DNA of 64,000 nucleotides from Mycolicibacterium porcinum (lineage in GTDB: Bacteria; Actinomycetota; Actinomycetes; Mycobacteriales; Mycobacteriaceae): contig MVIG01000019.1 of NCBI GenBank assembly GCA_002086835.1, forward strand, positions 1-64,000, read 5' to 3'. A model generated the notes under the pieces. It had not been told where the DNA came from. It did no database searches and saw only the letters and a program-made list of their open reading frames with translations. Of this stretch, positions 1 to 64,000 are shown one piece after another. Numbering within the stretch: the first letter of the stretch is position 1; every line of letters starts with the position of its first letter. Made by a program: the position numbers and the translations under genes.

Positions 1-162
1 CCCATGGCCGCCCCGGCCCCGATGGACCCCTTCGCTCCACCGCCACCTGCCGACGCGATGCCGCCGGCGCCCCCGATGGACGGTCCGGCACCGATCATGC
101 TGGACGTGCCGCCGCCTCCGGCGCCCCCGGCTCCCGAGGAACCGGCTCCGGTCGCCATCTGA
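1..162 (+). CDS. C-terminal tail of a proline/alanine-rich protein (5' truncated)
   Basis: An open frame runs from the window edge to a TGA at 160-162. The 53 visible residues are almost all Pro, Ala, Met and Asp, with runs such as PPPPAD and PPPPAPPAPEEPAP, and end in PVAI. This looks like the disordered tail of an exported or cell-wall protein; mycobacteria have many of these, including Rpf-type muralytic enzymes, but no catalytic domain is inside the window. The start lies upstream, so product and length cannot be assigned. Confidence is high that it codes and low for identity. Confidence 0.6.
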   Translation, partial: PMAAPAPMDPFAPPPPADAMPPAPPMDGPAPIMLDVPPPPAPPAPEEPAPVAI

Positions 163-203
163 CATCACACCTGTCGGTGGTCAGCGGGCCACGATCGTTC
201 GGA

Positions 204-209
204 TAACGT
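204..209 (+). promoter_or_regulatory. -10 hexamer TAACGT for leaderless yaaA
   Basis: TAACGT fits the mycobacterial TANNNT -10 and ends 6 nt before the yaaA GTG, which would put the transcript start on or next to the start codon. No convincing -35 or Shine-Dalgarno sequence is visible. Confidence 0.45.
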
Positions 210-215
210 CTGAAT

Positions 216-962
216 GTGATCGTGCTCCTGCCACCGTCGGAGACCAAACGCACCGGCGGGGACGGCCCACCGGTGCGTTTGGACATTCTGAGCTCTCCCA
301 AGCTGACCCCGCTTCGCCAGTCGCTGATCGACGAGCTGGTCGCTCTCGCCGCCGACCCGCCGGCGTGCCGCACGGCCCTGGGCATCTCCGCCAGCCAGGA
401 CGCCGAGATCGAGCGCAACGCCGCGCTCTGGCAGGCACCCACGATGCCTGCCATCGAGCGATACACCGGGGTCCTCTACGACGCGCTCGACATCGGATCC
501 CTACGTGGCGCCGCCGCCACGCGTGCCCGCGCCCGGCTGGCGGTCGGATCGGCGTTGTTCGGTCTGCTTCGGGCCGATGATCCGGTGCCCGCCTACCGGC
601 TCTCCGCCTCCTCGAAGCTGCCCGGACAGCCCGGCCTGGCCAAGCGCTGGCGTCCTCTGCTGGAGCCGGTGCTGGCGGACATCGCCGCCCATGAGCTCAT
701 CGTGGACCTGCGTTCGGGCTCGTACGCCGGGCTGGGACGTATCCCCGATGCGGTCCGCGTACAGGTGCTGGCCGAACACGCCGACGGACACCGCACCGTC
801 GTCAGCCACTTCAACAAAGCCCACAAAGGCCACCTGGCCCGTGCGCTGGCCGGCTCCCGGGCCGAACCGAGCGATGCCGCCGCCGGGGCGGCGGTTGCCC
901 GCCGCCACGGCATGAACGTGGAACGTGACGGCGACGAACTGACCGTCGTGGTGCCCGCCTGA
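216..962 (+). CDS. yaaA: Peroxide stress protein YaaA (DUF328 family)
   Basis: The 248-residue protein begins MIVLLPPSETK, the family signature (usually M.VLLPPSE.K). It also has the central KL.G-type segment (SSKLPGQPGLAKRW) and the SHFNKAHKGHLARAL block near residues 194-208, which corresponds to the conserved basic, DNA- or iron-associated motif of the family. YaaA is a small cytosolic protein that lowers free-iron damage during peroxide stress in E. coli; that role is transferred by family. The GTG start is chosen because the family signature begins there. The gene stands alone and converges on the dioxygenase gene at 993. Confidence 0.9.
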   Translation: MIVLLPPSETKRTGGDGPPVRLDILSSPKLTPLRQSLIDELVALAADPPACRTALGISASQDAEIERNAALWQAPTMPAIERYTGVLYDALDIGSLRGAAATRARARLAVGSALFGLLRADDPVPAYRLSASSKLPGQPGLAKRWRPLLEPVLADIAAHELIVDLRSGSYAGLGRIPDAVRVQVLAEHADGHRTVVSHFNKAHKGHLARALAGSRAEPSDAAAGAAVARRHGMNVERDGDELTVVVPA

Positions 963-965
963 CGG

Positions 966-1019
966 TCAGGCCGCTTCGAACGGCTCGCCGACTCAGGCCG
1001 CCTCGAACGGCTCGCCGTC
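966..1019. repeat. 27-bp tandem duplication across a stop codon
   Basis: Two adjacent 27-bp units (966-992 and 993-1019) match at 25 of 27 positions. On the minus strand each encodes GEPFEAA followed by TGA. The upstream unit is the real 3' end of the dioxygenase gene; the second lies just after its stop and keeps the same codons and a second stop. This is a recent slippage-type duplication. Confidence 0.85.
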
Positions 1020-1910
1020 CAGTGCCAGGGAGGGCAGGCCATCCGGCCCCTGCGGCACATCGCCCACCAGCGTCACTCGATATAGCCGGCGGTCGTGCTC
1101 GCCGGTGAGGTCCGACGGTGCCAGATGAACGGTCGAGCGGTTGTCCCAGAACGCGATGCTGCCCGGCTCCCACTTGAACCGCACGGTGTACTCGGGCCGC
1201 ACCAGCTCGTCGTAGAACAAGCCCAGCAGCCTGCGGCTCTCATGCGGTGACACGTCGACGATGTGACTGGTGAAACCCGGGTTCACGTAGAGCGCGCGCT
1301 CCCCTGTCTCGGGATGCACCCGAACCACGGGGTGCTCGGTCAGCAGGGGACGTCGCTTCACCCGGCGCTCGTAATCCTCGGTGGCCGTCGTACCGTCCGG
1401 AGGTGCGAACCGGTGCACTGCCCGCAGACCGTCGGCCAGGCGCTGCAACGGCGCGGACAACCCGTCGTACGCGGCAACGGTGTTGGCCCACTGGGTGTCG
1501 CCACCGTACGGCGGAATCACCTCGGCCCGAAGTATCGACGCCGCGGGCGGATTCACCGCCGCGGTGACATCGGCGTGCCAGTTCGCCTTGTCGTAGCCGC
1601 GGCTGCTGCCGTACCGCGCCTTGAACCGGTCGGCGAAGATCGGATAGATCGTCGGATAGTCCGGGTCAGGGATGGAATCGAACAAGGGGTGCGCCGGGGT
1701 CGGTGAGCCGAACGCGCGGGCCAGCCGGAGATGATCCTCGTGCCCGATGAACTGGTCACGGAAGAACACCACCTTCCACTTGAGCAGGGCGGCACGGATT
1801 TCGGCCACGTGTTCGTCGAGGAGCGGTGCGGTCAGGTCGATGCCGTGTATCTCGGCGCCGATCCACCCGGACTGCGGCCGGATACTCAGTGCGGATGCCA
1901 ATTGTGTCAT
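993..1910 (-). CDS. TauD/TfdA-family 2-oxoglutarate-dependent dioxygenase (copy 1)
   Basis: This 305-residue Fe(II)/2-oxoglutarate dioxygenase probably releases sulfite or sulfate from a sulfonate or alkyl sulfate. The iron triad is visible: His112 and Asp114 in NWHADVT, and distal His262 in STVHLAPSD. Arg278 is suitably placed to bind 2-oxoglutarate. It is the last gene of the minus-strand ssu-type operon, 33 bp after the binding protein, with AGGGGAG before the ATG. The paralogue at 4615-5559 shares blocks such as PVVRVHPETGE and FKWEPGS.AFWDNR. The substrate is not determined; taurine, other sulfonates and alkyl sulfates are all possible. The 3' end carries a tandem duplication. Confidence 0.9.
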   Translation of the reverse strand: MTQLASALSIRPQSGWIGAEIHGIDLTAPLLDEHVAEIRAALLKWKVVFFRDQFIGHEDHLRLARAFGSPTPAHPLFDSIPDPDYPTIYPIFADRFKARYGSSRGYDKANWHADVTAAVNPPAASILRAEVIPPYGGDTQWANTVAAYDGLSAPLQRLADGLRAVHRFAPPDGTTATEDYERRVKRRPLLTEHPVVRVHPETGERALYVNPGFTSHIVDVSPHESRRLLGLFYDELVRPEYTVRFKWEPGSIAFWDNRSTVHLAPSDLTGEHDRRLYRVTLVGDVPQGPDGLPSLALDGEPFEAA

Positions 1911-1943
1911 CTGTGCTCCCCTGCATTCGTACGGCTGAAGCCC

Positions 1944-3023
1944 CTACGACTTCAGCGATTTCGGTGTGACACTGTCGAGTTCGTTCTGCGCGGTGACGAT
2001 GTCGTTGTAGCGGCCGTCCACATACGGCTTCACATCGACGCGGCCCTTGATGGTCCCGGTCTCGTGCAGGCCGTCGGCGACGGTTTGGAACAATGCCGTC
2101 GACTCCTCGTCGATCGGGTAGTACGAGGCGATTCCGTCCTCGTCGTACAACTTCCGGCCCTGCTCGAAGGTGATGCCTTGCACCTTCACGTAGTACTGGT
2201 CGATCCACTGGTCGGAATGCGTGTCCTTCCAGTTGTTGGCCGCGACGGCGCGCCCGACGTAGTCGCCGATCGCCGCTGCCTTGGCGGGGTCCTCGAGCAC
2301 GTCGCGGCGCACGATCAGCGTCTGGATGCCCGTGTTGATGCCCTTTCCGTCACCGAGGATCGGCGGCTCACCGAGCTGGTAGTACTGGTTGCCGAGCACG
2401 ATGGCGGCATCGACGGCGCCGGCGGCGAACGTCGGAACCACCTCTGCCCCAGCCAGTTCCACGGGCTGCACATCGGTGCGCAGGTCCAGGCCATGGCGCT
2501 TGAGCAGCCCGGCGGTGACCATGTGACGGCCCGACCCCGGCGGGTAGGCCACCCTCCTGCCGCGCAGATCCTCGATGGTCTTCACTCCGCTGTCGGGGCG
2601 GGCCACCAGGTAGTAGCCGCCGCTGGTGCCCGGGTTCGCCTGCAGCGCAACGGTCACCAGGTCGGTCACCCCGCTGTCCACCGCGATGGGTACCGGAGCT
2701 TCGCCGATCGATCCGACGTCGGCCGCGCCCGACCGCAGTGCCTCGATCACCGCGGCACCGCCGCTGAAGTCGGCGAAATCGACCTCGTAGGGCGTCCCCT
2801 GGCCGGCATTGGCCAGATTCCATGGCAACGACTGGGTGCCGTTCTGCTCGGCGATGACGAGCTTGGTGCCCGCCGGGACCTCGGTCCTGGCCGCGATCTT
2901 CACCGTGTCGATGGCGGTGTCGGCCTCGTCGTCGGACAACCCGCACGCGCTGAGCAGCAACGGGATCAGCAGCAGTGCCGCGGAATGCCGCCGCATTCGA
3001 CCACCAAATGGCATGTGACTCAT
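1944..3023 (-). CDS. Sulfonate-type ABC transporter substrate-binding lipoprotein (SsuA/TauA family)
   Basis: This 359-residue protein captures the substrate outside the membrane and passes it to the permease. The N-terminus has a basic stretch (MRRH), a hydrophobic segment and the lipobox LLSAC near residues 22-27, so it is a lipidated, membrane-anchored protein. The rest has NMT1/SsuA features: FSGGAAVIEALRSGAADVG and the domain-hinge stretch ARPDSGVKTIEDLRGRRVAYP. Its ATG overlaps the ATPase stop by 4 bp (ATGA), implying translational coupling. The ATG before MRRH is a possible alternative start. Context points to aliphatic sulfonates or sulfate esters, but the ligand cannot be read from sequence. 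Confidence 0.9.
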   Translation of the reverse strand: MSHMPFGGRMRRHSAALLLIPLLLSACGLSDDEADTAIDTVKIAARTEVPAGTKLVIAEQNGTQSLPWNLANAGQGTPYEVDFADFSGGAAVIEALRSGAADVGSIGEAPVPIAVDSGVTDLVTVALQANPGTSGGYYLVARPDSGVKTIEDLRGRRVAYPPGSGRHMVTAGLLKRHGLDLRTDVQPVELAGAEVVPTFAAGAVDAAIVLGNQYYQLGEPPILGDGKGINTGIQTLIVRRDVLEDPAKAAAIGDYVGRAVAANNWKDTHSDQWIDQYYVKVQGITFEQGRKLYDEDGIASYYPIDEESTALFQTVADGLHETGTIKGRVDVKPYVDGRYNDIVTAQNELDSVTPKSLKS

Positions 3024-3763
3024 TCCTTGTCTTCGGATACACCGAGTTCGGACAGCAATCGCTTTCGCAGCGCGGCGAATTCGTGGGTGTCGCGGGCCCG
3101 CGGTTTCGGCACCGTGACGTCGACATCGAGCGAGATGACCCCGTCGGTCAGCACGATCACGCGGTCGGCGAGCAGGATCGCCTCATCGACGTCGTGGGTC
3201 ACCAGAAGAACCGCCGGGGTGTGCCTGCGGTAGAGGTCCATCAGCAGGCCGTGCATCTTGATCCTGGTGAGCGCGTCGAGCGCACCGAACGGTTCGTCGA
3301 GCAGCAGCAGCTGCGGTTCGCGGACCAGCGCACGGGCCAGGGCGACCCGTTGCGCCTCACCACCGGACAGCGTGCGGGGCCATGCCTTCGCCTTGTCCGC
3401 CAGATTGACCTCGGCCAGCGCAGCCAGCGCGCGTTGTTGTACGACGCCGGTGGACGGCAACCCGATCGTCACGTTGGCGAGCACCCGCTGCCACGGCAGT
3501 AGCCGGGAATCCTGGAACACGATCGCGCGCCGCTCGGGCACCCGGAGGTAGCCGCCCACGTCGCTGTCGAGCGCACCCAGCGCGCGCAGGAAGGTGCTCT
3601 TGCCCGAACCGCTGCGGCCCAGCAGCGCGACGAACTGGCCCGCACCGATCTCGAGGTCGAGGCCGTCGATGATCACGTTGTCCCCGAACCGCTTCCGGAT
3701 GTCACGGGCGATCACCACCGGTGCGGTGCCGGTCGCGGCCGACAGGGTGTCAGTCGCCGTCAT
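3020..3763 (-). CDS. ssuB: Sulfonate-type ABC transporter ATP-binding protein (SsuB family)
   Basis: This 247-residue ATPase has the complete nucleotide-binding set: Walker A GRSGSGKST (49-57), Q-loop Gln84 in VFQDSRLLPW, signature LSGGEAQR (132-139), Walker B LLLLDEPFGALD (about 152-163) and switch His190 in LLVTHD. The short length and the RLLPW sequence after the Q-loop are typical of nitrate/sulfonate/taurine importers. It overlaps the permease gene by 14 bp and the binding-protein gene by 4 bp, so the three are translated together. It powers import from the inner face of the membrane. Confidence 0.93.
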   Translation of the reverse strand: MTATDTLSAATGTAPVVIARDIRKRFGDNVIIDGLDLEIGAGQFVALLGRSGSGKSTFLRALGALDSDVGGYLRVPERRAIVFQDSRLLPWQRVLANVTIGLPSTGVVQQRALAALAEVNLADKAKAWPRTLSGGEAQRVALARALVREPQLLLLDEPFGALDALTRIKMHGLLMDLYRRHTPAVLLVTHDVDEAILLADRVIVLTDGVISLDVDVTVPKPRARDTHEFAALRKRLLSELGVSEDKE

Positions 3764-4613
3764 AGGCCCGCCGCCAGGTGAGCAGGCGGCCTTCGAGGAA
3801 CCGCACCACCAGGATCGAGATCAGCCCGAGGATCGCGTAGACCGCGATGAGCACGAAGACGATGTCGATCTGGAAGTACTCGCGGGCGTCGGTCATCATG
3901 CGGCCGAGACCCTTCTTCGCGTTGATGGTCTCGGCGAAGATCAACGACAACCAGGAAGCCGTCAGCGCCAGGCGCAGGCCGACCAGGAATCCGGGCAGTG
4001 ATCCGGGAATGATGACCCGGTAGATCATCTCGGCCCGGCCCGCGCCGAAGGACCTCGCCGCCTCCACCAGGCTGGCGTCGACGCTTCGGATCGCGCTGAA
4101 GGTGTTGATGTAGATCGCCACGGCGACGGCGAGCGTGATCAGCAGGATTTTCGGCACCTCACTGATCCCGAACCACACGATCAGCAGCGGCACCAGCGCG
4201 AAGTTCGGAACCGCCCGCAGCACTTCCATGTTGGCGTCGACGAAGTTCTCCCCGATCCGGGACAGCCCCGAGAGCAGCGCCAGACCCAGGCCGAGCACGA
4301 TCCCGAAGGCCAGGCCGTATCCGACCCTCAGCAGGCTGGCGGTCAGGTGTTCCTGGAAGGTGCCGTCGGCGATCAGAGTCCAGGCCGCACCGAGCACCCG
4401 GGTCGGCGGCGGCACCGTGCGCTCGTCGAAGACGCCGACGGTGGACAGCAGTTGCCACAGGCCGACCAGCAGGATCGGCCCCGTCAGCCGCTGCACCGGC
4501 CGCGGCACCACCGGCTTGCGCTGCGCCCGACGTACTGCCGCCCGAGGATCGACGAGCCGGGTCGGGCCATCGGCCCGCACGGCTGCGGCCGGGCGTGACA
4601 GCAGTACGGACAT
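3750..4613 (-). CDS. ssuC: Sulfonate-type ABC transporter permease (SsuC family)
   Basis: The protein has about 287 residues with roughly six membrane segments and the binding-protein-dependent permease EAA loop (VEAARSFGAGRAEMIYRVIIPGSLPG), where the permease docks on the ATPase. The start is the ATG at 4613, one base after the dioxygenase stop, giving the usual family length. A longer frame exists upstream but lies inside the dioxygenase gene and would add an implausible Arg/Trp-rich leader. Tight packing with ssuB (14-bp overlap) supports one operon. Confidence 0.92.
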   Translation of the reverse strand: MSVLLSRPAAAVRADGPTRLVDPRAAVRRAQRKPVVPRPVQRLTGPILLVGLWQLLSTVGVFDERTVPPPTRVLGAAWTLIADGTFQEHLTASLLRVGYGLAFGIVLGLGLALLSGLSRIGENFVDANMEVLRAVPNFALVPLLIVWFGISEVPKILLITLAVAVAIYINTFSAIRSVDASLVEAARSFGAGRAEMIYRVIIPGSLPGFLVGLRLALTASWLSLIFAETINAKKGLGRMMTDAREYFQIDIVFVLIAVYAILGLISILVVRFLEGRLLTWRRAYDGD

Positions 4614-4614
4614 C

Positions 4615-5559
4615 TCAGGCGGCTCCGAAGTAATCGCCCGAAATGGACTCGGACGCAATACCACCGGGGCCCACCGGAATGTCGCCCACCAGCGTGATGC
4701 GATGCAGCACCCGGTCGCCTTCGACGTGTTCGAAGTCGCGTGGCGCCAGGTGCAGCGCGGCCCGATTGTCCCAGAACGCGACACTGCCCGGCTCCCATTT
4801 GAATCGCACCGAGTACTCGGGACGAGCGATCTCCTCGAAGAGCAGATCCAGCAGGTGCCGGCTCTCCCGCGGCGAGAGGTTGACGATCTCGCGTGTGAAC
4901 GACGGGTTGACGTAGAGCACCTTCTCCCCCGTCTCCGGGTGCACCCGGACCACCGGATGGATGGTGGCGAGCGGATTGCTGCGCACCAGATCGCCGATCT
5001 TCTCGGAACTGCGTTCGGCCGACGTCGTCGAACCGAACCGATGCTCGGCCCGCAGTTCGCCGACGAGCGTCTGCACCGACGGCGACAGACCCGCGTACAC
5101 GGCGGCGACGTTGGTGAACTGGGTGTCGCCGCCGTATGCGGGAACCCGCTCCGCCCGGAGGATCGAATGCGACGGCGGGTTGATCAGCGGGGTGACGTCG
5201 GCGTGCCAGCCTGGGCCGTTCGGACTTTGCCGCTTGCGGTATTTGGTGCCGTACCGGTGGTCGTAGGCGGCCGGCGACACCGTGTGGATCTGCGGGAATC
5301 CGGCTGGGGCAGAGTCGCCCTCGTACGGATGGCCGGGAGTCACCTCACCGAACTGGGCGCCGAACGCGATCTGGGATGCATGGTCGAGGTCCTGGCCGCG
5401 GAAGAACACCACCTTCCACCGGTGCAGTGCGGCCCGGACCGCCGCGACCTGTTCCGGTGACAGCGGTGTGGCGAGATCGATCCCCTCGATCAACGCTCCG
5501 GTGTGTCCCGACAGCGGACTGACGGTGAGTTCGGAAGTAGACAATTCAGTAGTAGACAT
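4615..5559 (-). CDS. TauD/TfdA-family 2-oxoglutarate-dependent dioxygenase (copy 2)
   Basis: This 314-residue first gene of the sulfonate operon has the iron triad His119-Asp121 (GWHADVT) and His270 (ALHLAP), with Arg287 placed for 2-oxoglutarate. It resembles copy 1 at 993-1910 but differs in the substrate-facing stretch around residues 80-115, so the two may act on different sulfur compounds. The ATG at 5559 is chosen because GGGGAG lies 8 nt upstream and the protein then begins like its paralogue; an in-frame extension to 5718 looks non-coding. It probably desulfonates what the adjacent transporter imports. Confidence 0.9.
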   Translation of the reverse strand: MSTTELSTSELTVSPLSGHTGALIEGIDLATPLSPEQVAAVRAALHRWKVVFFRGQDLDHASQIAFGAQFGEVTPGHPYEGDSAPAGFPQIHTVSPAAYDHRYGTKYRKRQSPNGPGWHADVTPLINPPSHSILRAERVPAYGGDTQFTNVAAVYAGLSPSVQTLVGELRAEHRFGSTTSAERSSEKIGDLVRSNPLATIHPVVRVHPETGEKVLYVNPSFTREIVNLSPRESRHLLDLLFEEIARPEYSVRFKWEPGSVAFWDNRAALHLAPRDFEHVEGDRVLHRITLVGDIPVGPGGIASESISGDYFGAA

Positions 5560-5949
5560 AGCCACGCTCCCCTCGAAAGCGGCTGCTTGTATCGGAAATT
5601 CGACGCTAACCAGGTTCGTCTCGTGGGTTACCGGTTTGAATCGGCGTGACGGGAATGGCGCCCGGTGCTCGCGACACCGAAGTGGCGTTGCCGGCCGTCG
5701 GCCGACGAGGGCGTCCACATCGCTTCTGCCTGCGGCGGATTGGCAATCGACCGGTGTCCGAGCTCGAATCTGACTGTTGCCGAGCTAATTTCAGAGCAGG
5801 TACGCGACCGTCGCACACCGAAGGCGGGTTTCGGCGAATTCCCGGGTGTTGCCCACAGCGCCTGCCTCGTCGTGCAGAATATGAGCTCGCGTCAGCGCGC
5901 CCGTCGCCTCTGCCACGCCCCTACCCACCGCCGTTCCCCGGGAGCAAGC
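5560..5949. other. Gene-free stretch between the sulfonate operon and a plus-strand gene
   Basis: These 390 bases must carry the promoter of the minus-strand sulfonate operon. The Shine-Dalgarno sequence of its first gene is visible, but I see no clear -35/-10 pair, operator palindrome or terminator. Reading frames cross the stretch but have no start signals and an atypical Arg/Ser/Cys-rich composition, so I do not call a gene. Confidence 0.5.
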
Positions 5950-6579
5950 TTGGTCACCTGCCTCGTCTCCACACCGCATCCGCCGTATCAGCCAGTTCGT
6001 CGTGGGCGGCATCGGAAGGCACCGGAGCGACGCTGGCTGCCCGTCGGCATCGGGGTGGCGGCCGCGGCCGTCGTCAGCTCGATGCTCACCGCCTTCGTCA
6101 TCCTCACCACGCTGGCGTCCAAGTTCTCGTCCAAAGAATCGGTCTATGCCGTCGGTGCCCGGATGTACGAGGTGAAGCCGAACCGTCCGCTGCAGCGCAA
6201 CTTCACCGCGCGGGCCGCCGCCCCGGCCGCCGCGACGTTCGCAGCCGACGGCTCCGGCTTCGTCGATTCGCCAGCCCGGTGCCGTGACACCCAGACGGCC
6301 AGGGCCATCGGCCGGACCGACGCGTCGCTCGTGGTGATCTGCCTCGACCGCACCGGCCGGCTGGAGTACCACGGTGTCCGGCTGTCGGACAAGGCCGCGC
6401 TGGCGGCGTCGGCCGACGTCACGCCGGGCCGCCGGTTCGTCGCACGCAACTACCAGGTCAACTACGCGGTCTCCCCGACCGAGTTGCTCGTCACCTCGGG
6501 CAGTTCGGTGCTCAAACGCGAACCGATGGTCGAGTACCGGGAGATCCTGTCCACGCCGGTCGTCGTCGCGCCGCGGTAA
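5950..6579 (+). CDS. Single-pass membrane protein of unknown function
   Basis: The protein has about 209 residues: a basic, proline-containing N-terminus (RRGRHRKAPERRW), one hydrophobic helix (about 32-55) and a roughly 150-residue domain probably outside the membrane. That domain contains two spaced cysteines (SPARCRDTQ and VVICLDRTG) that could form a disulfide. I do not recognise the family. The start is uncertain: TTG at 5950 has GGGAGC about 6 nt upstream, while ATG at 5881 has no ribosome site and would add Arg/Cys/His-rich residues unlike the rest. The next gene follows after 42 bp and is also a membrane protein. Confidence 0.65.
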   Translation: MVTCLVSTPHPPYQPVRRGRHRKAPERRWLPVGIGVAAAAVVSSMLTAFVILTTLASKFSSKESVYAVGARMYEVKPNRPLQRNFTARAAAPAAATFAADGSGFVDSPARCRDTQTARAIGRTDASLVVICLDRTGRLEYHGVRLSDKAALAASADVTPGRRFVARNYQVNYAVSPTELLVTSGSSVLKREPMVEYREILSTPVVVAPR

Positions 6580-6621
6580 CCGCGTTAAGCTGGCCGCTCA
6601 TCGGCACGCGGCGGGAGATCG

Positions 6622-6843
6622 ATGTCCACATTCTGGCGGTACGTCCAGATCCAGGCCATGGTGTTCGTGGTCGGTATCGTCGGTCCGATCTTCCTGATCG
6701 TTTACTTTGCCGCACAACCGGATCCGACCCTCAAATGGATGTACTTCGCCGGTCTGATCATCACCGGGGTCGAGATTCTCATCGCGCTCGAGTTGACCCG
6801 CATCAGCACGACCACCGATACCACCAGCAATCGCCCGGAGTGA
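6622..6843 (+). CDS. Small two-helix membrane protein
   Basis: This 73-residue protein has two hydrophobic helices (about 9-31 and 40-58) joined by a short loop (AQPDPTLKW), with a polar Thr-rich tail. GGGAG precedes the ATG by a few bases. It lies between the unknown membrane protein and the amidase gene (6-bp gap to the latter), so it may be cotranscribed with both. No family or function is recognised. Confidence 0.7.
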   Translation: MSTFWRYVQIQAMVFVVGIVGPIFLIVYFAAQPDPTLKWMYFAGLIITGVEILIALELTRISTTTDTTSNRPE

Positions 6844-6849
6844 TGTGTC

Positions 6850-8325
6850 ATGGATTCGTCGTCGGCATTCGAACTCGCCCGCACCGACGGGGTCGGGCAG
6901 GCGGCACTGGCCGCCGCCGGTGAGCTGACCGCCGTCGAACTACTCGACGCGGCGATCATCCGGGTCGAGGCCACCCGCGGTCTCAACGCCGTGATCACCG
7001 ACCTGTTCGAGCGGGGCCGGGCCCAGGCCGCGGCCCTCGACGAGTCCGGTGTGCTTCGCAGCGAGCGGACCGGGCCGCTGGCCGGGGTGCCGTTCCTGCT
7101 CAAGGATCTCGGTGCGGCGCTGGCGGGCGCTCGCGAATCGATGGGCTCCCGCGCGTTGCGCGACCATGTCGCCACCGACACCGCGTGGACGGTGAACCGC
7201 TACCTCGATGCGGGGCTCGTCGTGTTCGGCAAGACCAACACCCCGGAGTGGGGCAATCACTGCACGACCGAACCGAGGCTGTCCGGCCCGACGGTGAACC
7301 CGTGGTCGCCGACCCGCACCCCCGGCGGATCCAGTGGGGGTTCGGCGGCCGCCGTGGCCGCCGGCGTGGTGCCCGCGGCCTCGGGCGGGGACGGCACGGG
7401 CTCCATCCGCGTGCCCGCCTCGTGTTGCGGGGTGGTCGGCCTCAAACCACGGCGCGGACGGGCCTCCTTCGCCCCCGACGGCGGACACGGACTCGAGGGG
7501 CTGGTGAACAACCACGCGCTGACCCGGACAGTGCGCGACTGCGCCGCGCTGCTGGACGTCATCGCGGGCAGCGCACCCGGAGATCCCTATAGCGCCGCCG
7601 TCCCGCCCGTCTCCTTCCTGGAAGCGGCCGCGCAGACTCCGTCGGCACAGCGCATCCTGATCGCCACCTCCTCGCCGTTTCCCACCGACCGGATCGACCC
7701 CGAGGTGGTGTCGGCGGTCGAGGCCGCCGGGCGGCTGCTGGAAAGTCTCGGCCACCACCTCACGCCGGGCGCTCCCACGGTCGATCCCGACGTGGTCGCC
7801 GACGCCATCGCGGTGCTGCACACCGTCAGCAATGCGGAGTTGCACGAGCTGGCCCGGCAGCACCTGGGGCGGGAGCCCCGCGAGGACGAGTTCGAGCCGA
7901 GCAGCTGGGTGATGATCCGCGAGGGCTTCACCACGACCGGCCTGGCCTATGCCAAGGCCATCGCGGACATCCACGCCCAGACGCGGCGATTCGCCGCGGG
8001 AATGGCAGGTCACGACATGCTGCTGGTGCCGACCCTGCTGACCGGGCCGCCGCCGTACGGGCTGTTGAACCAACCCCGGGGCACCACCCGGGCCTTCTTC
8101 GACGTCGAGTTCGCCACCACCGGATGGACCGCCCTGGCCAACGTGACCGGCTGGGCGGCGATATCGCTGCCGCTGGGGCAGACCTCCGACGGCCTGCCGA
8201 TCGGGGTGCAGCTGATGGCTCCCGACGAATCGGTCCTGCTCAGCCTGGCCGGTCAGCTCGAGCAGGCCGCCCCGTGGGCGGCCCGCACCCCGCCCCGATG
8301 GGTGGCCGCTACCGCCGGGACGTAG
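6850..8325 (+). CDS. Amidase signature family protein
   Basis: This 491-residue cytosolic amidase has the full Ser-cisSer-Lys triad: Lys85 (FLLKDLG), Ser161 in GGSSGGS (159-165) and nucleophile Ser185 in GSIRVPA. The 24-residue spacing between the two serines matches the family. It hydrolyses a carboxylic amide to acid and ammonia; the substrate cannot be told, and related enzymes act on aliphatic, aryl or fatty amides. It is not a likely GatA because gatB and gatC are absent nearby. It starts 6 bp after the small membrane protein. Confidence 0.9.
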   Translation: MDSSSAFELARTDGVGQAALAAAGELTAVELLDAAIIRVEATRGLNAVITDLFERGRAQAAALDESGVLRSERTGPLAGVPFLLKDLGAALAGARESMGSRALRDHVATDTAWTVNRYLDAGLVVFGKTNTPEWGNHCTTEPRLSGPTVNPWSPTRTPGGSSGGSAAAVAAGVVPAASGGDGTGSIRVPASCCGVVGLKPRRGRASFAPDGGHGLEGLVNNHALTRTVRDCAALLDVIAGSAPGDPYSAAVPPVSFLEAAAQTPSAQRILIATSSPFPTDRIDPEVVSAVEAAGRLLESLGHHLTPGAPTVDPDVVADAIAVLHTVSNAELHELARQHLGREPREDEFEPSSWVMIREGFTTTGLAYAKAIADIHAQTRRFAAGMAGHDMLLVPTLLTGPPPYGLLNQPRGTTRAFFDVEFATTGWTALANVTGWAAISLPLGQTSDGLPIGVQLMAPDESVLLSLAGQLEQAAPWAARTPPRWVAATAGT

Positions 8326-8418
8326 CCGCATATCCTCTGAGTCGAACTGTGCGCCACTGTGGTGTGCGCCTCACAGCAGAAACAGCAGGACGCCGTCTTC
8401 AAAGGAGTGGACAACCTC

Positions 8419-9312
8419 ATGGTGAACCAGCAGCAGGCCGACAAGATGACCTCGGGCAAGGGCTTCATCGCCGCGCTCGACCAGAGTGGTGGGTCGACCC
8501 CCAAGGCCCTGCGGCTGTACGGGGTCGAGGAGAGCGCCTACTCCTCCGAAGAGGAGATGTTCGACCTGATCCATCAGATGCGCTCGCGCATCATCACCTC
8601 CCCGGTGTTCAACGGTGAGCGCGTGCTGGCCGCGATCCTGTTCGAGCAGACCATGGACCGCACCATCGACGGCAAGCCCACCGCGACCTACCTCTGGGAG
8701 GACAAGGGCGTGGTTCCGCTGCTCAAGATCGACAAGGGCCTGGCCGACGCCGCCGACGGCGTACAGGTGATGAAGCCGATGCCCGGCCTGGACGATCTGC
8801 TGGCCCGCGCGGCGAAGAACGGCATCTTCGGCACGAAGGAGCGTTCGGTGATCGGTGCGGCCAACGCCGAGGGCATCGCCGCAGTGGTCGCCCAGCAGTT
8901 CGAGGTGGCCAAGCAGGTCCTGTCACACGGGCTGATCCCGATCATCGAGCCCGAGGTCACCATCTCGATCTCCGACAAGGCCGAGGCCGAGGACCTGCTG
9001 CGCGACGAGATCATCAAGAACCTCGACGCCCTGCCCGCCGACCAGAAGGTGATGCTGAAGCTGACCCTGCCGACTCAGGCCAACCACTACCAGTCGCTGG
9101 TCGAGCACCCCAAGGTGATGCGGGTCGTGGCGCTGTCCGGCGGCTACTCGCGCGACGAGGCCAACAAGCTGCTGGCCGCCAACACCGGCGTGATCGCCAG
9201 CTTCAGCCGCGCGCTGACCGAGGGCCTTTCGGCGCAGCAGAGCGACGACGAGTTCAACGCCACGCTGGACAAGTCCATCCAGTCCATCTACGACGCCTCC
9301 GTCGCGGGCTAG
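8419..9312 (+). CDS. fda: Class I fructose-bisphosphate aldolase
   Basis: This 297-residue protein begins with the bacterial class I aldolase signature [19 protein letters not shown]. Lys214 in VMLKLTLPT fits the Schiff-base lysine. It interconverts fructose 1,6-bisphosphate with dihydroxyacetone phosphate and glyceraldehyde 3-phosphate without metal. Mycobacteria usually rely on class II Fba, so this would be a second, metal-independent enzyme. The ATG at 8419 is chosen over an upstream in-frame ATG at 8359 because AAAGGAG lies 11 nt before it and the family N-terminus fits. Confidence 0.92.
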
Positions 9313-9344
9313 TCACCGACCCCGGCCAGGCGAGGCACACGAAG

Positions 9345-10259
9345 ATGGTCATCCCGATCGATCGCCCCAAACTGGAGGGCAACGTCGCCGTGGGCGACGG
9401 CCGGCAACTCGGGTTCGCCGAGTTCGGTGATCCCCAGGGCCGCGCGGTCTTCTGGCTGCACGGAACCCCGGGGGCCCGCAGGCAGATCCCGACCGAGGCC
9501 CGGATCTACGCCGAGCGGAATCACATCCGGCTGATCGGGGTGGACCGCCCCGGGATCGGATCCTCCACGCCGCATCAGTACGACCGGGTGCTGGATTTCG
9601 GTGACGATCTGCGCACCATCGCCGACACGCTGGGCATCGACAAGCTGGCTGTCATCGGGTTGTCCGGTGGCGGGCCCTACACCCTGGCCACCGCGGCCGC
9701 CATGCCCGACCGGGTGGTGGCGGCCGGGGTGCTCGGCGGGGTGGCCCCGATGATCGGCCCAGATGCGATCAGCAGTCCGCTGATGCAGCTCGGCGCGGCG
9801 GTGGCCCCGATCCTCGAGGTGGCCGGCGCCCCGATCCGGTTGGCCGCCTCCGGACTGATCCGGCTGATCCGTCCCGTGGCCTCGCCGGCCTTGGAGATCT
9901 ACGCCCGGATCTCCCCCGAAGGCGACCGGCGCATGCTGGGCCGCCCCGAGTTCAAGGCCATGTTTCTCGACGACCTGCTCAACGGCAGCCGCAAGCAGCT
10001 GGCCGCCCCGTTCTACGACATCGTCGTGTTCGAGCGGGACTGGGGCTTCCGGCTCGACGAGGTCAAGGTTCCGGTGCACTGGTGGCACGGCGACCACGAC
10101 CACATCGTGCCGTTCGCCCATGGTCAGCATGTCGTCTCCCGCCTGCCCGATGCGGTGATGACCGAGCTGCCGTATGAGAGCCACCTCGGTGGACTGGGCT
10201 GCGCGGAGGAGATCATGGGCACGATGATCTCGACGTGGGACAAGGCGAAGAAAGACTGA
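9345..10259 (+). CDS. Alpha/beta-hydrolase
   Basis: This 304-residue hydrolase has oxyanion-hole motif HGTPG (39-43), nucleophile Ser107 in GLSGGG, Asp252 in HGDHDHIVP and His280 in ESHLGG, a complete catalytic triad. It belongs to the large esterase/epoxide-hydrolase-like superfamily; the substrate is not predictable. The region around 137-200, rich in Leu, Ile and Pro, is the likely cap domain. It follows the aldolase gene by 32 bp, but no functional link is evident. Confidence 0.88.
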   Translation: MVIPIDRPKLEGNVAVGDGRQLGFAEFGDPQGRAVFWLHGTPGARRQIPTEARIYAERNHIRLIGVDRPGIGSSTPHQYDRVLDFGDDLRTIADTLGIDKLAVIGLSGGGPYTLATAAAMPDRVVAAGVLGGVAPMIGPDAISSPLMQLGAAVAPILEVAGAPIRLAASGLIRLIRPVASPALEIYARISPEGDRRMLGRPEFKAMFLDDLLNGSRKQLAAPFYDIVVFERDWGFRLDEVKVPVHWWHGDHDHIVPFAHGQHVVSRLPDAVMTELPYESHLGGLGCAEEIMGTMISTWDKAKKD

Positions 10260-10270
10260 GCCGCCCGGGG

Positions 10271-10301
10271 TTGACCTCAACTATTGTTGAGGGTCGAGGC
10301 T
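10271..10301 (+). promoter_or_regulatory. SoxR/MerR-type promoter with operator palindrome
   Basis: The 18-bp dyad CCTCAACTATTGTTGAGG (10275-10292) pairs at 8 of 9 positions and has the length and CCTCAA/TTGAGG arms of a SoxR box. A -35-like TTGACC (10271-10276) overlaps it. A 19-bp spacer, typical of MerR-family promoters, leads to GAGGCT (10296-10301), which would put the transcript start at the ATG at 10308. No soxR gene is in the window. Confidence 0.75.
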
Positions 10302-10307
10302 GTCGTC

Positions 10308-10955
10308 ATGACAACGTCGATCACCCAGATCCGGTCCGACCTGTGGGAAACCCGTACCGACACACCGTTTCCTGGTTTGACCACCCACTCCTACCTGTGG
10401 ACGTCCGGCGGCCGCAACGCACTGTTCTACTGCCCCGCCACTGACGCGGACTTCGACGCGGTGGATTCCCTCGGCGGCGTCGACGACCAGTATCTGTCGC
10501 ACCAGGACGAGGCAGGCCCGATGCTGGCCCGGATCGCCGACCGGTTCGGTTCCCGGTTGCACGCGCCCGAGGCCGAGCGCGAGACGATCGGCAGGCACAG
10601 CCCGATCGACGTACCGCTGTCCTCCCGCCACGTCGACGACCGCGGCGTCGAGGTGATCCCCACCCCCGGTCACACCCCCGGCAGTACGAGCTATCTGATC
10701 CAGGGCGCACAGGGCCGGTACCTGTTCACCGGGGACACCATGTTCGTCGCCGCCGACGGCCGGTGGTCGACGTTCGTGATCCCCGGTGTCGGTGACGCCG
10801 CGGCCATGGCGGACAGCCTGCACGTGTTGGCGAGCCTGCAACCCGATGTCGTCATCTCGAGCGCCTACGGGGCGCGGGCGGTCACGGTCCTCGACGAGGG
10901 CGCCTGGCCGGCCTGCGTGGCGGAGGCGCTGTCGTCGATACCGCTGACCCGGTGA
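10308..10955 (+). CDS. MBL-fold hydrolase-like protein with degenerate metal site
   Basis: This protein of about 215 residues has beta-lactamase-fold landmarks TPGHTPGS (119-126) and FTGDTMF (GD at 142-143), but the usual HxHxDH motif is reduced to LSHQDEAG (63-70) and the last conserved His region reads SSAYGAR. It may bind one metal, or none, and need not be an active hydrolase. The ATG at 10308 is preferred over a TTG at 10284 that lies inside the SoxR-type operator. Control by a redox-sensing MerR-family activator is the main clue to its role. Confidence 0.8.
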   Translation: MTTSITQIRSDLWETRTDTPFPGLTTHSYLWTSGGRNALFYCPATDADFDAVDSLGGVDDQYLSHQDEAGPMLARIADRFGSRLHAPEAERETIGRHSPIDVPLSSRHVDDRGVEVIPTPGHTPGSTSYLIQGAQGRYLFTGDTMFVAADGRWSTFVIPGVGDAAAMADSLHVLASLQPDVVISSAYGARAVTVLDEGAWPACVAEALSSIPLTR

Positions 10956-10960
10956 CATTC

Positions 10961-10976
10961 GAGTAGCGCACTACTC
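10961..10976. promoter_or_regulatory. Palindrome GAGTAG-CGCA-CTACTC, candidate operator
   Basis: Perfect 6-bp arms flank a 4-bp spacer, 5 nt after the MBL-fold gene and 70 bp before the monooxygenase start. Size and position suit a TetR-type operator for the downstream gene. No T-run follows, so a terminator is less likely. Confidence 0.4.
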
Positions 10977-11046
10977 TAGGCCCGGCTCCTGCCCCGCCTC
11001 CACACTTCGAACAACTGGTGATGTGCCAGCGGTCCGGAGGTCGGCA

Positions 11047-12447
11047 ATGGCAACGATCGGCAAACACGCAGTCGTACTGGGCGCGAGCATGGGCGGGCTG
11101 CTGGCCGCCCGTGCCCTGGCCGAATTCTTCGACACCGTCACGCTCGTGGAGCGCGACGAATTGCCCGACGGTCCGGTCCAGCGGCGCGGCGTCCCGCAGG
11201 GCAGACACGCGCACGGACTGCTCAGCGGCGGTCTGCAGGCGCTCACCGAGCTGTTTCCGGGGCTGCCCGAGGAACTGGCCGCCGACGGTGCGACGGTGCT
11301 CGACGCGGCGCATCTGTCGCTCATCTCGCTGACTTTCGGCGGCCACCGGCTCAATCTCGACCGGCAGCCGGCCAGACCGATCGAGTCGTATCTGGCCAGC
11401 AGACCCTTCCTGGAGGCGCATGTCCGGGACCGGGTGCGCGCCATCGACAACGTCCAGATCCTCGACGGACATGATGCTGTCGAGTTGCTGATGGACGACC
11501 ACGGGCGGGTGACCAGCGTTCTCGCGGCCCCGCGCTCCGGTGGTCCCGGGCAGGCGATAGCCGCCGACCTGATCGTCGACGCGATGGGCCGCGCCGGACG
11601 AACGCCGGCGTTCCTGGAGAGCGCCGGCTTCGGACGCCCGGCCGAAGACCGGATCGCGGTGCAGGTGGCCTATTCCAGTCAGCTGATGCGGTTCACCGGA
11701 AACTCGCCCCGCGACCGGCTCACCCTCGTCGGGGCGGTTCCCGAAAGACTCTACGGCGGTTCCTTGTTCGCCTATGAGGACAACACGTGGCTGCTCACCA
11801 CCGCGGGGATGAACGGCAGGCAACCGCCGGCCGACCTGGACGGGATGATCTCCCTCGTCGAGGATCTGTTCCCCGCCGAAACCATCGCGGCCCTGCGCAG
11901 CGCCCAACCGCTGGGGACAGTGGCCACCTTCCGCTATCCGGCGAGCGTGCGTCGACGCTACGAGCGCATGCCTCGTTTCCCCGAGGGCCTGCTGGTGTTC
12001 GGCGACGCGATCTGCAGCTTCAACCCGGTGTACGGACAAGGCATGTCAGTAGCCGCGCTTGAGGCGCTGGCGCTGCGCGACTGCCTGTCCCGGGGCGCCG
12101 ACGATCTCGGTCGCCGATTCCTGCGGGCCGCGGCCGGATGCGTCAACACGGCATGGCAGATGGCCAGCGGCGCGGACCTGGCACTGCCCCAGATTCCGGG
12201 GCACCGACCGATCTCGGTGCGGCTGACCAACTGGTACACCGAGCGGGTGCTCACCGCGGCGGAACACGATCCGATGGTCACCGAGGCGTTCTTCCGGGTG
12301 ATGAACCTCGTCGACCCGCCCAGTCGCCTGATGCACCCATCGATCGTGGGGCGGGTGGCGGTCGGTTCGTCGCGACGACGCGGCCGCGCAGTCCCAGCGC
12401 CCTCGGCACCAACCCTCGATGCACCTACACCTAGGATTACTGCTTGA
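11047..12447 (+). CDS. FAD-dependent monooxygenase-like oxidoreductase
   Basis: The 466-residue protein has an N-terminal dinucleotide fold (VVLGASMGGLLAARAL, 8-23) and the second FAD motif of class A flavoprotein hydroxylases, LLVFGDAICSFNPVYGQGM near residues 318-336, where GD contacts the flavin. It probably oxidises a small aromatic or isoprenoid-like compound with NAD(P)H and O2, but an oxidase or reductase role is possible. The ATG at 11047 follows GGAGG by 7 nt. The last 40 residues are Arg/Pro-rich and probably disordered. Confidence 0.82.
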   Translation: MATIGKHAVVLGASMGGLLAARALAEFFDTVTLVERDELPDGPVQRRGVPQGRHAHGLLSGGLQALTELFPGLPEELAADGATVLDAAHLSLISLTFGGHRLNLDRQPARPIESYLASRPFLEAHVRDRVRAIDNVQILDGHDAVELLMDDHGRVTSVLAAPRSGGPGQAIAADLIVDAMGRAGRTPAFLESAGFGRPAEDRIAVQVAYSSQLMRFTGNSPRDRLTLVGAVPERLYGGSLFAYEDNTWLLTTAGMNGRQPPADLDGMISLVEDLFPAETIAALRSAQPLGTVATFRYPASVRRRYERMPRFPEGLLVFGDAICSFNPVYGQGMSVAALEALALRDCLSRGADDLGRRFLRAAAGCVNTAWQMASGADLALPQIPGHRPISVRLTNWYTERVLTAAEHDPMVTEAFFRVMNLVDPPSRLMHPSIVGRVAVGSSRRRGRAVPAPSAPTLDAPTPRITA

Positions 12448-12532
12448 TATTGACTGGAGTCCTAGATTTAGAGCATGTCTGATCAATGCGAATAGTGTTG
12501 CAGCCCATGAGGAGAACTGACTTGCCGCCGAC

Positions 12533-13801
12533 CTAGTCGCCGACTCCAGTGAGGGCCCGGCGCAGCAGATGCATCGCGACCGTGGTGGCCCGCTCCCGGA
12601 TGTCGGAACGGTTGCCGGGGAGCCGGAGGGTGCGGGTGATGGCGACCGGCCCCGACCGCACCGCGAAACACACGGTGCCGACGGGCTTTTCCGGGCTGCC
12701 GCCGTCCGGCCCGGCGATACCGCTGATGGCCACCGCGGTGTCGGCACCGAAATGGTGCAGTGCACCGGCGACCATGGATTCGACCACCGGTTCGGACACC
12801 GCGCCGTACTCGGTGATCAGAACCGGATCCACGTTCAGCAGTTCGGCTTTGGCCTCGTTCGAATAGCTGACCACCCCACCGGCGAAGTACTCCGAGCAGC
12901 CGGGGATGTCGGCCAGCCGCGCGGCCAGCAGCCCGGCCGTGCAGGATTCCGCGGTAGCGATGCGGTGCCCGGCCAGCAACCCGGCCACCTGCTCGTCCAC
13001 GGTCGCGCCGTCCTCGGAGTACAGCGCGGCACCATGCCGGTCGCGCAGCAGTGCCAGCAGGTCCTGATAGGCGCCGGCCGAGTCGGGCTCGTACCTGGTG
13101 ACGATCTCGAGTTCGCCGCGGCGCAGGCAGGTGGTGATCTCCAGCGCATCGAAACCCGGGATCGCGCTCTCGGCGTCCCGCAGGGTCTCGGCCAGACCGG
13201 ATTCGGCGAGGCCGAACATGCGAACCATTTCCTGCCGGTACTGTGTGCGGCCCGAAATAGCCTGTTGGACAGCCTCGGTCGCAACAGCGGTGTGCCACAT
13301 CGGCTGCAATTCCCGCGGCGGTCCGGGCAGCACGACCACCGTCGGGCTGCCGCCGACGACGACGCCAGGCGCGGTGCCGACCGGGTCGAGAACCTCGGCA
13401 CCGGCGGGCACCATGGCCTGCTTGCGGTTGGCGGCTCGGACCGCGTCGAAATCCACGCCGGGCCGGTCACCGATCAGCTTGCGCAGGATCGCGGCGATGC
13501 GCTCCTCCATGGCCTCGTCGAGAACGAGTTCACGCCCGCAGAACTCGGCGACCGTCGCCACGGTGAGATCGTCGGCGGTCGGCCCGAGCCCGCCGCTGGT
13601 CACGATCAGGTCCACGCCCTCGGCGGCCAGGAACTGCAACTGCGCCGCGATGTCACGAGGACGGTCACCGCAGATGGTGATGTGGGCGAGCTCCACCCCG
13701 AGCTCCAGGAGCTGGTCGGCCAGCCACGGACCGTTGCGGTCCTGAACCCTTCCGGTGAGTACTTCGGTTCCGGTAACGACGATGCCTGCACGTGCGCTCA
13801 C
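12533..13801 (-). CDS. cinA: CinA-like protein (putative NMN/pyridine-nucleotide recycling enzyme)
   Basis: This 422-residue protein has the two-domain CinA layout. The N-terminal MoaB/MogA-like domain carries [21 protein letters not shown] and [14 protein letters not shown]; the C-terminal amidohydrolase domain has [17 protein letters not shown] and [24 protein letters not shown]. Family members remove the amide of NMN or hydrolyse the pyrophosphate bond of ADP-ribose. The GTG start is preceded at 7 nt by TAGTGT (13809-13814), a good -10, so the transcript is probably leaderless. It converges on the monooxygenase gene. Confidence 0.93.
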
Positions 13802-13808
13802 CAGATGA

Positions 13809-13814
13809 ACACTA
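13809..13814 (-). promoter_or_regulatory. -10 hexamer TAGTGT for leaderless cinA
   Basis: On the minus strand TAGTGT matches TANNNT and ends 7 nt before the cinA GTG. No Shine-Dalgarno sequence is present. Confidence 0.45.
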
Positions 13815-13836
13815 CGCAGCGGGCTCTCGCCCGCGC

Positions 13837-15078
13837 TCAGAAGCTGTAGCCCAGTTCGGCCGGAACATCGCTGGCGAAGGCTGTGCCGAGGCGCCGCACC
13901 GCCTCTGAATCCTTGCCGCGCAACCGGTTTGCGACGACGAATGACTCAGGGTGGTGACTGCCCAGGTACAGGCTGCCCAGCACGTCGAGGCCGAGTTCGA
14001 GGTCAGCCGGAGCGTCGGTCGGGGTACACCGGGCCCGGCCGTCGCGAATCTGCAGGGCGAAGCGTCCACCGTCATCGCGGAAACCGTCGGTGACGTCCAG
14101 CACGATGTCGAGGTCGGCCTGGTACCGGCGGGCCTCGAGGGCAGCCGGGACGTTCATGATCCGGACCCACAGGTCGTCGCTGCTCGAAGTCACCCGGGCC
14201 AGCCGCGGATTGGTCAGCAGGTAAGGCAGCGCGTCGCCGGGATGGGTCCAGGTACTCACCTTCTCCATCAGGTCCATTCCCAGCAGCGCCCGCCACAGGG
14301 CGATGTAGGCATCCATGGTCACCGCGGTGACCTCACGCACCCGCAGTGTCCTGGACTCCTCGCCGTGCACCCGGTACAGGGCGTAACCATCGGGATGCAG
14401 GAACGCGAACAGCTCGGACCCGCCATCGCGGGTGTTCTCCCGGTCGGCGAGGACGTCGTCCCACAGCGCCGTCGGGCACGCCAGTCCGCCCGGCGTCCGC
14501 AGCCGCCATCGGTCGTAGATCTCGGCGAAGGCGTCGCGGTGCTCGGCGGGTTTGACCAGGCGTACCCCGCCCGGGTCCGGGACAGAGGCATGGAACTGGG
14601 CGAACCTGCGGTCGACCGTCATCAGATGCACGGTGGTGGCAGGGCCGTAGCCGAACCGGCCGTAGATACCGCCTTCGCTCGCGGTGAGTGCGGCGACCGG
14701 ATACCGCGCATCGGCGATCCGCTGGTGCAACTCGGTGTACATCGAACGCAGGATCCCCCGCCGCCGATGGGTCGGGGCGACGGCCACGTAGCTGATCCCC
14801 GCCGCGGGCAGCACCGCGCCGCCCGGGACGGTCAGGGCGAGATCGAGATACATCGACTGCCCGACGATGTCCTCGTCGTCACCGGCCCGCATCACCACTG
14901 CGCCGTCGGCGGGCACCATCTGCTGCCACGCCGACATCGAATCCGGGTGGCCGATCTCACCGAATGCGGTGTTGCCGAGCAGTGCCATGCCTGCCCAGTC
15001 GGAGTCGGTGACGGTGCGCAGCGCGAGGGTCGGTGCCGGGGAATCTGCTTTGTGGATCACGGAATCCGACAGTGCCAC
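13837..15078 (-). CDS. eis: Eis-family GNAT N-acetyltransferase
   Basis: This 413-residue protein shows the Eis layout: an N-terminal GNAT domain with acetyl-CoA loop [12 protein letters not shown] (98-109), a Tyr in GRFGYG (Tyr144) equivalent to the general acid, a second GNAT-like region, and a C-terminal sterol-carrier-like domain ending in Phe, whose carboxylate is part of the active site. M. tuberculosis Eis acetylates aminoglycosides and host proteins; this homologue may do so. The GTG start lacks a clear ribosome site. The downstream cinA gene begins 35 bp after its stop. Confidence 0.88.
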
Positions 15079-15134
15079 ACCATCACCCGCCGATGCGACC
15101 GAATTTCCCCGCGGTCGCCGGAACGGTCAGCGAC

Positions 15135-15359
15135 TCAGCGCTTGAGCCAGCTGTTCAAGGTAGCCAGTTCGCGGGTGTACGTGGTCATGATGTCGTCCTG
15201 GTACAGCGTCGCCCCACTGATCGTGGTCTGGCCCTGCCACACCACCCTGATGCGGTTCGCGCCGCGCTGGTAGACGTCCACCCGGTCGAGGTCACGGTGC
15301 AGCCATCCGCCGCTCTCGGCCAGCCGGCTGATCTCATGGCGCTCATCGGTTGTGGTCAT
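15135..15359 (-). CDS. Small conserved hypothetical protein
   Basis: This 74-residue protein (MTTTDERHEISRLAE... ending LNSWLKR) has an amphipathic, strand-rich middle (VDVYQRGANRIRVVWQGQ) and no membrane segment or signal. It lies 9 bp after the GH2 gene and 56 bp before eis on the same strand. I do not recognise a function. The clean ATG, stop and normal codon use make it likely real. Confidence 0.65.
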   Translation of the reverse strand: MTTTDERHEISRLAESGGWLHRDLDRVDVYQRGANRIRVVWQGQTTISGATLYQDDIMTTYTRELATLNSWLKR

Positions 15360-15368
15360 CAGGCGATC

Positions 15369-18167
15369 CTATCGTCGTGCCCGTTGGTCGATCGGTACCA
15401 CCGTCGCTGCGGTGTTGTAGCCGCTCACCCGCACCCAGTTGGCCGCTGGTTCGGATCCGGTGACCGTGCCGGTCACCTCGACGGTCTCCCCCGGATACAC
15501 CGTGACGTAGTTGTCCGAGTACTCGATCGGCAGGATTTCGTCACCATCATGGGTGGTGGTGATCTCGGCCCGCTCGAAGAATGCGATCTGGCGACCGGGA
15601 TTGTGCAGCTGGATCTGCACGCTGGCGCTGCCGTCGGCCGAATCGGTCCGGTGCGCGGTCACCTCCAGCGGTGCGGGCGCCATGGTGTTGAGCGGGGTCA
15701 TGTCGGCCCAGCTGCTCTGCACGAGATCGAACGCCTGGTCGTTGACGGGAGGACCGACGTCGTCGGGTTGCTGCGATTGCCAGTAGGTGTTGTCGGCGAC
15801 GACGGCGCCGGTTTCGTCGAGCAGTTCGGCGCGGACGAACACCACCGGCGAGTCGGCGGCCAGCCGGGGCAGCGACAACCCCGGCACGACGCCGTTGGAC
15901 GGCACGGCCGCCACCTCGGCGTCCCGGTCGTCGCGCATCCGGCCGGTGAGGTCGTAGGTCCGCACCCGGACCCGCAGGCCCGTCCGTTCCTGCGGGGACT
16001 GGTTGACCACGCTCACGTGGGCGGTGTCGTGGTCACCGGTGGCATAGGAGTCGAACACCACCGACAGCGGGCGCAGCCCCTTCTTGGCCCCGTAGTAGGC
16101 GCCCCCTGGCCTCAGGTAGTAGTCGAAGAGATGTCCGAAGAAGGACGGCCAGTGATTGTTGAGCATCCAGTAGATGGTCATCTTGTGGTTGTCCCACCCG
16201 CCGGCCGCGAACGCCTCGAATTGTGCGCGGGTCGACTCATAGTGGGCCAACTGCGCTTTGCGGGCGAATTCCTCTGCGCCACGGGAGGTTCCGTATCTCT
16301 GGACCACCGCGGTGCGGATGCTCTCCAGCGCGGCGTTGCTGGGGTTGGCCCCGGCATGGAAGTACCAGGCCTCGTTGATCGGCCACAGTTTGTCCGGCGG
16401 GATGAACTTCTGCAGGCTGGCGAACGGCGGGATGTGCTCGTTGTCGCCCTGTTCGGCGTTGGAGCCGCGGGTGGCCTGATACCGGCCGCTGAACCAGTAG
16501 CTCGGCGGGCGCCAGGTGTACGGGCCGGCCATGTGGATGCCGTCCCAGTCAGGCTCTCCGTCGGCGTCGCGGGCCAGCGACGACACGGTGTCGACGACGG
16601 TGTTGGGCCAGTGCAGGTCACGCAGGATGGCGTGATAGCCCTCGAGCACCGGCGCAGGCGGCTTGCCGTCGCTGCCGTTGGCCCACAGGAAGGCCGACGC
16701 GTGCCCGCGCAGCGACAGGATCTGTGAGCGCATGCTCTCGTCGGCCACCCGCCGATCCTCGTCGTCCCACTGCCACCATTTCTCCCACTGGTTGCAGCAC
16801 ATCCATCCGTACATGAGCGGGATGCCCAGTTCGTCGGCCCGCTCGATGATGTTGTCGCCCGGGAACTTTCCCTCCAACCGCAGCATGTTCAGGCCGAGAT
16901 CCCGGACATAGCCGAGGATGGCGTCCTCACGCCGCGGGTCGTACTGGAACAACAGGTCGGGTGTGTACGCCGCGCCCCGGACCAAAAAATCCCGCCCGTT
17001 CACGGTCAGGTAGAAACTCCCGCCACGGCCCAGGTCCGGGTACTGCTCGTCGTTGTCGCGATGCTGCGCCACGGTGCGGATGCCGAACCGGGAATCCAAC
17101 GTGTCGGTGGGCCTGCCGTACCGCAGAAACTCCAGCCTCAGGTCGTACAGGTCGGGCCGGCCCATGGTGTAGGGCCACCACAGGTCCGGGTTGCTGACTC
17201 GAAGGGCCGCGAAAGTGTCCGGATCGAACCGGATTTCACGGCTCTCCCCCGGTGCCAGGCTGACCGTTTGATCCACCGAGACGGCCGGTTTCCCGGGTCG
17301 GCTGATGCGGGCCCGCACGACGCCGCGCATCGGGACGTCGGCGGTGTTGCGGATGTCGGAGTAGACGGTGAGCCGGGCCGAGTCGGTGGCAGGCAGCGGC
17401 AGCTCGGTGGTGACCAGCGGGTCACTGAGCACGACCTGACCCGAGTAGCTCAGGTACACCGGTTTGAAGATGCCCGCATTGCGGTCGGCCACATAGGAAT
17501 TGCCGCGCAACGGGTTCTTGTCCGGGCCCTGGTAGCCGATGCGGTTCCAGTTCAGCCAGTCCCACCAGCTGTCGGCCAGCTCGACGCCGTCGATGTCCTG
17601 CAATGCCTGCTCGGGCGTCACCTTGACCGCCAGCGTGTTCACGCCCCCGGGGTTGATCCACTGCGTCGCGTCGAGCTCGTGGATCGTGTGCATGCCCACC
17701 AACAGTGAACTGCCGGCGATCATGGTGCCGTTGAGCCACACCTCGGCGCGGTAGTTGATCCCCGGGAAGTCGAGCCGGTAACTGGAGCTGCCCTGCGGCG
17801 CGGTGAACGTCGTTCGGTACCACCAGTCCTGCCGGAACAGGTCGTCGGGTACGTCGGCCAGGTTGTCCCCTACGTACAGGTCCGGATAGGTGCCGTCGTC
17901 CTGCAACGCCGCCAGCACGGTGGACGGCATCTGCTTGACCGGGTGCCAGTCGGCGGTCACCTCGCCGGGCGTGGACATGGTCGCGCCGTCGGCGGTCACG
18001 GTGCGCGCCGAGGCGAGCTGCCAGCCCTGTGCCAGTTCCATTCGCCCGGACGGCGGCTCCGGTGTGGCGAACGGCGGGAAATCGGCGACGCACAGCGACA
18101 ACACCAGCAGTGCGACGGCGACGAAACCCGCGACGCTCAGGCCGGCGCGGCGATTCCGGGCGGAAAT
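15369..18167 (-). CDS. Secreted GH2 exo-beta-D-glucosaminidase-like glycosidase, probable AUU start
   Basis: About 932 residues: a signal peptide or anchor (basic RNRR, hydrophobic 9-28), sugar-binding and Ig-like GH2 domains, a TIM barrel and C-terminal beta domains. The acid/base motif NGSD (Asp about 500) and an AE pair 72 residues later (Glu about 572, in SNAEQGDN) reproduce the spacing of the Asp and Glu catalytic pair of Amycolatopsis CsxA. It should trim glucosamine from chitosan-like or glycan ends outside the cell. Signal-peptide codons run back to an ATT at 18165-18167 set 6 nt after GAGGAG, with no ATG, GTG or TTG between it and an upstream stop. A GTG at 18104 would cut the signal sequence in half. 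Confidence 0.82.
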   Translation of the reverse strand: MSARNRRAGLSVAGFVAVALLVLSLCVADFPPFATPEPPSGRMELAQGWQLASARTVTADGATMSTPGEVTADWHPVKQMPSTVLAALQDDGTYPDLYVGDNLADVPDDLFRQDWWYRTTFTAPQGSSSYRLDFPGINYRAEVWLNGTMIAGSSLLVGMHTIHELDATQWINPGGVNTLAVKVTPEQALQDIDGVELADSWWDWLNWNRIGYQGPDKNPLRGNSYVADRNAGIFKPVYLSYSGQVVLSDPLVTTELPLPATDSARLTVYSDIRNTADVPMRGVVRARISRPGKPAVSVDQTVSLAPGESREIRFDPDTFAALRVSNPDLWWPYTMGRPDLYDLRLEFLRYGRPTDTLDSRFGIRTVAQHRDNDEQYPDLGRGGSFYLTVNGRDFLVRGAAYTPDLLFQYDPRREDAILGYVRDLGLNMLRLEGKFPGDNIIERADELGIPLMYGWMCCNQWEKWWQWDDEDRRVADESMRSQILSLRGHASAFLWANGSDGKPPAPVLEGYHAILRDLHWPNTVVDTVSSLARDADGEPDWDGIHMAGPYTWRPPSYWFSGRYQATRGSNAEQGDNEHIPPFASLQKFIPPDKLWPINEAWYFHAGANPSNAALESIRTAVVQRYGTSRGAEEFARKAQLAHYESTRAQFEAFAAGGWDNHKMTIYWMLNNHWPSFFGHLFDYYLRPGGAYYGAKKGLRPLSVVFDSYATGDHDTAHVSVVNQSPQERTGLRVRVRTYDLTGRMRDDRDAEVAAVPSNGVVPGLSLPRLAADSPVVFVRAELLDETGAVVADNTYWQSQQPDDVGPPVNDQAFDLVQSSWADMTPLNTMAPAPLEVTAHRTDSADGSASVQIQLHNPGRQIAFFERAEITTTHDGDEILPIEYSDNYVTVYPGETVEVTGTVTGSEPAANWVRVSGYNTAATVVPIDQRARR

Positions 18168-18267
18168 GGGCAGCTCCTCACAGACCGGTGTGGCACCGCG
18201 TCCATGAGTCGATGCCCTGCCGGGTCATTCTGCCGTGGTCCTCACCGCCGCGTGCGGCCGGTGCGAC

Positions 18268-19005
18268 TCAGAGCTTGTGCGGGACGTCGTTGACGAGGCC
18301 GCCGTCCATGACGAACTCGGCGCCGGTGGCGTAGCGAGATTCATCGCTGGCCAGGAAGACCACGAAGCTGGACACCTCGTCGGGCTGACCGGGCCGGCCC
18401 AGCGGAATGCTGAGCATGTCCTCGGGGAAGTGCTCGGTCATCGGGGTCCGGATGAAGCCTGGGTGGATCGAGTTGACCCGGATCTGCTTGGGTCCCAGCT
18501 CCAGCGCCGCGGACTTGGTGATGCCGCGCACGGCCCATTTGGAGGCGACGTACGGGTGCACCATGGCCGCGCCGCGCAGCCCCTCGATCGAGGAGACATT
18601 GATGATCGAGCCGCCACCCGCGGCCTTCATCGCCTTGACGCTGGCCTGCATCCCCAGGAAGGTTCCGGTCAGGTTGACGTCGATCACCTTCTGCCACTGG
18701 GCCATGTCGAACTTGCCGATCTGGCCGATCGCGACGATCCCGGCATTGTTCACCAGGACGTTGAGCAGGCCGAACTCCTCGGTCGCCGTCGCGACTGCAG
18801 CGTCCCACTGGTCGGCGTCGGTGACGTCGAGATGGACGTAGCGCGCCGAATCGCCGAGTTCGGCGGCCAATGTCTTGCCCTCGTCGTCGAGGATGTCCCC
18901 GATCACCACCTTGCCGCCCTCGGCGACCAGAGCCCGGGCGTGCTCGGCGCCCATGCCCCGCGCCCCGCCACTGATGAGTGCCACTTTTCCGTCTACCCGT
19001 CCCAT
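18268..19005 (-). CDS. fabG3: FabG3-like 3-alpha/20-beta-hydroxysteroid-type SDR
   Basis: This 245-residue short-chain dehydrogenase has NAD(H) loop GGARGMG (13-19), NNAG (86-89), Asn111, Ser139 and catalytic Tyr152/Lys156 (YVASK). It closely follows the remembered M. tuberculosis Rv2002 sequence (VALISGGARGMGA, ELGDSARYVHLDVT, TGAEFVMDGG), an NADH-dependent 20-beta-hydroxysteroid dehydrogenase. The ATG at 19005 is chosen because TAGCCT (a -10) ends 8 nt upstream and the family N-terminus fits. A KstR-type operator lies 33 bp upstream, consistent with a steroid role. Confidence 0.88.
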   Translation of the reverse strand: MGRVDGKVALISGGARGMGAEHARALVAEGGKVVIGDILDDEGKTLAAELGDSARYVHLDVTDADQWDAAVATATEEFGLLNVLVNNAGIVAIGQIGKFDMAQWQKVIDVNLTGTFLGMQASVKAMKAAGGGSIINVSSIEGLRGAAMVHPYVASKWAVRGITKSAALELGPKQIRVNSIHPGFIRTPMTEHFPEDMLSIPLGRPGQPDEVSSFVVFLASDESRYATGAEFVMDGGLVNDVPHKL

Positions 19006-19037
19006 GACGGGTGAGGCTACCGCGTGCGCGATCAAAT

Positions 19038-19051
19038 TAGAACCTGTTCCA
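19038..19051. promoter_or_regulatory. KstR-type operator TAGAACCTGTTCCA
   Basis: Exact match to TnnAACnnGTTnnA, the KstR (TetR-family, cholesterol catabolism) motif. It lies between the divergent fabG3 (start 19005) and DapB-like gene (start 19107) and could control both. Confidence 0.75.
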
Positions 19052-19106
19052 ATTTTGATGCCGGATCGGCATACTGCGATCAGACCGAACACCTGAGGAG
19101 ACCTGT

Positions 19107-20183
19107 ATGGCCATTCGCGTGGCGATCGTCGGCACCGGAAACTGCGGCCGGTTGGCCCTGATCCAGCTCATCGACGACCCCCGGTTCGAACTCGTCGCAG
19201 TGGGCACCTCGACCGAGGCGAAGGTCGGCCTGGACGCCGGCGAACTGGCCGGACTGGGCGGTGTCACCGGGGTCACCGCCACGCTGGGAATCGATGCCGC
19301 GATCGCCGCCAAACCGGACTGCCTGGTGTACTGCGCGATGGGTGACACCCGCCCCGTGGAAGCCACCCGCGATGTGATGGCCGCCCTGGCCGCCGGGATC
19401 AATGTGGTCGGCTCGGCCCCGGGCGGCCTGCAGTTCCCCTGGGGCGCGATGCCGGAAAAGGCCATCGCACGGGTCGAAGAAGCTGCTCAGTCGGGAAAGT
19501 CAAGCGTGTTCATCACCGGTGTCGACCCCGGGTTCGCCACCGACCTGGTGCCGTTCGCGATCGCCGGTACCTGTCAGCGCATCGATCAGATCAAGACCAT
19601 GGAGATCGCCGACTACGCCACCTATGACGGCACCGAGGTGATGTCGATCGTCATGGGATTCGGCAATCCGATCGACCAGCCCGGAATGTTGTTTCTCCCC
19701 GGAATCCTCAGCGCCGCTTGGGGAACCGCGATCCGGATGCTCGCCGCTGGATTGGGTGTCGAGGTCGAAGACATCACCGAGCACTACGAGTTGGAGCCCG
19801 CGCCCGAGGACATCGAGGTCGCGACCGGCGTCATCGCCAAGGGCACGGTGGCGGCGATGCGCTTCCAGATCAACGGCATGGTCGGCGGTAAGCCGGTGAT
19901 CGTCGTCGAACACGTCACCCGGGTGCGTGCGGACCTGCGGCCCGATTGGGCGCAACCGGCCCAGCCCGGCGGCTCCTACCGCGTCGAGATCGTCGGCGAG
20001 CCTTCCTACGTGGTGGACATCTGCCCGAGCAGCCGCAAGGGCGACCACAACCACGCCGCGATCGTGGCGGCGGCCGGGCGCATCGTGAACGCGATCCCCG
20101 ATGTGGTGGCCGCCGCGCCGGGCATCCACACCACCCTGGACCTGCCGCTGGTCACGGGCAAGGGCCTCCACAGGCTGGGCTAG
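19107..20183 (+). CDS. DapB-like NAD(P)-dependent dehydrogenase
   Basis: This 358-residue protein opens with a Rossmann fold (IRVAIVGTGNCGRLALIQL) and the DapB-type TSTEAKVGLDAGELAG segment, and resembles the mycobacterial dihydrodipicolinate-reductase-like/diaminopentanoate dehydrogenase-like proteins rather than true DapB, which is shorter. Substrate unknown. The ATG follows TGAGGAGAC by 7 nt, so this mRNA has a leader. Divergence from fabG3 across a shared KstR-type box suggests induction by sterol-derived ligands. Its stop overlaps the convergent HAD gene. Confidence 0.82.
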   Translation: MAIRVAIVGTGNCGRLALIQLIDDPRFELVAVGTSTEAKVGLDAGELAGLGGVTGVTATLGIDAAIAAKPDCLVYCAMGDTRPVEATRDVMAALAAGINVVGSAPGGLQFPWGAMPEKAIARVEEAAQSGKSSVFITGVDPGFATDLVPFAIAGTCQRIDQIKTMEIADYATYDGTEVMSIVMGFGNPIDQPGMLFLPGILSAAWGTAIRMLAAGLGVEVEDITEHYELEPAPEDIEVATGVIAKGTVAAMRFQINGMVGGKPVIVVEHVTRVRADLRPDWAQPAQPGGSYRVEIVGEPSYVVDICPSSRKGDHNHAAIVAAAGRIVNAIPDVVAAAPGIHTTLDLPLVTGKGLHRLG

Positions 20184-20944
20184 GCACCGGGACGGAGCCG
20201 GCGTTCGCCGCGGCGCCGGCCACCCGGGCGTGGCAGGTTGAGCACCGGCCAGTCCTGTTCGGCGGCGGCCGAGGCCAGCCCCGGCCGCGGATTCACCGGC
20301 CGTGGATGGCCCACCAATCGCATCAGTGCGCCGTCCTCGGGGCCGTCCGCGTAGAAGTAGCTGTGGGCCAGATCGACCTGTTCGGATCGGCAAAAGGCCT
20401 GCACCGCAGCGGCTTTGCGGGCCCCCCAGATGATCGGCTCGACGATCCCGCCGGTGAGCCGGCCCTGGTCGTCGGTCAGAAAGTGGTTGCACAGCACGTG
20501 GTCGATCCCCAGGTGCCGCGCGACCGGCTCGGCGTGAATGGTCAATGCCGACGAGCTCAACACGACGGTATGGCCGCGGTCCTGGTGACGCCGCACCACG
20601 TCACGCATGTGGGGATAGACGCGCTGGGCGATCCGGTTCTCGAACAGGTACTCCCCCAGCTCGTCGAGCTCGAGCAGGGATTCGCCGCGCAGGTACCCGG
20701 CCGCCCGCACCAGCAGCCGCTCGAACGGCATGCGGCCGATCCGGTAGCGCACCGAGGCCTCGAGGATTCCGAGGATCTCTCCGGCAGCCGCCTGCCGCCT
20801 GCGGATGCGATGACCGGCGTGCGCCGTCGCGGTGAATCCGTCCACCAACGTGCCGTCGAGGTCGAAGAAGGCGCCCACCCGCGCCCCGCCCGGTCCGGCA
20901 CCGATCTCCTCGAGTGACTCGGGTGGCGACAGCGTGCGGCCCAT
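20180..20944 (-). CDS. HAD-superfamily phosphatase (subfamily IB, SerB-like)
   Basis: This 254-residue phosphatase has motif I FFDLDGTLVDG (nucleophile Asp), motif II LSSSA, motif III Lys in GARKAAAV and acidic motif IV YADGPEDG, the subfamily IB order. In mycobacteria such domains dephosphorylate phosphoserine or lyso-lipid phosphates and are sometimes fused to PlsC; here the domain stands alone with a Pro/Arg-rich C-terminus. The ATG at 20944 removes an unlikely Trp-rich extension. It overlaps the convergent DapB-like gene by 3 bp. Confidence 0.83.
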   Translation of the reverse strand: MGRTLSPPESLEEIGAGPGGARVGAFFDLDGTLVDGFTATAHAGHRIRRRQAAAGEILGILEASVRYRIGRMPFERLLVRAAGYLRGESLLELDELGEYLFENRIAQRVYPHMRDVVRRHQDRGHTVVLSSSALTIHAEPVARHLGIDHVLCNHFLTDDQGRLTGGIVEPIIWGARKAAAVQAFCRSEQVDLAHSYFYADGPEDGALMRLVGHPRPVNPRPGLASAAAEQDWPVLNLPRPGGRRRGERRLRPGA

Positions 20945-21000
20945 GGGGCTACTAAACCAAGCCACTACGACACTCGGCCAATCGAGACTAGAAATGGGGA

Positions 21001-21366
21001 ATGACCCCAACCACACACTGCATAGGGATCAAGGACATCGCGGCCGTCATCGCCACCGGACGATTCGAGGAGGCAAAGGCCTGGTACACCCGGCTGCTCG
21101 ACCGCGGACCCGACCTGGAACCTGTTCCAGGAGTCGCCGAATGGCAGCTGACGGCGACGGCGTGGCTATAGGTCGTCACCGATCCCGCCTGCGCCGGGCG
21201 ATCGGCCGTGAGATTCGGCGTCGACGAACTGGACACCACCGCCGCCCGGCTGCGCGGCAATGGTGTCAGCGTGGCAGAACCGCAGGTCATCGCCGATATG
21301 GTCGCTGTCATCGACGTCGCCGATCCAGACGGAAATGAAGTGTCGTTCGTGGCCGAGCTCGCGTGA
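21001..21366 (+). pseudogene. VOC (glyoxalase/bleomycin-resistance) family gene interrupted by an amber codon
   Basis: Translation from ATG at 21001 gives a normal one-domain VOC protein of 121 residues (KDIAAVIATGRFEEAKAWYTRLL... VADPDGNEVSFVAEL) except for TAG at 21169-21171 (codon 57), where family members usually have WLQV or similar. The reading frame continues intact to TGA at 21364. A single CAG-to-TAG change explains this. Either the gene is freshly inactivated, or amber is read through. It is too short to be noticed as two separate frames. No ribosome site is clear. Confidence 0.75.
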
Positions 21367-21410
21367 ATCTGCCGGGTCTCGACCCAAAGCGGCCCAACGT
21401 GGTACTAAAC

Positions 21411-21424
21411 TAGAACACGTTTCA
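21411..21424. promoter_or_regulatory. KstR-type operator TAGAACACGTTTCA
   Basis: Exact TnnAACnnGTTnnA match 63 bp upstream of the nitronate monooxygenase ATG. The same 14 bases recur at 59415-59428. Confidence 0.75.
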
Positions 21425-21487
21425 CTTCTGTCCGGGCCGGATCGGCCGAGGACTCCCGAACCGCACCGTCACTCAAGGAGCTGGAGA

Positions 21488-22618
21488 ATGCACACCGCAC
21501 TCTGCGACGAGCTCGGGATCGAATTCCCGATCTTCGCGTTCACCCACTGTCGCGACGTTGTCGTCGCCGTCAGCAAGGCCGGCGGTTTCGGCGTGCTGGG
21601 CGCCGTGGGCTTCACGCCTGAGCAGCTGGAAATCGAGCTCAACTGGATCGACGAGCACATCGGCGACCACCCGTACGGCGTCGACATCGTCATCCCGAAC
21701 AAGTACGAGGGCATGGACGCCAACATGTCCGCCGACGAACTCAAGGGGATGCTGCAGTCTCTGGTGCCGCAGGAGCACCTGGACTTCGCCCGCAAGATCC
21801 TCGCCGACCACGGCGTACCGGTCGAACACAGCGACGACGATGCGCTGCAGCTTCTCGGCTGGACCGAGGCCACCGCGACCCCGCAGGTGGAAATCGCCCT
21901 CAAGCACCCCAAGATGACGCTGATCGCCAACGCACTCGGCACCCCGCCTGCCGACATGATCAAGCGCATCCACGCCGAGGGCCGCAAGGTCGCGGCGCTG
22001 TGCGGCTCGCCGTCACAGGCCCGTAAGCACGCCGACGCCGGTGTCGACATCATCATCGCCCAGGGCGGCGAGGCCGGCGGGCACAGTGGCGAGGTGGGCT
22101 CGATCGTGTTGTGGCCGCAGGTGGTCAAGGAGGTCGCTCCGGTGCCGGTGCTGGCCGCCGGTGGGATCGGCAGCGGTCAGCAGATCGCCGCGGCCCTGGC
22201 CCTCGGCGCCCAGGGCGCCTGGACCGGATCCCAGTGGGTCATGGTCGAAGAGTCCGAGCACACCGCGCAGCAGCACGCCGCGTACGCCAAGGCCACCAGC
22301 CGAGACACCGTGCGCAGCCGCTCGTTCACCGGCAAGCCGGCCCGTATGCTGCGCAATGACTGGACCGAGGCCTGGGAGAACCCGGACAACCCGAAGCCGC
22401 TCGGCATGCCGCTGCAGTACATGGTGTCCGGGATGGCCGTGGCCGCCACGCACAAGTACCCCAACGAGAGCGTCGATGTCGCGTTCAACCCGGTCGGCCA
22501 GGTCGTCGGCCAGTTCACCAAGGTCGAGAAGACCTCCGCCGTGATCGAACGCTGGGTGCAGGAGTACCTGGAGGCGACCGGCACCCTCAACGCCCTCAAC
22601 GAGGCCGCCGGGGTGTGA
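21488..22618 (+). CDS. Nitronate monooxygenase / 2-nitropropane dioxygenase-like FMN enzyme
   Basis: This 376-residue TIM-barrel flavoprotein has family landmarks: an N-terminal FPIFAFTHCRDVVVAVSKAGGFGVLG, the glycine-rich phosphate loop IIIAQGGEAGGHSGEVGS and VLAAGGIGSGQQIAAALALGAQGAWTGS. It oxidises alkyl nitronates or an analogous substrate using FMN. Some mycobacterial members belong to the KstR regulon (Rv1894c, from memory), which fits the operator upstream. The ATG at 21488 follows GGAG by 6 nt. The next gene starts in its last codons (GTGA overlap). Confidence 0.88.
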   Translation: MHTALCDELGIEFPIFAFTHCRDVVVAVSKAGGFGVLGAVGFTPEQLEIELNWIDEHIGDHPYGVDIVIPNKYEGMDANMSADELKGMLQSLVPQEHLDFARKILADHGVPVEHSDDDALQLLGWTEATATPQVEIALKHPKMTLIANALGTPPADMIKRIHAEGRKVAALCGSPSQARKHADAGVDIIIAQGGEAGGHSGEVGSIVLWPQVVKEVAPVPVLAAGGIGSGQQIAAALALGAQGAWTGSQWVMVEESEHTAQQHAAYAKATSRDTVRSRSFTGKPARMLRNDWTEAWENPDNPKPLGMPLQYMVSGMAVAATHKYPNESVDVAFNPVGQVVGQFTKVEKTSAVIERWVQEYLEATGTLNALNEAAGV

Positions 22619-23061
22619 TCGAGGCCGCCGGCAGCGGGTTCCTCATTGCCGTCCTGTGGATGGACCTGATCTTCGACGTTCAGGTCCTACCCCACCGCAG
22701 GTCGGCCGAATTACCGGAACCCGTGCTGGCGTCCATCGCCGGTTATTACCGCCGGGCGACCACCACATCGCGCCCGATGAGCCTGCTGATCGCCGCCGTC
22801 ATGGCAATCCTGTTGGCGGCATTGGCTTTTCGTGCATTCGGCGGGGCCGGCGCAGGGTGGTTGACGGCGCTGTTCGCGATCTTGGCCGGCGCCCCCGTGT
22901 TGCTGGCGCTGCTGCGCACCGTCCCCAATGCCGCGGCCCTTGGTTCACGTACCGGCAGCCCTTGCGAGCAGACGCGGTTGGCCCGCGCCGTCTGCCGTGA
23001 CCATCTGATCTGCCTGACGAGCATGGCCGCCTTCCTCGTGCTGTGGCTGGCGGTCACCTAG
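22615..23061 (+). CDS. Four-helix membrane protein of unknown function
   Basis: This 148-residue integral membrane protein has four hydrophobic segments (about 8-25, 55-75, 80-101 and 130-147). Its GTG overlaps the nitronate monooxygenase stop by 4 bp, so it is probably translationally coupled and under the same KstR-type control. Charged residues after helix 1 (LPHRRSAELPEP) and a cysteine-containing loop (GSPCEQTRLARAVCRDHLICL) are its only notable features. I do not recognise the family. Confidence 0.72.
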   Translation: MIEAAGSGFLIAVLWMDLIFDVQVLPHRRSAELPEPVLASIAGYYRRATTTSRPMSLLIAAVMAILLAALAFRAFGGAGAGWLTALFAILAGAPVLLALLRTVPNAAALGSRTGSPCEQTRLARAVCRDHLICLTSMAAFLVLWLAVT

Positions 23062-23172
23062 CCGTTTGATGCGCCTGTGCGGCGGGTTGCGGTCACTATC
23101 AAGCAGCAATCCGCCGCACAAGCCCGGACACTGCGGATCCACACCCAGCCAGGCCGTAGACCCGCGCCCGCC

Positions 23173-23198
23173 GATTATGTATGGTTCCATACATAATC
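23173..23198. promoter_or_regulatory. Perfect 26-bp palindrome, TetR autoregulatory operator
   Basis: Arms GATTATGTATGG and CCATACATAATC are perfect inverted repeats around TT. The AT-rich element ends 17 bp before the tetR start and contrasts with the GC-rich surroundings. Position and shape are typical of autoregulated TetR-family operators. Confidence 0.85.
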
Positions 23199-23215
23199 CG
23201 GCGAAAGGGTTCCCG

Positions 23216-23781
23216 ATGACCGGTCCTCGCGAACGCATGGTGGCCTCGGCCGCACTGCTGATCCGGGAGCGCGGCGCGCACCCGACGGCGATCGCCGACG
23301 TACTCGCCCACAGCGGCGCACCGCGCGGATCGGCCTACCACTATTTCCCCGGCGGGCGCAGCCAACTCCTGTGCGAAGCCATCGATTACGCCAGCGATCA
23401 GGTGGCCGCGCGGATCGACAAGGCCGACAGCGCGGCGGCTCTGCTCGACGCCATGATCGCCGGGTTCCGGAAACAATTGTCCGCCAGCGACTTCCGGGCC
23501 GGCTGCCCGATCGTCGCGGTCGCCGTCGAGGCCGGAGAACCCGGCACGACCGAAACCGCCGCGCTCGACCGCGCAGGCGCCGCGTTCACCCGCTGGACCG
23601 CTCAGATCACCCGACGACTGACCGACGACGGAGTTCCCGCCGAACGTGCCGAGGAGTTCGCGACGCTGATCATGACGGCGATCGAAGGCGCCGTGGTGAT
23701 GGCGCGGGCGACTCGCGACGTCAAACCGCTCGAGAAGATCCACCGTCAACTTCGCGCACTCCTGCCGGAAGGAACCCCGTC

Positions 23782-23785
<4 letters not shown>
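23216..23785 (+). CDS. TetR-family regulator (Rv0196-like)
   Basis: This 189-residue repressor has an N-terminal HTH: ADVLAHSGAPRGSAYHYFPGGRSQLL (about 30-56), the recognition-helix pattern of TetR/YxaF-type proteins, then a helical ligand domain. It sits 17 bp after a perfect palindrome and overlaps the molybdoenzyme gene by 4 bp (ATGA), the same order as M. tuberculosis Rv0196-Rv0197. It probably represses itself and the oxidoreductase and is released by a small ligand that cannot be inferred. Confidence 0.9.
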
Positions 23786-26031
<2,246 letters not shown>

Positions 26032-26046
26032 TCAGATTCCCGGCCC

Positions 26047-26667
26047 TCAGGGCGCGGGTGCCGGAGCCGGCGGGGCCGGTACTGCCGGGGCGGCCGGCAC
26101 AGCCGGACCCGCGGGGACGGCGACGGCCGGACCACCGGACGCGGCGGGCACCGATACGGCCGGGCCACCGGGCGCTGCGGGCTCGGCTACCGCCGGACCA
26201 CCGGGCAGACCCGCGGTCGGGGCCCCCGGACCCGCCGGCGCGGCCGGAACGTTGGGACCGGGCACCTGGCCCGGGACAGGCGTGTTCATGCCGCGCTGCG
26301 CCAGCCCGAGCACCAGGGCCTCCTTGCCGCTGATCTCCTGGTTCTGCACGGCGTGCCACAGATCCTTGAGATAGCTCAAGTTGGGGGTCTCGGTGCCCTG
26401 TCCCGTGGGATCCATCGTCGCCCCCGGCGGCAGGGCATCCGGGCTCGCCAGGTGCGGGGTACCCACCGGAGCCGCGGCGCCCGGGGCCGCCGGATCTCCC
26501 GCCGCGGCCTGTGCCACCGGGCCGGGAGCGGGTGCCGGCGCAGGCGCGGGGGCAGGCGCCGGATTGGGTGGCTCCGCAGCCGCCGCGGCGGCCATGGCCA
26601 ACGCGACGACGGGACCCGACACGCAGCCCGTCAACACAATCCCGAACCTACGGACATCCACTCGCAT
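26047..26667 (-). CDS. Exported alanine/proline-rich repetitive protein
   Basis: The 206-residue protein has a signal-peptide-like start (MRVDVRRFGIVL... ALAMAAAAAAEPP), a low-complexity PAPAPAP run, a short conserved-looking core (LSYLKDLWHAVQNQEISGKEALVLGLAQRGM, about 97-127) and a tail of imperfect GGPAV..PA repeats. The structure suggests a cell-wall or secreted protein with a small helical core flanked by disordered linkers. Function unknown. It converges on the molybdoenzyme gene and diverges from the P450. Confidence 0.75.
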   Translation of the reverse strand: MRVDVRRFGIVLTGCVSGPVVALAMAAAAAAEPPNPAPAPAPAPAPAPGPVAQAAAGDPAAPGAAAPVGTPHLASPDALPPGATMDPTGQGTETPNLSYLKDLWHAVQNQEISGKEALVLGLAQRGMNTPVPGQVPGPNVPAAPAGPGAPTAGLPGGPAVAEPAAPGGPAVSVPAASGGPAVAVPAGPAVPAAPAVPAPPAPAPAP

Positions 26668-26755
26668 AACTGGTTGGCCTCCTGCTGTTGCTCCAGGGAC
26701 AGATGGTAACGCTGGGTGAATCGTCGCGCTCGTTCAATCGTTACAACGCAAGAAC

Positions 26756-26769
26756 CGGAACACGTTCCA
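26756..26769. promoter_or_regulatory. KstR-like operator CGGAACACGTTCCA (one mismatch)
   Basis: Matches TnnAACnnGTTnnA except for C in place of the first T, with a symmetric GGAAC-AC-GTTCC core. It lies 107 bp upstream of the CYP125-like gene, a family controlled by KstR in M. tuberculosis. Confidence 0.6.
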
Positions 26770-26876
26770 ATACGAACAATGACGGAGTTTCCGAAACCCA
26801 CTCCGAGGGGCCCCACCTGTGGTGTAGCAATGGCCTTACGCCACTACACAACGTCGTCGCGAGGAGTGCCAACGCC

Positions 26877-28157
26877 ATGCCGACTCTGAATCTTCCGCCC
26901 GGATTCGACTTCACGGACCCCGACATCTACGCCGAACGGCTGCCAGTGGAGGAGCTCGCCGAGATGCGCAGGCTCGCGCCGATCTGGTGGAACGAACAGC
27001 CGAAGGGCCAGGGAGGGTTCGACGACGGCGGGTTCTGGGTCGTCACCAAGCACAAGGACGTCAAAGAGGTATCCCTGCGCAGCGACGTGTTCTCCAGCCA
27101 GGAGAAGACCGCCCTGCCGCGCTATCGGGAGGGCACCGTCCAGCAGCAGATCGACCAGGGCAAGTTCGTGATGCTCAACATGGACGCCCCGCATCACACG
27201 CACCTGCGCAAGATCATCTCGCGGGCCTTCACCCCACGCGCGGTCGAACGTCTGCGGGCCGACCTGGCCGAGCGCGCGCGCACGATCGTGGAGACCGCCG
27301 CCGCCGAGGGCTCGGGAGATTTCGTCGAGCAGGTTTCGTGCGAACTGCCGCTCCAGGCCATCGCGGGGCTCATGGGCGTCCCGCAGGAGGACCGCAAGAA
27401 ACTGTTCGACTGGTCCAATCAGATGGTCGGCGACCAGGACCCCGAGTTCGCCTCCAACGATGCGATCAGCGCCTCGGTCGAGTTGATCATGTACGGCATG
27501 CAGATGGCGGCCGAGCGGACGAAGAACCCCGGCGAGGATCTGGTCTCCACGCTCCTGCAGGCCGACGTGGAGGGGCACAAGCTCTCCGATGACGAATTCG
27601 GCTTCTTCGTCATCCTGCTCGCCGTGGCGGGCAACGAGACCACCCGCAACTCCATCACCCAGGGAATGATGGCGTTCGCCGACCATCCCGACCAGTGGGA
27701 GTTGTTCAAGCGGGAGCGCCCGGGCACCGCCGCCGACGAGATCGTGCGATGGGCCACGCCGGTGACCTCATTTCAGCGGACGGCGCTGGAGGACACCGAA
27801 CTGGCCGGTGTGCCGATCAAGAAGGGCCAGCGGGTGGTGATGTTCTACCGCTCGGCGAATTTCGACGAGGACGTGTTCGACGATCCGTACACCTTCAACA
27901 TCTTGCGTGATCCCAATCCGCACGTGGGATTCGGCGGGACGGGAGCGCACTACTGCATCGGTGCCAACCTCGCCAGGATGACCATCGACCTGATCTTCAA
28001 CGCGATCGCCGACGTGATGCCCGACCTGACCCCACTGTCCGCGCCCGAACGGCTGAGGTCGGGCTGGCTGAACGGGATCAAACATTGGCAGGTCGACTAT
28101 CGAGGCGGCGCTGACGCGAAACCTCCCGTGTCGCAGCAGGGCTCGGATAGTCGATGA
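26877..28157 (+). CDS. CYP125-family steroid C26/27 monooxygenase (cytochrome P450)
   Basis: The 426-residue P450 closely follows remembered M. tuberculosis CYP125A1: NLPPGFDFTDP near the start, FVMLNMDAPHHT, AGNETTRNSITQGMMAF (I-helix, 251 on), E288xxR291, and heme Cys360 in GTGAHYCIGANLAR. CYP125 oxidises the terminal methyl of the cholesterol/cholestenone side chain. It lies outside the main cholesterol cluster, so it is probably a paralogue with its own sterol preference. GAGGAG precedes the ATG by 10 nt; the KstR-like box is upstream. Confidence 0.92.
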   Translation: MPTLNLPPGFDFTDPDIYAERLPVEELAEMRRLAPIWWNEQPKGQGGFDDGGFWVVTKHKDVKEVSLRSDVFSSQEKTALPRYREGTVQQQIDQGKFVMLNMDAPHHTHLRKIISRAFTPRAVERLRADLAERARTIVETAAAEGSGDFVEQVSCELPLQAIAGLMGVPQEDRKKLFDWSNQMVGDQDPEFASNDAISASVELIMYGMQMAAERTKNPGEDLVSTLLQADVEGHKLSDDEFGFFVILLAVAGNETTRNSITQGMMAFADHPDQWELFKRERPGTAADEIVRWATPVTSFQRTALEDTELAGVPIKKGQRVVMFYRSANFDEDVFDDPYTFNILRDPNPHVGFGGTGAHYCIGANLARMTIDLIFNAIADVMPDLTPLSAPERLRSGWLNGIKHWQVDYRGGADAKPPVSQQGSDSR

Positions 28158-28434
28158 TGGACCGCCAGTAGTCCTCCGGGATTTCGGTATTCGACCGCAA
28201 CACGATCGCCAGACCGGTTGCCATCGCTATGCCGAGCAGCCCCAGCCACAGGCCGGCCAGCGCGATCGCGATCCAGAGCACCGTTGTCAGCATGGGCCAC
28301 GGGGACGCCAGCGCGAGCACCGGCGCGAAGAAGAACCCGGTTCCGATGTAGGCGGACGACCCGGCCCGGTCCGCCGCCATCACGAAGTGCAGCCAACGTG
28401 GAATCGACTCGGGCCACTGCGGTGAATTGCGCAT
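28078..28434 (-). CDS. Small membrane protein overlapping the P450 3' end
   Basis: This 118-residue protein has two hydrophobic segments (about 28-45 and 50-75: PVLALASPWPMLTTVLWIAIALAGLWLG). GGAGG lies 6 nt before the ATG at 28434. Its last 27 codons overlap the convergent CYP125-like gene by 80 bp, an unusually large overlap; both tails are polar and look like late extensions. It diverges from the XRE regulator across an inverted repeat, suggesting common control. Function unknown. Confidence 0.65.
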   Translation of the reverse strand: MRNSPQWPESIPRWLHFVMAADRAGSSAYIGTGFFFAPVLALASPWPMLTTVLWIAIALAGLWLGLLGIAMATGLAIVLRSNTEIPEDYWRSIIDYPSPAATREVSRQRRLDSRPANV

Positions 28435-28477
28435 CCTTGCCTCCTTCGTGGGGACGTGATCCACGGTGCCGCTGATC

Positions 28478-28498
28478 GGGTAATCAGCGCAATTACCC
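28478..28498. promoter_or_regulatory. Inverted repeat GGGTAAT-N7-ATTACCC, candidate operator
   Basis: Perfect 7-bp arms separated by 7 bp lie between the divergent small membrane gene (start 28434) and the XRE regulator. The spacing between arm centres is near one and a half helical turns and suits a dimeric HTH regulator. Confidence 0.6.
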
Positions 28499-28542
28499 CT
28501 CAGGTAGTGGTCTTGTCGCGGCGCGTGGGTGAGACTCGGGTG

Positions 28543-29316
28543 GTGACCAGTGCGGCAACCCAGACACCGATCGGCTCGCTGATGCGCGACTGGCGATTGC
28601 GCCGCCGGATCAGCCAATTGGATCTGGCGATCGAGGCCGACGTGTCGGCCCGGCATCTCAGCTTCATCGAGACCGGACGTTCGGTGCCGAGCCGGGCCAT
28701 GGTGCTGCGCCTCGCGGAAGCCCTGGACGTGCCGCTGCGCGACCAGAACCAACTACTGCTCGCCGCCGGCCTGGCACCGGTGTACGCCGAACGAACACTG
28801 GAAGATCCCGAGATGAGTGCTGTGCGCGACGGGGTGACCCGAGTTCTGGACGCCTACAACCCTTTTCCCTGCGTGGTCGTCGATCGCACCTGGAACCTGT
28901 TGCAGGCCAACGCAGGTACCGCGGTCATGCTGGAAGGCGTCGCGCCACACCTGCTGGCCGAGCCGAACGCGTTGCGGATCACGTTGCACCCCGACGGCAT
29001 GGCCCCTCGGATCCGGAACCTGGCGGAGTGGCGTCACCACCTGATCAGCCGGCTGCGACGTGAGGTCACCGTGAGCGGATCAGCCGAACTGGCCGAGCTG
29101 CTCGCCGAGATCGAGTCCTACCCGGGAGGCATGGAACCGGTCCGCGATCTCGGCGGCGTCGTCGTCCCGCTGGAGCTCACCGCCCCCGACGGCAGTGTGC
29201 TGACCTTCCTGAGCACCGTCACGACATTCGGCACCGCGCTGGACCTGACCGCCGCGGAACTGAGCATCGAGGCATTTCTGCCCGCCGACCCCGAGACGGC
29301 CGCCGCCCTGCGTTGA
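28543..29316 (+). CDS. XRE-family regulator with MmyB-like ligand domain
   Basis: This 257-residue protein has an N-terminal lambda-repressor-type HTH (about 10-65: ISQLDLAIEADVSARHLSFIETGRSVPSRAMVLRLAEAL) and a C-terminal MmyB-type PAS-like domain (ALDVPL..., NPFPCVVVDRTWNLLQAN). MmyB-type domains bind fatty-acid-like ligands. A pair of GTG codons at 28540 and 28543 are both possible starts; no ribosome site decides. The inverted repeat 45 bp upstream is the likely operator. The AhpD-like gene follows on the same strand. Confidence 0.83.
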   Translation: MTSAATQTPIGSLMRDWRLRRRISQLDLAIEADVSARHLSFIETGRSVPSRAMVLRLAEALDVPLRDQNQLLLAAGLAPVYAERTLEDPEMSAVRDGVTRVLDAYNPFPCVVVDRTWNLLQANAGTAVMLEGVAPHLLAEPNALRITLHPDGMAPRIRNLAEWRHHLISRLRREVTVSGSAELAELLAEIESYPGGMEPVRDLGGVVVPLELTAPDGSVLTFLSTVTTFGTALDLTAAELSIEAFLPADPETAAALR

Positions 29317-29327
29317 GCGGACCGCGC

Positions 29328-29358
29328 AAGGGTTCGCCTCGGCGGTGTCGAAACCCTT
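29328..29358. repeat. Inverted repeat AAGGGTT/AACCCTT between regulator and AhpD-like gene
   Basis: Seven-base perfect arms are separated by 17 bp. It might be an operator for the AhpD-like gene or a weak hairpin ending the regulator transcript; there is no T-run. Confidence 0.35.
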
Positions 29359-29391
29359 GTCCGGCAAGGCTCTCTGGCTCAGGGTGCGGGT

Positions 29392-30003
29392 ATGACTGCC
29401 ACCGCCGACACTCCAACGTCCCTGTCCCCCGCACCCATCTCGCGGTTGCGGGTACCCGAACTGGATGAACTGAGCACCGCAGGCGTGCGCGGCTTCTTCA
29501 CCAGGCAGCAGCGCGAAGAAGGACTGACCTCCAACTGGTTTCGCGCGCTGGCCCTCAACGAAGGTGACCTCGAACGGCTCAACGGCTACCTGCTGCCGCT
29601 GCTGGGCGCCGACGGGCGGGGCGGGTTGAGCGCTCGGGAACGCGAGGTGATCGCCACGGTGGTGTCCGGGGAGAACCGGTGCGCCTACTGCCACACCAAC
29701 CACGCCAACAAGCTGGGGAAAGTCGCAGGCGACTGGTCGTTCGGCCAACGGGTCGCCATCGATCACCGGCAGGTGGCCGAGCTCACCGACCGCGAGCGCG
29801 CTCTCGGCGACCTCGCTGTCCTGGTGAACAACCATCCGCAGGACCTCGGCGACACCCACTTCGACGCGTTGCGCGCCCTCGGACTCGACGATCATCAGAT
29901 CCTGGAGGCCATCTCGATCGCGGCGTTCATCGGCGCGACGAACCGGATCGGCATCGCACTGTCGATCCCGCCAAATCCCGAGTACACCGGAATCCCACAA
30001 TAG
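29392..30003 (+). CDS. Peroxidase-related AhpD/CMD-like protein
   Basis: This 203-residue protein contains the AhpD-like active-site pattern ENRCAYCHTNHANKLG (CxxC plus His, about 97-112) found in carboxymuconolactone-decarboxylase/AhpD proteins of the uncharacterised peroxidase-related class. These form helical oligomers and reduce peroxides or alkylhydroperoxides with thiol partners. A preceding XRE/MmyB regulator suggests induction by a lipid-like signal. A second CxxC CMD-like protein occurs at 54327. Confidence 0.85.
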   Translation: MTATADTPTSLSPAPISRLRVPELDELSTAGVRGFFTRQQREEGLTSNWFRALALNEGDLERLNGYLLPLLGADGRGGLSAREREVIATVVSGENRCAYCHTNHANKLGKVAGDWSFGQRVAIDHRQVAELTDRERALGDLAVLVNNHPQDLGDTHFDALRALGLDDHQILEAISIAAFIGATNRIGIALSIPPNPEYTGIPQ

Positions 30004-30008
30004 TCTCG

Positions 30009-30023
30009 AGTGGTCTGACCACT
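30009..30023. promoter_or_regulatory. FadR-type GntR operator AGTGGTCTGACCACT
   Basis: Perfect inverted repeat with 6-bp arms around CTG, containing TGGTCTGACCA, the usual FadR-subfamily GntR half-site arrangement. It is 35 bp before the gntR ATG. Confidence 0.75.
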
Positions 30024-30057
30024 TGACCTCTGACCGCCAGACGGGCAGCATGGCGGC

Positions 30058-30780
30058 ATGGCGCTACAACCGGTCAACCGCCGATCCGTACCCGAGGATG
30101 TCTTCGAGCAGATCGTCACCGAGGTGCTCAGCGGCCAGATGCAGCCCGGCGAGTCGCTTCCCAGTGAACGCCGGCTGGCCGAGGTACTCGGCGTGTCCCG
30201 CCCGGCCGTCCGTGAGGCCATCAAGCGCCTCACGGAGGCCGGCCTGGTCGAGGTCCGGCAGGGCGACGCCACCACGGTGCGCGACTTCCGCAGACACGCC
30301 GGCCTCGACCTGCTGCCCCGGCTGCTCTTGCGCGCAGGCGAACTCGACGTCAGCGTCGTGCGCAGCATCCTGGAAACCCGTCTGCACAACGGCCCCAAGG
30401 TGGCCGCATTGGCCGCCGAGCGAGCCCCTGCCCCGCTGATCGCGCAACTCGGCCACACCGTGGACGCCTTGGCGGCCGAGCCGGATCCGGTGGAACAGCA
30501 GCGCCTGGCACTCGCCTTCTGGGATCTCGTGGTCGACGGCGCCGACTCGATCGCATTCCGCTTGATGTACAACACCCTTCGGCAGACCTATGAACCCGCA
30601 CTGCCGGCCTTGGCCACCATGATGGCCGCCGAGGTCGGCCGCCCGGACGCCTACCGGCGGATCGTCGAGGCCATCGACGCGGGCAACCCGGCGGCCGCCG
30701 GCCAGGCTGCCCAGGACCTGCTGGGGCCCGCGACCGAGGCGCTCATGGGCGCCCTCACCGCGTTGGAGGAATCCCGGTGA
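30058..30780 (+). CDS. FadR-subfamily GntR regulator
   Basis: This 240-residue protein has the winged [32 protein letters not shown] (about 30-58) of GntR proteins and an all-helical FCD-type ligand domain. The palindrome 35 bp upstream is a plausible own operator. Its stop overlaps the GTG of the hydroxylase gene by 4 bp, so regulator and enzyme form one unit. It probably responds to a carboxylate or acyl-CoA and tunes the lipid hydroxylase. Confidence 0.88.
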
Positions 30781-31433
30781 CGCGCAACGCTTTCACCTTG
30801 GCAGACGCGGTCCGCGAGTTCATCAGGCATCCCTCCCCCTGGATGATCGGCACCGCGCTGGTCCTGAGCATCACCGCGCGATGTGCGGTCGGAGACTGGC
30901 AGCTCACCGATGTGCTGGTGCCAGCCGTGATGCTCGTGACGTTCCCGTTCTTCGAATGGGTCGTCCATGTGTTCGTACTGCACTGGCGGCCAAGGCGGTT
31001 CGGCCCGATCACGCTGGATCCACTACTGGCTCGCGACCACCGGCTGCACCATGTCGACCCACGCGACATCCCGTTGATCTTCATACCGTGGCGGGCTCTG
31101 CTGTGGATCCTGCCCGTCGCCGTGGCCGTCGCCCTGATGGCATTCCCGCGGCCCGCGCTCGGCCTCACGTTCCTGTCGGTGCTGACCGTGCTGGGACTGG
31201 CCTACGAGTGGTGCCACTACCTGATCCACAGCGACTACAAACCGAAAACCCGCGTGTACCGTGCGGTTTGGCGCAACCACCGGCAACACCATTACAAGAA
31301 CGAGCACTACTGGTTCACGGTCACCACTGCGGGAACCGCCGACCGGGTGCTGGGGACATATCCCGACCCGGCGACAGTGTCCACCTCACCGACGGCGAAG
31401 AACCTGCATGCGGCTACGCCTGCACGACAATAG
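30777..31433 (+). CDS. Fatty acid hydroxylase/sterol desaturase-superfamily membrane protein
   Basis: This 218-residue membrane enzyme has the di-iron histidine clusters DHRLHH, CHYLIH and [12 protein letters not shown] in the order of the superfamily, with four to five hydrophobic segments. It should hydroxylate or desaturate a lipid, sterol or carotenoid-type substrate in the membrane using O2. The overlap with the FadR-type regulator (GTGA) indicates that substrate or product level controls it. It converges with the transpeptidase gene (20-bp overlap). Confidence 0.87.
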
Positions 31434-32193
31434 GATCGCCCAGGTGCACCGTGTTGAAGTACCAATCAGCGTTGTCGGGGCTCAAATTGATGCAACCGTG
31501 GCTGACGTTGGCGTAGCCCTGTGACCCCACGGACCACGGTGCGCCGTGCACGTATACACCGCCCCAGGTCACACGGACCGCGTCGTACACGGTGAGTTTG
31601 TACCCCTCCGGGTCACTCAGCGGAATGCCGATGGTGCGCGAATCCATCACCACAACAGGCTCTTTGGCGAGCGCGCTGAAGGTACCGACCGGTGTCGGGT
31701 GCTTGGGCTTGCCCATAGAGGCCGGCATCGTACGGGCCACCGAGCCATCGATGCTGACGGTGAAGGTGTGCGCGTCGATATCGGCGACGCCGAGCACCTC
31801 GGACCCCGTCTCGAAGCTGGTCTTGGCGCCGCCCGCGGATACGGAGATCTTCGAGTGTGCCGGCCACAGCTGATCCGGCTTCCACTGCATCACATCGTCA
31901 CTGAGCCACGTGAAAGTGCCGGTGGGCGTCTTCGATGAGCTGATCTGCAAGCTCCGCTGTGCCGCATTGCGATCGGTCACCGGGTTGTCGAAAGTCACGG
32001 TCAGCGGCATCGCGACACCGACCACCGAACCGGCGGCAGGCTCGATGGTCGCGCCCGGTGCGAGCGTGGTCACGGCGGCCGACGCGACATTGACCGGGCT
32101 TGCCGCGGCCAGGGTGGCGACACCAATCGCCGCAAACACTTTCAGGACCGACGCTCGAACGGTTCCGAATGACGGCGATGGGGCGCTCAGCAT
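31414..32193 (-). CDS. L,D-transpeptidase (LdtA/LdtMt1-like)
   Basis: The 259-residue protein has a signal peptide (about 15-40), an Ig-like domain (TTLAPGATIEPAAGSVVGVAMPL...) and a YkuD catalytic domain with HGAPW (216-220) and nucleophile Cys234 in SHGCINL. It forms 3-3 cross-links in peptidoglycan outside the cell and would be carbapenem-sensitive. The single Ig domain resembles LdtMt1 rather than the two-domain LdtMt2. The ATG at 32193 follows a -10-like TACACT (32200-32205) by 6 nt, so translation is probably leaderless; another in-frame ATG lies further upstream. Confidence 0.92.
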   Translation of the reverse strand: MLSAPSPSFGTVRASVLKVFAAIGVATLAAASPVNVASAAVTTLAPGATIEPAAGSVVGVAMPLTVTFDNPVTDRNAAQRSLQISSSKTPTGTFTWLSDDVMQWKPDQLWPAHSKISVSAGGAKTSFETGSEVLGVADIDAHTFTVSIDGSVARTMPASMGKPKHPTPVGTFSALAKEPVVVMDSRTIGIPLSDPEGYKLTVYDAVRVTWGGVYVHGAPWSVGSQGYANVSHGCINLSPDNADWYFNTVHLGDPIVVQA

Positions 32194-32199
32194 TCCACC

Positions 32200-32205
32200 A
32201 GTGTA
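32200..32205 (-). promoter_or_regulatory. -10 hexamer TACACT for the L,D-transpeptidase gene
   Basis: Minus-strand TACACT fits TANNNT and ends 6 nt before the ATG at 32193, predicting a leaderless transcript. Confidence 0.45.
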
Positions 32206-32368
32206 GGTGCTCGCCGGGACTGCACCGTTGAGGCGCAGCGTGACGGCGGCAGAACGGTGTCGGCGGTAACGCGGTGTGTTGCCCATGGTCAACACATCGA
32301 CGCGACACGTCAGAACGTTTCAGCGCACGATCGTCGGACTTCCCCGCGCCTCAGCAACGTCACCGAGA

Positions 32369-33826
32369 TCAGGGGGCGGCGGGAACCGGCGGCTGGGGGT
32401 CGGGTGCCTGCGACTCGGGCGCGACCGGAGCCTGCTGGGGTGCCGGTGGCACCACTTCGGGCGCAGGCGGCGCTGCTTCCGGTGCGGGCGGCGCCGGTTC
32501 GGCCGCCGGAGCCTGTGCGGCCGTCTGCTGGATGGGTGCCGCCTCCTGCGGAGGGCTCGGTGGAGGTGACGGCGCAACCTCGGTGGCCGGAGCCGGTGAC
32601 GGCGGCGGCGGCGGCGGAGGTACCTCCGCTATCGGCGAGGGTGGCTGCGGCGCCGCGGGGTCTGCCAGCGGCGGCTGCGCTCCCACCTCGGGCGGGGGCG
32701 CACCGGGCGGGGGCACACCGGGCGCCTGCTCGGGCAACGCCGGTGGCAGCTCCGATGTCACCGGCGCGGGCTCGGACCCGGTCGGAGCGAGCTGCTCGCC
32801 AGGCACCGCGGCGTGTTCGGATGGCGCTGGGACGCTCTGATCGACCACATGCCCCGGCCCGGCGTCCTGAACCACCGGTTCGAGTACGGACGGCACTTCG
32901 GACGGCGGAGCGGCAGGCAGCGGAACCGCAGAAGTCTGTTGTCCGGCGCCCGAGTCACCCGAGGTGCTCACCACCGGACGAGTGCTCCGGTGCGGCGTCG
33001 GCTCCGAACCCGGCAGCAGCTGCTGGCCGACGGCCAGCGCGAGTGACACCCCGAAGGCCAGCACTCCGCCGACCAATATCGCCAACGGTGTCAATTGCCT
33101 GGTGGGCCAGCGCCAACCGAACGGACCCGGTCGATTGTCGGCGGTCAACCGGCCTCGGCGCGCCGAGGCCAGAGCGGCGCCGCGAGCCAACGGCAATCCA
33201 GGCTCGGCAGGCGTGAACACCGGCACCGCCAGCGCCTGTTCCAGCTTTGGCAGCACCGAGTCCAGATCGACGGCAGATCCCACGACCACCAGTGCATCCG
33301 GGCGGCGGTCAGCCGAGTCGAAGATGTCGGACAACCAACTGGTCAGGCCGGCCACGGTTTCGATGCCGCGGCTGACCGTGGTCTGCACCGGATTGTCGCC
33401 GCTGACCGTCATCGCCTGCACGACATCGGGTTCCAGGACGCACACCCCGGTGGTGTCGAATCCGACGATGCCGGCCACGCGGCGCGCCAGCGCATCAGTC
33501 GCGTGGGGCAACCGCACCGGAACCACGTTGCCGAACCCGGCATCCCCGAATTTCTTCAACAACACCGCGGCCTCGGTGGCCGCACCCGAACTCCAGGTGA
33601 CCCCGATCGTGGTCAACCGCAAACTGTGTTCTGCCGCAACCCTTTCGGCGCGCCGAACCGCCTTCACGACGTCCGCGCAGATGTCATCGGTCCGCGCGGG
33701 CGCGAGGCCGCGGATGTCGAGTGCGTTGTGGTCGACGGTCGCTCCGTCAGCCTCGCTGCCCTCGACCAGGACCAGGCCGACGGTCGACGGTGTCAAGGAA
33801 ACACCGAGCACCGCGTCCACGTTCAC
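32369..33826 (-). CDS. DUF7159-family membrane protein with ASKHA-like domain and proline-rich tail
   Basis: This 485-residue protein begins MNVDAVLGVSLTPSTVGLVLVEG, the phosphate-1-like start of an ASKHA (actin/Hsp70-type ATPase) fold, and has DALVVVGSAVDLDSVLPKLEQ near residues 180-200. A single helix (about 240-265) follows, then 200 residues of Pro/Ala/Glu repeats presumably outside the membrane. Such proteins are typical of mycobacteria and their function is unknown. The GTG start lacks a Shine-Dalgarno sequence. Confidence 0.82.
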   Translation of the reverse strand: MNVDAVLGVSLTPSTVGLVLVEGSEADGATVDHNALDIRGLAPARTDDICADVVKAVRRAERVAAEHSLRLTTIGVTWSSGAATEAAVLLKKFGDAGFGNVVPVRLPHATDALARRVAGIVGFDTTGVCVLEPDVVQAMTVSGDNPVQTTVSRGIETVAGLTSWLSDIFDSADRRPDALVVVGSAVDLDSVLPKLEQALAVPVFTPAEPGLPLARGAALASARRGRLTADNRPGPFGWRWPTRQLTPLAILVGGVLAFGVSLALAVGQQLLPGSEPTPHRSTRPVVSTSGDSGAGQQTSAVPLPAAPPSEVPSVLEPVVQDAGPGHVVDQSVPAPSEHAAVPGEQLAPTGSEPAPVTSELPPALPEQAPGVPPPGAPPPEVGAQPPLADPAAPQPPSPIAEVPPPPPPPSPAPATEVAPSPPPSPPQEAAPIQQTAAQAPAAEPAPPAPEAAPPAPEVVPPAPQQAPVAPESQAPDPQPPVPAAP

Positions 33827-34037
33827 CCCCGAAAAGTGTGGCCGTCGTCCAAACGTTTCACGGTGACATTACCGGGTGGCAGCATCGTGGCCATCCCCCG
33901 GACCTTCTCTTGGTCGCGTTCGCGCGTGCCGAAATGTGCTGTGCCACAGAAGCACCAGTACACAACGACGCCCCGGTTTGCCGGTCCGGCCGTCAATATC
34001 CGCCGGCCGGGCCGCTCCCATGGCAAGGTGATGACCC

Positions 34038-35495
34038 ATGCAGCAAGCACAGGCCACACCACGGCACCGCGGGTTCTTCGGCCATCCCGTCGGGTTGGCC
34101 AACCTGTTCGGGGTGGAGTTGTGGGAGCGCTTCTCGTTCTACGGGATGCTCACCATCCTGGGTTACTACCTCTACTACACGGCCACCGACGGCGGCCTGG
34201 GACTACCGAAGGGCACCGCCACCGGCATCGTCGGCGCGTACGGAGGATTGGTGTACCTGTCCACCGTCCTCGGCGGCTGGATCGCCGACCGCCTGCTGGG
34301 TATGGAGCGCACGGTGTTCTACGGCGGGCTGGTCGTGATGGCCGGGCACATCGCCCTGGCAGTCGTCCCTGGCCTGTCCGGGGTCGGCATCGGCCTGGTC
34401 CTGGTCGCCCTGGGCTCCGGCGCCCTCAAGGCCAATGCGTCGTCGCTGTTGGGCACGCTGTACGACAAGGACGACCCGCGCGCCGACGGCGGGTTCACGT
34501 TGTTCTACCTCGGAGTCAATCTGGGTGCCTTCGTCGGTCCGCTGACCACCGGACTGCTGCAGACCCGCGCCGGATTCCACTATGCGTTCGGCGCCGCGGC
34601 CATCGGCATGGCACTGGGGCTCGCGCAGTACGTGGTGTTCCGGCGCAACCTCGGGAATCACGGACGCGTCGTGGCAAACCCGTTGCCGCGCCGGGCAATC
34701 GGTAAGGTCATCGGCATCGTCGCCACATTGGCCGTGGCCGTGGCCGTGCTGTTCACGTTGCATGTGGTCGATCTCGCCAACCTGTCACAGTTCACCACCG
34801 GGGTGATCGTCGTGGCCTCGGTCATGTACTTCGTGGTGATGCTGACCAGCGCCAAGGTGTCGGAGATCGAACGCACCCGGGTCAGGGCGTTCATCCCCCT
34901 GTTCATCGCCAACGCGGTGTTCTGGTCGTTGTTCCAGCAGACCTTCACGGTGCTCGCGGTCTACTCGGACGAACGGGTCAACTGGTCCGTATTCGGCTGG
35001 CAGGCACCGTCGAATTGGATCGGGTCCATCGAGCCCGTCTGGATCATCCTGCTCTCACCGCTGTTCGCGATCCTGTGGACCCGGCTGGGCAACCGCGCAC
35101 CGACCACCCCGCGCAAATTCGCCTACGGTGTGATCGGCATGGGCGCGGCGTTCCTGCTGTTCCTGCCGACCGCCTCGACCGGCGGCAGGGTGGTGCCCGC
35201 ACTGCTGGTGGCCGGCATCATGGTGGTGTTCGCGGTGTCCGAGCTGCTGCTGTCGCCGATCGGGCTCTCCGTGACGACAAAGCTTGCCCCACAGGCATTC
35301 CGCGCCCAGATGATGGCGCTGTACTTCTTCTCGGTCGGACTCGGCACAGCGATGTCGGGGGTACTCGCGCAGCACTACGATCCCGCGAACGAGTTCGCCT
35401 ACTTCGCCATCCTCGGCGCAGTGGCGATCCTCGCCGGCGTCGTGGTGCTGCTACTGTCGCCGCGGATAAGCCGGCTGATGGAAGGTGTTCACTGA
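34038..35495 (+). CDS. POT-family peptide/H+ symporter
   Basis: This 485-residue transporter has the ExxERFxxYG motif (VELWERFSFYGM, TM1), the FYLGVNLGAF signature of the family and about 12-14 hydrophobic segments. POT proteins import di- and tripeptides with protons; the TM1 glutamate couples proton movement. AAGGTGATG lies before the ATG. It overlaps the convergent dehydratase gene by 7 bp. Peptide specificity is not predictable. Confidence 0.9.
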   Translation: MQQAQATPRHRGFFGHPVGLANLFGVELWERFSFYGMLTILGYYLYYTATDGGLGLPKGTATGIVGAYGGLVYLSTVLGGWIADRLLGMERTVFYGGLVVMAGHIALAVVPGLSGVGIGLVLVALGSGALKANASSLLGTLYDKDDPRADGGFTLFYLGVNLGAFVGPLTTGLLQTRAGFHYAFGAAAIGMALGLAQYVVFRRNLGNHGRVVANPLPRRAIGKVIGIVATLAVAVAVLFTLHVVDLANLSQFTTGVIVVASVMYFVVMLTSAKVSEIERTRVRAFIPLFIANAVFWSLFQQTFTVLAVYSDERVNWSVFGWQAPSNWIGSIEPVWIILLSPLFAILWTRLGNRAPTTPRKFAYGVIGMGAAFLLFLPTASTGGRVVPALLVAGIMVVFAVSELLLSPIGLSVTTKLAPQAFRAQMMALYFFSVGLGTAMSGVLAQHYDPANEFAYFAILGAVAILAGVVVLLLSPRISRLMEGVH

Positions 35496-36442
35496 ACCCG
35501 GGCCAGGATGTCGGCCAGCATCGGTGGTTCGATGTTGCCGCCCGAGACGATTGCCACGGCCGGCCCCTGCGGCTCCGCCACCTTGCGGTAGCCCGCCAGC
35601 GCCACGGCGCCGCTGGGTTCGGCGACCAGGTGCGCGCGATGTGCCAGTTCCCGTACCGATGACCGGATCTCGTCCTCGGTCACGGTGATGACGTCGTCGA
35701 GCACTCGTTGCAGATGGGCGAACGTCAGCTCCGAGGGCGTCGAGCGCAGCCCGTCGGCGATCGTCCGGTTGCGTTGCGCCACAGGCCAGTCCACGCGATG
35801 GCCGACGGACAGGCTTTCGGCGGTGTCCGCGGCGAGTTCCGGCTCGACACCGAATATGTCGGCGTCCGGGCACAAGGCGCGGATGGCGGTACCCACACCC
35901 GAGGCCAGCCCGCCGCCGCTGATGGGGATGAACACGGATGCGACCTCGGGGAGATCCTGGGCGATCTCCAGCCCGATGGTGCCCTGTCCGGCGATGACGT
36001 CGGGATGATCGAAGGGCGGCACCAGCACGCCGCCGGTGCGTTCGACCAGCTCCGCGGCGACCGCTTCACGCTGCCCGACGCCGCACAACACCACCTGCGC
36101 CCCGTGATCCCGGGTGGCCTGCACCTTGACGGTGGGCGTCTCCTCCGGCATCACGATGTGGGCGGCGACGCCAAACGCCGCGGCCGCGTACGCCACTGCC
36201 TGCGCATGATTGCCGCTCGAATAGGCGACCACTCCCCTGGCCCGTACGCCGGGTTCGAGGCGCCCCAGGGCGTTGAACGCACCGCGGATCTTGAAGGCGC
36301 CGATCGGCTGTAGATTCTCGGGTTTGAGCCACAGGGGCCGGTCGGGGTCGCCCCACCGGGCCGCCAGCAGCGGGGTCCGCACGATCGCGGAGTCGATCCG
36401 CCGGGCCGCGGCGGCGATGTCGTCGAGGGTCACCAGCTTCAC
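35489..36442 (-). CDS. Threonine/serine dehydratase-like PLP enzyme
   Basis: The 317-residue fold-type II PLP enzyme has the Schiff-base Lys in IGAFKIRGA, the SSGNHAQAVAY loop that holds the substrate carboxylate, and the SGGGLASGVG phosphate-binding glycine loop. It should deaminate threonine or serine to the 2-oxo acid and ammonia; serine racemase is possible. It lacks the C-terminal ACT domain of biosynthetic IlvA, pointing to a catabolic role. GTG at 36442 fits the family start; a further 17-residue extension looks doubtful. Confidence 0.87.
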   Translation of the reverse strand: MKLVTLDDIAAAARRIDSAIVRTPLLAARWGDPDRPLWLKPENLQPIGAFKIRGAFNALGRLEPGVRARGVVAYSSGNHAQAVAYAAAAFGVAAHIVMPEETPTVKVQATRDHGAQVVLCGVGQREAVAAELVERTGGVLVPPFDHPDVIAGQGTIGLEIAQDLPEVASVFIPISGGGLASGVGTAIRALCPDADIFGVEPELAADTAESLSVGHRVDWPVAQRNRTIADGLRSTPSELTFAHLQRVLDDVITVTEDEIRSSVRELAHRAHLVAEPSGAVALAGYRKVAEPQGPAVAIVSGGNIEPPMLADILARVQ

Positions 36443-36540
36443 GGCACCAGTCTCTCCCGCGGACCGAACCGGCGAAAGTCCGGGCCGTGCCACGACCCGT
36501 TACCGTGGAGCCGCAGATCCGCCGGCCTTGGAGTGCTCAC

Positions 36541-36963
36541 GTGAACCAGTACAGCTTCGGCATCGTGCCGCGCTACGCCGAGATCGACCAGCAGGGTGTG
36601 GTGTTCAACGGTCACTACCTCACCTGGTTCGACGAGGCGTGCACCGGGCTGTTCGACCACTTGCGGGTGAGTTACGCCGACCTCATCGCTGATGGCCTCG
36701 ACATGCAGGTGGTGCACACCGAGATCGATTTCCGGGCGCCGGTGCGGTGGCGGGAGTCGGTGCGGGTCGCCGTGCGGTGTGAACGCATCGGCACCACGAG
36801 CTTCACCCTCGGCTTCACGGTGCTCGGCACCGACACCTCAGGTGACGAACAACCCAGGGTGTGCGGGAGCAACGTCTACGTCGTCGTCTCGACCGATGAC
36901 TGGTCCAAGCGCCCCGTTCCCGAGCGTGTGCGCAACGCATTGAGTTCCGTTGCCGGGCAATGA
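36541..36963 (+). CDS. 4HBT-type acyl-CoA thioesterase
   Basis: This 140-residue hotdog-fold protein has the conserved RYAEIDQQGVVFNGHYLTWFDEA pattern, in which the DQ/DxxG stretch carries the catalytic acid. It hydrolyses a CoA thioester, probably short or branched acyl. The GTG at 36541 follows TTGGAG by 8 nt. No operon partner is apparent. It differs in sequence from the PaaI-type thioesterase at 62269. Confidence 0.85.
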   Translation: MNQYSFGIVPRYAEIDQQGVVFNGHYLTWFDEACTGLFDHLRVSYADLIADGLDMQVVHTEIDFRAPVRWRESVRVAVRCERIGTTSFTLGFTVLGTDTSGDEQPRVCGSNVYVVVSTDDWSKRPVPERVRNALSSVAGQ

Positions 36964-37082
36964 ATCGTGAGGCCCGCCCGTGCCACGGCGGCCGCGGCGG
37001 GAATGTCGGATAGCGGGTGATCAGCACGATCACGGTCCGCAGCGGGATGTGCCGCCCGGCCTGGCCGAGCCCGAAATTCGCG

Positions 37083-37111
37083 TTGAAACACCACTTCCCA
37101 GGTAGCACAAT
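37083..37111 (+). promoter_or_regulatory. Sigma-A-like promoter TTGAAA-N17-CACAAT
   Basis: TTGAAA (37083-37088) and CACAAT (37106-37111) are separated by 17 bp upstream of the 37150 gene, which has its own Shine-Dalgarno sequence. Confidence 0.45.
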
Positions 37112-37149
37112 CGGTGTGGAGGGCGAAGCCGGTCTATGAGGGGAGAATC

Positions 37150-37362
37150 ATGACGCAGGCACAGCGTGGTGAATTCGATGACGACGCCCCGGAGGCGGAC
37201 GTCGTCGAACAACTGATTCCGGTCGGTGTGGACGACGAGGATGATGCGATGTCGGATCTGCGGCGGGTGCGGATCTCGACGGATACCGAAGCCGCCGAAG
37301 CCGATCTGATCGATCAGGCCATCGTGGCACCGCTTGACGACGAGTCCGACTTCGACCGCTGA
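37150..37362 (+). CDS. Small acidic protein with repeated EADxxxQ motif
   Basis: The protein of 70 residues is strongly acidic and contains two related segments, APEADVVEQLIPV (about 14) and EAAEADLIDQAIVAPL (about 48), joined by a DDEDD stretch. It has no signal or membrane segment. GGGGAG lies about 6 nt before the ATG. The next gene, a membrane protein, begins 17 bp later on the same strand, so they may act together. I do not recognise a function. Confidence 0.75.
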   Translation: MTQAQRGEFDDDAPEADVVEQLIPVGVDDEDDAMSDLRRVRISTDTEAAEADLIDQAIVAPLDDESDFDR

Positions 37363-37379
37363 CAGGAAGGATGCCCGGC

Positions 37380-37712
37380 ATGCGCTTGCCCGATGCGCTC
37401 GACAGCATCTCCGGGGACACCGCGACAACCTCGCGGGTGTTCGGTGACCCATATGTGACGCCGGACGGCGCGACGGTGATACCGGCCAGCTCGGTCCGGC
37501 ACCGGCCTGACAGTGGGCGCTCGACCACCAGGCCCCTGGGGATTTTCGTCATCAAGGACGGCAAATCGACCTGGGTACCGGCCACGGACAACACGCGGAT
37601 CGCGTTGATGGGCGAACTGATCGGATTGGTGGCGGCGACACTGGCCACCGTCGCTATGGTCCGTCGTCCGCCGTGGCCGGATGTGCGTGGCGTGTTCTCG
37701 CGGCGAATCTGA
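37380..37712 (+). CDS. Small membrane protein with GerW/YtfJ-like segment
   Basis: The 110-residue protein reads GDPYVTPDGATVIPASSV and PLGIFVIKDGKSTWVPATDNTR, similar to the GerW (sporulation YtfJ) domain, followed by one hydrophobic segment (about 76-95). The ATG at 37380 has GGAAGG 9 nt upstream; the one at 37371 directly abuts it and is less likely. Mycobacteria do not sporulate, so the domain must have another role. The C-terminus overlaps the convergent ccdA-like gene by 59 bp. Confidence 0.7.
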   Translation: MRLPDALDSISGDTATTSRVFGDPYVTPDGATVIPASSVRHRPDSGRSTTRPLGIFVIKDGKSTWVPATDNTRIALMGELIGLVAATLATVAMVRRPPWPDVRGVFSRRI

Positions 37713-38556
37713 CCAGCCGCCGACGCCACCCGAGTCCCGACACGACCAGCGTCAGCAGGGCGAGCACCCACGGCCAGGCCCCGTGCCGGTGTACCCACCC
37801 GGCGAGCGTGCCCTGCACACGCCCGGCGGCCGCGATCACCGGGTCACTGGGATTTCCTGCGGCGCCGAATAATTGGATCTCGTACCAGCCGTAGTAGGCG
37901 ACGTACGCACCGACGGCGATCAGCAGGGCGCCGCTGATCCGGCTGATGTAGGGGACGATGCGCCGCAATCGGTCGACGACCACCGTGCCCGCCAGCGCCG
38001 CGGCGATGGCGAGCACTCCGACGACGAGCGCGAAACCCGTGGCGTACGCGGCGAACACCGAAACGCGATGCAGTGCCGTATTCGATTCCAGGGTTGCGCC
38101 GGTGACTGCCAGGAACGGTCCCACTGTGCACGAGAGCGACGCCAGCGCATACCCGACGCCGTAGCCGGCCATCGAGCCGAGCCGTGCGGTCGGCGCCCAG
38201 CCGGTATGCCCCGCGACGGCATCCGGAAGCAGCAACCCGAGCCGGCGTCCGGCCAGCAGCCAGCAACCGAGAACGACCAGGACCACCCCGATCAGCAGGG
38301 TCACGTATGGGAGGTAGCGCTGGACTGCGCTCGCGGCCGCCACCGTCAGCAGCCCGAACGCGCCGAACACCGCGACGAATCCGGCGGTCATCACCACGGT
38401 GGCGACCAGCGCCCGGCCCAGCGCCTGCACCGGCCCGCGCGGCGAGGTGCCCCGCACCACCAGCGCGAGGTACCCCGGCAACAAGGCGAACCCGCAGGGG
38501 TTGAGTGCCGCGACGAGTCCGGCGCCGAACGCCAACCCCACCAGGTTGTCTGGCAC
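37654..38556 (-). CDS. CcdA/DsbD-type thiol-disulfide membrane transporter
   Basis: This 300-residue membrane protein has the two conserved cysteines of CcdA/DsbD-beta proteins, NPCGF (Cys21) and SLSCTVGP (Cys about 143), and six or more hydrophobic helices. It carries electrons across the membrane to periplasmic thioredoxin-like proteins. It lies 9 bp after the MPT53-like gene, the order seen in M. tuberculosis Rv2878c-Rv2877c, so the two probably form an electron-transfer pair. Confidence 0.9.
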   Translation of the reverse strand: MPDNLVGLAFGAGLVAALNPCGFALLPGYLALVVRGTSPRGPVQALGRALVATVVMTAGFVAVFGAFGLLTVAAASAVQRYLPYVTLLIGVVLVVLGCWLLAGRRLGLLLPDAVAGHTGWAPTARLGSMAGYGVGYALASLSCTVGPFLAVTGATLESNTALHRVSVFAAYATGFALVVGVLAIAAALAGTVVVDRLRRIVPYISRISGALLIAVGAYVAYYGWYEIQLFGAAGNPSDPVIAAAGRVQGTLAGWVHRHGAWPWVLALLTLVVSGLGWRRRLVRFAARTRHAHPATADDGP

Positions 38557-38565
38557 GCCGGCTGA

Positions 38566-39045
38566 CTAGCTCTTCAGAGCCGCAACCCGATCGGCGAGCT
38601 CCTGCTGCGGCATCGCCGACGTCGGGTTGTTGACGAACGTGGACGACCCGTCAGCACGGTAGAAGACGTAGGCGGGCTGCCACGGCACGTTGTAACGGGC
38701 CCAGATCGACCCGTCGGCGTCATTGAGGTTGGGGAAGTTGAGGTGGTACTTGTCGACGAAGCCCTGCATGGCCCCGACATCGGAGTGCGCTGCTACACCG
38801 ACGAAGCTGACCTGCGGGTTGGCCGCGGCCACCTGACTCACCGACGGTGCTTCGGCGTTGCAGAACGGGCACCACGGCGTCCAGAACCACAGCACCGCGG
38901 GCCGGCCGGCCAGGCTCGACCCGTTGAAGGCGGCCCCGGACAAGGTGGTGCCGGTGAATTGCAACCGATCGTCAGCGGCCGCTGTCGGCGCCGTGACCAG
39001 TGCGAATACGATCGCGAGCGCACAGAACAGGCCTCGCATCCTCAT
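38566..39045 (-). CDS. mpt53: MPT53/DsbE-like secreted thioredoxin-fold protein
   Basis: The 159-residue protein has a signal peptide (about 1-24, cleaved near AAADD) and the active-site WCPFC (Cys59, Cys62). MPT53 is a secreted disulfide oxidoreductase that oxidises exported proteins; the homologue should do the same and exchange electrons with the CcdA-like protein encoded next to it. No other genes of cytochrome c maturation are nearby, which favours a dedicated pair. Confidence 0.92.
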   Translation of the reverse strand: MRMRGLFCALAIVFALVTAPTAAADDRLQFTGTTLSGAAFNGSSLAGRPAVLWFWTPWCPFCNAEAPSVSQVAAANPQVSFVGVAAHSDVGAMQGFVDKYHLNFPNLNDADGSIWARYNVPWQPAYVFYRADGSSTFVNNPTSAMPQQELADRVAALKS

Positions 39046-39124
39046 GACGATCTCCTTCGGTCAAGGCGCAGCACACGCGTGACCTGCGCATACCCCCTAA
39101 CACGGTGGTCGACACGCGGAAGTT

Positions 39125-39138
39125 CAAACGGCCGTTTG
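39125..39138. repeat. Perfect palindrome CAAACGGCCGTTTG
   Basis: A 14-bp perfect palindrome between the LLM oxidoreductase stop and the mpt53 upstream region, 80 bp from the mpt53 start. It may be a TetR-type operator or a fortuitous symmetric site. Confidence 0.35.
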
Positions 39139-39144
39139 CGCCCC

Positions 39145-40026
39145 TCAGTTCTGGCGCGGCAGCAGCTCGGCGGTGAACCGCTCCAGGAACACACGGCGGT
39201 CGGCCGGGCCTGCCGCCCTGATCACGAACTTGGTCAGACCGGCGGCCAGATACCCGTCGAGCTGACGGTGCAGGTCAGGCCAATCGGCGGCGATCAGTTC
39301 CTTCGGGTCGACGTCGGGCCTGCGGCGACGGACCGCGGCGAGCAGAGCGTCCGGGAGCGCGCCGTCCCCGACCGCGAGGCTGATGCCGTAATGGTCGGCC
39401 TCGATGGCGCGGCCCGCGGCAACCGCCTCGGCCTCGATGCGCCGCCGCGCCGCGCCCGCCTCGTCTGGGGTCAGGAAGCTGCCAAGCCACCCGTCGCCGT
39501 ATTTGCCGATGCGGCCAAGGGCCGCCGGCGCCGATCCACCCAACCAGATGTCGATCGGCGTCGCAGGCAGCGGCTGCACCTGTGCCGAGCGGACAGTGAA
39601 GTACTCACCCTCGAACGACACGTCAGCACCCTGCAACGCCGACCGCAGCAGCGCCAGCGATTCGTCGAAAACCGCGGCCCGGCGCCCGTCGGGAACGACG
39701 AAGATGTCCCGCTCCGCCGGAAGCGCCGAATGCAGGCCGAACACTGGCAGCACCCGCTTGGGTGCCAACGCCGCCAGTGAAGCCAGTTGCTTGGCCACCA
39801 GAACCGGATGGCGGCCCGGCAGGATCGCGACCGACGTCCCCACCTTGAGCCGCCTGGTGCGGGCCAGCGCATAGGCCATGCCGACGAACGGATCCACCGC
39901 CGGGGTGTAGACCAGCTCGGAGAACCACACCGAGTCGACACCGGAAGTCTCCAGGTGATCGACGATGTCGTCCAGCTCGTCCGGACTGGTTTCAGCGCCG
40001 AGCCCCACGCCGAACCGAACCTTCAT
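39145..40026 (-). CDS. LLM-class F420-dependent oxidoreductase
   Basis: The 293-residue luciferase-like protein (FGVGLGAETSPDELDDIVDHLETSGVDSVWFSEL) resembles the mycobacterial F420-linked MSMEG_3544-type subfamily. Such enzymes carry hydride from F420H2 to quinones or other substrates. The ATG at 40026 is used; the longer frame adds an unlikely Ser/Arg-rich N-terminus. F420 rather than FMN is inferred from the family, not shown by a motif. It is divergent from the 40113 gene. Confidence 0.85.
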   Translation of the reverse strand: MKVRFGVGLGAETSPDELDDIVDHLETSGVDSVWFSELVYTPAVDPFVGMAYALARTRRLKVGTSVAILPGRHPVLVAKQLASLAALAPKRVLPVFGLHSALPAERDIFVVPDGRRAAVFDESLALLRSALQGADVSFEGEYFTVRSAQVQPLPATPIDIWLGGSAPAALGRIGKYGDGWLGSFLTPDEAGAARRRIEAEAVAAGRAIEADHYGISLAVGDGALPDALLAAVRRRRPDVDPKELIAADWPDLHRQLDGYLAAGLTKFVIRAAGPADRRVFLERFTAELLPRQN

Positions 40027-40112
40027 CGGTGCATTCCCATGCCATCCATACTGGGCGTAACGCCTGGAAGACGCCTCTTGTGCCCGGTCGTCCGGCGGTA
40101 CAGAGTAAGACA

Positions 40113-40553
40113 ATGAGCGAACAATGGATTCAAGGGTGCTTGGTCCAGCGGATCACGTTTCGTGATGGCCTGGTGCTCAACCTCGACGACTACAACGAAC
40201 TGGTCATCTCGGTTCCGCTGGAACTGACGCTGCCCGCGACGGGCACCGACGACTCCGAAGTGGTGTCGCTGGACCCCCGGTCACTGCGCAATGAGGTCCG
40301 GCCGCTGTTCGACTTCGCCGGCCAGCGCTGCACGCACGCTGACTGGGAGAAAGACGGCAGCCTCCACCTGGGCTTCTCCGACGGGCACCGAATCGACGTC
40401 CGGCCCGACGAAGCTCACACCTCGTGGGAGCTGTACGGGAAATACCACGGCTACGCCGCCTGCCTGCCACACGGGCGGGTCCGCGTCGTCCGCCACGATC
40501 AGGATGACTCCGATCAGGACGGCGACGACGGCCCCACCTGTGAGAGCGGCTGA
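40113..40553 (+). CDS. DUF6188-like conserved hypothetical protein
   Basis: The 146-residue protein has two-sheet-like segments (QGCLVQRITFRDGLVLNLDDYNELVIS and SLHLGFSDGHRIDVRPDEAHTSWELYG) typical of a family I recall as DUF6188, found in mycobacteria and other actinobacteria. The tail (DQDDSDQDGDDGP) is acidic and disordered. No catalytic motif is visible. It diverges from the LLM gene with an 86-bp gap. Confidence 0.7.
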   Translation: MSEQWIQGCLVQRITFRDGLVLNLDDYNELVISVPLELTLPATGTDDSEVVSLDPRSLRNEVRPLFDFAGQRCTHADWEKDGSLHLGFSDGHRIDVRPDEAHTSWELYGKYHGYAACLPHGRVRVVRHDQDDSDQDGDDGPTCESG

Positions 40554-40559
40554 GCGGCG

Positions 40560-41027
40560 TCAGCCGACGCCGACCCCGATGATCGGGATCCAGACGCCGA
40601 AGAGCCACACGCCCCACTGCCGGAACCCGTTGTCCCACACGGGGTTCAAGTTGTAGCCCCAGTAGTTGATGGTCGGCGGCAGCGGTCCGCCGCGCCACTG
40701 GAACGGTGGCGGCGGGCCCCAGCCCCACGGCGGCGGTCCCTGGCGGTCATCCCACCAGTCGTGCCGGTTGTTCGCCCACCACGGACCCTTGTCGTCCCAG
40801 TGCCCGCGGTTGTCGAAGTCAGGGCCGCGACCACGGCTGTCGAAATCGCGATCATGGCCGGGCGGCCCGCCGTTGCAGAACGGGAAGCAGTCGTCGTTGC
40901 CGTGCCCCGGCTTGAGCGGTGCGGGCACCGCGGGCGATGCCGACGCCACCGGAACCCCCATGCCCGTGACGCCCATTCCGAACGCACCGACCGTCAACGC
41001 GGCCGCCACGAACTTGGACAGTTTCAT
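40560..41027 (-). CDS. Secreted tryptophan/proline/glycine-rich protein
   Basis: The 155-residue protein has a signal peptide (about 1-30, KLSKFVAAALTVGAFG... ASASP) after AGGAGG spaced 7 nt from the ATG. The mature part is unusual: DCFPFC, a charged DR/HDRDF repeat zone, then WGWGPPPPFQW and multiple single tryptophans (NYWGY, PVWDNG, QWGVWLFGVW), ending in glycine/valine. The composition suggests an envelope protein or small matrix component. I do not recognise a family. It is convergent with the 40113 gene. Confidence 0.72.
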   Translation of the reverse strand: MKLSKFVAAALTVGAFGMGVTGMGVPVASASPAVPAPLKPGHGNDDCFPFCNGGPPGHDRDFDSRGRGPDFDNRGHWDDKGPWWANNRHDWWDDRQGPPPWGWGPPPPFQWRGGPLPPTINYWGYNLNPVWDNGFRQWGVWLFGVWIPIIGVGVG

Positions 41028-41193
41028 ACCTGGACCTCCTAAGAGTCGTGACCCCGGCGCTGGCCATCCCCCAATGGCCCGGCGCCGCAACGCCTTGCAA
41101 CTCGGCCCTGATGCGAGCGGCGAAACGTGCACCCCAGTGGGGTATCGCCGAGACGGATCCGAGCGTTACCCGTCGGCCCGGCAGCTGCCGACC

Positions 41194-41199
41194 TACCCT
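41194..41199 (+). promoter_or_regulatory. -10 hexamer TACCCT for leaderless cyp124
   Basis: TACCCT ends 6 nt before the GTG at 41206, predicting that transcription starts at the start codon. No ribosome site is present. Confidence 0.5.
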
Positions 41200-41205
41200 G
41201 GCGGG

Positions 41206-42504
41206 GTGGGTATCGCACCGCGGGTCAATGGCGCACCTCCTCCCGACATCCCGCGCTCCGAGGTCGATCTCGGGTCGTGGCAGTTCTGGCGCGAGGACGA
41301 CGACATCCGTGACGCGGCGTTCGCCGCCCTGCGCCGCGAGGACCCGATCTCGTACCACCCGGCATGCGCCCTCGAAGGTTTTCCGGAGAGCCCCGGGCAC
41401 TGGGCGGTGACCAGGTACGACGACGTCTTCCAGGCGAGCCGTCACCCGGAGGTCTTCAGTTCCGCGTCCGGCATCACCATCGGTGACCAAACCCCGGAAT
41501 TGGCCGAGTATTTCGGTTCCATGATCGTGATGGACGATCCCCGTCACACGCGCCTGCGCAACATCGTGCGCAGCGCCTTCACGCCGCGGGTGGTGGCCTT
41601 GATCGAGGATTCCGTTCGAGCTCGGGCCCGGCGGCTGGTCGCCGACATGGTGGCAGGCAATCCCGACGGCAACGCCGAACTGGTCACCGAACTCGCCGGA
41701 CCCTTACCGCTGCAGGTCATCTGCGACATGATGGGCATCCCGGAGCCCGACCATCAGCAGATCTTCCACTGGACCAACGTGATCCTGGGGTTCGGCGATC
41801 CCGACCTGACCACCGACTTCGGCGAGTTCCTCCAGGTGGCGACGGACATCGGCGCATATGCCACCGCGTTGGCCGACCAGCGCCGCGCGGTGCCCACCGA
41901 GGACCTCACGACAAGCCTGGTGCAGGCCGAGGTGGACGGCGAACGGCTGACGTCGGCCGAGGTGGCCTCCTTCTTCATCCTGCTCGTGGTGGCGGGAAAC
42001 GAGACCACCCGCAATGCGATCAGCCACGGCGTGCTCGCCCTCACCCGATTCCCCGAACAACGCAAGAAGTGGTGGTCCCGGTACGAGGAGCTGGCCCCCA
42101 CCGCGGTCGAGGAGATCGTGCGCTGGGCATCTCCGGTGAGCTACATGCGCCGCACGGTCACCCAGGACACCGTGCTCGGCGGGACCCCGCTGCCCTCCGG
42201 GGCCAAGGCGACGCTGTGGTACGGATCGGCGAACCGGGACGAGTCGAAGTTTGCCGATCCCTGGATGTTCGACGTCACCCGCCACCCCAACCCGCATCTC
42301 GGATTCGGTGGCGGCGGAGCGCATTTCTGTCTCGGAGCAAACCTGGCGCGCCGCGAGATCACGGTGGCGTTCGAGGAACTGCACCGCCAATTGCCCGACA
42401 TCGCCGTGACCGAGGAACCCGACCGGCTGCAGTCTCAGTTCATCCACGGCATCAAGCGCATGCCCGTGGCCTGGACCGCGCGCCGGCGGTCTACTTCACC
42501 GTGA
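41206..42504 (+). CDS. cyp124: CYP124-family omega-hydroxylase (cytochrome P450)
   Basis: The 432-residue P450 closely matches remembered M. tuberculosis CYP124A1: RVNGAPPPDIP at the start, ITIGDQTPELAEYFGSMIVMDDPRHTRLR, AGNETTRNAISHGVLAL (263 on), E302-E303-I-V-R305 and heme Cys375 in GGGAHFCLGANLARRE. CYP124 oxidises methyl-branched lipids and can act on cholestenone side chains. The GTG at 41206 is supported by homology and by the -10 before it. It overlaps the convergent cupredoxin gene by 14 bp. Confidence 0.93.
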   Translation: MGIAPRVNGAPPPDIPRSEVDLGSWQFWREDDDIRDAAFAALRREDPISYHPACALEGFPESPGHWAVTRYDDVFQASRHPEVFSSASGITIGDQTPELAEYFGSMIVMDDPRHTRLRNIVRSAFTPRVVALIEDSVRARARRLVADMVAGNPDGNAELVTELAGPLPLQVICDMMGIPEPDHQQIFHWTNVILGFGDPDLTTDFGEFLQVATDIGAYATALADQRRAVPTEDLTTSLVQAEVDGERLTSAEVASFFILLVVAGNETTRNAISHGVLALTRFPEQRKKWWSRYEELAPTAVEEIVRWASPVSYMRRTVTQDTVLGGTPLPSGAKATLWYGSANRDESKFADPWMFDVTRHPNPHLGFGGGGAHFCLGANLARREITVAFEELHRQLPDIAVTEEPDRLQSQFIHGIKRMPVAWTARRRSTSP

Positions 42505-42877
42505 GGGTGCCCAGCATCGCCGGGTGGTAGAGGCAGTAGAAGGCGTACTCCCCCGGTTGCTGGGGCGCCGTCAGCGTCGCGCGCTCCTTGCCTTCCACGT
42601 GCACATCGAACAGTCCCTTGGTCCGCGACGTCACCGAATGCTCGACCTCGTCGGTGTTGATGATCGTGATCTCGGTCCCCGGCGCGACAGGCCCGACGGA
42701 CCCGAATCCGATCCCCTCGATCGTGATGACGGGCCCGGCCGGGACGGACGTATCTGGACTGGTGGTGGCCGTCTCGGAATGCTCGCCGTGACCGGCGGGC
42801 GAATTGGCTTGCCCGCAGGCAACACTCGCCCCCGCGAGCAAGAAAAACGACACCGCCAACGCTGCAAGTCGAATCAT
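42491..42877 (-). CDS. Cupredoxin-domain lipoprotein
   Basis: The 128-residue lipoprotein has a signal sequence and lipobox (GASVAC, Cys21), then a plastocyanin/azurin-like domain with a type-1 copper ligand set: His80 (VEHSVT), Cys115, His118 and Met121 (YCLYHPAM). It should be anchored outside the membrane and carry or bind copper. Its partner is unknown. An ATG slightly upstream (42913) would give an unlikely longer N-terminus. Confidence 0.85.
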   Translation of the reverse strand: MIRLAALAVSFFLLAGASVACGQANSPAGHGEHSETATTSPDTSVPAGPVITIEGIGFGSVGPVAPGTEITIINTDEVEHSVTSRTKGLFDVHVEGKERATLTAPQQPGEYAFYCLYHPAMLGTLTVK

Positions 42878-42962
42878 CCCGGGCCCCCTGGGGTTTGTCC
42901 TGGCCGCAGACAATTATCGGCCCCGCCGCCCGGTGATGTGCCGATTCTGCCGATCCGGCGCC

Positions 42963-44189
42963 TCAGAAGTATCCGTTGGCAGGCGGCCAGACCCCGTTGA
43001 CCGCGAAGTCTCCCGCCGCATATGCCTTGTAGGCCAGCGGGTTATGACTGGCCACCGTGCGGGCATTACGCCAGTGCCGATCCAGGTTGAGCGACCGCGC
43101 CGTGGCCGAAGCGCCGCCGGTGTCGAACAACCGCTGCGCCGCCGCCAGGGTCAGCCGCTCGGCCACCAGCTGCGCGCGGGCAACCGTGATCGCCAGGTCG
43201 GCGAGCGCCTGCCCGTCGTGCTGGCGGCCGCCGTCCACCAGAGCGTCGACCGCGTCGGCCGCCGTGAGCACCAGCGTGCCCGCGGCCTCCGCGTCGGCCG
43301 CGATGTCGCCCACCGCCTGCAGGACGAACGGGTCCGCTCCGGCGGTGTCGGCCAGCGAGTGCGCCGCGGGCCGGGCTTTGGTGCGCACATACCCCACGGC
43401 GTCGTCGAGCACGCCGTACGCGATACCTGCTGCCACCGCCGCCAGGTACAGCTGCAGGAATGTGGTGCTGTGGCCCAGGTGATTTCCGTCGGAAACCGTG
43501 GTGATCTCGTCGGGGTGCACCACGACATCGGTGAACCGGGTGCCGCCGCTGGCCGTCAACCGCTGGCCGAATCCGTCCCAGTCGTCGAAGAGTTCGACCC
43601 CGGCACGGTCTGTCGGCACGATCGCCTGCAGGTCGCGCGCCTCCGCGTCCACCGCCGACACCGCGATGACGTCGGCGAACAACGATCCGGTGGAATAGAA
43701 TTTGTAGCCGTTGAGCCTCAGCACGCCGTCGTCGCCGGCCAGGACGGTGGTGTCGGCACTCGAAGGTGAGCGGCCGGACCCGTCGGTGATCGCGTTGCCG
43801 AACACCAGCCCGTCGTTGATCCGGGCGAACCATCGCCCGCGTTCGTCCTCGGTGGCACGGTTGCTCAGCAGTCGTTCGGCATATCCGAAGTGGGCCCGGA
43901 GTGCCTGTGCGACATTGGAACTGGCGCGCGCGATCTCGATCACCGCACTGAGCACATCGCGCACACTGCCCCCGGGTCCGCCGTAGCGCGCGGGCACCCG
44001 CAAGCCGAGCAGCCCAGCTGCCCGAAGGCGACGTACCGCGTCGTACTGAAGCACGCGGTCCCGTTCGGCGGCCACGTCCCCGCGCCGGAGCTCGTCGACG
44101 ATCTCGGGCAGCCGGCCCAGCCGGTCGGCCACCGAACCGCCAAGCGGCCGTTGATGTTCGGTCGCGGAGCCGTTCACGGTCGCGGTCAT
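42963..44189 (-). CDS. SfnB/DszC-like flavin-dependent acyl-CoA dehydrogenase-fold monooxygenase
   Basis: The 408-residue protein has the acyl-CoA dehydrogenase fold (LGLRVPARYGGPGGS, FGNAITDGSGRSPSSADTTV, LNGYKFYSTGSLFADV) and C-terminal HNPLAYKAYAAGDF as in SfnB/DszC sulfur-acquisition enzymes that use FMNH2. It probably monooxygenates an organosulfur or amine compound rather than desaturating a CoA ester. It overlaps the glutamine-synthetase-like gene by 4 bp (ATGA), third in the permease operon. Confidence 0.87.
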   Translation of the reverse strand: MTATVNGSATEHQRPLGGSVADRLGRLPEIVDELRRGDVAAERDRVLQYDAVRRLRAAGLLGLRVPARYGGPGGSVRDVLSAVIEIARASSNVAQALRAHFGYAERLLSNRATEDERGRWFARINDGLVFGNAITDGSGRSPSSADTTVLAGDDGVLRLNGYKFYSTGSLFADVIAVSAVDAEARDLQAIVPTDRAGVELFDDWDGFGQRLTASGGTRFTDVVVHPDEITTVSDGNHLGHSTTFLQLYLAAVAAGIAYGVLDDAVGYVRTKARPAAHSLADTAGADPFVLQAVGDIAADAEAAGTLVLTAADAVDALVDGGRQHDGQALADLAITVARAQLVAERLTLAAAQRLFDTGGASATARSLNLDRHWRNARTVASHNPLAYKAYAAGDFAVNGVWPPANGYF

Positions 44190-45529
44190 GAGCCGGCCAG
44201 ATAACGTCGGCGTTCCCAGTCACTGACGTGGCGACCGTATTCGCGCCATTCGCTAAGTGCGATCGCGGCGAAATCCTGCACGGAATCGTGCCCGAGAATC
44301 TCGGCGACGGTGTCGTCCTGGGTGGCCAGCGCGATCGCTACGCCGAGAGACTCCGGCAGCGAAGTCCCCTTGGAATACAGGTTTCCGCCCTCGGCGGCCG
44401 GCGGTGTCCGCTGCGCCCGGATCCCGGCGACGACCGCGGCCAGCGCCGAGGCCACCAGCCAGTAGGGATTGGAATCCGACGCCCCACTGCGCAATTCGAT
44501 ACGGGTGGCAGAAGGGTCCGCCTCAACCAGGGATCGGACCGCCGCGCTGCGGTTGTCCCGGCTCCAGGTCACGGTGGCCGGAGCGAACGAATCCGGGACG
44601 AACCGCCGGTAGGCGTTGACCGAGTGCGCACCGAACAGCGTGATCGACGGCAGATGCTCCAGCAGCCCGGCGATCGACCACAGCGCGAGCGGATTCTCCG
44701 TGCCGCCCTGTGCCGCGAAAGCCGGCTCGCCGTCCTTCCACAGCGAGATGTGCAGATGCGCCGAGCTCCCCGAGTGTTCGGTGAACGGCTTGGGCATGAA
44801 GCTGGCGATCTTGCCGTACCGTCGCGCCACCTCTTTGGCCGCGTACTTGAGCCGGGCGGCATCGTCGGCCGCGTCGAGGGCATCGGTGTAGACCAGATTC
44901 GCCTCGACCTGCCCCGGGCCGTATTCGGTTTCAATCCCCTCCAGCCGGGTGAAGCCGGCCAGAGTCTGCTGCAGGTCGGTGAGCAGCGGGTCGAGGGCGT
45001 TGGCATTCTCCAGCGAGTAGGCATGGATGTCGGGCTGGAATGCCGACCCGTCGGGGTCGAGCAGATAGAACTCCAACTCGACCCCGACCTTGGCCGTGTA
45101 GCCCAGCTCGGCCACCTGTGCCAGTACCCGCCGGAGCACCGCGCGGGGATCCAGCTGCGAAGGGCTGCGGTCATGGGTGACGATGTCAGAGATCACGTGC
45201 CCGGTACCCGGTCGCCATGGCAGCGGCCGGAAGGTCGACAGATCGGGCACCGCGTACACGTCGGGATAACCGCCGTCCCAATTCGTCAGCCGCAGCCCGT
45301 CGATCACCGTGGCGTCGGTGTTCCATCCCAGAGATGCCTCGCAGAAGGCGAATCCGCTGCCGCGTGCCCGGTCGAGGAAACCGGCGGCCGGGATGCGCTT
45401 GCCTTGTGCGTGTCCGAAAGGGTCGCTCCAGGCGACTTCGATCTCGGTGATCGAGCCGTCTCCGATACCGTGCACCGCCGCGTCCTCGGCGGTCCGCGCC
45501 GTGGCGCTCACCATGCCGTTGATCGTCAC
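44186..45529 (-). CDS. Glutamine synthetase-like gamma-glutamyl ligase
   Basis: The 447-residue protein has GS-fold landmarks: KVGVELEFYLLD (metal Glu residues), GQVEANLVYTD, SGSSAHLHIS and RIELRSGASDSNPYWLVASA. It resembles PuuA/GlnA-type ligases that attach glutamate to amines more than the ammonia-assimilating GlnA1. Here it is the middle gene of a permease-ligase-monooxygenase operon with 4-bp overlaps on both sides, so it probably captures an imported amine or amino acid by gamma-glutamylation. The substrate is unknown. Confidence 0.88.
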   Translation of the reverse strand: MTINGMVSATARTAEDAAVHGIGDGSITEIEVAWSDPFGHAQGKRIPAAGFLDRARGSGFAFCEASLGWNTDATVIDGLRLTNWDGGYPDVYAVPDLSTFRPLPWRPGTGHVISDIVTHDRSPSQLDPRAVLRRVLAQVAELGYTAKVGVELEFYLLDPDGSAFQPDIHAYSLENANALDPLLTDLQQTLAGFTRLEGIETEYGPGQVEANLVYTDALDAADDAARLKYAAKEVARRYGKIASFMPKPFTEHSGSSAHLHISLWKDGEPAFAAQGGTENPLALWSIAGLLEHLPSITLFGAHSVNAYRRFVPDSFAPATVTWSRDNRSAAVRSLVEADPSATRIELRSGASDSNPYWLVASALAAVVAGIRAQRTPPAAEGGNLYSKGTSLPESLGVAIALATQDDTVAEILGHDSVQDFAAIALSEWREYGRHVSDWERRRYLAGS

Positions 45530-46950
45530 GAGGCGCTCCCCACCCGACGGCCCACCACCACGCCGGCCGCGAACGCGACGACCAGCACACCGACGATCAC
45601 CCAGGCCAGGACACTGGAGCCGCCGACCAGGTCACTGAGGTTGGTCAGGATCAGCACCAAAGCGCCGAGCAGACCCGCCAGGCCGAGCGCCGGGGCGATC
45701 CGCACCCGCCACACCGAGTGACCGTGCCGATCGCGAGCGAAGTAGACCAGCACGGCGACGCTGGTGGCGAGCATCAGGAGCACCACACCGACCGTCGTCG
45801 CCCCGGCGAACCAGGTGTAGAACTGGGCGGCCGGATCCAGCCCGAACACCACCGCCAGCAGCACGCTGACCGCCACGACCCCGGAGATCCACAGCGAGGC
45901 CTGATGCGGTGAGCCGTGGCGGTCGTGCGGCTGACTCAGCCGGGCGGGCAGTACGTCGCGCTGCGAAAGTGCGAACACGTACCGCGACGCCACATTGTGG
46001 AAGGCCAGGATGCAGGCGAACAGGCTGGTGAAGTAGAGCACCGTGATGATGTCGGCGCCCACCGCGCCGATGTACCGGTGCGCCGTGTCGCCGAGGAAGG
46101 TCGAGCCAGAGTCGGTGGCGCGCGCGACCGCCTGCTCATCGCCCCAACCCGAGATCAACGCCCAACTGGTGACGGCGTAGAACACCCCGATCAGGATCAG
46201 CGCCAGGTAGGTGGCCCGTGGAATCGTCCGCTCGGGAGTCCGGGCCTCGTCGCGGAAGATCGCGGTGGCCTCGAATCCGACATAGCTGATGATCGCGAAA
46301 AGCAGCCCGATGCCCAGTGACCCGGAGAAGATCGCACTCGGGCTGACGATGCCCGAGGACAGTCCGTGCTCGCCGCCGTTGGCCACGATCACCAGGTCGA
46401 GCACCAGCACGATCGCGATCTCCGCGCTCAGCAGCACGCCAAGGACGCGGCTGGACAGCTCGATGTTGCGGTAGCCGAGGTAGGTGGTGACCGCGAAGGC
46501 CGCCGCGGCGAACACCCACCAGGGCAACGCCGGCCCGCCCGCCAGCTCGACGACACTCGCCCCGGCCGGGCCGAGAAGGCCGTACACCCCGGCTTCCAGC
46601 GCGACGTAGCTCACCAGTGCCACGAACGCGATTCCGATGCCGATGGGCAGACCGAGCGACTGACGAACATAGGAGAAGAAGGCGCCCGCCTCGTCGACAT
46701 AGGGCGTCATCGCGGTGAAGCCGACCGCGAACAGCAGCAGCACCACCGTGGAGGCGATGAATGTGGCGGGGAATCCGGCGCCGTTGCCCGACGCGATACC
46801 CAACGGCACCACACCACCGATCACACCCAGCGGTGCGGCCGCGGCCACCACCATGAAAACGATCGAGGCCACCCCGAGGTTGCCGCGCAGCTGCCGACCG
46901 GCCGGCGGCTGGTAGCCCAACGATTCTGGGGCTGTGGTGGTTTCGGACAT
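45526..46950 (-). CDS. APC-superfamily amino acid/amine permease
   Basis: The 474-residue transporter has about 12 hydrophobic helices and an APC-type start (GVASIVFMVVAAAAPLGVIGGVVPLGI). It imports an amino acid or amine and leads the operon with the glutamate-ligase-like and SfnB-like genes (4-bp ATGA overlaps). It diverges from nothing nearby: its upstream neighbour mgtA is on the same strand 109 bp away. Confidence 0.9.
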   Translation of the reverse strand: MSETTTAPESLGYQPPAGRQLRGNLGVASIVFMVVAAAAPLGVIGGVVPLGIASGNGAGFPATFIASTVVLLLFAVGFTAMTPYVDEAGAFFSYVRQSLGLPIGIGIAFVALVSYVALEAGVYGLLGPAGASVVELAGGPALPWWVFAAAAFAVTTYLGYRNIELSSRVLGVLLSAEIAIVLVLDLVIVANGGEHGLSSGIVSPSAIFSGSLGIGLLFAIISYVGFEATAIFRDEARTPERTIPRATYLALILIGVFYAVTSWALISGWGDEQAVARATDSGSTFLGDTAHRYIGAVGADIITVLYFTSLFACILAFHNVASRYVFALSQRDVLPARLSQPHDRHGSPHQASLWISGVVAVSVLLAVVFGLDPAAQFYTWFAGATTVGVVLLMLATSVAVLVYFARDRHGHSVWRVRIAPALGLAGLLGALVLILTNLSDLVGGSSVLAWVIVGVLVVAFAAGVVVGRRVGSAS

Positions 46951-47059
46951 GCTCGACCGTCCTTCGGGCAGCGGGCGCGTAAATATGACCCGCGGAACAT
47001 AGGGCCGGCGGGTGCAGGCACACCAGGTCTGGCGTCAGCGTGCGCAAAAGTCGGTTCGG

Positions 47060-48166
47060 CTACCGCGCGCCCATGACGTCGAGCATTCCCGCCGCGGACC
47101 GCGGCCAGGTGAACTGCTCGGCACGCTGCCGGGCACTGCTGCGTCGCAGCGGCTCGGGCCGGCCGATCACCGAGGTGACGGCCCGCGCGATCGCGTGCGG
47201 GTCGTTGTCGGCGGTCGCCCCGCTGTCGCAGGTGAGGATCTCGGCCAGTGCCGAGGTCCGCGACACCACCGCCGGGGTCCCGCATGCGAGCGCCTCCAGT
47301 GCGGCCAGGCCGAAGGTCTCGTGCGGCCCTGGAGCCAGCGCGACATCGGCCGAGGCCAGGATGGTTGCCACGGTGTCGCGGCAACCGACGTACCCGGTGA
47401 AGGCGACTGGTAGCCCGCTGGCCTGCCGCTCCAGCCGGGCCCGCAACGGTCCCTCACCGACCACCACCAGCTGCGCGTCGACACCTGAATCACGCAGGGC
47501 GGCAACGGTATCGATACTGCGATGGGCATGCTTCTCCACCGAGAGCCTGCCGCAGTGCACCAGCAGGGTCTGCTGCGGCGCGGCCCAGCGCCCGCGCATC
47601 TCGGCACACCGGCGTCGCGGATGGAACTGCTCGAGGTCCACGCCGAGCGGGACGGTCGCCACGTTGTCCGCCCCGATCCGGTCGAACTCCTCACGCGCGA
47701 AGCCCGTGGTACACACCACGGCGTCGTAGTTGGCCGCGGTGCGCCGGTTGGCGAAGTCGGCCACTCTGACCGCGGCCTGCCGTGGCAGCACCTGACCGAC
47801 CAACCGGTCCAGACGCTCGTGGGAGATCATCACGGTGGCCACGCCGTGTTTGCGGCCCCACGGTCCCAGCGACCGCAAGGTCAGCCGGTCCGATACCTCG
47901 ATGGCCTCGGGCCCCAGCTGCTGCAACAACGTGGTCACCGGACCCGGCAGCACCGCACGGTACCCACCGGTGAACGGGATGAGCCTGGCGGGCAAGGAGA
48001 TTCGCACCACGCCGCTGGCGAGAACGTGCCGCTCCGGCTGCGCCCCCGGCACGATGAGGTACACCTCGTGACCCAGGGCGCAATACTCCGCGCCGAGGCG
48101 GTCGACCGCGGTGCGCAGACCACCCGATCGCGGGCCGTAGAAGTTCGCCACCTGGACAACCCGCAT
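47060..48166 (-). CDS. mgtA: GDP-mannose-dependent alpha-mannosyltransferase MgtA
   Basis: The 368-residue GT-B glycosyltransferase is close to the remembered M. tuberculosis MgtA (Rv0557): MRVVQVANFYGPRSGGLRTAVDRLGAEYCA, EVSDRLTLRSLGPWGRKHGV, HCGRLSVEKHAHRSID and PGPHETFGLAALEALACGTPAVVSR, the GT4 donor-binding EX7E-like region. It adds mannose to a glucuronosyl diacylglycerol acceptor in the synthesis of a lipomannan-like molecule, at the inner membrane face. It is a strong pointer to Mycobacterium. Confidence 0.94.
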   Translation of the reverse strand: MRVVQVANFYGPRSGGLRTAVDRLGAEYCALGHEVYLIVPGAQPERHVLASGVVRISLPARLIPFTGGYRAVLPGPVTTLLQQLGPEAIEVSDRLTLRSLGPWGRKHGVATVMISHERLDRLVGQVLPRQAAVRVADFANRRTAANYDAVVCTTGFAREEFDRIGADNVATVPLGVDLEQFHPRRRCAEMRGRWAAPQQTLLVHCGRLSVEKHAHRSIDTVAALRDSGVDAQLVVVGEGPLRARLERQASGLPVAFTGYVGCRDTVATILASADVALAPGPHETFGLAALEALACGTPAVVSRTSALAEILTCDSGATADNDPHAIARAVTSVIGRPEPLRRSSARQRAEQFTWPRSAAGMLDVMGAR

Positions 48167-48253
48167 GTCACGATCAGAACCGGGCCGCGTGTGCGGTCAA
48201 CAACGGGGCTGCAACAGAGAATTGAACAGCCGCTGAACAAGCCCGGGGCAGGC

Positions 48254-49168
48254 TCAGGCGAGATACCGGGCGAACCAGTCCTGGATACGGCGCCACGCGT
48301 CGGCCGCGGCAGCGGGCTGGTAGCGGTCGCCCGTGTCGTTGAAGAACGCATGGTTGGCCTCGGGTTCGGTGACCAGCTCGTGCACCACGCCCGCCTTCTC
48401 GAGCGCCGCACGCACCACCGGTTCTCCTCCGTTGACCCGCTGGTCCAGGGCCCCGTAGAAGGCCAGTACCGCGGCGTTGCGGGAGCCGGCGAAATCCGGG
48501 GCGTCGGGCGCGGGACCGTAGAACGGCACCGCGGCGGCCAGCGCGGGTGCGCCCGCCGCCAGGAGCCGCCACACCAGCCCGCCACCCATGCAGAAACCGA
48601 CCGCGGCGACCTTGCGACCCGGTACCCGCCGTTGCACTTCCTCGATGCCGGAATTCAGATCGGCGATGAACTCCGGCGGCTCGATCCGGCTCAACGCGGC
48701 GGTCGCGGCGGCGGGATCGGAGAATGCGGCGGTCCCGCCCTGAGCCGAGAGCAGGTCGATCGCCAGCGCCGAATACCCGATGCCCGCGAACCGCCCCGCC
48801 ACCGAACGGATGTGGTCGGTGAGCCCCTTGTTCTCGTGGATCACCAGGACGGCGCCCCGGGGTTCCGGCGCGGCGGCCCAGGCGCCCCGCAACTCCCCGC
48901 GGGGGCCGGTCCAGGTCACCTCGGTGGTGGGCAGAGCGCCCTCGGCCCCGGGCGGCTGGGTGGTTTTGGAGGCCGATTCCGGTGCCGCACCGGACGCCGA
49001 ACCCGGAGCGGGCTCCTTGGTTTCCCCGCAGGCCGCGATCAACGCGGCGGCCGCGGCGGCGCCGATGCCCAGCAAGCCCAGGCGACGCAGGGCTTCCCGG
49101 CGTGACAGCAGCCCGTCGAGGTGGTCGGTCGCGATTTCCTCGGCGATGTAGCGCTGCAGTGGAGTCAC
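48254..49168 (-). CDS. Tat-exported lipoprotein dienelactone-hydrolase-like enzyme
   Basis: The 304-residue protein starts with a Tat-type signal (LSRREALRRLGLLGIGAAAAAALIAACG; twin Arg, lipobox AAC) and then a Ser/Pro-rich linker (about 50-80). The hydrolase domain has the DLH features ENKG, Cys nucleophile in GFCMGGG and ANHAFFND (His). Classic DLH acts in the cytosol on dienelactones; this form is a folded lipoprotein outside the membrane. Substrate unknown. Confidence 0.86.
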   Translation of the reverse strand: MTPLQRYIAEEIATDHLDGLLSRREALRRLGLLGIGAAAAAALIAACGETKEPAPGSASGAAPESASKTTQPPGAEGALPTTEVTWTGPRGELRGAWAAAPEPRGAVLVIHENKGLTDHIRSVAGRFAGIGYSALAIDLLSAQGGTAAFSDPAAATAALSRIEPPEFIADLNSGIEEVQRRVPGRKVAAVGFCMGGGLVWRLLAAGAPALAAAVPFYGPAPDAPDFAGSRNAAVLAFYGALDQRVNGGEPVVRAALEKAGVVHELVTEPEANHAFFNDTGDRYQPAAAADAWRRIQDWFARYLA

Positions 49169-49223
49169 CTCCGCAAGTATGCGCCGAAATCCCGAACCAC
49201 AGCTATAGAACTGCCTACGGCGG

Positions 49224-49229
49224 GATACT
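49224..49229 (+). promoter_or_regulatory. -10 hexamer GATACT for leaderless SDR gene
   Basis: GATACT (NANNNT) ends 6 nt before the ATG at 49236. Confidence 0.35.
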
Positions 49230-49235
49230 CATCGG

Positions 49236-50162
49236 ATGGGCTGGACACTGGACCCGGACGCGCTGCGCGGCCGCATCGCGGTGGTTGCCGGCGCCACCCG
49301 CGGCGCGGGGCGTGGCATCGCCACGGCGCTGGGTGAACTCGGCGCGACCGTCGTGTGCACGGGGCGCAGCAGCCGGTGCGGAAGCCGTGACTCTGACTAC
49401 AACCGGCCCGAAACCATCGAGGAAACCGCCGAATTGGTCACGGAGCTGGGCGGGTTCGGCGTCGCCGTTCAGGTCGACCACCTCGACGTGACGCAGGTCC
49501 GGATGCTGGCCGGGCGACTCAAGGCCGATTACGGTCACGTCGACATCCTCGTCAACGACATCTGGGGCGCCGAGGTGCTCAAGGGCCCGCCCGACACCTG
49601 GGGACGGCCGATGTGGCAGCACGACCTCGACGACGGGTTGCGGATGCTGAGACTCGGACTCGACACTCACCTGATCACCTCGCACTGCGTCCTACCGCTG
49701 CTGGCCGACCGTCCCGGCGGTCTGCTGGTCGAGATCACCGATGGGACAACCGAATTCAACGCCGACAATCCGAGACTTTCGGTGTTCTACGATCTGGTGA
49801 AGACCGCGGTGAACCGGTTGGCCTTCAGTCACGGACACGAACTCGCGCCGTTCGGGGCCACCGCGGTCTCGATCACGCCCGGCTGGCTGCGCTCGGAGAT
49901 GATGCTCGACAACTACGGCGTCACCGAGGCCAACTGGCGGTCCGCCCTGGACCTGGCCCGCACCGACGGCTACCCGGCGGCGCCGCCGGGCTTCGCCGAG
50001 TCCGAGTCCCCGAGGTTCGTCGGTCGCGGTGTCGCCGCGGTGGCCGCCGACCCGGATCGGGCCCGTTGGAACCAGCAGTCCGTCAGCTCGGCCGCACTCG
50101 CTCGCCACTACGGTTTCAGCGACCTCGACGGGCGCGTGCCGGACGCCTGGGCGCCGCTATAA
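49236..50162 (+). CDS. SDR-family oxidoreductase
   Basis: The 308-residue protein has dinucleotide-binding GATRGAGRGIA (about 19-29), a substrate loop with TDGTTE and a Tyr-x3-Lys (FYDLVK, around 187-192). It has the extended loop and long C-terminus of a mycobacterial SDR subgroup that I recall with unknown substrates. It precedes the amidohydrolase gene by 100 bp on the same strand; the two may share a pathway, but the promoter in the gap suggests separate transcription. Confidence 0.85.
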   Translation: MGWTLDPDALRGRIAVVAGATRGAGRGIATALGELGATVVCTGRSSRCGSRDSDYNRPETIEETAELVTELGGFGVAVQVDHLDVTQVRMLAGRLKADYGHVDILVNDIWGAEVLKGPPDTWGRPMWQHDLDDGLRMLRLGLDTHLITSHCVLPLLADRPGGLLVEITDGTTEFNADNPRLSVFYDLVKTAVNRLAFSHGHELAPFGATAVSITPGWLRSEMMLDNYGVTEANWRSALDLARTDGYPAAPPGFAESESPRFVGRGVAAVAADPDRARWNQQSVSSAALARHYGFSDLDGRVPDAWAPL

Positions 50163-50226
50163 CCCCTGGTGATTCGGCCTCCATCCCACCCAGTAGACAT
50201 TTTTTCAAATCTGTTCACCATTTTCG

Positions 50227-50256
50227 TTGACACTGGTGTGAGCAGGCCTGTTCTAT
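50227..50256 (+). promoter_or_regulatory. Sigma-A-like promoter TTGACA-N18-TTCTAT before the amidohydrolase
   Basis: A consensus -35 TTGACA (50227-50232) and TTCTAT (50251-50256) are 18 bp apart; the predicted transcript start is at the GTG at 50263, i.e. leaderless. Hence the amidohydrolase has its own promoter. Confidence 0.55.
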
Positions 50257-50262
50257 GGCTGA

Positions 50263-52053
50263 GTGAGCTTCGACACGATCATTCGCAACGGCCGGTGGTT
50301 CGATGGCACCGGCGCCCCCTCCGCAGTGCGCAACATCGGCATCCGTGACGGGCATGTGGTTGCCGTCTCCCCCGAATCCCTCGATGAGACCGGCTGCCCG
50401 CAGGTCATCGACGCCACCGGCAAGTGGGTTCTGCCCGGGATGCTTGACATCCACACGCACTACGACGTGGAGGTGCTCAACGGGCCGTCGCTGTCGGAGT
50501 CGCTGCGCCACGGCGTGACCACCGCGATGCTCGGTTCCTGCTCACTGTCGACCGTGCACGTCGGCGGCGTCGACGCCGGCGACCTCTTCGGCCGGGTCGA
50601 GGCGATCCCGCGGGACCAGGTCATCGCCGCGGTGGACGACAACAAGACCTGGTCCGACTGCAACGGATACGTGACCGCGCTGGAGAGCCTGCCGCTCGGC
50701 CCCAACATCGCCGCCTTCATCGGACATTCCGACATGCGCACCGCGGTGATGGGACTTGATCGCGCCACCCGCGACGACGAACGCCCGACGGCCTCGGAGC
50801 AGGCCCGCATGGAACAGATGCTCCAAGAGGCGATTGACGCCGGATTTGTCGGAATGTCTTCCCAACAGCTGCTTTTCGACAAGATCGACGGCGACACCTG
50901 CCGCTCCCGCACCCTGCCGTCGACCTACGCCAAACCGCGTGAACTGCGCCGCCTCAAGTCGATGCTGCGCCGCTCCGGCCGGGTCCTGCAGTCCGGTCCG
51001 GACATCCAGAATCCACTGAACCTGGTCTCTCAGTTGGCTCAGTCGCTCGGACTGTTCCGCAACAACCTGAAGACCAGCCTGCTCTCGGCCGCGGACATCA
51101 AGGCCAACCCGTACTCGATCATGATCATGGGTCCGGTGGCCCGCCTGGTGAACAAGCTCGGCGGGAACTTCCGGTGGCAGCACCTGCCGGTGCCGTTCGA
51201 GGTGTATGCCGACGGCATCGACCTGGTGGTGTTCGAGGAATTCGGTTCCGGCGCAGCGGCACTGCACCTGCGTGACGAGGTCGAGCGGAACGAGCTGCTG
51301 CGTGACGAGTCCTACCGGCGCCAGTTCCGCAAGGACTACGACAACAAGTTCGGCGTGCGGGTCTGGCACCGGGACTTCTTCGACGCCGAGATCGTGGCCT
51401 GCCCCGACGATTCTGTCGTCGGCAAGTCGTTCGGCCAGGTCGGTCAGGAGCGGGGCGATCTGCACCCCGTCGACGCCTTCCTGGATCTGGTGCTGGAGCA
51501 CGGCACCGCGCTCCGGTGGCGCACCACCATCTCCAACCACCGGCCCGAGGTGCTCAAGAAGCTGGCCCGCGATCCCGGCATCCAGCTCGGATTCTCCGAC
51601 GCCGGGGCGCACCTGCGGAACATGGCCTTCTACAACATGGGACTGCGGCTGCTGCGGCACGTCCGCGACGCCGAGCGCGCGGGCACGCCGTTCATGTCGA
51701 TCGAGCAGGCCGTGCACCGGCTCACCGGTGAGCTCGCCGACTGGTACCGGATCGACGCCGGCCACCTGCGCATCGGCGACCGCGCCGATGTCGTGGTGAT
51801 CGACCCGGAGCGTCTCGACGAGTCCCTCGATGCCTATGCCGAGGAGACCGTCGACCACTACGGCGGGCTGTCCCGCATGGTGAACCGTAACGACGACACC
51901 GTCACCGCCGTGCTCGTCGGCGGACGCACGGTGTTCGCCGACGGCCGCCTGACCGACCTGGTCGGCAAGCAGCGCACCGGCCAGTTCCTGCGAGCCGCCC
52001 ACCAGACCCCGTCCATCACCGCCGAAGACAGTGAGCTGACCAGTGTCCGTTGA
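50263..52053 (+). CDS. D-aminoacylase-like amidohydrolase
   Basis: The 596-residue metal-dependent amidohydrolase has the N-terminal beta sandwich, metal motif DIHTHYD (His64, His66), GHSDMR, the HxR block TTISNHRPEV and the catalytic Asp in GFSDAGAHLRN. It belongs to the N-acyl-D-amino-acid deacylase/dihydroorotase-like superfamily and should hydrolyse an amide or cyclic imide. GTG start with its own promoter. It overlaps the epoxide-hydrolase-like gene by 11 bp. Confidence 0.86.
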   Translation: MSFDTIIRNGRWFDGTGAPSAVRNIGIRDGHVVAVSPESLDETGCPQVIDATGKWVLPGMLDIHTHYDVEVLNGPSLSESLRHGVTTAMLGSCSLSTVHVGGVDAGDLFGRVEAIPRDQVIAAVDDNKTWSDCNGYVTALESLPLGPNIAAFIGHSDMRTAVMGLDRATRDDERPTASEQARMEQMLQEAIDAGFVGMSSQQLLFDKIDGDTCRSRTLPSTYAKPRELRRLKSMLRRSGRVLQSGPDIQNPLNLVSQLAQSLGLFRNNLKTSLLSAADIKANPYSIMIMGPVARLVNKLGGNFRWQHLPVPFEVYADGIDLVVFEEFGSGAAALHLRDEVERNELLRDESYRRQFRKDYDNKFGVRVWHRDFFDAEIVACPDDSVVGKSFGQVGQERGDLHPVDAFLDLVLEHGTALRWRTTISNHRPEVLKKLARDPGIQLGFSDAGAHLRNMAFYNMGLRLLRHVRDAERAGTPFMSIEQAVHRLTGELADWYRIDAGHLRIGDRADVVVIDPERLDESLDAYAEETVDHYGGLSRMVNRNDDTVTAVLVGGRTVFADGRLTDLVGKQRTGQFLRAAHQTPSITAEDSELTSVR

Positions 52054-52501
52054 AGACGTATCCATCGAAGAAACCGTCCACGGCATGTGGAAGGCGCTGT
52101 CCGAGCGCGACTGGGAACTGCTCAAGACCTACCTGGCGGACGACTGCATCTACCTCGACATGCCCGTGGGCCCCGCCGCTGCCGCCAAGGGACCAGAGGA
52201 CATCGTCAAGCGCCTCAAGATCGGCCTCGAACCGCTGGCATCCTACGAGAACTTCCCCGGCCTGCTGGTCGACAACGGTCGTGACGCCATGTACGAGCAT
52301 CACGAGGAATGGCATTGGGCCAGTGGTGAATCGGCGGTGCTGAAGTTCGTCACCGTCCATCGAGTCGAGAACGGCAAGGTCACCCTCTGGAAGGACTACT
52401 GGGACATGGGCGCCCTGGCCAACCACGCGCCGCCGGACTGGCTGGAGAACTTCGCCACCGCAGACATGTCCTGGGTGTTCGACGCGACCGGCCTGGTGTG
52501 A
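52043..52501 (+). CDS. Limonene-1,2-epoxide-hydrolase-like protein (SnoaL fold)
   Basis: The 152-residue protein has the cone-shaped alpha+beta fold seen in limonene epoxide hydrolase and SnoaL: MWKALSERDWELLKTYLADDCIYLDMPVGP and HHEEWHWASGESAVLKFVTVHRVENGKVTLWKDYWD. The Asp/Arg/Asp triad is not verified. GTG overlaps the amidohydrolase stop, so it is coupled to it. Function is uncertain: epoxide hydrolase or small-molecule isomerase. Confidence 0.78.
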   Translation: MSVEDVSIEETVHGMWKALSERDWELLKTYLADDCIYLDMPVGPAAAAKGPEDIVKRLKIGLEPLASYENFPGLLVDNGRDAMYEHHEEWHWASGESAVLKFVTVHRVENGKVTLWKDYWDMGALANHAPPDWLENFATADMSWVFDATGLV

Positions 52502-52505
52502 CCGG

Positions 52506-52871
52506 CTAACCGATGCCCCAGACAAGGCAGAACGGGTGGCCGGCCGGATCCCGGAACACCCGGAAGTATTGTTCGCCAACGGCATCGGTCACCCGGGTGG
52601 CGCCCAGCGCCAGCACCTGACGCTCGGCCGCGTCCGGATCGTCGACCTGGATGTCCAGGTGGAGCTGCTGCGACCCCCGCGGATCCGGGAAATCCGGCGG
52701 CTCGTGCTGCGGTGAGTACTGACACGCCACCCGTCGCCCGGCCGGATCCGTCACGACCACCCAGGTGTCGTCCTCGGTGGTGACGTCTCCGCCGAGGAGC
52801 TCGGCGTAGAACGCGGCCAGGGCCCGTGGATCCCGGCAATCCAGCACGATGGAGCGAAGTGTTCCGATCAT
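52506..52871 (-). CDS. VOC (glyoxalase/bleomycin-resistance) protein
   Basis: The 121-residue protein has a paired beta-alpha-beta-beta-beta fold (LRSIVLDCRDPRALAAFYAELLGG, HLDIQVDDPDAAERQVLALGA, FRVFRDPAGHPFCLVWG). It may bind a metal and act on a small molecule, or be a resistance protein; the family is broad. ATG at 52871 is used; an earlier frame is long and Arg/Cys-rich and unlikely. It converges on the epoxide-hydrolase-like gene and precedes glnA3. Confidence 0.82.
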   Translation of the reverse strand: MIGTLRSIVLDCRDPRALAAFYAELLGGDVTTEDDTWVVVTDPAGRRVACQYSPQHEPPDFPDPRGSQQLHLDIQVDDPDAAERQVLALGATRVTDAVGEQYFRVFRDPAGHPFCLVWGIG

Positions 52872-52926
52872 CGGATCGGTATTACCGGCGCGAGCATCGC
52901 GCAAACGCTCAGATACGCACGCGCAC

Positions 52927-54297
52927 TCACAGGCTCCACGCCATGCGGAACCGCTCGGTGAGCGCCTCGGCGTCCAGAGCGCCGAAGTTCTCCTGCTCAT
53001 ACCTGCGGACCGCGAGCACCGCATCCACCGGCTGATCGCCGAGTATCTCCCGGATCAGCGCCGAAGAATCCAGTGCGGCAAGGTTGTCGGACTGGTGATC
53101 GGGCAACCGCACGATGCCGTCGCCGGCCCGCTGGGCATCGGTCAGCGACGCCGGGTCCACGGCGACCTCCGGTCCCAGCGCCAGGCGCCGACTGATCCCG
53201 TGCTCGGCCAGCCCCAGGATCGTCGCCGTCGCCAGGTACGGGTTGGCCGACGGATCGATGACCTTGACCTCGACGTTGGCGCCGTACGGGTTGCTCGGAC
53301 CGCCGACCAGGAAACGCACGGCGGCTTCCCGGTTCTCGGTGCCCCAGCAGTTGTAGGCGCCGGCCCAGTACCCCGGCTGGATCCGCAGCCCGGACAGCAC
53401 CGATCCGCACAGCACGCCCTGTGCGGCGGGCAGCCCGGCCAGCAGCCCGGCCAGCGCGGACTCCCCCTCCGGCGTCATCCCCCTCGTCCCGGTGCCGCCG
53501 GAGAACAACGGCACCCCCGACCGGCTCAGCGAAAAATGCTGGTGGGCACCAGATCCCACGCCGGCGGCAAACGGCAACGGGGACAGGCTGACCCGGAATC
53601 CATATCGCCGGGCGACCCGGGCCGCGATGATCCGCATCAATACCAGCTGGTCGGCGGCGGCCACCGGTGGCAGCGGCGCCAGTGAGATCTCGAACTGGTT
53701 GGACCCGTACTCGGGATGGAATTGTTCGATCGCCACGCCGGAGCCGTTGGCCGCATCGGTGACATCGCGGACGAATCCCTCGAACTCGAGCACCCCCGCC
53801 AACCCGTACTGCGCCCACAGCAGCGACGGGAGCCGGCTCCCGTCCGGCCCGACGAGGACGAACTCCACCTCGTGGCCGACGAGTGCGGTCAGCTCGGCGG
53901 CCGCCAGCCGGTCCTGCACGCGCTGCAGCACGCCGCGACTGCAGTACGGATCCCCTGAAGCGTCCTGATTGTAGAAAGCCGCTGGGGCCCAAGCCAATCC
54001 GTCCCCGAGGATCCGCAGTGCGCCGAGGTCGATCCGGATCCGCTGGTCCCCCACGACGCCGATGTCGCGGCCCATCGCGATCCCGGTCTGGTCGATGGTG
54101 AACGCGTGGAACACCGGGCTGGCGCCCAGGCCGGGATCGGCGAAGATCCCCATTCGGCGCAGCGGAACGGTTTTCGCGTGCGTCAGCCCGGCCGGGCTGA
54201 CCACCGTGCCGATCAGGGTCGCGACACCGTCGGATTCCAGCTGCGCGATGGCCGCCGCGGCCAGAGGTTTCGCCGGTCCCGATGATCCAGCTGTCAC
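52927..54297 (-). CDS. glnA3: GlnA3-type glutamine synthetase-like ligase
   Basis: The 456-residue protein resembles the remembered M. tuberculosis GlnA3 (PLAAAAIAQLE, VSPAGLTHAKTVPLRR, ALVGHEVEFVL, QFHPEYGSNQFEISLAP, GSGAHQHFS, VEVKVIDPSANPYLATA). The canonical ...R-x-D-P pattern reads EVKVIDPSANPYLA, with Lys where GlnA usually has Arg, so it probably makes a gamma-glutamyl amide rather than glutamine. It sits near bfrA and an Rv1877-like pump, as in M. tuberculosis (Rv1876-Rv1878). GTG at 54297 gives the best N-terminus. Confidence 0.88.
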   Translation of the reverse strand: MTAGSSGPAKPLAAAAIAQLESDGVATLIGTVVSPAGLTHAKTVPLRRMGIFADPGLGASPVFHAFTIDQTGIAMGRDIGVVGDQRIRIDLGALRILGDGLAWAPAAFYNQDASGDPYCSRGVLQRVQDRLAAAELTALVGHEVEFVLVGPDGSRLPSLLWAQYGLAGVLEFEGFVRDVTDAANGSGVAIEQFHPEYGSNQFEISLAPLPPVAAADQLVLMRIIAARVARRYGFRVSLSPLPFAAGVGSGAHQHFSLSRSGVPLFSGGTGTRGMTPEGESALAGLLAGLPAAQGVLCGSVLSGLRIQPGYWAGAYNCWGTENREAAVRFLVGGPSNPYGANVEVKVIDPSANPYLATATILGLAEHGISRRLALGPEVAVDPASLTDAQRAGDGIVRLPDHQSDNLAALDSSALIREILGDQPVDAVLAVRRYEQENFGALDAEALTERFRMAWSL

Positions 54298-54326
54298 GAC
54301 CTCATTGTGCGCCGAGGCGCGGTGAG

Positions 54327-54809
54327 CTAGAGCGTGATCTTGCAGGTTTGGCCGATGTCGAGGGTCCGAAGCATCCGGCCCATCCCGAGCCACATCGCAC
54401 ACGACAACGCCAGGTCCGTCAGCAGCTCCGCATCGAACTGCTCGCCGGCCCGCTCCCAGAAGTCCTCGTCGTCCCGCAGCCCGGTGTGATCACTCGCGAA
54501 CCGCGCGGCGAACTCGGCGGCGACGCGCTCCTGCGGACTGTAGCCCGGCCAGGTCCGCCACTCGGCGGCGTGATCGTAGAGATCCTCGTCCACCCCCGCC
54601 GCGGCCCCGTCGGAGTCGCGGGTGTTCTGGCACACCACGCATTCGTTGTCGAGCGCGATCACCATCCGGGCCAGCTCGCGCACCCGCAATGGCAACCGCC
54701 CCTTGGTGTACACCGCGTTCGTGTAGTTGGCCATGGCGGTGCCGATCTCGGGAGACCTGAGGATCCAGCCGGCCACGTCGTCGTCGGGAAATTCTCCGAT
54801 ACGGCTCAT
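54327..54809 (-). CDS. CMD/AhpD-like protein
   Basis: The 160-residue protein has the AhpD-type CxxC (NECVVCQNTRDSDGAAAG, about 56-73), whose cysteines are the redox pair of the carboxymuconolactone-decarboxylase-like family. It lies between glnA3 and the MFS gene on the same strand. The start at ATG 54809 is supported by a KstR-type operator 30 bp upstream. It may detoxify hydroperoxides or be a decarboxylase for catabolic intermediates. Confidence 0.82.
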   Translation of the reverse strand: MSRIGEFPDDDVAGWILRSPEIGTAMANYTNAVYTKGRLPLRVRELARMVIALDNECVVCQNTRDSDGAAAGVDEDLYDHAAEWRTWPGYSPQERVAAEFAARFASDHTGLRDDEDFWERAGEQFDAELLTDLALSCAMWLGMGRMLRTLDIGQTCKITL

Positions 54810-54839
54810 GGCCGAATCGTACGCGCGCGGCGACAATTC

Positions 54840-54853
54840 TGGAACAAGTTCTA
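54840..54853. promoter_or_regulatory. KstR-type operator TGGAACAAGTTCTA
   Basis: Exact TnnAACnnGTTnnA match, 30 bp before the AhpD-like gene. It overlaps the TAG stop of the upstream MFS gene (54851-54853), as the box at 59415-59428 overlaps a stop. Confidence 0.72.
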
Positions 54854-56908
54854 GTTTTTGCTTCCCGGGCTGGTCAGTTCCGCCTCCCGGTCGTCTCCCC
54901 AGTCCCGCTGCACCACGACCCGGTGGGCGATGCGCTCCAGGGCGGCCTCCACCTGCGCCCGGTCCGGGCGCCCTTCGAAGGACGGTGATTCGCCCAGCTT
55001 GTCGACGATCCGCCCGACCAGCGCCGCGGACACACCGTCGACCTGCCGTGCCCCGCTCTGGGTCAGCCACAGGCTGTCCCCGGTACGCAACACATACCCG
55101 TCCTGCACCAGCCGGTTGAAGGTCGGCTCGAGTACCTCGAACGGCACCATCAACCGATCGGCGATCTCGGTCAGCCGGGCAGAGCCGAAGATCTGTCCGT
55201 GCCGGTAAATCTTGAGCAGAGCCCACAACCCCGCCACGTCGAGCTCACATCCCGGGCCACCGGCCACGTTGCGTAGCCGGATCTCGGGCGAGCTCCGCAT
55301 CAGCCGGCTGACCACCGTTTCCAGTACCTGATCCGAGGATTCGGCGCTGGGCATGCCGAAACCTTCGCCGAGGTCGCCGGCCAGTGTCGTCTCCGCTTCG
55401 ATCAAAGGCACTTCCTTGAGGAACAGCGCCACGATCAGCCCGACCAGTGCCACCGGCGCAGCACACAGGAACACCAGGTCCAGCGCATCGGAGTACGCGG
55501 TCACGATCGGCGCGGCGATGTCCGGCGGCAGTTCGTGCAAGGCCTTGGGCGATGCACCCGCGACAGGCGGGGCCCCGCTGGCGGCGAGCGCCCCCGGCAG
55601 CCGGTCCGACAGGAATCCGGCGAACAGCGAACCGAAAATGGCAGCACCGAAAGAACTCCCGATGGTCCGGAAGAACGTCACGCCGGACGTCGCGACGCCC
55701 AGGTCGGCGAAATCGGACGTGTTCTGCACGATGAGGACGAGCACCTGCATACACATGCCGATACCGGCGCCGAGGATCAGTAGATACAGCGATTGCAGCG
55801 GGATCGGTGTCGCGGCATTCATCCGCGACAGCAGCACGAAGCCGACGAGCATGATCGCCGTACCGGCGACCGGATAGATCTTGTAGCGCCCGGTGCGGCC
55901 CACCAGACTGCCGCTGACGGTCGAGGTGATCAGCAGCCCGATCACCATCGGCATCGTCCGCAGCCCGGACTCCGACGGCGACACGCCGTCCACGAACTGC
56001 ATGAAGGTGGGCATGAAGGTCAGCGCACCGAGCATCGCGAATCCGACCACCAGCGACAGCACGCAGCACATGGTGAAGACGGGGTTCCGGAACAGCCGCA
56101 TCGGCAGAATCGGTTCGGCCGCCTTGGTTTCGGCCCGCACGAACATCGCCAGGGCCAGGATCGAGCCGACGACCAGACCGATGATGGTCGGTGACGTCCA
56201 AGCCAACTCGCCGCCGAGGCTGGTGGCCAGGGTGAGGCCGGATGCCCCGATTCCGACCCAGACGATTCCGGCGTAGTCGATCACCGGACGGACCGGCCGG
56301 GACGTCAGCGCCGGGATGGTGGCGGCCGCGACCACGAGCACAACCACGCCGACCGGGATGCTGAGCCAGAATGCCCACCGCCAGCCCAGGTGATCGGTGA
56401 CGAAGCCGCCGAGCAGTGGGCCCGCGACGGTCGTGACACCGAATACCGCCCCGAGCGCGCCCTGATACCGCCCGCGGTCCCGCAGTGGGATGACCTCTGC
56501 GATGAGGGCCGAGGAGGTCACCATGATCGCGCCGCCGCCGATGCCCTGCAGCGCCCGCGCCGCCACCAGCATGACCATCGAACCGGACAGGCCGCTGAGG
56601 ATCGACCCGACGAGAAAACACAGGACCGCCGCCTGGTACACCACTTTGCGGCCGAAGATGTCGCCGACCTTCCCGACGACGGCGGTGACGACCGTGGAGG
56701 CCAGCAGGTAGCTCGTCACCACCCACGCCTGATGCCCGGCGCCGCCGAGGTCCGCCACGACCGTCGGGAGCGCGGTGGCGACGATGGTCTGGTTCAGCGA
56801 GGCCAGCAGCATGCCGAGCAGCACGGCGACGAACACCAGGTTGCGCCTGCGCACGCTCAGCAGCGCCGCTCCGGAGGTCTGCTCGGCGGTGGTTGATGGG
56901 CTGGACAT
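54851..56908 (-). CDS. DHA2-type MFS drug exporter with C-terminal winged-helix domain (Rv1877-like)
   Basis: The 685-residue transporter has 14 hydrophobic segments, the DHA2 motif LNQTIVATALPTV in TM1 and GKVGDIFGRKVV in the first cytoplasmic loop. Residues about 570-670 form a soluble domain with a winged-helix pattern (LLKIYRHGQIFGSARLTEIADRLMVPFEVLEPTFNRLVQDGYV). In M. tuberculosis Rv1877 is the corresponding gene next to bfrA and glnA3. It should export drugs or metabolites, possibly gated by the extra domain. Confidence 0.88.
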   Translation of the reverse strand: MSSPSTTAEQTSGAALLSVRRRNLVFVAVLLGMLLASLNQTIVATALPTVVADLGGAGHQAWVVTSYLLASTVVTAVVGKVGDIFGRKVVYQAAVLCFLVGSILSGLSGSMVMLVAARALQGIGGGAIMVTSSALIAEVIPLRDRGRYQGALGAVFGVTTVAGPLLGGFVTDHLGWRWAFWLSIPVGVVVLVVAAATIPALTSRPVRPVIDYAGIVWVGIGASGLTLATSLGGELAWTSPTIIGLVVGSILALAMFVRAETKAAEPILPMRLFRNPVFTMCCVLSLVVGFAMLGALTFMPTFMQFVDGVSPSESGLRTMPMVIGLLITSTVSGSLVGRTGRYKIYPVAGTAIMLVGFVLLSRMNAATPIPLQSLYLLILGAGIGMCMQVLVLIVQNTSDFADLGVATSGVTFFRTIGSSFGAAIFGSLFAGFLSDRLPGALAASGAPPVAGASPKALHELPPDIAAPIVTAYSDALDLVFLCAAPVALVGLIVALFLKEVPLIEAETTLAGDLGEGFGMPSAESSDQVLETVVSRLMRSSPEIRLRNVAGGPGCELDVAGLWALLKIYRHGQIFGSARLTEIADRLMVPFEVLEPTFNRLVQDGYVLRTGDSLWLTQSGARQVDGVSAALVGRIVDKLGESPSFEGRPDRAQVEAALERIAHRVVVQRDWGDDREAELTSPGSKN

Positions 56909-56980
56909 GTCTTCCTTTCACCTGCCTGCCAGTTCAACCACGATATCGTTAGATAAGCTATGAAAGTTACAGCACCAACA

Positions 56981-57026
56981 AAGCCGCCCCGGGCGACCGG
57001 CGGTCACCGGCTACCCAGGGCGGCTT
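56981..57026 (-). terminator. Hairpin terminator after bfrA
   Basis: Arms AAGCCGCCC and GGGCGGCTT (9 bp, perfect) enclose GC-rich inner pairing and are followed on the minus strand by CTTTGTT. It is 22 bp beyond the bfrA stop and fits an intrinsic-like terminator. Confidence 0.6.
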
Positions 57027-57047
57027 CGGTCGAAACGGGTGCGGAGC

Positions 57048-57527
57048 CTAGTGAGGCGGCCGGGACACGCACTGCGCGGCGTAGAGCGCGTCACCCAACT
57101 TCTCCATGAGCTCAAGCTGGGTTTCCAGGTAGTCGATGTGACCTTCCTCGTCGGCCAGGATGCCTTCCAGGATGTTCGCCGAGGTGGCATCCTGCTTCTC
57201 CCGGCACATGATGATGCCGGGCTTCAGCCGGGCCACCACCTCGTACTCGATCGCCAGGTCCGCCTCGAACTGTTCGCGCAGCGTCTGGCCGACGCGCAGC
57301 GAAAACAGCCGCTGATAGTTGGGCAGGCCGTCCAGGATCAGGATTCTGTCGGTGATGGTCTCCGCGTGCCGCATCTCCTCGAAAGATTCGGCGCGGGTGT
57401 GTTCGGCCAGTTCGGTAAATCCCCAATTGTCTTGCATTTTCGAATGCAGGAAGTATTGGTTAATTGCGGTGAGTTCGCTCGTCAATTGCTCATTGAGCAA
57501 TTTCAGAACATCCGGATCGCCTTGCAT
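57048..57527 (-). CDS. bfrA: Bacterioferritin BfrA
   Basis: The 159-residue protein has every ferroxidase ligand at canonical position: Glu18, Glu51, His54, Glu94, Glu127 and His130, plus heme-binding Met52 in FEEMRHAE. It assembles into a 24-mer that oxidises and stores iron. AGGAG precedes the ATG by about 6 nt. An IdeR-like box lies 188 bp upstream between it and the divergent unit at 57770, and a bfd gene is nearby for iron release. Confidence 0.96.
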   Translation of the reverse strand: MQGDPDVLKLLNEQLTSELTAINQYFLHSKMQDNWGFTELAEHTRAESFEEMRHAETITDRILILDGLPNYQRLFSLRVGQTLREQFEADLAIEYEVVARLKPGIIMCREKQDATSANILEGILADEEGHIDYLETQLELMEKLGDALYAAQCVSRPPH

Positions 57528-57714
57528 CGTGACTCCTAAGCACCTTGAGGGCTGGTCAAGTGTTGCCGTATGCCGTGCACGTCCAATCTAGTGCAGAAAG
57601 CACTGCGGGACGCAATGGTTGGCAGCTAATTCGGCGTGTTCTGCCACATTGCCGGACCCCCCGTGGACACTCGGGCCGAGGCGTGGCCACGAAGAGTGGA
57701 CTGGCTGCCCTAAC

Positions 57715-57733
57715 TAAGGTTAGACTGCGCTAA
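57715..57733. promoter_or_regulatory. IdeR-like iron box (TAAGGTTAGACTGCGCTAA)
   Basis: The 19-bp site matches the IdeR consensus (TTAGGTTAGGCTAACCTAA) at 14 positions by eye. It is 36 bp before the ATG at 57770 and overlaps a -10-like TAATCT (57731-57736), as expected for an iron-dependent repressor; it may instead help regulate bfrA. Confidence 0.65.
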
Positions 57734-57769
57734 TCTGCTGGTGTACCTCAAAAGAAAGGCCGGTAACGA

Positions 57770-58405
57770 ATGAGTGAGTACGATTTACACTCGCTCATTC
57801 TCTCGTGCGATTTCCGCGTCGACGACGTCGAACAAATGTGGAAATGGATGAAGAAACACCGGTCCGGCCTATTGTCGATCGGCGCCCATCACGTGGTCCT
57901 CTACAAATCAATTTGGGAGCCCGGCCGGGTATTGGTGACGATCGGCATCCGCCACGCCCGATCCATCCGCGACGTATTGCGTTCACCAGCGATCTTCGAA
58001 TGGTTCGATATTTCCGGCGTCGAAGATATTCCACCGATATTCGGCGGCGAAGTGGTCGAGAAAATCGACCTGACCGAACCGTCGCCGGAAGGGCACGTCG
58101 CCGGGGTGATCGTCGGCGCGGTGGCCACCGTCGACGACGTCCCCACCTTGATGCGCAAGGTGCACGACGGGCTCGACCGCTTCGAGCAGGGTGGCATCCG
58201 CAAGATCTGGGTCTACCAGGCGCTCGACGACGGCCAGGAAGTGATGACCCTGCAGGAGGTCTCCGACGAGATCAGCGCCCGGCAGTGGATCGACCACCCC
58301 GACGCGGCCGCCGAGTGGATGACCACCGCCGGTTTCGGTGCGTACCCCAGCCTGTTCGTGGGCAAGTTGGCCTACATCATGAACGTCGACGAGCAGGACG
58401 ACTGA
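57770..58405 (+). CDS. Iron-box-associated internally duplicated protein of unknown function
   Basis: The 211-residue protein shows two aligned halves: each begins xVDDV (residues 17-21 and about 121-125) and has a following strand-helix pattern (HVVLYKSIWEPGRVLVTIGIRHARSIRDVLRSPAIFEWFDISG versus KIWVYQALDDGQEVMTLQEVSDEISARQWIDHPDAAAEWMTTAG). This looks like a tandem ferredoxin-like or dimeric alpha+beta barrel fold. It stands behind an IdeR-like box and overlaps bfd by 1 bp (TGATG). Role in iron or heme handling is inferred from context only. Confidence 0.75.
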   Translation: MSEYDLHSLILSCDFRVDDVEQMWKWMKKHRSGLLSIGAHHVVLYKSIWEPGRVLVTIGIRHARSIRDVLRSPAIFEWFDISGVEDIPPIFGGEVVEKIDLTEPSPEGHVAGVIVGAVATVDDVPTLMRKVHDGLDRFEQGGIRKIWVYQALDDGQEVMTLQEVSDEISARQWIDHPDAAAEWMTTAGFGAYPSLFVGKLAYIMNVDEQDD

Positions 58406-58620
58406 TGTTCGTCTGCCTCTGCACCGGCGCGACCAGTCAGGTCGTCAACGAGATCGTGGAATCCGGGGCCACGACCTCCAAAGAGGTCGCCGAGGCCTGC
58501 GGCGCGGGGGCCGATTGCGGGCGGTGCCGGCGCACGATCCGCGCCATCATCGCCGCCCATCAGGCAGCCGAGGGCCGCCCGTCGGAGTTCAACGGCTGCC
58601 CCTCGCGCATCACGCGCTAA
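58405..58620 (+). CDS. bfd: Bacterioferritin-associated ferredoxin (Bfd)
   Basis: The 71-residue protein has the four Bfd cysteines (Cys4, Cys6, Cys38, Cys41: FVCLC and DCGRC) that hold a [2Fe-2S] cluster. Bfd reduces the heme/iron core of bacterioferritin to release iron, so it should work with BfrA encoded on the other strand 880 bp away. Its translation is coupled to the unknown 57770 protein. Confidence 0.9.
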   Translation: MFVCLCTGATSQVVNEIVESGATTSKEVAEACGAGADCGRCRRTIRAIIAAHQAAEGRPSEFNGCPSRITR

Positions 58621-59372
58621 CGCTTGCGATCGGCGAACTGAGCCAGTGCATCGATGTTGGCCGCCGCGCCGACGAGCTCGCCGAACAATGCCTTCTCCCG
58701 TTCCACGGCTGCCGAGATCTGCTCCCGAATCGGCGCCACCATGGCCTGCTTGACGGCGATCAGGCTCGAAATCGGCTTGGCCGCCAGGGTTTCGGCGTAC
58801 CGGCGGGCCTCGGTCAACAGGTCGTCGGGCTCACAGACCTGCCACACCAGGCCCATCTCCCGCGCCTCGGCGGCGCCCACCCACTCCGAGGACATCAGCA
58901 GCCAGGTGGCATTCTGCCTGCCGAGCAGCCGCGGCATCAGGTACGACGAGGCCGCCTCCGGCGCCACCCCCAGGCTGGTGAACGGACACTTCAACCGCGC
59001 CGAGGACGACATGAACGCCAGGTCGGCGAATCCGAGGATGGTGGCGCCGATACCCACGCCGACCCCGTTGACCGCGCAGATCAACGGCTTCGGGAAATCG
59101 GCGAGCACGTCGAGCATCCCGTAGAACCCATGCTCACCCGGGGTGGAATCCGGGTTGCTGATGCGCTCCTGCATCTCGACGAGGTCATTGCCCGCGCTGA
59201 AGGCGCGACCGGCCCCGGTCAGCAGCACCACCGCCACGTCGGGATCCTCGGCCGCGGCGCGCAGGGCAACCGTCGTCTCGTCATACAGCGCCTCGTTGAA
59301 CGCGTTGAGCGCGTCCGGGCGGTTGAGGGTCAGCGTGCGAACCCGGTTGTTGTCCTCGATCAGCAGGGTCAT
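58617..59372 (-). CDS. Enoyl-CoA hydratase/isomerase
   Basis: The 251-residue crotonase-fold protein has oxyanion motifs (GAGRAFSAGNDL and NGVGVGIGATILGFADLAF) and a C-terminal trimer helix. The catalytic Glu pair is only partly visible: Glu at SLGVAPEAASS aligns with one. It hydrates or isomerises an enoyl-CoA, and a KstR-type box 43 bp upstream suggests sterol or fatty-acid breakdown. It converges with bfd (4-bp overlap). Confidence 0.9.
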   Translation of the reverse strand: MTLLIEDNNRVRTLTLNRPDALNAFNEALYDETTVALRAAAEDPDVAVVLLTGAGRAFSAGNDLVEMQERISNPDSTPGEHGFYGMLDVLADFPKPLICAVNGVGVGIGATILGFADLAFMSSSARLKCPFTSLGVAPEAASSYLMPRLLGRQNATWLLMSSEWVGAAEAREMGLVWQVCEPDDLLTEARRYAETLAAKPISSLIAVKQAMVAPIREQISAAVEREKALFGELVGAAANIDALAQFADRKR

Positions 59373-59414
59373 CTCTCACTCCTCGCGTGCACGCCGTGAC
59401 CGCTGCAGCCTAAC

Positions 59415-59428
59415 TAGAACACGTTTCA
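59415..59428. promoter_or_regulatory. KstR-type operator TAGAACACGTTTCA
   Basis: Exact TnnAACnnGTTnnA match, identical to the site at 21411. It overlaps the EthD-like gene stop (59426-59428) and lies 43 bp before the enoyl-CoA hydratase start. Confidence 0.75.
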
Positions 59429-60154
59429 CTCCGTTGGGGCGGGGGCGGCGAGACCCCCGGCGAAAGGCGTGGCGTAGACGTAACGGCTGGTCGGCACGGT
59501 GTCGATATTGCTGCTCGCGCCGAAGGCGTCCGTGCTGGCCACCATGCGACGCATCCGGTCGGCCAGATCGTCATCGTCGGAGGCACCGAAGAACGCGTGC
59601 AGATCCGACACCGCGCCCTGGCGGAACAACTCCTCCACGATGCCGTCGATCGCCGGGGCATCCTCCGTGAGGGCGCGGACCACCGTGTTCTGCGTGTAGC
59701 CGAACGTGTCCTGAGTTTCGATCGCCACCGAAGTGTGGTCGAGGTGCCAGCGGTGCAGCCAGGTGGCCTCATCCAGGTCCGCGGGCCTGCGCAGCAGCGC
59801 GATGTTGGCCAGCCCGTCGGTCCGCTCCCCCACCGCGGTGACCGGGGCCGGCATCGGAACGGATTCGGTGACCAGATATGCCGCGATCGAATCACATTCG
59901 GCAGCAAGCACTTCCAAGGCCCGACCGGTCTGATCGCCGTAGTACTGCTGAACCCACAGGCTCACCACCGCGACCACCGGCGGGTCCAGCGTCGTCAACG
60001 TCATCAACGACTCCCGCACCGCGTCGTCGCGAACATTGACCGCCAGGCCCGGCAGTCCGAGCGCCAGCAGCTCGCCGGCGACGCGGGTGCGCAGCCGCTC
60101 GCACCACTGCTGATCCGAATGCTCCGCGCGCAGCAGAACGATGACTTTCTCCAC
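59426..60154 (-). CDS. EthD-domain-like protein
   Basis: The 242-residue protein has an EthD-like region (about 100-200: LLRRPADLDEATWLHRWHLDHTSVAIETQDTFGYTQN) of the dimeric alpha+beta barrel class, with an N-terminal domain of unclear origin. EthD proteins often accompany P450s in ether degradation, but no such operon is here. GTG start follows TAGGTT (60163-60168) by 8 nt, possibly a leaderless promoter. Substrate or role unknown. Confidence 0.75.
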   Translation of the reverse strand: MEKVIVLLRAEHSDQQWCERLRTRVAGELLALGLPGLAVNVRDDAVRESLMTLTTLDPPVVAVVSLWVQQYYGDQTGRALEVLAAECDSIAAYLVTESVPMPAPVTAVGERTDGLANIALLRRPADLDEATWLHRWHLDHTSVAIETQDTFGYTQNTVVRALTEDAPAIDGIVEELFRQGAVSDLHAFFGASDDDDLADRMRRMVASTDAFGASSNIDTVPTSRYVYATPFAGGLAAPAPTE

Positions 60155-60239
60155 GGTGGGAGAACCTACCGGCGCACCGATCCGCGCCACGCGTGGGTGG
60201 TTGCCCCACCGGCAGCCCGCAGCGAGTGAGAATGGTGGA

Positions 60240-62267
60240 GTGCACACGGGTGGACAGGCAGCCGATGCGCTCCGGCTGAGCACCCCCGACGCCGGAGCGG
60301 TGGCCCGCAGTCTGATCGGCGTCCTGGGAGTGACCGCGATCGCCCTGGCGCTGGGTTCCGGTGCGACCGCGATGTGGACGCTGAGCGGAGGCGTGATCGC
60401 CGGCGCGATCGCGCTGCAGCGTAGCCCCGGCGGCCGGGTCCCACTCGTCGTGACCGGCTCCGTGGAACTGGCCATCGCGGTGCTGCTCGGCACCCTCACC
60501 GGATGGCACAGCCCGGTGTTCATCGCCGCGGTGGCGCTGTGGTGCTTCGCCGCAGGCATGCAGTGGTCGCTCGGCGCCAACGCCGGCCTGGTCGCGTCCG
60601 CCGCCAGCGCTCTGCTGGTGCTGGCACCACCGGTCGCCCCGACCGTGGGACAGGCCCTGCTGGCACCCGTCCTGGTGGTGCTCGCGGGCGTCGTGCAGGC
60701 GACGCTCATCGCCGTCTGGCCGCCGCGGCGCTGGCGGGCCCAGCGCGACGGACTCACCCGCGCCTACCGGTCGTTGGCCACCGACTCCCGCAACGTCGCG
60801 GCGAACAGCGCCGCCGACGTCGACGACGCACCGCTGACCTGGCTGCGAGAGGTGTTCGCCGACAGCCAGGTCAGCCAGCGGCCGCGGGCCTACCACGGCG
60901 GGTACCGGTTGCCGGAACGCCTGGCAGGCACCCTCGCGTCGTTGCACGCCAGCGCCGAACGTGACGATCGCGACGATGAGACCGGCGAATCCGCGACCGA
61001 TGCCGGGCTGACGCAACTGCTGACGGCCGCCGCGGTGTTGCTCGACGCGATCGCCGACCACGGCCACACGGCGCGACGGGACGCCGAGCATGCCCTGGTG
61101 CGCGTCCAAACAGCCGCGGCCGCCGTGACAGGACCCGACGCGGCGCTGGCCCAGCGATTCTGCGAACAACTGCGGGAGGCTGCGGCCCTTCGGTTCGGCC
61201 AGCTGCACCGGCCCGACCTGATCGGCTCACTGGCCTCCGCGCCCGCCGTGGTGCGCTCACATCTGACCTGGACCTCCCCCATCCTGCGCCACGCCATCCG
61301 GCTGTCGGTGACGACGGCCGTGGCAGTGGCCGCGGCCCGATACGGCGGGCTCGAGCACGCCTACTGGATGCCGTTGACCGTCGTGGTGGTGCTGCGCCCG
61401 GAGACGGCCCACACTTACACCCGCTGCGCCGGGCGCATCGCCGGCCTGTGCGTCGGCATCATCGTCGCCTCGGTCCTCACGTTCATGTGGCAGCCCGGCC
61501 CGGTCAGCTCGGCGGTCTGCGCACTGGTGTTCGTCGGGCTGGCTTACGGTGTCGCACAGTTCGGCTATCTGGCCGTCGGCGCGACGGTGGGTGCGATCGT
61601 GATGTTCGCCGTCGGGGTGAGCGCCTCGGCGCCGTGGTCGGGCAACGCGGACCGACTCTTCGCGGTGCTGATCGGCGGCGCGCTGGCCGTGATGGCACAC
61701 GTGGCGCTGCCCGATCACGCGCTGATCCGGTTGCGGCAGCGGGCCGGAGAACTGCTGATGACCGAAATCGACTATGCCGCGCTGGTGATCAAGGCGTTCG
61801 TGCATGAAATCGACCACCCGGCCGAGATCCTATCCGCGGCGTGGCAGCGGGCGTTCCGCGCGCGGGCGGCATTCGAGGCCGCGTGGGGCGCGACGAGTCT
61901 GGACCCGCCGATCCTGCGGCGTTGGTTGCGGTCCTACCGCACCGCGCTGAACTCGGTGACCAGCGCCTGCACCACGCTGGAGAACAGCCTGCCGACCCAT
62001 CCGTCGTCGGCACTGCACAGCGAATTCGTCGCCGCGGTGGACGATTACGTGGAGGCGCTGCGCGGTGCACCACCGAGCCCCGCCGTGCCGTGGAGCCTGG
62101 ACACCGCCGAACTGTCGGCCGCACTGCGCCGCGTCCACAACGTGGCCTCGACACTGTCTGCCGACAACGGCGCCGCCCGCATCCTGATCGGCGAGCTGAC
62201 CACGATCACCCGCAGCCTCGAGGAGATCGCGATCGATCGCGTCGAGCCCGCCGGCGACTCGCGCTAG
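60240..62267 (+). CDS. FUSC-family membrane transporter
   Basis: The 675-residue protein has two blocks of hydrophobic helices (about 22-155 and 375-515) separated by soluble domains, the FUSC/YccS/AaeB-like pattern, with the second block in the segment HAYWMPLTVVVVLRPETAHTYTRCAGRIAGLCVGI. These export hydroxylated aromatic acids or similar compounds. The GTG at 60240 is preferred for a clean start, though no strong ribosome site is present. It is 1 bp short of the thioesterase gene's 3' end (convergent). Confidence 0.82.
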   Translation: MHTGGQAADALRLSTPDAGAVARSLIGVLGVTAIALALGSGATAMWTLSGGVIAGAIALQRSPGGRVPLVVTGSVELAIAVLLGTLTGWHSPVFIAAVALWCFAAGMQWSLGANAGLVASAASALLVLAPPVAPTVGQALLAPVLVVLAGVVQATLIAVWPPRRWRAQRDGLTRAYRSLATDSRNVAANSAADVDDAPLTWLREVFADSQVSQRPRAYHGGYRLPERLAGTLASLHASAERDDRDDETGESATDAGLTQLLTAAAVLLDAIADHGHTARRDAEHALVRVQTAAAAVTGPDAALAQRFCEQLREAAALRFGQLHRPDLIGSLASAPAVVRSHLTWTSPILRHAIRLSVTTAVAVAAARYGGLEHAYWMPLTVVVVLRPETAHTYTRCAGRIAGLCVGIIVASVLTFMWQPGPVSSAVCALVFVGLAYGVAQFGYLAVGATVGAIVMFAVGVSASAPWSGNADRLFAVLIGGALAVMAHVALPDHALIRLRQRAGELLMTEIDYAALVIKAFVHEIDHPAEILSAAWQRAFRARAAFEAAWGATSLDPPILRRWLRSYRTALNSVTSACTTLENSLPTHPSSALHSEFVAAVDDYVEALRGAPPSPAVPWSLDTAELSAALRRVHNVASTLSADNGAARILIGELTTITRSLEEIAIDRVEPAGDSR

Positions 62268-62268
62268 C

Positions 62269-62898
62269 TCACCCGCGCGCCCACTTCGGCAAGATGAAAA
62301 CGCCCTCGGCCTCGGCGGTGACGCCCTCGGCGTCGGAAACGTGGCCGGAGGCAAAGGCTTTGATTCCATCTGTGCGCGTGATCCGGCCCTCGGCATGCAG
62401 ATCGCCCAGCGGGGTTGCCCGCAGATAGCGGATGGTCAGCGTGCCGGTGAACCGCGGGCGGTCCGAATCGCTGGCCGCCACCTCCCCCAGCACGTGATCG
62501 AGCACCATGGCCACCATGCCGCCGTGGACATGGCCGGGCGGACCCTCGTAGGGGGCGCCGAGGTGGAAGTCCGTGTGGACACCGCCGTCGGAGTCCTTGA
62601 CCATCACCAGGGGCGGCGCTATCGGGTTACGGATACCGATAGCCGGGTTGCCCCACGGCATCCGGGTCCCGTCCGACGTGAACTGGACGCCGAACGGCCC
62701 GTCGATCTGGTCGGCCCGCAACCGCGCGGTGGCGTCGTCGATCTGGGCCCGCACGGCGGCCACCTCGCCGGCGTCGACCTGCGAGCGGATGCTGGCATCG
62801 ATCAGGGCCCGCACCGACTCGGCCAGCGGCGCCCACACCGACCGCAACCGCTGCACGTCGGCCGAACTGAGACCCTCGACATGGGTGTATCCCGGCAT
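62269..62898 (-). CDS. PaaI-type hotdog thioesterase
   Basis: The 209-residue protein has the PaaI-like HGG motif in GHVHGGMVAMVLDHVLGE (about 131-148) and a long N-terminal helical extension. It should hydrolyse an acyl- or aryl-CoA. A KstR-type operator ends 9 bp before the ATG, overlapping the likely start region, so tight steroid-linked control is likely. Confidence 0.86.
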   Translation of the reverse strand: MPGYTHVEGLSSADVQRLRSVWAPLAESVRALIDASIRSQVDAGEVAAVRAQIDDATARLRADQIDGPFGVQFTSDGTRMPWGNPAIGIRNPIAPPLVMVKDSDGGVHTDFHLGAPYEGPPGHVHGGMVAMVLDHVLGEVAASDSDRPRFTGTLTIRYLRATPLGDLHAEGRITRTDGIKAFASGHVSDAEGVTAEAEGVFILPKWARG

Positions 62899-62906
62899 TG
62901 GTGAAC

Positions 62907-62920
62907 TAGAACATGTTCGA
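62907..62920. promoter_or_regulatory. KstR-type operator TAGAACATGTTCGA
   Basis: Exact TnnAACnnGTTnnA match between the divergent thioesterase (start 62898) and TPR gene (start 62958). Confidence 0.72.
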
Positions 62921-62944
62921 CACGCCGGTGTCGAGCCACCCGGG

Positions 62945-62950
62945 TAGCGT
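62945..62950 (+). promoter_or_regulatory. -10 hexamer TAGCGT for leaderless TPR gene
   Basis: TAGCGT ends 7 nt before the GTG at 62958; no ribosome site is present. The KstR-type box lies just upstream, in reach of the -35 region. Confidence 0.45.
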
Positions 62951-62957
62951 CAGCGTC

Positions 62958-64000
62958 GTGACGGATCCCGCCCAGACCGAACCGTATTACCGGCTCGGGA
63001 GCTACCACCGGCCGACGGACACCCCCTCGCCGCCGGCGCAGATCTGGTTCGACCGCGGCATGGTCTGGTCGTATGCCTTCAACCACGAGGAAGCCGTCCG
63101 GTGCTTCGAGCGCGCGCTGCAGCTCGACCCGGATCTCGCGCTGGCCCGCTGGGGTATCGCCTACGCGGTGGGTCCCAACTACAACAAGGCCTGGGACGCG
63201 TTCGACCCTACCGACCTGAGCACGTCGCTGGCCCGGGCCCGGACAGAGCTCGGGCGCGCCACCGTGGGTCGCGCCTCGGCACTGGAACGCGACCTGATCA
63301 GCGCGCTGCACAAGCGATTTCCGACCGACGACCCCGAGGATTCCGAGGCCCTGACCGCGGGGCACGCCGCCTACGCGGATGCGATGACGGCGCTCGCCGC
63401 GGCCCACCCCGACGACATCGACGTGCAGACCCTGGCCGCCGACGCATTGCTGAACGTCACCGCGTGGGCGTTGTGGGACGGCCGGACCGGTGAGCCCGCC
63501 CCAGGGTCGCGGGTGGTGGAGGCCAAGCGGATCCTCGACGCGGCGCTGGCCACCGCAGCCGGACGGCAGCACCCCGGGGCGCTGCACCTCTACATCCACG
63601 CGATGGAGATGTCGACGACGCCGCAGGCGGCACTGCCCGCGGCAGACCTGTTGCGCGGGCTGGTGCCCGATGCGGGCCATCTGCAACACATGGCCAGCCA
63701 CATCGACGTGCTGTGCGGCGACTACCGCAACTCAGTGACAGCCAATCTCGCTGCGGTACAAGCGGACAGGAAATTCGTCGCCCGAGAGGGGGCGCTGAAC
63801 TTCTATTCGCTCTACCGGGCGCACGACCTGCATTTCGTGGTGTATTCGGCCATGTTCGAGGGCAATTCGCAGATCGCCCTCGCCGCCGCCGATGAGCTGG
63901 CGGCGCAACTGACCCCCGAGGTGCTCTCGGTCTCCTCACCGCCGATGGCGGACTGGCTCGAGGCCTTCGTTCCCCTGCGGGTGCACGTGCTGGTGCGGTT
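62958..64000 (+). CDS. Tetratricopeptide-repeat protein (3' truncated by window end)
   Basis: The frame from GTG at 62958 stays open to the end of the window (347 codons). It contains TPR units: AQIWFDRGMVWSYAFNHEEAVRCFERALQLDPDLALARWGIAYAVGPNYN (about 27-75) and later ones (e.g. LHLYIHAMEM, MASHIDVLCGDYRN). TPR proteins act as scaffolds; the family is not recognised further. A KstR-type box and a -10 lie in front. The stop and any C-terminal domain are outside the window. Confidence 0.8.
   Translation, partial: MTDPAQTEPYYRLGSYHRPTDTPSPPAQIWFDRGMVWSYAFNHEEAVRCFERALQLDPDLALARWGIAYAVGPNYNKAWDAFDPTDLSTSLARARTELGRATVGRASALERDLISALHKRFPTDDPEDSEALTAGHAAYADAMTALAAAHPDDIDVQTLAADALLNVTAWALWDGRTGEPAPGSRVVEAKRILDAALATAAGRQHPGALHLYIHAMEMSTTPQAALPAADLLRGLVPDAGHLQHMASHIDVLCGDYRNSVTANLAAVQADRKFVAREGALNFYSLYRAHDLHFVVYSAMFEGNSQIALAAADELAAQLTPEVLSVSSPPMADWLEAFVPLRVHVLVR

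Follow-up and report, generated by a model that had tools for sequence, protein, structure and literature searches.

Six palindromes resembling operators of the TetR-family repressor KstR lie scattered through the window, the whole 64-kb stretch of DNA from a fast-growing mycobacterium that was analysed here, and each precedes a gene that could be its target. The question raised by this locus is whether they are KstR operators and, if so, whether they add members to the known regulon. A sequence-only reading had proposed a dispersed steroid or lipid-catabolic regulon controlled by KstR. The matrix scores and the presence of a kstR gene in the genome uphold that proposal but it is not new, as four of the six sites have counterparts published in 2007. 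On the analogy of published work, from which binding, repression and induction are taken, the six sites are very probably KstR operators belonging to a dispersed lipid/sterol regulon, and the set is best described as the known regulon with two further probable members, a predicted enoyl-CoA isomerase and a thioesterase.

Matrix scores of the six sites

The pattern TnnAACnnGTTnnA is matched exactly at five of the six sites and with one mismatch at 26756, as had been stated from the sequence. Each of the six precedes the start codon chosen for its target by 9-121 bp, and the identity noted between 21411 and 59415 over 14 bases extends to all 18 matrix columns. The window holds 8 exact matches where 0.15 would be expected, a number reached in 0 of 100 shuffles. 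Genome-wide, the loose pattern finds 83 matches against 40 for a reversed control; this is only a twofold excess, so the loose consensus alone is insufficient, whereas the matrix is sufficient. That matrix has 18 columns and was built from 42 published sites, which themselves score 18.9-31.9 bits; any counterpart of a site in the window was excluded from training. Scored in this way, the six sites are the top six of the window (20.8-27.6 bits), and the best of 100 dinucleotide shuffles reached 16.1 bits.

The twofold genome-wide excess is what speaks for the six sites being chance matches in GC-rich DNA. The shuffle test and the conservation of the sites across species speak against it, and we consider a chance origin ruled out for practical purposes. 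Three further exact matches within the window, at 21116, 28891 and 53690, had been passed over in the sequence-only reading. All three lie inside ORFs, and with their flanks they score 15.4 bits, 12.1 bits and outside the window's top 25, respectively; the omission was sound on both grounds, and we reject the three as operators. On the 14-mer alone, 21116 scores 20.1 bits, inside the range of the six sites.

Table 1. Predicted operators, promoter and genes discussed in the text (window coordinates).
Feature	Position	Strand	Basis
Predicted KstR operator between fabG3-like SDR and DapB-like gene	19038..19051		27.6 bits (rank 1)
Predicted KstR operator of nitronate monooxygenase (NMO) gene	21411..21424		25.6 bits (rank 2-3)
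Predicted KstR operator of CYP125-like gene, one mismatch	26756..26769		23.3 bits (rank 4)
Predicted KstR operator of AhpD-like gene	54840..54853		22.6 bits (rank 5)
Predicted KstR operator of crotonase gene	59415..59428		25.6 bits (rank 2-3)
Predicted KstR operator overlapping predicted -10 of thioesterase gene	62907..62920		20.8 bits (rank 6)
Predicted thioesterase promoter: -35 TCGACA 62929-62934, 18 bp, -10 TCTAGT 62905-62910	62905..62934	-	Upstream-region comparison
SDR, FabG3 / 20beta-hydroxysteroid-dehydrogenase-like	18268..19005	-	Pfam adh_short_C2 8e-63
DapB-like / 2,4-diaminopentanoate-dehydrogenase-related oxidoreductase	19107..20183	+	PF19328; PDB 6g1h 1.3e-16
Nitronate monooxygenase, Rv1894c/MSMEG_3519-type	21488..22618	+	Pfam NMO 9e-44
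Cytochrome P450, CYP125-like	26877..28157	+	Pfam p450 1e-20 on longer ORF
AhpD-like carboxymuconolactone-decarboxylase family protein	54327..54809	-	PF02627 7e-9 on longer ORF
Crotonase, predicted enoyl-CoA isomerase (E139)	58617..59372	-	Pfam ECH_1
Hotdog (4HBT) thioesterase	62269..62898	-	PF03061 1e-8; PDB 2ov9 7e-22
Gene earlier called TPR, runs off window	62958..64000	+	No NCBIfam family found

Sites with published counterparts

Conservation was tallied per set of related loci, and a site was counted as conserved at 17 bits or more. Sites are conserved at related genes, those of the thioesterase and the P450 weakly so. Labels are also clustered in the tree, which needs 7 changes where shuffling gives a mean of 27, a result that near-copies favour. 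Four of the sites match M. smegmatis sites in the parts of Kendall 2007 that were compared (PMC1995591): 19038 corresponds to MSMEG_3515/3516, 21411 to MSMEG_3519, 26756 to MSMEG_3522/3524 and 54840 to MSMEG_3562. Table 3 of that paper gives MSMEG_3519 as positive by RT-qPCR and the other three counterparts as ND. The same paper itself questions five of the 31 motifs that it gives for M. smegmatis, and reports that the M. tuberculosis motif site of Rv0223c showed no binding in EMSA.

The site at 19038 matches the MSMEG_3515/3516 20-mer within 2 mismatches, and sites of its type are found at 22 of 30 DapB loci, the window included, and are missing from 8. The DapB-like gene had been described as a member not tied to sterol use. 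That description does not hold, since its operator has a published counterpart and the genome has a second SDR and DapB pair that also carries a KstR site, the family thus adjoining an SDR at both loci; these links tie the gene to the regulon. Among candidate identities for the protein, DapB itself (4-hydroxy-tetrahydrodipicolinate reductase) was rejected with a TIGR00036 score of 25 against 122 bits, as was 2,4-diaminopentanoate dehydrogenase (NF040740, ornith_Ord; 112 bits against a cut-off of 400), while the C-terminal domain model PF19328 was passed. OpccR is a further candidate. In a literature search pairing dihydrodipicolinate reductase with steroid, mycobacteria or KstR, the term was absent among the matches listed.

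The region of 21411 shares 22 identical nt with the Rv1894c probe, which was EMSA-positive in Kendall 2007 (PMC1995591); by analogy with that probe, KstR would bind at 21411. By its operator, the NMO gene appears to be the counterpart of Rv1894c and MSMEG_3519, and a site of this type is present in all seven DapB loci, the window's among them, whose stretch reaches the NMO start. Among the three left-hand sites (19038, 21411 and 26756), that of the P450 is the least conserved: it differs from MSMEG_3522/3524 at 5 of 20 positions, and it falls below 17 bits at 21 of 30 P450 loci, 14 of the 30, window included, having at least 15 bits. A second P450 relative (67%) is encoded in the same genome at C22:57631, with a KstR-type 14-mer at C22:57465. 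The AhpD operator, which overlaps the stop codon of an MFS ORF (54851-56908), differs from the MSMEG_3562 site at 1 of 20 positions and is conserved at 25 of 39 AhpD loci and missing from 14. A glutamine synthetase gene adjoins the AhpD-like gene in the window, and MSMEG_3561 is also a glutamine synthetase.

The predicted isomerase and thioesterase genes

No entry in Table 3 of Kendall 2007 (PMC1995591) was matched to the gene behind 59415 or to that behind 62907, and neither enzyme was found named as a KstR target in the compared parts of that paper and of PMC6593523. Table 4 of the former (83 genes) and Additional file 3 of the latter, which has the full list, may already include them, and we do not claim the two genes as unpublished targets.

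The target of 59415 had been called an enoyl-CoA hydratase. It is a crotonase, but its active site is isomerase-like. The positions that we take to distinguish the two activities are the Asp position of PaaG and the Glu pair of hydratases. E139 aligns with the PaaG Asp position and is found in each of 80 relatives, none of which has Glu at residues 111-113 or 131. With an acid at the former position and no hydratase Glu pair, the protein is likely an enoyl-CoA isomerase. Identity with EchA19 was rejected, the model score being 137 against a cut-off of 400 and Glu being absent at the hydratase positions. The operator shares bases with the stop codon of the ORF that lies upstream of it, and is conserved at 42 of 80 related loci and missing from 38. 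Of the 42 site-bearing loci, 25 are outside mycobacteria and have different neighbours, no other neighbour family occurring in more than 8 of the 25. A literature search for enoyl-CoA isomerase with KstR or the sterol side chain did not return the term among the matches listed.

The thioesterase start codon lies 6 bp past the predicted -10, and its transcript may be leaderless. The whole operator is conserved at 15 of 34 thioesterase loci and missing from 19, whereas its proximal half, TGTTCTAGT, is kept in 29 of the 34. A pattern search of 294 genomes found the -10/start arrangement in 11, and the outer half-site was read in ten of these (all but the window's). The operator scores 6.5 bits in the nearest relatives (L016, L017). 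Among loci from other genomes, L199 has 24.6 bits at AhpD, 24.1 at the isomerase and 16.2 at the thioesterase, and L200 has 24.6 at AhpD and 27.1 at the thioesterase, with none above 15 at the isomerase. The divergent gene earlier called TPR had also been counted in the regulon. Of 34 thioesterase loci, 13 have it within 130 bp, the distance taken as adjacency, and only 3 of these have an operator of at least 17 bits, while a strong operator is carried by 12 of the 21 loci that lack an adjacent TPR gene. Since strong operators are found mainly at loci without an adjacent TPR gene, that gene is probably a bystander.

These data bear on whether all six sites are in use. It is possible, if somewhat doubtful, that only four or five of them work, 62907 being a relic whose inner half survives as a -10 box and 26756 being marginal. 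Of the six, the site at 62907 scores lowest, its outer half has decayed in close relatives, several of which score 3.1-12.7 bits over the whole site, with the half in the -10 box retained, and the P450 site is conserved at 9 of 30 loci. Yet 62907 scores inside the training range and attains 25-32 bits in several relatives that are less close, and 26756 has both a published counterpart and a score of 23.3 bits. A joint reading of the two genes, which we offer tentatively, is that the stand-alone isomerase is a KstR target common to Mycobacteriaceae, Rhodococcus and Nocardioides, amid varied neighbours, and supplies a missing step for unsaturated plant-sterol side chains, while the thioesterase is leaving the regulon, its spacer half-operator decaying and its -10 half kept, so that the gene passes from repressed to constitutive within one species group.

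KstR, its paralogues and comparison with known regulons

The genome encodes KstR at L096:1660-2337 (PDB KstR 5ua2, E 8e-117), with a near-consensus KstR site in front of the gene. It also encodes relatives that are 45% and 35% identical, the closer one (C28:37490) over residues 41-221, and 2-3 KstR paralogues are reported for environmental mycobacteria in the consulted part of PMC3388012. Some of the six sites might on these grounds be read by a paralogue instead of KstR, but scanning the 3.5-kb loci of the two nearest relatives with the KstR matrix found no site above 10 bits and hence no sign of paralogue autoregulation via this motif; we hold this explanation to be improbable.

With KstR as the regulator, a dimer would occupy each palindrome, at or near the promoter, and block RNA polymerase, and a cholesterol-derived intermediate would release it from the operator; 3-oxo-4-cholestenoic acid is quoted as the inducer in PMC4881515, as far as that source was consulted. 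The genes so controlled would be the divergent SDR/DapB-like pair and those for the nitronate monooxygenase, the CYP125-like P450, the AhpD-like protein, the predicted isomerase and the 4HBT thioesterase. The isomerase may handle unsaturated side-chain acyl-CoAs from plant sterols, and the thioesterase may free CoA or remove dead-end esters. Most of the work confirms, in a further mycobacterium, a regulon that has been well studied, and its additions are modest though open to testing. They comprise two more candidate sterol-breakdown enzymes, for one of which a precise activity is predicted, in organisms related to strains with which steroid drugs are produced from plant sterols. They also include a natural set of operators at various stages of decay, suited to the study of genes leaving repressor control.

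The motif, its dispersal and the four counterpart sites are common to the window and the M. smegmatis and M. tuberculosis KstR regulon as compared in PMC1995591, where targets outside the main cluster were already a result; the isomerase and thioesterase, unmatched in Table 3, are the difference. For Mycobacterium sp. VKM Ac-1817D, the compared part of PMC6593523 gives 57 operons with predicted KstR sites, 43 of them with phytosterol-induced genes, and names the 3alpha(20beta)-HSD G155_16070 and the 2-nitropropane dioxygenase G155_16090 among KstR-site genes. These are likely counterparts of the window's SDR, a predicted enzyme, and of its NMO, respectively. With EchA19, the known KstR-controlled enoyl-CoA hydratase, the window's crotonase has in common its fold and, by prediction, its control by KstR. 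It is distant in sequence from PaaG/ECI-type isomerases (139 bits to PaaG 4fzw_C), but like them it places one acidic residue where PaaG has its Asp.

Six predicted KstR-type operators and their genomic setting

The window comprises 64,000 nt (C14:1-64000) of a 6.96-Mb genome (102 contigs) and has a GC content of 68%; TnnAACnnGTTnnA occurred in it eight times versus 0.15 expected. As a stricter test, an 18-column matrix was trained on 42 of the 47 KstR sites in Table 3 of Kendall 2007 (PMC1995591), with four M. smegmatis sites resembling those of the window and the Rv1894c site held out. The six operators proposed in the sequence-only reading ranked first to sixth in the window (27.6, 25.6, 25.6, 23.3, 22.6 and 20.8 bits), followed by intragenic matches of 15.4 bits (21116) and 12.1 bits (28891). 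The maximum over 100 dinucleotide shuffles was 16.1 bits, below all six, and the proposed sites held.

Predicted operators and other features. Conservation is the number of loci with a site of at least 17 bits; loci come from related genomes and counts are not independent events. Mismatches are to the Kendall 2007 20-mers compared here.
Position	Feature	Score (bits)	Conservation	20-mer start; published site (mismatches)
19038	SDR/DapB-like operator		22/30 DapB loci, window included	19036; MSMEG_3515/3516 (at most 2)
21001-21171	Short ORF			
21411	NMO operator		7/7 DapB loci whose stretch extends to the NMO start	21409; MSMEG_3519 (4)
23371-26031	Molybdopterin oxidoreductase gene			
26756	CYP125-like P450 operator		9/30 best matches, possibly including paralogues (14/30 at at least 15 bits)	26754; MSMEG_3522/3524 (5)
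54840	AhpD-like operator		25/39	54838; MSMEG_3562 (1)
59415	Crotonase operator		42/80	59413; MSMEG_3519 (3)
62907	Thioesterase operator	20.8	15/34	
C26:177985 (L138:2486)	Operator of second SDR/DapB-like pair	25.7		
C26:178863	Second DapB-like gene			
C26:128172 (L140:1673)	Site between divergent genes	28.6		
C26:161181 (L139:1682)	Perfect-palindrome site at the starts of divergent ORFs	31.8		
C15:252056 (L194)	Crotonase paralogue			
L096:1660-2337	kstR			

The matrix scan found no site above 10 bits within the molybdopterin oxidoreductase gene, which lies between the NMO and P450 genes, or in the stretch separating it from NMO. The short ORF just upstream of the NMO operator ends at an in-frame stop (21169-21171), its frame being open by eye to about 21366, and may be a decayed gene.

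Genome-wide, the loose motif was found at 83 places versus 40 for its reversed control, the strict form at 27 versus 7, and a variant in which one half is perfect at 42 versus 22. The latter two forms together gave 69 places, 42 of which scored at least 16 over the 14 core columns; the window contains seven of these 42, two of them intragenic. Since the window is less than 1% of the genome, it represents a small secondary cluster of sites. The genome's kstR matched the PDB KstR structure 5ua2 (E 8e-117) and has upstream a site with one mismatch to the published kstR 20-mer; also upstream, an opposite-strand ORF, by eye an acyl-CoA dehydrogenase, occupies the fadE34 position. Two KstR relatives (45% and 35% identity) are encoded elsewhere in the genome, and no site above 10 bits was found in their 3.5-kb loci. 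Two further strong KstR-type sites on contig C26 lie at divergent genes, by eye luciferase-type flavin monooxygenases in one case (L140) and an MFS-like and a luciferase-like ORF in the other (L139).

SDR and DapB-like gene pairs

The DapB-like gene is not DapB (25 bits against a cut-off of 122), nor did it qualify as a certified 2,4-diaminopentanoate dehydrogenase (112 against 400); its protein does contain the C-terminal domain of the latter family. Eight DapB loci lack the operator: in six of them SDR and DapB are read from one strand, and in the other two the stretch gave no SDR match. The second DapB-like gene (58% identity) follows an SDR that has a KstR site in front of it; by eye, genes for a Ku-like protein and an Nramp-type transporter lie in its surroundings. 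Among the genus's 297 genomes, 20 contain the MSMEG_3562 20-mer, and ten loci examined comprised six second SDR/DapB-like pairs and four AhpD and glutamine synthetase loci. Because this pairing recurs at KstR sites, the DapB-like family is tied to the regulon, and the membership proposed earlier stands. The protein may use NAD(P)H to reduce a steroid intermediate.

The predicted crotonase and thioesterase operators

The crotonase is closest to those of Mycobacterium sp. DL99 (96%) and Mycolicibacterium septicum (94%), which places the genome with rapid growers resembling M. fortuitum, and has a close paralogue (66%) in the same genome. EchA19 was ruled out (137 bits versus a 400 cut-off). Residue E139, invariant in 80/80 relatives, aligned with the PaaG Asp, which we take to be catalytic, and Glu is absent from positions 111-113 and 131 in all 80, where crotonase motifs would presumably place the hydratase Glu. 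Together these residues predict an enoyl-CoA isomerase, with a putative role in the sterol side chain, e.g., of C24(28)-unsaturated plant sterols.

The 42 site-bearing crotonase loci include 17 mycobacterial ones and 25 from Nocardioides, Rhodococcus and related Propionibacteriales; no other neighbour family occurred in more than 8 of these 25. On the crotonase tree the site label needed 7 changes versus a shuffled mean of 27, so the site either is old and was lost in places or arose repeatedly; several mycobacterial clades lack it. One 4-kb contig (CAMCWJ010000272.1) assigned to a Bifidobacterium breve bin, bearing isomerase and AhpD relatives, groups with mycobacteria in the tree and is probably mis-binned.

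Upstream of the thioesterase, close relatives share TCGACA, about 18 bp, TCTAGT, six bases and the start codon, which we read as a predicted leaderless promoter. Of the operator, the inner half TGTTCTAGT runs into the -10 box and matches exactly in 29/34 loci; the outer half sits in the spacer, and only the 15 loci tabulated have a strong whole operator. Scores reach 31.9 bits in L041 and L044 and fall to 6.5 in L016, L017 and L022, with a similar spread (3.1-26.5) in ten further genomes, some possibly of the same species. The gene called TPR in the sequence-only reading, also proposed as a target, adjoins the thioesterase in 13/34 loci, only three of which have a strong operator, compared to 12/21 loci without adjacent TPR. 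It is therefore probably not the target.

Published counterparts

Five of the 31 M. smegmatis motifs were doubted by Kendall 2007 itself, and the crotonase and thioesterase, the two probable additions to the regulon, may already be listed in its Table 4 or in the PMC6593523 supplement. As the crotonase operator is nearer to the MSMEG_3519 site than the NMO operator is, the tie of the latter rests on 22 consecutive nt common with the Rv1894c probe, which was shifted by KstR in EMSA (PMC1995591), and on the NMO behind it. According to PMC4881515, MSMEG_3561 encodes glutamine synthetase and MSMEG_3524 a CYP125; in parallel, a glutamine synthetase gene adjoins the AhpD-like gene and a P450 follows 26756. 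KstR sites have been predicted for 57 operons, 43 with phytosterol-induced genes, and the genes named include a 3alpha(20beta)-HSD and a 2-nitropropane dioxygenase (PMC6593523), probably counterparts of the window's SDR and NMO. Thus the dispersed steroid or lipid regulon is borne out by its KstR-type sites but is not new: four sites have M. smegmatis counterparts from 2007 and, with the predicted operons, place it within a dispersed regulon already known.
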